Source: a virus
Strand: one strand, 5' to 3'
IMG/VR virus record: IMGVR_UViG_3300049846_000432
Coordinates: 1 to 22,089 of that record
DNA length: 22,089 nucleotides
Shown: one piece after another, positions 1-22,089 of the stretch
Position numbering within the stretch: position 1 is the first letter of the stretch
Layout of the letters: every line of letters begins with the position of its first letter
The notes under the pieces: model-generated
The model's database searches: none
What the model saw: only the letters and a program-made list of their open reading frames with translations
Told to the model about the DNA's origin: nothing
Program-made: the position numbers and the translations under genes

Positions 1-13
1 TAAATATACTGAG

Positions 14-21
14 TATATTTG
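14..21 (+). promoter_or_regulatory. Bacteroidota-type -7 promoter element
   Basis: The octamer TATATTTG matches the Bacteroidota -7 consensus TAnnTTTG and lies 36 bases before the first ATG. The expected transcription start would be near position 28. The matching -33 element would fall outside the window, so only half of the promoter can be judged. In AT-rich DNA such octamers also occur by chance. Confidence 0.45.
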
Positions 22-57
22 TAAAATATTTATTAATCGTTTAAAAATCATACAGAT

Positions 58-1119
58 ATGGACAATCAAAAATTAACAGTAAATGAAGAACAGGTTTTAA
101 ATTATCTAAACGATATAACATACCCTGTCGTAAAAACTAACATTGGAATAAATGTAGGTAAGCGTTCTCCTAAAACTGCTGCAAGTTGGGTTAATCCTAT
201 ACTTGAAAAATTAATATCAAAAGGTTTAGTTATAGAAATCACTGAAGGTAAAAAAACTACGTATATGTCAGCTACAAGTACTGCTATGAAAAACGAAGAA
301 CCTGAAATTTTAGGTGTAGAAGACAATTTACCTTCACCAGTTAATCAAAAAGTTGAAGAAATCGATGAGGTTGAAAAAGAAACTACTATTGAATTAGAAC
401 ATTTACAGCCTGCAGAAAAAATAGAAACTAAACAAAAAGTTTCTAAACCAAAAAATAATTCAGATTTTAATATCAATAAAGCTAAAAAATGGATTATTAA
501 AAAGGTAGAAGAGCTTATAAAAGATAAAAAAGAATGGGAAACTAATCGTAATTGTATCTCTAAAGCTATAGAATTATATAACGCTGAACAAACACCTATA
601 CCAGAACAATTATTTCAAAAAGTACTCCGTCCCGTATTAAGAAAATTTGACCCAATTCCAAAAAGACAAAAAGGCGAACCAAGACGAAATATGCTAAATA
701 GTATCAATAAAGAATGGGAGCAAAAAATTCTTAAAAAAGAATGGGAAATTATTAAAGAGGATAATACTAAAACAGAGAGAAGTAAAAAATCTCATTTAGT
801 TAAATTGTTAAAAGATTCAATAGCCAGTAAATTACCTAGCGAAAAATCTTTAAACTCTAATTCAGTAAAATCATTTATAAATACAGTAGTATATGAAGTC
901 ATAACTGGTAATAAACGCGAAATGAAAAACGATGGTAGACATTTCGAAGTAGGTCAAATCGTTCGTTACTTTGATAAACATAATGTTGAAAAAACTGGTA
1001 AAATTGTTCGTATATTTGAATGTAAAAACTTTTTTCAGCGCACGATAGTTGTTCTCGAGGAAGGTTCTACAAAACCTGAAATGAAAATTGATAGAAAAAT
1101 TATAAAAGTGATTGATTAA
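58..1119 (+). CDS. Hypothetical protein with winged-helix-like N-terminus and SH3/KOW-like C-terminus
   Basis: I do not recognise a named family. Residues about 5-75 read as a winged helix: a helix (NEEQVLNYLNDI), a helix-turn-helix stretch ending in ILEKLISKGLV, then a short beta wing. An acidic linker (about 76-130) and a lysine-rich helical middle (about 135-285) follow. Residues about 298-353 are beta-rich (VGQIVRYFDKH, TGKIVRIF), as in small SH3/KOW-like domains. The gene has its own promoter-like octamer upstream and a strong terminator downstream, so it is probably transcribed alone. DNA binding, for example as a regulator or a terminase small subunit, is inferred from fold impression and position just before the head genes. 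The start is the first ATG after the promoter. Confidence 0.7.
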   Translation: MDNQKLTVNEEQVLNYLNDITYPVVKTNIGINVGKRSPKTAASWVNPILEKLISKGLVIEITEGKKTTYMSATSTAMKNEEPEILGVEDNLPSPVNQKVEEIDEVEKETTIELEHLQPAEKIETKQKVSKPKNNSDFNINKAKKWIIKKVEELIKDKKEWETNRNCISKAIELYNAEQTPIPEQLFQKVLRPVLRKFDPIPKRQKGEPRRNMLNSINKEWEQKILKKEWEIIKEDNTKTERSKKSHLVKLLKDSIASKLPSEKSLNSNSVKSFINTVVYEVITGNKREMKNDGRHFEVGQIVRYFDKHNVEKTGKIVRIFECKNFFQRTIVVLEEGSTKPEMKIDRKIIKVID

Positions 1120-1143
1120 TAAATATTAGTTAGGATTAATTTT

Positions 1144-1179
1144 GAGCTCTGATTTTTAAAGTTAGAGCTCTTTTTTTTT
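1144..1179 (+). terminator. Rho-independent terminator after the first gene
   Basis: A perfect 7-bp stem, GAGCTCT (1144-1150) with AGAGCTC (1164-1170), encloses a 13-base AT-rich loop and is followed directly by nine T residues. It lies 25 bases after the stop of the 58-1119 gene and separates it from the head operon. Confidence 0.85.
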
Positions 1180-1180
1180 A

Positions 1181-1188
1181 TATATTTG
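1181..1188 (+). promoter_or_regulatory. Bacteroidota-type -7 element before the head operon
   Basis: TATATTTG matches TAnnTTTG and abuts the terminator T-run. The start codon of the next gene is 24 bases downstream, leaving a leader of about 17 bases. No clean TTTG -33 box is visible 19 bases upstream, where the terminator arm lies, so the promoter may be weak or need a phage factor. It is the obvious candidate for driving the head genes. Confidence 0.55.
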
Positions 1189-1211
1189 TTTTATTATAAA
1201 CTTCATACACA

Positions 1212-1979
1212 ATGATTAATCGACAAGGATTAAATTTATCGTCATTTTTAAATAACAATTTAGAGAAGTCAGACACTATTAAAATGGACAAAAAAGATTT
1301 TGTTGAAGAACATGAAAATCTTATACATGTTTTAAACTCGCCTTCTCATGAAGATGATAAAAAAGAGGCTAAAGAGCAAAAGCAAGAATTAGATAAGTAT
1401 TCTAAAAAAACAAAAGATATGAATAAACGTAGAGACCCTGAAGGTATAGAAAAATCTATAGGTTCAGACGGATTGATTGGCAACTTAAGTAGAGAAGAGC
1501 TTGTTAAATCTCATATAACTTGGAATTTTTCTAACAATAGTAACATTCCAATTTCTAAAAAAGGAGCTGATATCAAAGAGAAATTGATGTCTATTAAAGA
1601 ATTAGAAACTAGTGAAGCTTTAGAGCATAAAATAAAACTAGATGCATTAAAAACAAAAATAGGTACTGAACCTACTGAAGAACCTGATGAATATCAAACT
1701 GAAGGTTTAGATATAAGCATTTTACCTAAAACATATTCTTGGTCTGAAGTTTATAATCAAAAATGCGATTCAGAATCACAACCTATAGAAATGGCAAGTG
1801 AAGAAGTTAAGGAAGTTCAAAAAACAACTTCACAGCTTAAAGAAGATTATAATAGATGCGTAAGAAAATATATAGGTTGTCAAAAAGAAATAACATTAAT
1901 AGATACAATGCTTAAAAATTTAGATGATTCTAAAGTGTATAATTTAACAGTACATCAAGCATCAATATTAAAGTTCTAA
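1212..1979 (+). CDS. Hypothetical charged protein upstream of portal
   Basis: A 255-residue, highly charged protein with no signal peptide or membrane segment. Residues about 28-72 form a charged helical stretch (EEHENLIHVLNS, then EAKEQKQELDKY) of a kind I associate with small proteins near phage portal genes. The middle (about 95-185) is mixed, with an acidic proline-containing linker. Residues about 195-240 look coiled-coil. It is first in the head operon and ends one base before the portal ATG, implying co-expression and perhaps translational coupling. An accessory head or packaging role is inferred from position only. Confidence 0.75.
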   Translation: MINRQGLNLSSFLNNNLEKSDTIKMDKKDFVEEHENLIHVLNSPSHEDDKKEAKEQKQELDKYSKKTKDMNKRRDPEGIEKSIGSDGLIGNLSREELVKSHITWNFSNNSNIPISKKGADIKEKLMSIKELETSEALEHKIKLDALKTKIGTEPTEEPDEYQTEGLDISILPKTYSWSEVYNQKCDSESQPIEMASEEVKEVQKTTSQLKEDYNRCVRKYIGCQKEITLIDTMLKNLDDSKVYNLTVHQASILKF

Positions 1980-1980
1980 A

Positions 1981-3648
1981 ATGAGTGATTTAAAACTTCC
2001 AGATTCATTAGCAAGTTTGCAAGAATTGCAACTCAAATTAGAGGTGCAGAAAAGTCTTGTTTTGCAAAAAGCTATGAAATCAGACGACCCTAATAAAATA
2101 GTAGAAGCTGCTAAATATTTCAAAGATATAGAAAAGCGAGATGAATCGCAAGTAAAATCTTATATATTTGACCCTTGGGAGTTTTCACGTCAATTTGGTT
2201 ATAAAGATAAACCTACTTCACTATCTTATAATACATTAAGACGTATGGGAAGAACTCCCATTATAAATTCAATAATTACAACAAGAGTAGAGCAAGTAGC
2301 TGCATTTTCTGAACCTGCATACGACGAAAAAGGTGTAGGATTTATAATTAGAAAAAAGCAAGGTTATTTATCTAAAGAAGAACAGAAATTATCGAAGCAA
2401 GATGAAGCGCGTATAGAATGGATAACTGATTTTATTATCAACTGTGGTACTACAGGAAATTCTTGGCATGGCGATACGTTTGGAACTTTTTTACGAAAAA
2501 TCGTAAGAGATTCATTAGAATTGGACCAAATGACTTTTGAAGTAGTTAGAAATAGAAAAGGTATACCACAGGAATTTATTGCAACAGACGCTGCTACTTT
2601 TAGATTAGCAGATTCATTTGATTCAGATGAATATCGTAGAAGTCAAAGATTAGAAGTAAATGGTTATTACCCACAATACGTTCAAATATTCAATAATCAA
2701 CCAATAGCAGATTTTTATCCGTGGGAATTATGTTTTGGTATACGTAATCATTATACTGACGTTAAATTAAATGGATATGGCGTATCTGAACTTGAAAACA
2801 TTATTAATGTAATAACGTGGATGCTTTATTCAGATACTTATAATGGTAAATTCTTTTCTCAAGGTTCTGCACCTAAAGGTATTATAAAAGTATCGGGAGC
2901 GGTTAATGAAGCAAGACTAGCTGAATTTAGACAACAATGGATGTCTATGGTTGCTGGAGTACAAAATGCTTGGAGAACACCTGTAATGGAAGCTGAAAAA
3001 ATGGAGTGGATTGATTTACAGCGAAATAACAGGGATATGGAGTTCACTAAGTGGCAAGAATATCTAATTAAGTTATCATGCGCTAGTTATAAAATCGACC
3101 CAGCTGAAATTGGTTTTCCGATGAATGGTTCTTCTGAATCAAAACCTATGTTTGAAGGTAACAATGAAGCTAGATTAAAATATTCAAAAGATAAAGGTTT
3201 GCAACCGTTACTTAAATTAATTGAAAACAAACTCAATAAATATGTAGTAAACGCTTTAGATTCTAATTTTGAATTTAAGTTCGTTGGTCTTAATCCTGAA
3301 TCAGAATCTGAAATAGTTGATTTAGATATTAAGAAAGCTCAAAACTTTATGTCTCTTAAAGAAGTACGTAAAAAATATAATTTACCAGAACTTCCTGAAG
3401 ACGAAGATGATATAATTCTTAATCCATATTATTTCCAAATGTGGTCTCAAAAACAGGCTGCGAAGCAACAAGGTAATCCTGATAGTAACGAAGCTATGGC
3501 TGGCGAATTTCCTGGTCAAGGTTTTGATGAAGAAAAACAGCAAGATGTTAATTATCAAGACTTCATGAGTTCTTATGGTAAAGAAGATAAAGAAGACCCT
3601 TTCGCTAAAGCGTTTAATGATTTTTTAAGTAAAGAAAATAATGGATAA
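1981..3648 (+). CDS. Portal protein
   Basis: The portal forms the dodecameric ring at one capsid vertex through which DNA is packaged and ejected, and it nucleates head assembly. The 555-residue length fits the family. The region at about residues 290-400 is portal-like: a glycine-containing segment (GIIKVSGAV), a stretch built around WRTPVMEAEKMEWIDL, then FTKWQEYLIKLSCASYKIDP, as in many phage portals where a helix is followed by CxxYxIDPxEIG. An acidic, glutamine-rich tail (about 490-555) follows. It sits upstream of minor head protein, protease and capsid genes, the usual order. Its end overlaps the next gene by 8 bases. Confidence 0.9.
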   Translation: MSDLKLPDSLASLQELQLKLEVQKSLVLQKAMKSDDPNKIVEAAKYFKDIEKRDESQVKSYIFDPWEFSRQFGYKDKPTSLSYNTLRRMGRTPIINSIITTRVEQVAAFSEPAYDEKGVGFIIRKKQGYLSKEEQKLSKQDEARIEWITDFIINCGTTGNSWHGDTFGTFLRKIVRDSLELDQMTFEVVRNRKGIPQEFIATDAATFRLADSFDSDEYRRSQRLEVNGYYPQYVQIFNNQPIADFYPWELCFGIRNHYTDVKLNGYGVSELENIINVITWMLYSDTYNGKFFSQGSAPKGIIKVSGAVNEARLAEFRQQWMSMVAGVQNAWRTPVMEAEKMEWIDLQRNNRDMEFTKWQEYLIKLSCASYKIDPAEIGFPMNGSSESKPMFEGNNEARLKYSKDKGLQPLLKLIENKLNKYVVNALDSNFEFKFVGLNPESESEIVDLDIKKAQNFMSLKEVRKKYNLPELPEDEDDIILNPYYFQMWSQKQAAKQQGNPDSNEAMAGEFPGQGFDEEKQQDVNYQDFMSSYGKEDKEDPFAKAFNDFLSKENNG

Positions 3649-3916
3649 AAAATTCGATGAAATACAGAAATCTCATATATTTTCTAATTTTACTAATAGT
3701 ATAGAAGATATATTATCTAAAGGCGGTAAAGGTTCTGGTAGAAAAAAGTTAGAGAGTAAAACTCTTGAAGAGCTTAAGAAAATTTATTTTCATAATAAAG
3801 GCATAATAGAATCTACTAGAAGACAAGAAAATAGTCCTACAGCAAATACTATTAAATTAAGTAAAGAAAATAAATTAATAGAAGAAATAGTTAACAATAA
3901 AACATATAAACAATGA
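3641..3916 (+). CDS. Small basic protein with GGKGSGRK motif
   Basis: A 91-residue lysine-rich protein of unknown function. Its N-terminal third ends in a glycine-lysine stretch (LSKGGKGSGRKK, residues about 25-36), followed by predicted helices. It starts inside the portal gene (8-base overlap) and its TGA overlaps the next ATG (ATGA), so it is translationally coupled on both sides. The LSKG element resembles a recurring hydrophobic-x-Lys-Gly motif in the protease-scaffold protein, so it could be an internal head protein that is processed; this is speculative. Confidence 0.7.
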   Translation: MDKKFDEIQKSHIFSNFTNSIEDILSKGGKGSGRKKLESKTLEELKKIYFHNKGIIESTRRQENSPTANTIKLSKENKLIEEIVNNKTYKQ

Positions 3917-4044
3917 GCAAGTATTTTACAAATTTGAATGACTTTAATAACATTAAAGCCAATAATATATCTAAAGGATTTTTAAAATCAGAAGAAGAAT
4001 CTGATAAAAAACAAGACGATAAAGAAGAAAAAGAGGACAAATAA
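3913..4044 (+). CDS. Very small acidic protein (43 aa)
   Basis: The ORF starts at the ATG overlapping the previous stop as ATGA and ends at TAA, itself overlapping the next ATG (TAATG). The 43-residue product has a neutral N-terminal half with NISKGFLK, then a highly charged tail of Glu, Asp and Lys. Both junctions are tight, the main evidence that it is translated. No function can be assigned. Confidence 0.55.
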   Translation: MSKYFTNLNDFNNIKANNISKGFLKSEEESDKKQDDKEEKEDK

Positions 4045-4199
4045 TGCCAACAGTAAAAAAGGTACAATACAAAGATAGAGCACCATATTCTATAAATGAA
4101 TCTATAGAAAAGAAATTTCAGAGTAGTTATAATAACGCTTTGAAAAATATTTTTGTAAATTTGTCTAATACGATTGTTAAATTCAACAAACAAACTTAA
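4044..4199 (+). CDS. Very small basic protein (51 aa)
   Basis: The ORF begins with the ATG of a TAATG junction and stops one base before the next ATG. The 51-residue product is basic at the N-terminus (PTVKKVQYKDRAPYS) and helical toward the end (SYNNALKNIFVNLSN). Tight spacing on both sides supports translation. The function is unknown. Confidence 0.55.
   Translation: MPTVKKVQYKDRAPYSINESIEKKFQSSYNNALKNIFVNLSNTIVKFNKQT
4156..4163 (+). promoter_or_regulatory. Possible Bacteroidota-type -7 element before the AAA+ gene
   Basis: TAAATTTG matches TAnnTTTG and lies 37 bases before the ATG at 4201. It lies inside the preceding small gene, so the match may simply be coding sequence. A TTTG at 4139-4142 is only 13 bases upstream, shorter than the usual 19-base spacing. 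Confidence 0.25.
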
Positions 4200-4200
4200 T

Positions 4201-5742
4201 ATGTTCGACTTAATAGCAAAACATAATGCTGAGCAGGCAAAAAGAATAGCTGATAATTTTATAGAAAAATCTCAGTCTGACGAATTAGAAAAAGGTAAAA
4301 AAGCGACTATAGGCGAAGTTCGTGATTGGAAAGGCGAAAAGTGGAAAAAGCAAGTAGATGGCTGGGTTAGAATTTCTGATGGTAAAAAAACTGCTAAAAT
4401 CGAAGAACATGAAGTAGATAAACAAGACGCTAAAGATTTAGCTGAAAATAAAAAAGGCGGAGCTGAAAAAAATAAAGGTTTAGGTTTATTTTCAGACGAG
4501 CATTTATTTGCTAATGTAAGATTATCGCATACACCAGAATCACTTACAAGTTCTGTAAAAAACATTTTATCACAACCACAGTTAGATAAACCAGCTAAAG
4601 TAGTTCAATTATTCGAAAACGGTTTACATATTCACGAAATAGTTAATGTATCTGGAACGCCGCTTTCTGCTACTATTGATTATATCAATAAAGCTAAAAA
4701 AAGTGGTAGATTCAATAACGCTGCTTCAACTTCAGGTTCTATAAATCAAGAAACAAAAACAGAATTACAATTAGACGATATTGAATTACCAGAAGTATCT
4801 GTAGAAGATAGATGGCAATCATATCAACATTATGGTATGATGGTAGGGCTTAAGAGACAAAAAGCTATGTTTGCTTATGGTTCAGGTGGTGTTGGTAAAA
4901 CTTATGAACTTCTTGATAAAGAAAATGGCGTATTCTCACGTTTAAAATTACGTAAAGGCGACTTAAACCCAGTATTAGATGAAGTAGACGAAAATGGTCA
5001 AGCTTTAGATACACAAGGCGGCGATTCAGAAGATTCTATTGTAGGGTCTAATCCTCAAACAGGTGAAAGATTTTTGAAAAAAGATAAATACGATTATATT
5101 ACTATAACAGGTAAATTAAGTGCAACTAGAATGTTTGAATTAATGCAAGAGCATAATGGTAAAATTCTAGTATTTGATGATTGTGATTCTGTACTTACTA
5201 CTGGCGATGATGGTGTTAACGTATTAAAAGGTGCTTTAGATACTTCAGGTGATGGAACTATATCATGGGAAGGTAAAGGAACTTTAAAATCAGGTTATGC
5301 TGGTATAAAAGGTGCTAAAGCTGTAACTGATAAAAACGGTAAACCTTCAGGAGTTTATAATTTACCTAAAACTTTCAAATTTACTGGACAGGTAGTATTT
5401 ATTTCAAATTTACCAGATAATAAAGTACCACAACCTTTACGTTCTCGTTCATTAATGATTGATTTAACTATGAACCGCGAAGAAACTTTATCTAAAGTTA
5501 AAAGAATCGCACCATTAGTTAAATTTAAAGACCCTGATGGTAATATCATTAATGTTTCTGATGAAAATAGACAAAAAGCTGTTGATTTTATGGAGAAGTA
5601 TTTAAGTAAAATTAATGAAAGCGATTTGAATATGAGAACATTTAATAAAATAGCTTTAACTTATCAAACAATAGCTGAATTCGGTTCTAGTTTAGACCCA
5701 GAAAAAGTAGTTGCTGCTTCATTATTTCCACGTAAAAAATAA
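4201..5742 (+). CDS. AAA+ family ATPase within the head gene cluster
   Basis: A P-loop ATPase of AAA+ type, 513 residues from ATG 4201; a TTG nine codons upstream overlaps the previous gene and is less likely. Visible motifs: Walker A GSGGVGKT (227-234), Walker B ILVFDDCDS (322-330), a sensor-1 Asn in FISNLPD (N403), and arginines R414 and R416 in a PLRSRS finger-like segment. Before the ATPase core, residues about 132-172 read as a helix-turn-helix (VVQLFENGLHIHEI, then SATIDYINKAKKSG). Residues about 31-63 hold a tryptophan-containing module (IGEVRDWKG, then DGWVRISDGKK). Its place between portal and minor head protein suggests a role in assembly, packaging or as virion cargo; the target is unknown. 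There is no endonuclease or helicase signature. Confidence 0.85.
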   Translation: MFDLIAKHNAEQAKRIADNFIEKSQSDELEKGKKATIGEVRDWKGEKWKKQVDGWVRISDGKKTAKIEEHEVDKQDAKDLAENKKGGAEKNKGLGLFSDEHLFANVRLSHTPESLTSSVKNILSQPQLDKPAKVVQLFENGLHIHEIVNVSGTPLSATIDYINKAKKSGRFNNAASTSGSINQETKTELQLDDIELPEVSVEDRWQSYQHYGMMVGLKRQKAMFAYGSGGVGKTYELLDKENGVFSRLKLRKGDLNPVLDEVDENGQALDTQGGDSEDSIVGSNPQTGERFLKKDKYDYITITGKLSATRMFELMQEHNGKILVFDDCDSVLTTGDDGVNVLKGALDTSGDGTISWEGKGTLKSGYAGIKGAKAVTDKNGKPSGVYNLPKTFKFTGQVVFISNLPDNKVPQPLRSRSLMIDLTMNREETLSKVKRIAPLVKFKDPDGNIINVSDENRQKAVDFMEKYLSKINESDLNMRTFNKIALTYQTIAEFGSSLDPEKVVAASLFPRKK

Positions 5743-5753
5743 ATTTAAAAGAT

Positions 5754-5897
5754 ATGGACGCGAATATTAAACAAAAAGATTTAAAAGATATGTCTAATAA
5801 AGAATTAGACGCTTTGTATGCATCTTTATCTAGAGGTTGCGGCAATGGTGAACCTAATTCTGAAATGATTGAGATTGAAAAAATTATGTCTGCTAGA
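5754..5897 (+). CDS. Small hypothetical protein, apparently frameshifted in an A7 tract
   Basis: As written, ATG 5754 opens a 47-residue ORF ending at TAG 5895-5897, the only TAG stop among the genes here. The last residues (NYVC) look unnatural. Moving one base forward at the A run 5878-5884 gives a continuous reading to TAA 5929-5931, with plausible sequence IEIEKIMSARYEEYSSQSSK and normal codon use, stopping just before the next ATG at 5934. The natural product is therefore probably 58 residues, and the shift is either a mutation, slippage or a homopolymer-length error in the sequence. The N-terminus (DLKDMSNKELDALYASLSRG) is helical. The function is unknown. Confidence 0.55.
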
Positions 5898-5933
5898 TAT
5901 GAAGAATATTCTAGCCAATCTTCAAAATAAAAA

Positions 5934-6860
5934 ATGTTTACAGCTAATCAGATAGAGACATTATTAAATATAATTAGGACGCAGCATATATTATTTATAG
6001 CTACTCAAATTGGTCCTGAAATGTTATCTGATTCTGAATTAAGCATATTAAGAGAAATAGGATTTGACGTTAACGATATAAAACTTACCCCATTTGAAGA
6101 AATGTTTAGATGGGGTATGTTATCTTCATCAATAGGTTTAAAAAAAGCAAAAAATTTTAAATACGACGAATTTAAAAGATTTGTACAGTCAGGTAATTAT
6201 TTACCACTTACTCCAGTAGAAAGAACTGCATATAATATATCACAAAGACAAGCTGCTTCTGATATTAGAGGTTTAGGTAATAGAATATCTCAACAAACTG
6301 GACAGATTCTTATTGAAGCTGATAGAAATCAGCGTAAACAGTATGAAAAAATAATAACTGAAGAAACAGCATCTAATATTAAAAATAGAGGTACTATATC
6401 AAATTTAGTTTCAAATTTAGGACACAGAACAGGCGATTGGGCTAGAGATTTTGGTAGAATATCTGATTATGTAATGCATCAGGCTTATGAAGAGGGTAGA
6501 GCTGCTCATATAATGAGTCAACATGGCGCAGACGCATTAGTTTATAAAAAAGTGTTTAAATCAGCTTGTAAAAAATGTATTGAGTTATATTTAACGAAAG
6601 GATTTGATAGTCAACCAATATTATTTAAGTTATCAGATTTGATAGATAACGGGTCTAATATTGGTAGAAAAGTTTCAGAATGGTTGCCTGTAGTAGGACC
6701 TACTCACCCTTGGTGTAGATGTATGTTAGTTTACGTTGACCCTAATTACGAATGGTCTGAAGAAGATGGCGATTTTACTAAACCTAAAGAATATCAAAGA
6801 AGAGTAACGCGGCAATCAAGAGTAACAGTAACAATTGGTGATAATAAAGTATCAGTATGA
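5934..6860 (+). CDS. Minor head protein, SPP1 gp7 / Mu F type
   Basis: Members of this family (phage head morphogenesis, Mu F / SPP1 gp7) bind the portal and sit inside the capsid, where they act in assembly or early DNA ejection. Of 308 residues, the C-terminal part carries the family hallmarks: YEEGRAAHI around residue 184, a CxxC pair (C212, C215) and the HPWCRC motif (H258, C261, C263), which probably make a small metal-binding site. The helical N-terminal half would contact the portal. It lies downstream of the portal, as is usual, and its TGA overlaps the next ATG (ATGA). Confidence 0.85.
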   Translation: MFTANQIETLLNIIRTQHILFIATQIGPEMLSDSELSILREIGFDVNDIKLTPFEEMFRWGMLSSSIGLKKAKNFKYDEFKRFVQSGNYLPLTPVERTAYNISQRQAASDIRGLGNRISQQTGQILIEADRNQRKQYEKIITEETASNIKNRGTISNLVSNLGHRTGDWARDFGRISDYVMHQAYEEGRAAHIMSQHGADALVYKKVFKSACKKCIELYLTKGFDSQPILFKLSDLIDNGSNIGRKVSEWLPVVGPTHPWCRCMLVYVDPNYEWSEEDGDFTKPKEYQRRVTRQSRVTVTIGDNKVSV

Positions 6861-9343
6861 TAACAGATTTTTTAAATAAATTAAAAAGAGGTTTAGGTTT
6901 AGATGAATTACATAACTTAAATAAGTTAAAAAAGGAACTAAATTTATGTAAATCTCAGATAAACGAATTACACGAATCGTTTGATGTTTTGGAAAAAGCT
7001 GAACAAGACACTCACTTTGATAGATTAGAGTCACTCTATTACAAAGAAAAAGAATTGTCTAATAAATTTTCACAGCTGTTAGAAAATTATCTTATTAAGT
7101 CAGAAAATAGCGAGTTAAAATATAAACAAGCTATGACAAAATCTTTAGGTAAAAAACGCGATGAAATGCCTCAAGTAGATTCTGAAAATATTACAGACTT
7201 CGTATTACATTTTAGCAATAAAGCTGGTGTTAAAAAAGTTGATAAAAAAATATCTTCATTAAAACCTTCTCAAGATGAAATAAATGAGCAAAAAGTTTTA
7301 AGTATTGTTGCTGATAATCTAGAAGATGATACTGATAAAAAAGAAACTATATATATAATATCGAAAGATAATTACATATTAGATGGTCATCATAGATGGG
7401 CTGCTGATTTACAAATTGACAGTAAAAAAATTGTAAAGTGTTACAAAATAAATCTATCAGCTAAAAAACTAATAAAGCGCGCAAATAGTCTTAAAATGAC
7501 CAAACGCGTAGATATTGATGATAATACGTTTAAAAAAGCTATTACTGTAATTGCGATGGCAAGAGCTAAAGGTTTTATAGAAGGTGATTTATTGAATTTA
7601 GTAAAGGCTAGAACTGGAAATCTTATACCAGTTACTAAGACAGTAATTAAAAATGGTAAAAGACATAGTCAAATATTTTGGGTTGCACCTGATAGAGCTA
7701 ATGAACTTAGAGGTAATGTTATAGTCCGTTCAGAAGAAAAAGATAATAGAAATATTATATCTGATTATTCTGACGAAAATAAGAAAAAACACGCAAAATT
7801 ATTTGAAAGACAAAAAACTGACGATTCTATTACTAACGTGGGTGATAGAGTTAATGTAAAATATAAAGGTAGAACTTCTAATGAAAATTTTTCATTTAAA
7901 GATTTGACTGTAGTAGGCGTAGAGCATGACCATATATCAGTTAGATTAAATGAAGACGTTATATCTGATAAAAAATATTCAGATGGCACAAAAATAGTTT
8001 TTAGAAAAGGCGCTGTAATTAAAATACCTAAAGTTAATAATAAAAAATGGAGCGACACTAATAACTATGAATTAAGTATAGAAGATGAAGAAAGACAAGA
8101 GCGTATTAAAAATTTAACCTTTATAGAACATATTCAAGATTATGCTAAAAACGCTCGCGAAAAAGGTTATTCTATATATGAAGATGTAATTGGCGCAGAC
8201 GAAGAGTATATTAAATCAAGATATGAACCATTTTTCGCTAAATATGGTAAAAAATTTGACCCTATAAAAATGTTTGATGAATGTAAAGAACATATAGTTA
8301 ATCATTTTGGTGAAGGTACTGAAGTTAAAGCTAAATTTGGTAGACATGGTTTTGACATTTATGCTTATAAAGATGGTAAACAAGTTATGGTTACTAATAG
8401 AAACTTTAAAGACGGCGTTCCTTTTGTACACCCTTCTAAAACAAAAGGTATGTATCATGCTTTATTTGCAATTAATGATAAAAAATACTGGGGTGGTGGT
8501 TTAGCAAAAAAATTATTCTGCTCATATTACGACCAATATAAAAAGATGGGTTTAGAATTTTTATCAGTTACAGCTGGTTTACAATCTGGACCATACGTTT
8601 GGCCTTCATTTGGATTTTATGGTAGTATAGAAAAAGCAACTCACGTATTAAGTCAATTTAAAGAAGGTAAAACTAGAGAAATTTATAAAAAATATACAGA
8701 ACAAGACCCTAGCGTAGAAAAAGCTTATAGAGACGGTAATAAAATCTATATTAAATACGTAGATTCTCAAGAACCAGTAGACGTTACTAATGAAATGATT
8801 AATAGTTCAGGTATCGATTATACTCAAGATAAAGAAATTTTAGAAATAGCAAAACAAGAAGTTTCAAGTATTAATGAGTCTGGCGGTTTTATAAGTGAAG
8901 ACGTAGAAAACGATATCGTAGATTTATGGGAAAAACACGTTGGCGGCGCTATGGGCGAACAAACTACTTGGCAGGAAGCTTTAAATCAAATAGATAGAGC
9001 TATACAGGCTAAAGAAGGTGATAAAATAAAAAAATACGCTGTAGATAATAGTGGCGATGTATACGAACCCGCATCTTCAATAAATCATACAATTACACAA
9101 GAAGAGGAACAAGAAGCTAATAGAGTTTTTAGCGATTTTATTAGACGCAACCCTAACGCTAAAACCTTTCCTAATACACTTTTTACAGCAAATCCGATAT
9201 TAAGACAAGCTTCAAAAGTTGCTTATTTAAGTTCAGGAGGTGCAAGTTATTATGTAGATTTAACAAATGAGGCGCATAGAAAAGATTTTGAAAAAAGGAT
9301 AAAGTATAACGAATACATAAAAGAAAGAGATGCAAAACAATAA
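6857..9343 (+). CDS. Multidomain head-associated protein with ParB-like and GNAT-like domains
   Basis: An 828-residue multidomain protein coupled to the minor head gene. Residues about 5-85 are coiled-coil. Residues about 95-205 match a ParB/sulfiredoxin-fold nuclease-like domain: ISSLKPSQDEINEQKV gives the substrate-loop pattern, and ILDGHHRWAAD carries the core DGHHR (D176-R180). Residues about 255-275 (TVIKNGKRHSQIFWV) look like a linker found in phage polyvalent proteins. Residues about 530-605 resemble a GNAT acyltransferase: GGGLAKKLF as the acyl-CoA loop, then SGPYVWPSFGF. The C-terminal 220 residues are helical and unassigned. Such fusions are known among 'polyvalent' phage proteins delivered with DNA; delivery and activity here are inference. 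The ParB call is firmer than the GNAT call. Confidence 0.75.
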   Translation: MITDFLNKLKRGLGLDELHNLNKLKKELNLCKSQINELHESFDVLEKAEQDTHFDRLESLYYKEKELSNKFSQLLENYLIKSENSELKYKQAMTKSLGKKRDEMPQVDSENITDFVLHFSNKAGVKKVDKKISSLKPSQDEINEQKVLSIVADNLEDDTDKKETIYIISKDNYILDGHHRWAADLQIDSKKIVKCYKINLSAKKLIKRANSLKMTKRVDIDDNTFKKAITVIAMARAKGFIEGDLLNLVKARTGNLIPVTKTVIKNGKRHSQIFWVAPDRANELRGNVIVRSEEKDNRNIISDYSDENKKKHAKLFERQKTDDSITNVGDRVNVKYKGRTSNENFSFKDLTVVGVEHDHISVRLNEDVISDKKYSDGTKIVFRKGAVIKIPKVNNKKWSDTNNYELSIEDEERQERIKNLTFIEHIQDYAKNAREKGYSIYEDVIGADEEYIKSRYEPFFAKYGKKFDPIKMFDECKEHIVNHFGEGTEVKAKFGRHGFDIYAYKDGKQVMVTNRNFKDGVPFVHPSKTKGMYHALFAINDKKYWGGGLAKKLFCSYYDQYKKMGLEFLSVTAGLQSGPYVWPSFGFYGSIEKATHVLSQFKEGKTREIYKKYTEQDPSVEKAYRDGNKIYIKYVDSQEPVDVTNEMINSSGIDYTQDKEILEIAKQEVSSINESGGFISEDVENDIVDLWEKHVGGAMGEQTTWQEALNQIDRAIQAKEGDKIKKYAVDNSGDVYEPASSINHTITQEEEQEANRVFSDFIRRNPNAKTFPNTLFTANPILRQASKVAYLSSGGASYYVDLTNEAHRKDFEKRIKYNEYIKERDAKQ

Positions 9344-9515
9344 TAGCGAATCAATATCTATGCTTGACGCTATAGATGACATAGAAGCTGATGTATTAAG
9401 CATTTATTTACATGGCTTTGATGAAAATGTTTCTGAAGAAGAAAAAGTTGAGAAACTGTCTGAAATGTTTAAAATTTCAACTCATGAAGTTGAGCAAATT
9501 ATAAAAGATGAATAA
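9330..9515 (+). CDS. Small acidic protein (61 aa)
   Basis: The ORF overlaps the end of the 828-residue gene by 14 bases and the start of the protease gene by 8 bases, an arrangement typical of coupled phage genes. The product is acidic and wholly helical by eye (SMLDAIDDIEADVLSIYL, then EEEKVEKLSEMFKISTHEVEQII). The last 35 residues could be a small helix-turn-helix-like unit. No family is recognised. Its position directly before the protease-scaffold suggests a head-assembly accessory. Confidence 0.65.
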   Translation: MQNNNSESISMLDAIDDIEADVLSIYLHGFDENVSEEEKVEKLSEMFKISTHEVEQIIKDE

Positions 9516-11157
9516 AAAAGATAATTTTAAGTTTTTCGTACCTCTTGAAATCGAAAAAGCAAAAAATGCTGAAGGTAAAGAAGTTATGAAAATTGCCGGA
9601 ATTGCTTCAACTATCGATAGAGATAGTGACGGCGAAGTACTTGACCCTTCGGGATTTGACTTAAGTTATTTTATGAATAACGGTTTTATAAACTGGCATC
9701 ATCAAGCTAAAGATAAACCTGAAGCAATTATAGGTGAACCTACAAAAGCAGAAATACGTAAAGAAGGTTTATACGTAGAAGGTGAATTATATCCCGAATC
9801 TAAATTAGCTCAACAAGTTTATGAATTAGCGAAAGGCTTAGAAAAATCTTCTAAAAGTAGAAGATTAGGTTTTTCAATAGAAGGTAAAGTTATAGAAAGA
9901 GATTTGTTAGACGAAAGATTTGTGAAAAAAGCTAAAATAACAGGTTTAGCCATAACACCTACGCCAAAAAATTCAAATACTATTTTAGATATTATTAAAG
10001 GAAATTTCAATGATTTTGATGATGAATTATTAGATGTAAATAATATCGACTCAAACGGCGGTTCTACAACTATATTAGATGTGTTAAGGCCTAATGGCGA
10101 TAGAATCACTGTCGATTCAAATTACAAGATTAAGGTAATATCTAAAAGCGCAAGTACTGAAAATGCAGGTATTTTATCACCCGCTTCTGTCGATGATGAT
10201 TTAAAGAACTTACAGAAAAGTACTGAAGAGGAACAAGAAACTGATTTAACAAAAAACAAAAAAAAGGATAAATTTGCAATAAATAAATCTGAAATTTTTG
10301 TTGAATTACTTAAAGCGACAGATAACGCAAAATTATCTAAAAGTATTATCAATAAAATAAAATTCAAAGACATGAGTAAACCTACAATTTCAATCGACCA
10401 ATTACAAAAAGCTCTTACTGATATCGGAGTTGATGTAGATATGGATTTATTAAAAGCCAACATTCAAGAAGAAGCTGAAAATAAAGAAAAAACTGAATTA
10501 GAAAAAGCTATTGAAGCTAAACAGTTAGAATTAGAGCAGCTTAAAACTAAACATTCTGAAATAGTTAAAGGTAAAGTAGAAGTAGAAGATTCTAAAAAAC
10601 CTGAAGTTTCAAATGAAGAAGAAGAGGAGGAAGAAGAAGAAACTGAAGAAGTAGAAAAAGGTAAAGATTCTAAAGCTACAGTTGCTGAAGTGAAAAAAGA
10701 GGTTGAAGAAAAAATGGAAGGTAAAAAATCTGAAGAAATTGAAAAAGGTTTAAATGATACTTTAGAAAAAAGTATAGACAGTAAACTTCAAAAAGGTCAA
10801 GATACTTTACTTACTAAGTTTGAAGAACTTTTTAAAGGTTTTACAGAAAAAATAGACGAAAGACTTTCTCATATTGAAAATCAACCAGGTCAAAGAAAAT
10901 CTGCTGCATCTCTTAATTTTATTGAAAAATCATTTGGCGGTGCTGATGATAAACAAAACGAAAATAAAACGTCTTTATCTTTATCAAGACAAAGACAGCA
11001 AATAAGTAATGTACTTTTAGCTAAATCAGGTATAGAAAAAGGCGAAACAAACGAATTTTATGCAAATGCTATGATGCAGTTTGAAGCTACAAGTTCTTTA
11101 TCAAAAGCTGTAATGCAAGACTTATATACAAACGAAAATATATTGATAACACAATAA
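9508..11157 (+). CDS. Prohead protease fused to scaffolding protein
   Basis: A head-maturation serine protease with a long scaffold-like C-terminus, 549 residues. Residues about 10-165 are the protease (HK97 gp4 / U9-S78 type): GIASTIDRDSDGEVLDPSGFD, the catalytic His in NWHHQ (H64/H65) and the nucleophile Ser in RRLGFSIEG (S123), close to the HK97 spacing. Residues about 260-510 are a charged coiled-coil with a poly-Glu run near 370-380, as in scaffolding proteins that fill the prohead and are then digested. The C-terminus (about 520-549) probably binds capsid protein. Seven hydrophobic-x-Lys-Gly motifs are spaced through the scaffold and may be cleavage sites. It lies just upstream of the capsid gene. 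Confidence 0.88.
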   Translation: MNKKDNFKFFVPLEIEKAKNAEGKEVMKIAGIASTIDRDSDGEVLDPSGFDLSYFMNNGFINWHHQAKDKPEAIIGEPTKAEIRKEGLYVEGELYPESKLAQQVYELAKGLEKSSKSRRLGFSIEGKVIERDLLDERFVKKAKITGLAITPTPKNSNTILDIIKGNFNDFDDELLDVNNIDSNGGSTTILDVLRPNGDRITVDSNYKIKVISKSASTENAGILSPASVDDDLKNLQKSTEEEQETDLTKNKKKDKFAINKSEIFVELLKATDNAKLSKSIINKIKFKDMSKPTISIDQLQKALTDIGVDVDMDLLKANIQEEAENKEKTELEKAIEAKQLELEQLKTKHSEIVKGKVEVEDSKKPEVSNEEEEEEEEETEEVEKGKDSKATVAEVKKEVEEKMEGKKSEEIEKGLNDTLEKSIDSKLQKGQDTLLTKFEELFKGFTEKIDERLSHIENQPGQRKSAASLNFIEKSFGGADDKQNENKTSLSLSRQRQQISNVLLAKSGIEKGETNEFYANAMMQFEATSSLSKAVMQDLYTNENILITQ

Positions 11158-11205
11158 TTTTTAATCGTACTTTAATAATCGGTAATTAATAACAATTTTT
11201 AAAAG

Positions 11206-12720
11206 ATGTTACAAAACAATTTAGGCGTAAGTCTTCAAGACTACCAAGGCGGTAATTACGATGGACAAGCATTATTTGATAATGCTAATGTATCGGCTGA
11301 AGAACTTTCTGAATTGAGTAAAGCTTTAGAAGCTGGTTCACTTACTGGACGTAGCGTTGCAGATTCAACAACTGCAAGTGGTGCTCCTTTAAAAGTTGAA
11401 TCTCTTGAGAATACTTTAAAGGTTCTTACTTTTAAAGAAAGCGATATTCAATTTTGGAAAAGAATACCTAAACTTCCAGCTTATAATACAGTTGAGGAGT
11501 TTAATCAATTAGCTTCTTATGGTACAGAAGCAGGCGTATTTACAAATGAAGGAGAACTTCCACGTGAAGAAGATTCATTGTATGTACGTAGAGCTGAAAT
11601 CGTGAAATTCTTAGGTGTTACTAAGATTGTTTCACACCCTATGCAGCTTGTAAAAACACACATAGGTTCGATCGTTCAACAAGAAATCAAAAATGGTACT
11701 TTATTCTTGTTAAGAAAAGCTGATAGAGCTTTAATGTACGGTGATTCTAATATCATCCCGCAAGAATTTAATGGATTCTTAGCTCAGCACAAAAAAGCTT
11801 GGAATAACTATAACGACTATATGAATAGCGAAGTAGTTATCGACTTAAGAGGTAAAACTCTTAAAGAGGCTAACATCGAACAAGGCGCATTATCGATTAT
11901 CTCTAACTTCGGTCAAGCGAATTTGTTAATGGCTCCTCCAGTAGTTCTTTCAGATTTTGTTAAGAATTTCTACGAAGCTAAATTCATTCAACCAAATACT
12001 CCTGCTCTTACAGCTGGTGTAATGGGACAAAGAGTTCAAAAATTCCAGTCTCAATATGGTGAAATCGAGTTAGGTTATGATATTTTCTTAAATGCTAACC
12101 CACCTCGTAAAACTACAGATGCTGCGACTCATACTCAAGCACCTGCTGTACCAGTTGCAGATGGCGTTGCTCCAACAGCTACTCCTGCTGATGCTGCTTT
12201 TACAAAATTCAATACTGCCGGAGATGCGGGTGATTACTACTATGCAGTAGCAGCTAAAAATAGATTCGGTGAATCTACTTTATTAGATATTAATGCTGGT
12301 GTTTTAGTATCAGTAGCGTTAAACGATGCTACTGATTTAAAATTCACAGCTGGTGGTGGTGCATTCCCAGCTACTGGATTTGTAATTTACCGTTCTAAAA
12401 AGAATCCTGCTGGAACTATTGCACAGACAGAACTATATCCTATATTCGAAGTATCAGTTGCTGAATTAGGCAGCGGTTACGATGGAGGTGCTGCTGGAAT
12501 TATCCGCGATAGAAACAGATTCTTAGCTGCTTGTAATCAAGCTATTTTAACTCAATCTGATGATGAGGTATATAGCTTTAAACAACTAGCTCCATTAATG
12601 AAAATGGATTTAGCTGTATTATCACCAGCAACAAGATTTATGATTCTTATGTATGGTACTCCAATGTTATACGCACCTAAGAAAATGGTACGTTACGTAA
12701 ATATTGGTAGAGAAGTTTAA
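11206..12720 (+). CDS. Major capsid protein with Ig/FN3-like insertion
   Basis: This is the HK97-fold shell protein, 504 residues. After a short N-terminal arm (about 1-50), the segment VLTFKESDIQFWKRIPKLPAYNTVEEFNQL resembles the N-arm to E-loop region of SPO1/T4-type capsid proteins (pattern LTxxxxDIxFxxxIxxxPAxxTVxxxxQ). Residues about 304-425 are an inserted alanine- and threonine-rich linker plus a beta-sandwich-like domain (GDYYYAVAAKNRFGES, then GFVIYRSKK), as in Ig/FN3 folds displayed on capsid surfaces. Codon choice differs from neighbours, with more GTT, ATC and CGT, fitting high expression. The gene is followed by a strong terminator, and its leader is A-rich (TTTTTAAAAG before the ATG). 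Confidence 0.9.
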   Translation: MLQNNLGVSLQDYQGGNYDGQALFDNANVSAEELSELSKALEAGSLTGRSVADSTTASGAPLKVESLENTLKVLTFKESDIQFWKRIPKLPAYNTVEEFNQLASYGTEAGVFTNEGELPREEDSLYVRRAEIVKFLGVTKIVSHPMQLVKTHIGSIVQQEIKNGTLFLLRKADRALMYGDSNIIPQEFNGFLAQHKKAWNNYNDYMNSEVVIDLRGKTLKEANIEQGALSIISNFGQANLLMAPPVVLSDFVKNFYEAKFIQPNTPALTAGVMGQRVQKFQSQYGEIELGYDIFLNANPPRKTTDAATHTQAPAVPVADGVAPTATPADAAFTKFNTAGDAGDYYYAVAAKNRFGESTLLDINAGVLVSVALNDATDLKFTAGGGAFPATGFVIYRSKKNPAGTIAQTELYPIFEVSVAELGSGYDGGAAGIIRDRNRFLAACNQAILTQSDDEVYSFKQLAPLMKMDLAVLSPATRFMILMYGTPMLYAPKKMVRYVNIGREV

Positions 12721-12751
12721 TCTTCAATAAGCATCAATAAATAATTAAAAG

Positions 12752-12784
12752 AGGGATTCTATTATACGAATCCCTTTTTTTTTT
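12752..12784 (+). terminator. Rho-independent terminator after capsid gene
   Basis: An 8-bp perfect stem, AGGGATTC (12752-12759) with GAATCCCT (12768-12775), has an 8-base loop and a run of ten T residues (12775-12784). It lies 31 bases after the capsid stop and probably ends an abundant capsid transcript, or attenuates read-through into the neck genes. Confidence 0.9.
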
Positions 12785-12826
12785 AAATTTATATTCAATT
12801 ATTGTTTAATAGAAAATAAAAACACA

Positions 12827-13183
12827 ATGGCAAAAATTAAAACATCATTATTGCATAGAGCAAATAAAAAAGTTAGTTTTGATACTTTAGGTATAATTTC
12901 ATTTAATGAAAATTGCGAAGCTGAAATTGATGATTCTAAATTAGATGAGTTAAAGAAAATAGATACTTCTATATTTGTACCCGGCGATAAATCGTTAAAA
13001 GACATAGACGTAGATTCAGAGGAAGTAAAACCTGAATCAAATAATAACGATGAAACTTTAGATTTATCTGTTATGAATGTAAAACAGTTAAAAGAATGCG
13101 CTAAAGAATCTAATCTACCTGAAGAAGAGTGGAAGAATCTTAAAAAAGAAGAGTTAATAGCTTATTTACAAAGTAAACTTTAA
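12827..13183 (+). CDS. Small protein with C-terminal SAP/HeH-like domain
   Basis: A 118-residue protein. The N-terminal half is beta-rich (KVSFDTLGIISFNENCEAEID), then comes an acidic linker (about 60-80). The last 40 residues (LSVMNVKQLKECAKESNLPE, then LKKEELIAYLQSKL) fit a helix-extended-loop-helix module of the SAP/HeH/LEM-like type, which often binds DNA or proteins and is common in small structural proteins encoded after the capsid gene. A head-completion or decoration role is inferred. It is the first gene after the capsid terminator, and I see no clean promoter in the 42 bases between. Confidence 0.75.
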   Translation: MAKIKTSLLHRANKKVSFDTLGIISFNENCEAEIDDSKLDELKKIDTSIFVPGDKSLKDIDVDSEEVKPESNNNDETLDLSVMNVKQLKECAKESNLPEEEWKNLKKEELIAYLQSKL

Positions 13184-13190
13184 TAATTAA

Positions 13191-13985
13191 ATGCCTACAC
13201 TATCTTTTAATACAAAGTTCAAAAAAAATGAGGGTTTAGTAATAAGCCCTCAAGAACTTCTTGATTTATATTTTTATGGTATAACCATTAAAGAACCTAA
13301 TGGTTCTAATATGCCTATAAGTACTATAAAGCAATTTATACTTTCTGCTCAAAGTGAAATAGAGAAGTGGTTAGGCATTAAACTTATTAGACAGGTAGTA
13401 AGTGAACAAAAAGATTTTTATAGAAACGACTGGTATTCTTGGGGTTATATAAGAACAACATATCCTTGTGTTTCACCTATTTCTTTAGACGGATATATAG
13501 GTGACGTTAAACAAATTTCATATCCAACTGAATGGTTAAGTGCTAGAAAAACTAGTGACGGCGAATTATACCATAGACATATTTATTTAGTACCTTCTAC
13601 TAATTCACCTACTAGTCACCAAGTTGTTTATACTGGTATAACACCACATTTATCTTTAATGGGGAATGGACAAGTACCAAACTACTGGCATTTAGAATAT
13701 GAAACAGGTTTTTGTAAAATACCTCACGATTTATTAAACGCTATAGGAATGTTAGCTGCTATAAATATATTTTATATAATGGGTGATATCATAATGGGTA
13801 ATCCAGGTATAGGTAATCAATCTATTTCGATTGATGGTTTAAGTCAATCTTTATCTGCTAAATCAGACGGATATGGTGCTCGTATAAAAGGATATTTAGA
13901 AGCTTTAAATGGTACTAGTAGTGGAGGCGGTTTAAAAGAAAAATTATACAACTATTATAAAGGATTTACTATAAGTTCATTTTAA
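13191..13985 (+). CDS. Head-tail connector (adaptor) protein
   Basis: A 264-residue protein in the adaptor position. The N-terminal helix pair (ISPQELLDLYFYG, then ISTIKQFILSAQSEIEKWLGIKL, about residues 18-66) matches the helical pattern of HK97 gp6-type connectors, which bind below the portal and extend the channel. The rest is beta-rich, with a hydrophobic helix near 180-200 (LLNAIGMLAAINIFYIM) packed within the ring rather than in a membrane. The stop overlaps the next ATG (TAATG). Family assignment is by pattern and gene order, not by search. Confidence 0.7.
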   Translation: MPTLSFNTKFKKNEGLVISPQELLDLYFYGITIKEPNGSNMPISTIKQFILSAQSEIEKWLGIKLIRQVVSEQKDFYRNDWYSWGYIRTTYPCVSPISLDGYIGDVKQISYPTEWLSARKTSDGELYHRHIYLVPSTNSPTSHQVVYTGITPHLSLMGNGQVPNYWHLEYETGFCKIPHDLLNAIGMLAAINIFYIMGDIIMGNPGIGNQSISIDGLSQSLSAKSDGYGARIKGYLEALNGTSSGGGLKEKLYNYYKGFTISSF

Positions 13986-14788
13986 TGGCAAAAGAAGTAA
14001 AATTACAGCAGGCACCTATTAATATTAATAAACCCACAGCAAGTTTTATTAAAAGCGACTTTGACGCTGTTATATTTAATCAAGGTTATGATGTTATAAT
14101 TGAAAAAGCATTAAGATGCCCGTGTAAATCTAAAGGTGCTGATAATTTATCAAATTGCCAAAACTGTGGTAGTACTGGTTGGGTTTTTATAAATTCTATA
14201 AAAACTAAAGCTATAATACATTCTCAAAATCAAACTACTAAATTCAAAGACTGGTCAGAAGAAAATTTAGGTAATGCTAACGTTACTGTTAGAGATATAG
14301 ACAGATTAGCTTTTATGGATAGAATAACTGTTCTGCAAGGAGAATCAATACATACTCAAACAGCTTATCCTAATTTCTATAAAAATAAATTATTTTCATT
14401 TTTAGATTATAAACCTAAAGAAATAACTGAAGTTTTTATGTTTAATAAAGCTTCAGAAAAATTGGTTTTATTACAACCAGATATAGATTATACCATAGAT
14501 GATATGAAAATAATCTTATCTTCAACATTTGGAAATATAGAAAACTTAACTTTATCTTTAAGATATATACATGCGCCTCAGTATTATGTTATAGATGTAA
14601 GAAGAGACGTTATGGTTTCTAATGCTTCTGAATTAGGTTCTAAAAGAACACCTACGCAAATGCCAATATCTGCTATGTGTAGAAGAGCTCATTATGTTTT
14701 AGATAAACAAAACTATAATTCAGATTTAATATTTGATAATTCATATATTGAAGATACGTGCAAAATAAAACAAGATACTTGTAATTAA
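13985..14788 (+). CDS. Neck protein with zinc-ribbon-like CxC...CxxC
   Basis: A 267-residue protein in the head-closure/neck slot. Residues 45-66 hold C45, C47, C58 and C61 followed by GSTGW, a compact Cys4 zinc-binding element seen in connector proteins of several large myophages. Beta-rich segments follow (AIIHSQNQTTKFKDW, then RDIDRLAFMDRITVLQG). It is coupled by TAATG to the genes on both sides, fitting equal expression with the other neck components. It probably joins the adaptor ring to the tail; the precise slot is inferred. Confidence 0.65.
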   Translation: MAKEVKLQQAPININKPTASFIKSDFDAVIFNQGYDVIIEKALRCPCKSKGADNLSNCQNCGSTGWVFINSIKTKAIIHSQNQTTKFKDWSEENLGNANVTVRDIDRLAFMDRITVLQGESIHTQTAYPNFYKNKLFSFLDYKPKEITEVFMFNKASEKLVLLQPDIDYTIDDMKIILSSTFGNIENLTLSLRYIHAPQYYVIDVRRDVMVSNASELGSKRTPTQMPISAMCRRAHYVLDKQNYNSDLIFDNSYIEDTCKIKQDTCN

Positions 14789-15597
14789 TGATTGGACCGA
14801 TTCATATAGACTTAAGTGAATTACAGCAAGAATTCGCTCTTAAAGAGACTCAAGTTGAAGAGTTGGGTGTAACATTGGTAAATGCTATAACTGACAGGAT
14901 ATTCAATAATTGGCGTGTCTCTGCTATGAATGGTTTAAACTCTACTCGTAAAAGTTATATACAAGCTTTAAATATAGGTGAGATATCTTCTACTAAAAAA
15001 TATATTCAATTAACGGGCGTTTGGCCTAATATGATTGAAAACGGTTTTGGTGCTTTCGACATGAAACCGGGTATGTTAGGTTCAAGTAAAGCTAAAGTTA
15101 CTAAAAAAGGTACTAGATTTATAACAATACCTTTTAGATGGGCTTCATCTGGTTCTATAGGTGAATCTGAAGTATTTGCTAACGTTATGCCTGTAGAAAT
15201 AAATACTTTAGTTAGAAGATTAAGACCTACTACTACAAATATAAGTTCTAGAACTAATTCTGGTGGTGGTTTACAATTAAAGCAATTACCTAAAGATTAT
15301 CAAATACCTAAATCTAGAGGAGCGTTCTCTGATTTAAAATCTAGAACAACTTATCCACAGTATACGCATAAAGGTTCTATTTATGAAGGTATTATTAGAA
15401 ATGAAACTACTTACGAAAGAGCTACTCAAAGCAGTTATGTTAGTTTTAGAAGAGTATCTGAAAAATCAGACCCTATGTCGTGGATTCATAAAGCACAAGC
15501 GGCTAAAAATTTCGCTGAACAAGGTTTAAAGAAAACAGATGTCGCATCGATAACTGATAGAACTATAGATGAATTTTTATCAAATGCAGGTTTTTAA
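14788..15597 (+). CDS. Neck / tail-completion protein (HK97 gp10-like)
   Basis: A 269-residue protein in which IENGFGAFDMKPGMLGSSKA (about residues 90-109), then VTKKGTRFITIPFRW, is the readable signature. The combination of an 'E-x-G-x-x-x-x-D' surface loop, a Lys-Lys-Gly turn and an 'I-P-F-R' strand is common in HK97 gp10/neck-type proteins at the head-tail junction. The N-terminal helix (LSELQQEFALKETQVEELGVTL) fits. The last 60 residues are helical (MSWIHKAQAAKNFAEQGL). TAATG junctions couple it on both sides. Confidence 0.65.
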   Translation: MIGPIHIDLSELQQEFALKETQVEELGVTLVNAITDRIFNNWRVSAMNGLNSTRKSYIQALNIGEISSTKKYIQLTGVWPNMIENGFGAFDMKPGMLGSSKAKVTKKGTRFITIPFRWASSGSIGESEVFANVMPVEINTLVRRLRPTTTNISSRTNSGGGLQLKQLPKDYQIPKSRGAFSDLKSRTTYPQYTHKGSIYEGIIRNETTYERATQSSYVSFRRVSEKSDPMSWIHKAQAAKNFAEQGLKKTDVASITDRTIDEFLSNAGF

Positions 15598-16259
15598 TGA
15601 GTAATCAAATAATAATACCGGAAATAACTTTATTTAAAATACTAGAGACTATAATAAAATTTATAGAAATAGATTTTAATAATACTACAGATGAAAATAA
15701 AACAATGCTGTTTAAAATATTTGGTGATAATCAAGTAGGTAAGTTTAATTTTTACGAACAGGCGAAAGATATATTTCTTAGAGACAATGCGCATCCTAGA
15801 CAGATAGCAGTAAGAATGATGTTTGATGCTCAACGCGCTAATTTACCTACAATACATATATCTTTACCAAGTGAATCACCAGGCGCAGATGGTATCGGCG
15901 TAGATGAAGGGTATCAAGAGAACGATGTAGATACTGAAAATAGAACAGTTAATAAAACTTATACTAGAATGTTTGATACGCAATATAATTGTATTATAAG
16001 CTCAGATAATTCTACAGAGGTATTATTGATTTATCATTTATTAAAATCTATGTTAATAGGTATTTTCGACACTATGGAGTTTTCAGGATTAAGAAATCCT
16101 AAATTATCTGGTCAGGATTTACAAATTAACAGCGATATTGTGCCTCCACATATATTTACGCGGGGTGTAGGTATAAGTTGCTCGTACGAACAAACAGTAT
16201 CTAACGTTCAGCAAGAGAAGTTTATAGAAACATTTAAGCTTATACATAGTATAAGTTAA
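15597..16259 (+). CDS. Putative tail terminator / tail-completion protein
   Basis: A 220-residue protein last in the neck group and immediately before the sheath unit, where myophages usually encode the tail terminator. It starts with helices (EITLFKILETIIKFIEIDF), then has an alpha-beta middle with MFDTQYNCIIS and STEVLLIYHLLKSMLIGIF, and beta strands near the C-terminus (GVGISCSYEQTVSNVQQEKF). That order (helix, beta meander, helix) fits terminator proteins. Assignment depends on position and secondary-structure impression. Confidence 0.55.
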   Translation: MSNQIIIPEITLFKILETIIKFIEIDFNNTTDENKTMLFKIFGDNQVGKFNFYEQAKDIFLRDNAHPRQIAVRMMFDAQRANLPTIHISLPSESPGADGIGVDEGYQENDVDTENRTVNKTYTRMFDTQYNCIISSDNSTEVLLIYHLLKSMLIGIFDTMEFSGLRNPKLSGQDLQINSDIVPPHIFTRGVGISCSYEQTVSNVQQEKFIETFKLIHSIS

Positions 16260-16270
16260 ACATAAAATTT

Positions 16271-16278
16271 TAAATTTG
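16271..16278 (+). promoter_or_regulatory. Bacteroidota-type -7 element before the tail genes
   Basis: TAAATTTG matches TAnnTTTG and lies in the 26-base gap before ATG 16286. Its expected start site would fall almost on the ATG, so a transcript from it would be leaderless or nearly so. No TTTG -33 box is seen at the usual distance. It may serve the sheath, whose ATG is 195 bases downstream. Confidence 0.4.
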
Positions 16279-16285
16279 TATTAAT

Positions 16286-16474
16286 ATGAATATACAACAA
16301 TTCACACAAAAGTTCGGTTTTTCGCAAAGAGATACATTTGCTGCTGAAAAAATGTATTCAGGTTTAGAAAAAAATGAATCTGATTGGATTAAAGAATTAA
16401 AGGGAAAATTCTCTTTTAACTTTACTGAAGAAGATAAAAGTAAAAATAATTCACGTAAAAATAAAGCAGAATAA
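16286..16474 (+). CDS. Small hypothetical protein before sheath (62 aa)
   Basis: A 62-residue helical protein (TQKFGFSQRDTFAAEKMYSGLE, shown here by its ends TQKFGF and KMYSGLE) with a charged lysine-rich tail. It is coupled to the sheath by a TAATG overlap and preceded by a promoter-like octamer. Its lack of cysteines and transmembrane segments argues for a soluble accessory. No family is recognised; a tail-assembly role is inferred from position. Confidence 0.65.
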   Translation: MNIQQFTQKFGFSQRDTFAAEKMYSGLEKNESDWIKELKGKFSFNFTEEDKSKNNSRKNKAE

Positions 16475-18114
16475 TGGCAACAGTAGTAACATTTGGTAAT
16501 AGAAATATTATAGAACCAGGAGTTTATTCTCAAATTAAAGCTAACGTTAGTTCTAATCCTACACCTTTTTCAACAGGTAATGTATTAATTATAGATACAG
16601 GAGAAGGCGCTGGTTTTGGTGGTGGTTCTGGTATTAGCGGAGATATAGCTAATGGTATCGATTCAGTTTACGGTTTCGATAATCTATCTGAATTTAGACA
16701 ATTCGTAAGAGGTGGTTTACTTTGGGACTTAGCTGAATATTTATTCATTCCAGTAAATGGAGCGCAAGGTGTACCAAAAATATTTTTAGTAAAAGCTGCA
16801 ATAACTACAGCTGCTAAAATTACTTATACATTTACTGCTGGTGCTAATGGTGGTACATTTGCTGTTAGATGTAAAAATGAAGGTACTGCTGGAAACGGTG
16901 TTTTAGGTGGAGTAGGTGATACTAAAGTAAGAAAAGGTTACGCTGCTAATCTTAAAACAGGAGTTATTGATAATGCTAAATATTATATAGAATTTACAGA
17001 AGGTACTTTCAAAGGTTTAGATAGCGATAACGACCCTTACGATGGACAAGCTGCTTTACTTTGCAATCCTATAGTTATAGCTCGTTCTCCTGAATTTATT
17101 TCTATAAATGAACTTATAGATTGGGCAAAAGGTGATTATTCATTTAATGCTAGATTTGAATTAGATGCAACTACAGCTGTAATAGGTACAGGTGATTTAG
17201 TTGTTGGAGATTATACTGCTAATAATAGTATTAAATTAGCATCTGGTGGAACAGACGATTATTCATCTATAGCATACGACTCTGTATTAGCTTCAATAGG
17301 TGAAGTTGATTATACATTCGTATTATCGTTAAAGAATGCATCTAATGCGCAGGGAGTTGAAAATACTAAATTATTATATCACATAACGCAAGAAGCTGAA
17401 TTTAAGAAATTTATGTTCGTAGGTGGTGGTAATAATGAATTAGCTTTTGACCAAGCTGGTGGTTCTATTGAGATAGCTCAATATTTTGATTCAGCTTACG
17501 CTGTAGTATGTCATTCAGGTTTTAAACAAAATGTTCAATTTTCTGCTCAAAAGAAAATTAAATCATCATTATATCATGCAGCTTTAGTTTGTGGAAGACT
17601 TGCGGGTTTACAACCTCAAACTTCTGGTACATTTAAAACTCTTAGAGCTAAAGAATGGAATCATCAATTAACTCAGTCTCAAAGAGAAATAGCTTTACAA
17701 GCTGGTGTATTACATAACAGATATGTACCTAATTTAGGATATGTTATAAATCAAGCTATTAATACGCTTCAGAAAAATACACAGTTAATAAATCCAGACG
17801 GAACATCGGCTGAAATATCAGTTATGAGAATAGCTGAACAATTAAATAAAGAACTTGTATTAAATATGCGACCTATATTTGTAGGACAAAATTTAAACAC
17901 AGCTTCACCAGCAGACGTTAAGGCTTGGATGGAAGGTTATTTAACTTTAAAAACTGCTACTAGAACTCAAGATAATTTAATTATCCGTTTTTCTAATGTA
18001 TCGGTTATACAAAAGCAAGATTATTACGAAATTTCGTATAACTTTGTACCAAATAGCCCTCTTAATAAGTTATTTATAACTGGATTTATTTTAGACGCAA
18101 ATTTAACAGCATAA
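16474..18114 (+). CDS. Contractile tail sheath protein
   Basis: The sheath polymerises around the tail tube and contracts to drive it into the host. The 546-residue length is usual. The N-terminus (RNIIEPGVYSQI) has the 'PGVY' start typical of sheath proteins. The C-terminal ~100 residues show the conserved domain: RPIFVGQNLNTASPADVKAWM, then RTQDNLIIRFSNVSVI and DYYEISYNFVPNSPLNKLFI. A glycine-rich stretch (GAGFGGGSGISG, about 46-57) and a beta-rich inserted domain (about 105-270) lie between. It is followed by a homing endonuclease, then the tube gene, which normally follows the sheath directly. Confidence 0.92.
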   Translation: MATVVTFGNRNIIEPGVYSQIKANVSSNPTPFSTGNVLIIDTGEGAGFGGGSGISGDIANGIDSVYGFDNLSEFRQFVRGGLLWDLAEYLFIPVNGAQGVPKIFLVKAAITTAAKITYTFTAGANGGTFAVRCKNEGTAGNGVLGGVGDTKVRKGYAANLKTGVIDNAKYYIEFTEGTFKGLDSDNDPYDGQAALLCNPIVIARSPEFISINELIDWAKGDYSFNARFELDATTAVIGTGDLVVGDYTANNSIKLASGGTDDYSSIAYDSVLASIGEVDYTFVLSLKNASNAQGVENTKLLYHITQEAEFKKFMFVGGGNNELAFDQAGGSIEIAQYFDSAYAVVCHSGFKQNVQFSAQKKIKSSLYHAALVCGRLAGLQPQTSGTFKTLRAKEWNHQLTQSQREIALQAGVLHNRYVPNLGYVINQAINTLQKNTQLINPDGTSAEISVMRIAEQLNKELVLNMRPIFVGQNLNTASPADVKAWMEGYLTLKTATRTQDNLIIRFSNVSVIQKQDYYEISYNFVPNSPLNKLFITGFILDANLTA

Positions 18115-18120
18115 TTTATT

Positions 18121-18840
18121 ATGAATCAAATCTGTTACATATATAAAATTCTTTGTTTAACTAATGGTAAAATTTATATTGGTTCAACAAATAATTTTGA
18201 AAATCGTAAAAAAGTGCATTTAAAATCATTAAGAAGTAACAATCATACTTCTAGATATTTACAGAATGCATATAATAAATATGTTATAAGAAATTTTGAA
18301 TTTTATATTTTAGAACATTGTGATTCAGAAAATAGATGGGCGAGAGAACAGTTTTATATCGATAGTTTACAGCCAGAATTTAATGTTTCAAAAAATGCTT
18401 TTGGCGGTGGTACATTTTTTAATGAACCCTGGAATAAAGGAAAGAAAATGTCTAATCAATATAAAGAAAATGTATCTAAAGGAACTAAAAAAGCTATGCA
18501 AGACGAGTTTGTAAAACAAAAACAATCTCAATCTATGAAAGGTAGAACCCCTTGGAATAAAGGTAATAATACATCAGAAGAAACTAAATTAAAACAGAAA
18601 TATATTCAGTCGAATAGAAGCTGGAATAATAAAATATCTGAATCTAAAAAAGGTAAACCTAATATTAACGAAAGAAAAGAAGTTATTAGATACTGCTCTG
18701 ATTCGGGAGTTGATATTAAATATTATTGTAGTACTTTTGTAGCTGCTGAAGATAATAATATTAAATCTGAACGAAAAATACAGCGTTTGTGCAGATTACA
18801 CGACAAAGGTAAAATAACTGGTTTTAAATATAAAAATTAA
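18121..18840 (+). CDS. GIY-YIG homing endonuclease (free-standing)
   Basis: A 239-residue mobile endonuclease that cuts DNA at a specific site and promotes copying of its own gene. The N-terminal GIY-YIG domain (about 1-95) shows YIYKI (6-10) and YIGST (19-23), with R29 and E76 in the catalytic positions. Basic NUMOD3-like repeats follow (NKGKKMS, MKGRTPWNKGN, SKKGKPN), and the C-terminus (RKIQRLCRLHDKGKITGF) resembles a NUMOD DNA-binding element. It sits in the 6-base gap after the sheath and 5 bases before the tube gene. It disrupts no reading frame, so it is free-standing rather than intronic. Confidence 0.92.
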   Translation: MNQICYIYKILCLTNGKIYIGSTNNFENRKKVHLKSLRSNNHTSRYLQNAYNKYVIRNFEFYILEHCDSENRWAREQFYIDSLQPEFNVSKNAFGGGTFFNEPWNKGKKMSNQYKENVSKGTKKAMQDEFVKQKQSQSMKGRTPWNKGNNTSEETKLKQKYIQSNRSWNNKISESKKGKPNINERKEVIRYCSDSGVDIKYYCSTFVAAEDNNIKSERKIQRLCRLHDKGKITGFKYKN

Positions 18841-18845
18841 TAAAT

Positions 18846-19328
18846 ATGGCAAATAAAGTGCTCACTGCGCCCCTTGCAATTATTAAGGTAAACGGCGTTG
18901 CTGTTGGTAAAATGAAAAATATAAGAATACAGGAAAATATCAGAAGAGGTAGAGTTTCTGGTTTAGGTCAATTAACACCTGACGAATTACCTGCTTTAGA
19001 ATGGTCAGGTACTCTTTCTTGTGGATTTTATAATATTACTTTTGATGTATCACAATTACCTAAAGCTATTGTACGAAAAGTAAATACTTTAGATGAATTT
19101 GTAGATACAGTTCTTTTACAAGAAAATGGTGTTCAAGTTGATATTATGAAAAAAGTAGCAGCTTCATTACCTGACCCTGTAACTGGTATTATACCTTCTC
19201 AACTTCAAATATTTGCTTCTGTTAAAGGATGCTTTATTACACGTGAAGGTTTTGATATTCAAGAAGGTCAAATATCTGGTAAAGATGCTGATTTCGATTA
19301 CACTACACCAATATTATATCCTTTATAA
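18846..19328 (+). CDS. Tail tube protein
   Basis: A 160-residue protein that should stack in hexameric rings to make the inner tube within the sheath. It begins with an APLAIIKVNGVAVGKMKNI strand pair, then RRGRVSGLGQLTPDELPALEWSG-type sequence (read in parts as RRGRVSGLG and PALEWSGTLSC), the beta-sandwich pattern common to myophage tube proteins with a conserved 'G-L-G-x-x-x-P' turn. Length and position after the sheath both fit. The only interruption of the sheath-tube pair is the inserted endonuclease gene. Confidence 0.85.
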   Translation: MANKVLTAPLAIIKVNGVAVGKMKNIRIQENIRRGRVSGLGQLTPDELPALEWSGTLSCGFYNITFDVSQLPKAIVRKVNTLDEFVDTVLLQENGVQVDIMKKVAASLPDPVTGIIPSQLQIFASVKGCFITREGFDIQEGQISGKDADFDYTTPILYPL

Positions 19329-19338
19329 TAAATAACAC

Positions 19339-19695
19339 ATGGAAAAACAAATTAAACTTAAGGTTCTCGGAAAAGATTGCATCGTAAAATATCCTAATGT
19401 AGGACAAGTTTTAGAGATAGAGTCTTTAAAATCTGCTTTAACAAACGGTACTTACGGTGATTTAGTAAGAATGAATACACGTAGTTCAAATCAGGCTTTA
19501 GATATAGCTGATACAATAGCTACATTTACTGTACTTATACCAGAATTTCGTGAAACATTAAATGTAAAATCTTATACAGAATTAGACCCATTTGATGCTA
19601 AAAAACTGGTTGTAGTATATAAAAATAAATTTTTTCCTTGGTATAACGAAATAAACAAGGAGTTACAAAGTTTTGGTGAAGACGATGAAGAATAA
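19339..19695 (+). CDS. Tail assembly chaperone, short form
   Basis: A 118-residue protein between tube and tape measure genes, the slot of the gpG-like tail assembly chaperone that coats the tape measure during assembly. It has a beta-strand N-terminus (KQIKLKVLGKDCIVKY), helices (VGQVLEIESLKSAL, then FDAKKLVVVYKNKF) and an acidic end (FGEDDEE). Its TAA at 19693-19695 is followed in the same reading frame by a second conserved domain, so a longer form may exist (see the next gene and findings). Confidence 0.75.
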   Translation: MEKQIKLKVLGKDCIVKYPNVGQVLEIESLKSALTNGTYGDLVRMNTRSSNQALDIADTIATFTVLIPEFRETLNVKSYTELDPFDAKKLVVVYKNKFFPWYNEINKELQSFGEDDEE

Positions 19696-19709
19696 AAAAA
19701 AAGTTTTGG
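19667..19709 (+). repeat. Direct repeat flanking the chaperone stop codon
   Basis: AAAGTTTTGG occurs at 19667-19676 and again at 19700-19709, exactly 33 bases apart and in the same reading frame (both copies encode Ser-Phe-Gly). The TAA of the short chaperone and an A9 tract (19694-19702) lie between or overlap the copies. Joining the two copies would fuse the upstream and downstream chaperone domains in frame. Confidence 0.75.
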
Positions 19710-19998
19710 GAGTGAATTAAAGGATTTTATCTTAAGATGGAATCAGTTATATCCTTTTGATTATCTTTATCGTAAAAAATACAATATACCATTTGGAAGT
19801 CCTGAGCATAGGGCTTCCAATTTTATTTTAATGGCTACTGATTTGAAAGAAGATAAGATGATAGTAAAATATTTAGAGGAAATCAGATTAGCTAGTGAAG
19901 ATGGTTTTAATTCTAATAATAAATCTTCTAAAATGTCTCAAAGCGAGATTGACGAAGAATTTGATAATTTAGATATAGAAAAATTTAATTCTCAATAA
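19685..19998 (+). CDS. Tail assembly chaperone second domain, reached through recoding or a frameshift
   Basis: Between the short chaperone and the tape measure, the frame ending at TAA 19996-19998 is open from 19696 and encodes a conserved-looking domain: ELKDFILRWNQLYPFDYLYR, then KYNIPFGSPEHRASNF, and an acidic helical tail. The WRxxYP...RKKYxIPFGSxxHR pattern is like the downstream part of phage tail chaperones, usually made by frameshifting. No ordinary start lies before this domain in its frame. ATG 19685, overlapping the previous gene by 11 bases, opens a reading (MKNKKK) that enters the domain only if one A is gained, or the ribosome slips -1, in the A9 tract 19694-19702; the product would then be 104 residues. 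Alternatives are a fused product by bypass or readthrough, or a sequence error. Confidence 0.6.
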
Positions 19999-20000
19999 AA

Positions 20001-21989
20001 ATGTCTACTAGAAATACGCGCATAGATGTAGAGGTTAATACACAGAACGCAAAAAATCAGCTTAGAGAGATTGCGAATGAAGCTACCCGTGTAAACAATC
20101 AAATAAATAATCAGCGGGGTTCTAGTACACAATCTTCAAGTTCACAAAGTTCTGATTCTCGTTCTTCAAGTTCACAAAGTTCTGATTCTCGCTCTTCAAG
20201 TTCACAAAGTTCTGATTCTCGTTCTTCAAGTTCACAAAGTTCTGATTCTCGTTCTTCAAGTTCACAAAGTTCTGATTCTAGAGCGCAAGATGTTATCAGC
20301 GCTATATCTCAAATGAGACAGCACTCTGATAAAAAAGCTCAAGATATAAGTAGACAATTTAATGATTTAAGGTCTGCTAATATTAGAGAATACGAAGAAT
20401 ATTCTAAAAAACATGCTGCGGGTCAAATATCAGACGATGAGTTTGCGAATTATAAAAAGGGTTTTTTTGAAAATCAGACTCAATCTTTTCAAGATGAAAG
20501 AGACGAATTATCTGAAAATCAAAAAACGACAAATGAACTTATACAGGAGTTAATAGATAAACAAGACGCTAAAACTAAAGCTGAAGTAGAATCTTCTCAA
20601 AGAGATTCTAAAGAATTTAAAGGCGAGGGTATATTAAAAAAATTATTTTCAAAAAGGTCTGCTTTAATGGAGGCGCGCATGAATGCAACTTCTGACGCTG
20701 AATTAAAAGATATAAATAGACAATTAAATAGAGTAAATAAAGATATTTCAAAAAAATCTGGTGGTAGTGGTTCTATAGCAGATACTATAACAGCCGGTGG
20801 ACAATTTACTGAATCAGTTATTTCAGGTAACGCACCTCAAGCTACTTTAGGTTTATTAAGTAAAGCTGGTCCTTGGGGAATGGCTGCAGCAGCTGTTTTA
20901 GCAGCAACAGCTGGCGGTATTTTTGCGACTAATAAAAGAGAAGATGCAATATCTGGTATAACTTCTTATAGAGCTTTAGGTGATAGAGATGTTATAGGTA
21001 AATCTGTTATAGATACTAATATTAGTAGATATAACATGACGCCAGAAGAATTTATTAATAAACGAAAAGAGTTATTATTATCAAGTGGTAAATATCAAGC
21101 AGGTTCTGTTCAAAATACTTTAGATGCTGTTAGATTAGAAAAAGGTTACGGTATAGATAACGTATCGGGACTATCAACAAATGAAAGACAGGATAAATAT
21201 GCTAAAAGCACTTCAGATAATATACTTGAAATGCTTAATGTATTAGGTCAGATACGCGATGGTTCTATATCTGCTGAAGATTTAACTTTAGCTAATGAGA
21301 AATCTCAGTTAATGTATAGACTTCAATCAAGTCAAGTTTCAAGACAAGAAACTTTCGATAATAAACAAGTACTTGGTTTAATGACAGCGTTTGAAAAATT
21401 AGGCGGTGAAGGTAAAGACCAAAGAGCTGGTGATTTTATCGAAGGTACTTTAGGCGCATTGCGCGAAGGTGGTAGTCAAAACATGATGATGTTAAAACAT
21501 CAATTTGCTTTACAAGCGCACCCTGAATTAGCTGACGACCCAGCTGCTATAGCTAGAATTATAGAAGAAGGTACTGACCCTAGATATATAACTTCTTCTC
21601 TTAAAGGTTTAAAAAATATGTTTGGCGGTAATAAACAAGCTGAATATTTTGGTTTTAAAGAATTTTTTAAAGGTTCTGGACTTACAGCTTCTATGCGAGA
21701 AAAAGTAATGCAATTAGCTGGTAGTGAAGAAGGTTTAAAAAATATAATGGGATTAGGTATAGATTGGAACAAGAAAGACTTTAATCAATCTGAAGCCGAT
21801 AAATATGCTTATGATAAAACGAGATTAAGTGACGAAATGTTAGCAGAACTTAAGAAAGCTACAGTTGATTTATTGATGAGTTTTAAAAAATGGACAGCTG
21901 AACCTATAGATGTTAATGTTAGAAATAAAGATAAAAATCTTTCAGGACCTGGATATGGGGTTTTAACAAATACTGTAACTGGAAATTAA
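20001..21989 (+). CDS. Tape measure-like protein
   Basis: A 662-residue protein directly after the chaperone genes, the tape measure slot. The N-terminus (NTQNAKNQLREIANEATRVN) is the coiled start common to tape measure proteins. Residues about 44-93 are five copies of a Ser-Gln-Asp-Arg decapeptide encoded by 30-bp repeats. Long charged helices follow (about 94-260), then a hydrophobic Ala/Gly segment (GPWGMAAAAVLAATAGGIF, about 290-308) that could insert in the host membrane at ejection. The remaining ~350 residues are helical. At about 1.5 angstrom per residue this would specify a tail of roughly 100 nm. Its stop lies 9 bases before the next ATG. A split tape measure continuing downstream cannot be excluded. 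Confidence 0.75.
   Translation: MSTRNTRIDVEVNTQNAKNQLREIANEATRVNNQINNQRGSSTQSSSSQSSDSRSSSSQSSDSRSSSSQSSDSRSSSSQSSDSRSSSSQSSDSRAQDVISAISQMRQHSDKKAQDISRQFNDLRSANIREYEEYSKKHAAGQISDDEFANYKKGFFENQTQSFQDERDELSENQKTTNELIQELIDKQDAKTKAEVESSQRDSKEFKGEGILKKLFSKRSALMEARMNATSDAELKDINRQLNRVNKDISKKSGGSGSIADTITAGGQFTESVISGNAPQATLGLLSKAGPWGMAAAAVLAATAGGIFATNKREDAISGITSYRALGDRDVIGKSVIDTNISRYNMTPEEFINKRKELLLSSGKYQAGSVQNTLDAVRLEKGYGIDNVSGLSTNERQDKYAKSTSDNILEMLNVLGQIRDGSISAEDLTLANEKSQLMYRLQSSQVSRQETFDNKQVLGLMTAFEKLGGEGKDQRAGDFIEGTLGALREGGSQNMMMLKHQFALQAHPELADDPAAIARIIEEGTDPRYITSSLKGLKNMFGGNKQAEYFGFKEFFKGSGLTASMREKVMQLAGSEEGLKNIMGLGIDWNKKDFNQSEADKYAYDKTRLSDEMLAELKKATVDLLMSFKKWTAEPIDVNVRNKDKNLSGPGYGVLTNTVTGN
20131..20280 (+). 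repeat. Five 30-bp tandem repeats inside the tape measure gene
   Basis: Five adjacent 30-base units start at 20131, 20161, 20191, 20221 and 20251. Apart from the first two bases and the last base they are identical, with the common core TCTTCAAGTTCACAAAGTTC followed by TGATTCT. Each unit encodes a serine-rich decapeptide (SSSSQSSDSR), so gain or loss of a unit keeps the frame. Confidence 0.97.
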
Positions 21990-21998
21990 TAATATCGT

Positions 21999-22089
21999 AT
22001 GAGTAATTTAATAAGAATATTTTATAGAGATAGTGATATTAAAACTATTAAAGAGCTTTTTGATAAAGATAAAATAATCAATATATCTG
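21999..22089 (+). CDS. Partial gene after tape measure, runs off the window
   Basis: ATG 21999 opens a frame that stays open to the window end, giving at least 30 residues (MSNLIRIFYRDSD, then IKTIKELFDKDKI). The alpha-beta start gives no family. Position suggests a tail or baseplate-hub gene, but too little is present to assign it. Confidence 0.55.
   Translation, partial: MSNLIRIFYRDSDIKTIKELFDKDKIINIS

Follow-up and report, generated by a model that had tools for sequence, protein, structure and literature searches.

Near-complete synonymous loss of GATC, probably driven by host restriction, in the structural module of an SPO1-like phage

The avoidance of restriction sites by phages has been known for decades, and what is added here is a further instance with clear turnover in one lineage. 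Phage K lacks GATC, which was reported as evasion of Sau3A (PMC6532042), fRuSau02 also lacks it, in that case reported as evasion of host restriction (PMC5618024), and a Streptococcus bovis phage without GATC appears as a citation in PMC7113391. In the study of Rusinov et al. (2018), the compositional bias of GATC was below 1 in 46/46 phages whose hosts have a GATC restriction endonuclease (REase), with 45 below 0.8, and a raised fraction of near-eliminated sites was found in non-temperate phages only (PMC6286503). GATC systems or methylation also occur in Bacteroidota according to the literature, including an MboI-like system in Prevotella intermedia (PMC5608340) and a GATC motif detected in each of the five Bacteroides fragilis group species that were studied (PMC10333322).

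The window, i.e. the whole stretch of DNA analysed (positions 1..22089; 22,089 bases), is the structural module of a myovirus of SPO1/Herelleviridae-like type and is depleted in GATC throughout. Its plus strand encodes a portal protein (1981..3648; phrog_12, E 1e-54), a protein matching a family of unknown function (4201..5742; phrog_1250, E 2.3e-23) that an earlier note, made by reading the sequence, had labelled AAA+-like, a head maturation protease with a scaffold-like C-terminal part (9508..11157; phrog_1028, E 4.7e-50), the major capsid protein (11206..12720; phrog_752, E 5.3e-80) and the sheath protein of a contractile tail (16474..18114; phrog_279, E 5.8e-30). Directly after the sheath gene lies a profile match to a GIY-YIG homing endonuclease (18121-18840). 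A plus-strand gene at 20001..21989, whose product has Ser-rich repeats and gave no family match in profile searches, probably encodes the tape-measure protein, as judged from its position and the assignment in the earlier note. The portal, protease, capsid and contractile sheath genes are homologous to those of SPO1-like phages and stand in order, and tblastn gave hits to SPO1-like and Kayvirus-type Herelleviridae phages, to which the portal and capsid are homologous, and to Bacteroides DAC phages. By these two proteins, the nearest isolates are Chryseobacterium phage MA9V-3 (49% identity in the portal) and Bacteroides phage DAC19 (41.6% in the portal, 51% in the capsid). Since a Shine-Dalgarno-like motif precedes only 1/19 starts and the isolated relatives infect Bacteroides and Chryseobacterium, the host is probably a Bacteroidota bacterium.

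GATC occurs once in the window, at 11670-11673, in the sequence context TTCGATCGTT; it lies within CGATCG in the capsid gene and spans the Ser-Ile codons TCG|ATC. This site is private to the window, the closest relative (L002) having TCT GTA at the same place. The expected number was 61.0 under a maximal-order Markov model and 59.3 from mononucleotide composition. In 300 codon shuffles of the 19 CDS, which changed neither the proteins nor the codon usage pooled over these genes, 45.6 +/- 4.7 (SD) sites were expected with a minimum of 32 (Poisson P(<=1 | 45.6) = 7e-19), and the expectations by codon phase of 27.5, 15.1 and 3.1 compare with 0, 0 and 1 observed. Elimination was defined as a compositional bias (observed/expected, O/E) of less than 0.1 where 15 or more sites are expected, and GATC in the window lies well below this value, at 1/61 (0.02, or 2% of expectation) by the Markov model and 1/45.6 by codon shuffling. 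Every degenerate hexamer that contains GATC and has enough expected sites was depleted, which indicates that GATC itself is the avoided unit. The next most depleted palindrome, CTAG, stands at 39/65 (Markov), and GGCC, CCGG, GCGC, GTAC and CATG are retained with 3, 6, 29, 53 and 23 copies, respectively. Among candidates for a second avoided site, TGWCA (8/27 observed/expected), CTNAG (22/43) and CATG (20/32) showed mild deficits only and were rejected. TAAG was also discarded as an avoided word, being low under the Markov model (86/176) but not among the lowest tetramers under codon shuffling; its deficit mostly tracks codon use. The earlier note, working by eye, had found one GATC at this very position where tens would be expected, had put the G+C content at about 31% (computed, 30.4%) and had listed the same five palindromes as present, all of which agrees with the exact counts. 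Compared with the Markov model, the codon-shuffled control and all other tetramers, as that note had proposed, GATC had the lowest z of all 256 in both tests; its count was nowhere near the codon-shuffled expectation, nor were most tetramers equally depleted.

The depletion is synonymous. Asp is encoded by GAC in 24/24 cases before a codon starting with C, compared with 79/394 (20%) elsewhere, and Arg before TCN is encoded by CGT, CGC or AGG in 12/12 cases and by AGA in none, AGA making up 177/235 (75%) of Arg codons in contexts other than Ser-TCN and Ile. Likewise, none of the 26 Gly codons before TCN is GGA. Both the Asp and the Arg pattern had been pointed out in the earlier note, and its individual examples hold at the codon level: R414-S and R416-S of the AAA+-like protein (so numbered if ATG 4201 is its start) are written CGTTCT and CGTTCA, and the R-S pairs of the tape-measure repeats CGTTCT or CGCTCT. 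Taken with the fates of aligned sites in relatives, these codon choices show that sites were lost by substitution while the protein was kept.

Relatives were recovered, and a family tree built, on the basis of the major capsid protein, giving 95 related loci of at least 7 kb each, including the window and two isolates. Over these loci GATC O/E ranged from 0 to 1.5 and was below 0.1 in 31 (this and the other per-locus counts take in some near-identical contigs and are not counts of independent events); many loci of similar G+C have values near 1. The elimination of GATC occurs beside that of other 4-bp palindromes: CTAG was below 0.1, on a minimum of 15 expected sites, in 27/77 loci, and the same level was reached by CCGG in 9 loci, CATG in 6, AGCT, CGCG and GGCC in 4 each and ACGT in 1. 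Of the 240 non-palindromic tetramers, a single one (CCTC) fell below 0.1, in one locus. With this one exception elimination is confined to palindromes, and it therefore bears the signature predicted by Type II restriction-modification. At the extremes, a 97.6-kb relative (L108) has 0 GATC sites where 464 are expected, and a 95-kb relative (L087) has 484 where 481 are expected. Other long contig stretches gave 0/248 (L013), 9/173 (L002) and 23/250 (DAC19), and the sole further relative from a portal search (L112, portal 74% identical) 0/17. In L062, 107 of 373 expected sites (0.29 overall) are fairly evenly spread, and this even, intermediate density suggests that loss or regain proceeds via scattered point mutation and not block exchange.

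Avoidance has changed repeatedly along this lineage. On capsid trees, at least 11 changes between low and high GATC states were counted with 78 rows and a mixture model, or 12 with 95 rows, and 13-14 changes were counted for CTAG; no association between gain and loss of the two sites was detected among independent pairs, which are too few for a test. L002 is the closest full relative of the window (capsid 81% identical), and the two agree at 0.42 of fourfold-degenerate third positions, compared with 0.37 if independent. As their synonymous sites are thus nearly saturated and both nevertheless hold GATC at 2-5% of expectation, selection has been sustained or recurrent, and the avoidance is no frozen accident of ancestry.

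It is proposed that GATC was lost under selection exerted by Type II restriction enzymes of the host that cleave it (DpnII/MboI/Sau3AI-like), a reading to which we assign a probability of about 0.88, the enzyme class and the host being the parts of it that we infer. Host restriction of GATC was also the explanation put forward in the earlier note, and it is the best supported, the loss being palindrome-specific, synonymous, genome-wide in relatives and repeatedly switching. For the further suggestion of that note, that such a system may be common among the hosts, the support comes from the literature on GATC systems in Bacteroidota. Host enzymes of this type would remove phages with unmethylated GATC sites, and point mutations, mostly synonymous, would replace the sites with GACC, GATT and other words. 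Once hardly any sites were left, the enzyme would hardly cut, and the phage would need no methyltransferase or base modification of its own against that enzyme. In hosts without the enzyme sites would drift back, to be lost again when it was next met; a patchy distribution of GATC systems among hosts would explain the patchy avoidance among phages. The capsid profile, searched across bacterial genomes, matched in two bins only, Sulfuricurvum and Desulfobacterales. The Sulfuricurvum MAG bin, which holds L041, the one avoider linked to a bin, gave no DpnII-family, MutH/Sau3AI-family or D12 methyltransferase match; this bin may be incomplete or the contig misbinned, and the negative result counts against host restriction with low weight.

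Mismatch repair directed by Dam and MutH is a gammaproteobacterial feature. An escape from such Dam/MutHLS-type repair, or from cleavage by MutH, has been proposed to account for the absence of GATC from phiX174, in which the addition of sites lowered the mutation rate, although its authors themselves regarded the cause as unclear (PMC5014478). For the window this explanation is very unlikely: the isolated relatives infect Bacteroidota and the window is nearly devoid of Shine-Dalgarno motifs, both of which point away from a Dam/MutH host, and the lineage has also eliminated CTAG, CCGG, GGCC, CATG and AGCT, none of which plays a part in MutH repair.

Erosion by mutation, in which methylated GATC (through 5mC or error-prone copying of modified sites) would decay without selection, would be compatible with the modest excess of GATT in the window (157 compared with 123 under codon shuffling). 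A single class of mutation would have favoured it, but several were seen. GACC, which requires T to C, is enriched 2.3-fold in the window and was the most frequent replacement in 3/4 pairs compared; in L108 and L087, which share about 67% nucleotide identity where alignable, 37 aligned L087 sites correspond in L108 to GACC (8), GATT (4) and many other words. The change of Arg from AGA to CGT or CGC takes two substitutions, and mutation pressure by itself could hardly bring about 98 kb down to 0 sites, since new ones keep arising. Erosion without selection is therefore considered highly improbable.

A similarly slight probability is given to a GATC-cutting nuclease, or a methylation-linked system, encoded by the phage itself and forcing the loss of sites. 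Most of the genome lies outside the window, and in two strong avoiders, L088 and L095, there is a methyltransferase of the D12 class, which may or may not act on GATC; both points would leave room for such a system, and the second also counts against host restriction as the cause. However, a search of the window and of 24 related records found no DpnII-family nuclease, and few records have a methyltransferase. The survey of methyltransferases and nucleases in related records stands under the label ALTERNATIVES. D12-class (Dam-type) enzymes were present in 3/45 related records, two of them those avoiders, N6/N4 methyltransferases in 2, and C5 methyltransferases in none of the 45. Because methyltransferases are so rare in related records, modification by the phage is not the general answer of this lineage to GATC restriction, and the D12 and C5 figures favour the suggestion in the earlier note that sites were lost rather than modified. 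The converse idea, that a phage methyltransferase accounts for the retention of GATC in some relatives, was not supported, as most of those in which GATC is normal have no such enzyme. Finally, composition, codon-pair bias or chance acting on an unselected tetramer is refuted by the 45.6 sites still given by a shuffle that keeps protein and codon usage, and by the normal GATC of relatives of broadly similar composition.

Host restriction thus remains the preferred reading, and under it sequence alone would indicate that an uncultured phage has been under restriction pressure from GATC-cutting hosts. With their repeated switching, the roughly 95 related loci could serve as a natural system for timing the loss and regain of sites and could be useful for predicting the restriction systems of hosts. 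Taken further, the set of eliminated 4-bp palindromes in this presumed Bacteroidota SPO1-like lineage may be a fast-changing record of the restriction systems of recent hosts. In this proposal, to which we give even odds, GATC and CTAG come and go on separate branches, with no linkage detected between the two, and do so fast enough for their state to be used in inferring the recent host repertoires of uncultured phages.

Among known systems, phiX174 (PMC5014478) resembles the window in that GATC is gone, or nearly so, though many sites would be expected, and differs from it as a small ssDNA enterobacterial phage whose link to mismatch repair is an unlikely cause here. Phage K and other Kayvirus members of the Herelleviridae share with it the same tetramer and its near-total loss (PMC6532042, PMC5618024), as well as the SPO1-type contractile-tailed build with homologous portal and capsid. 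The host of the window is probably a Bacteroidota bacterium, whereas Kayvirus infects Staphylococcus; the window retains 1 site and Kayvirus 0, and in the wider lineage of the window avoidance is absent about as often as it is present. As in the cases of Rusinov et al. (2018), a palindromic 4-bp site has fallen below 0.1 by synonymous elimination (PMC6286503); the host and REase are known in those cases, whereas here the host is a presumed one and the turnover of avoidance is mapped on one family tree.

The elimination of 4-bp palindromes (observed/expected ratio below 0.1 with at least 15 expected) extends to words other than GATC among the capsid-related relatives: 27 of 77 loci have eliminated CTAG, nine have eliminated CCGG and six CATG, and AGCT, CGCG, and GGCC have each been eliminated from four. 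The loci affected include L006, L008, L009, L022, L045, L058, L088, L095, and L108, among others, and at least three such palindromes have been lost from the same phage in some relatives.

In the window, TGWCA and CTNAG are mildly under-represented relative to codon shuffles (8 observed vs 27 expected and 22 vs 43, respectively), and GGCG is in excess (54 vs 22). A GIY-YIG/NUMOD3 homing endonuclease gene, identified by profile match (18121-18840), lies immediately past the tail sheath gene and ahead of the next structural-module gene, and at the start of the tape-measure-like protein stands a nearly perfect repeat of 10 residues, rich in Ser (SSSSQSSDSR; 20001-20300).

D12-class methyltransferases are encoded by the two phages represented by L088 and L095, one in each (L114, G025:35172-35828; L115, G028:118898-119527). 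Since the searched locus of both phages contains no GATC, the D12 enzyme may have another specificity or serve another purpose. Intermediate GATC ratios (0.09-0.33) were found in a closely related group (L074, L075, L080, L083, L084, L101-L104, and L109), in which sites are possibly midway through loss or regain.
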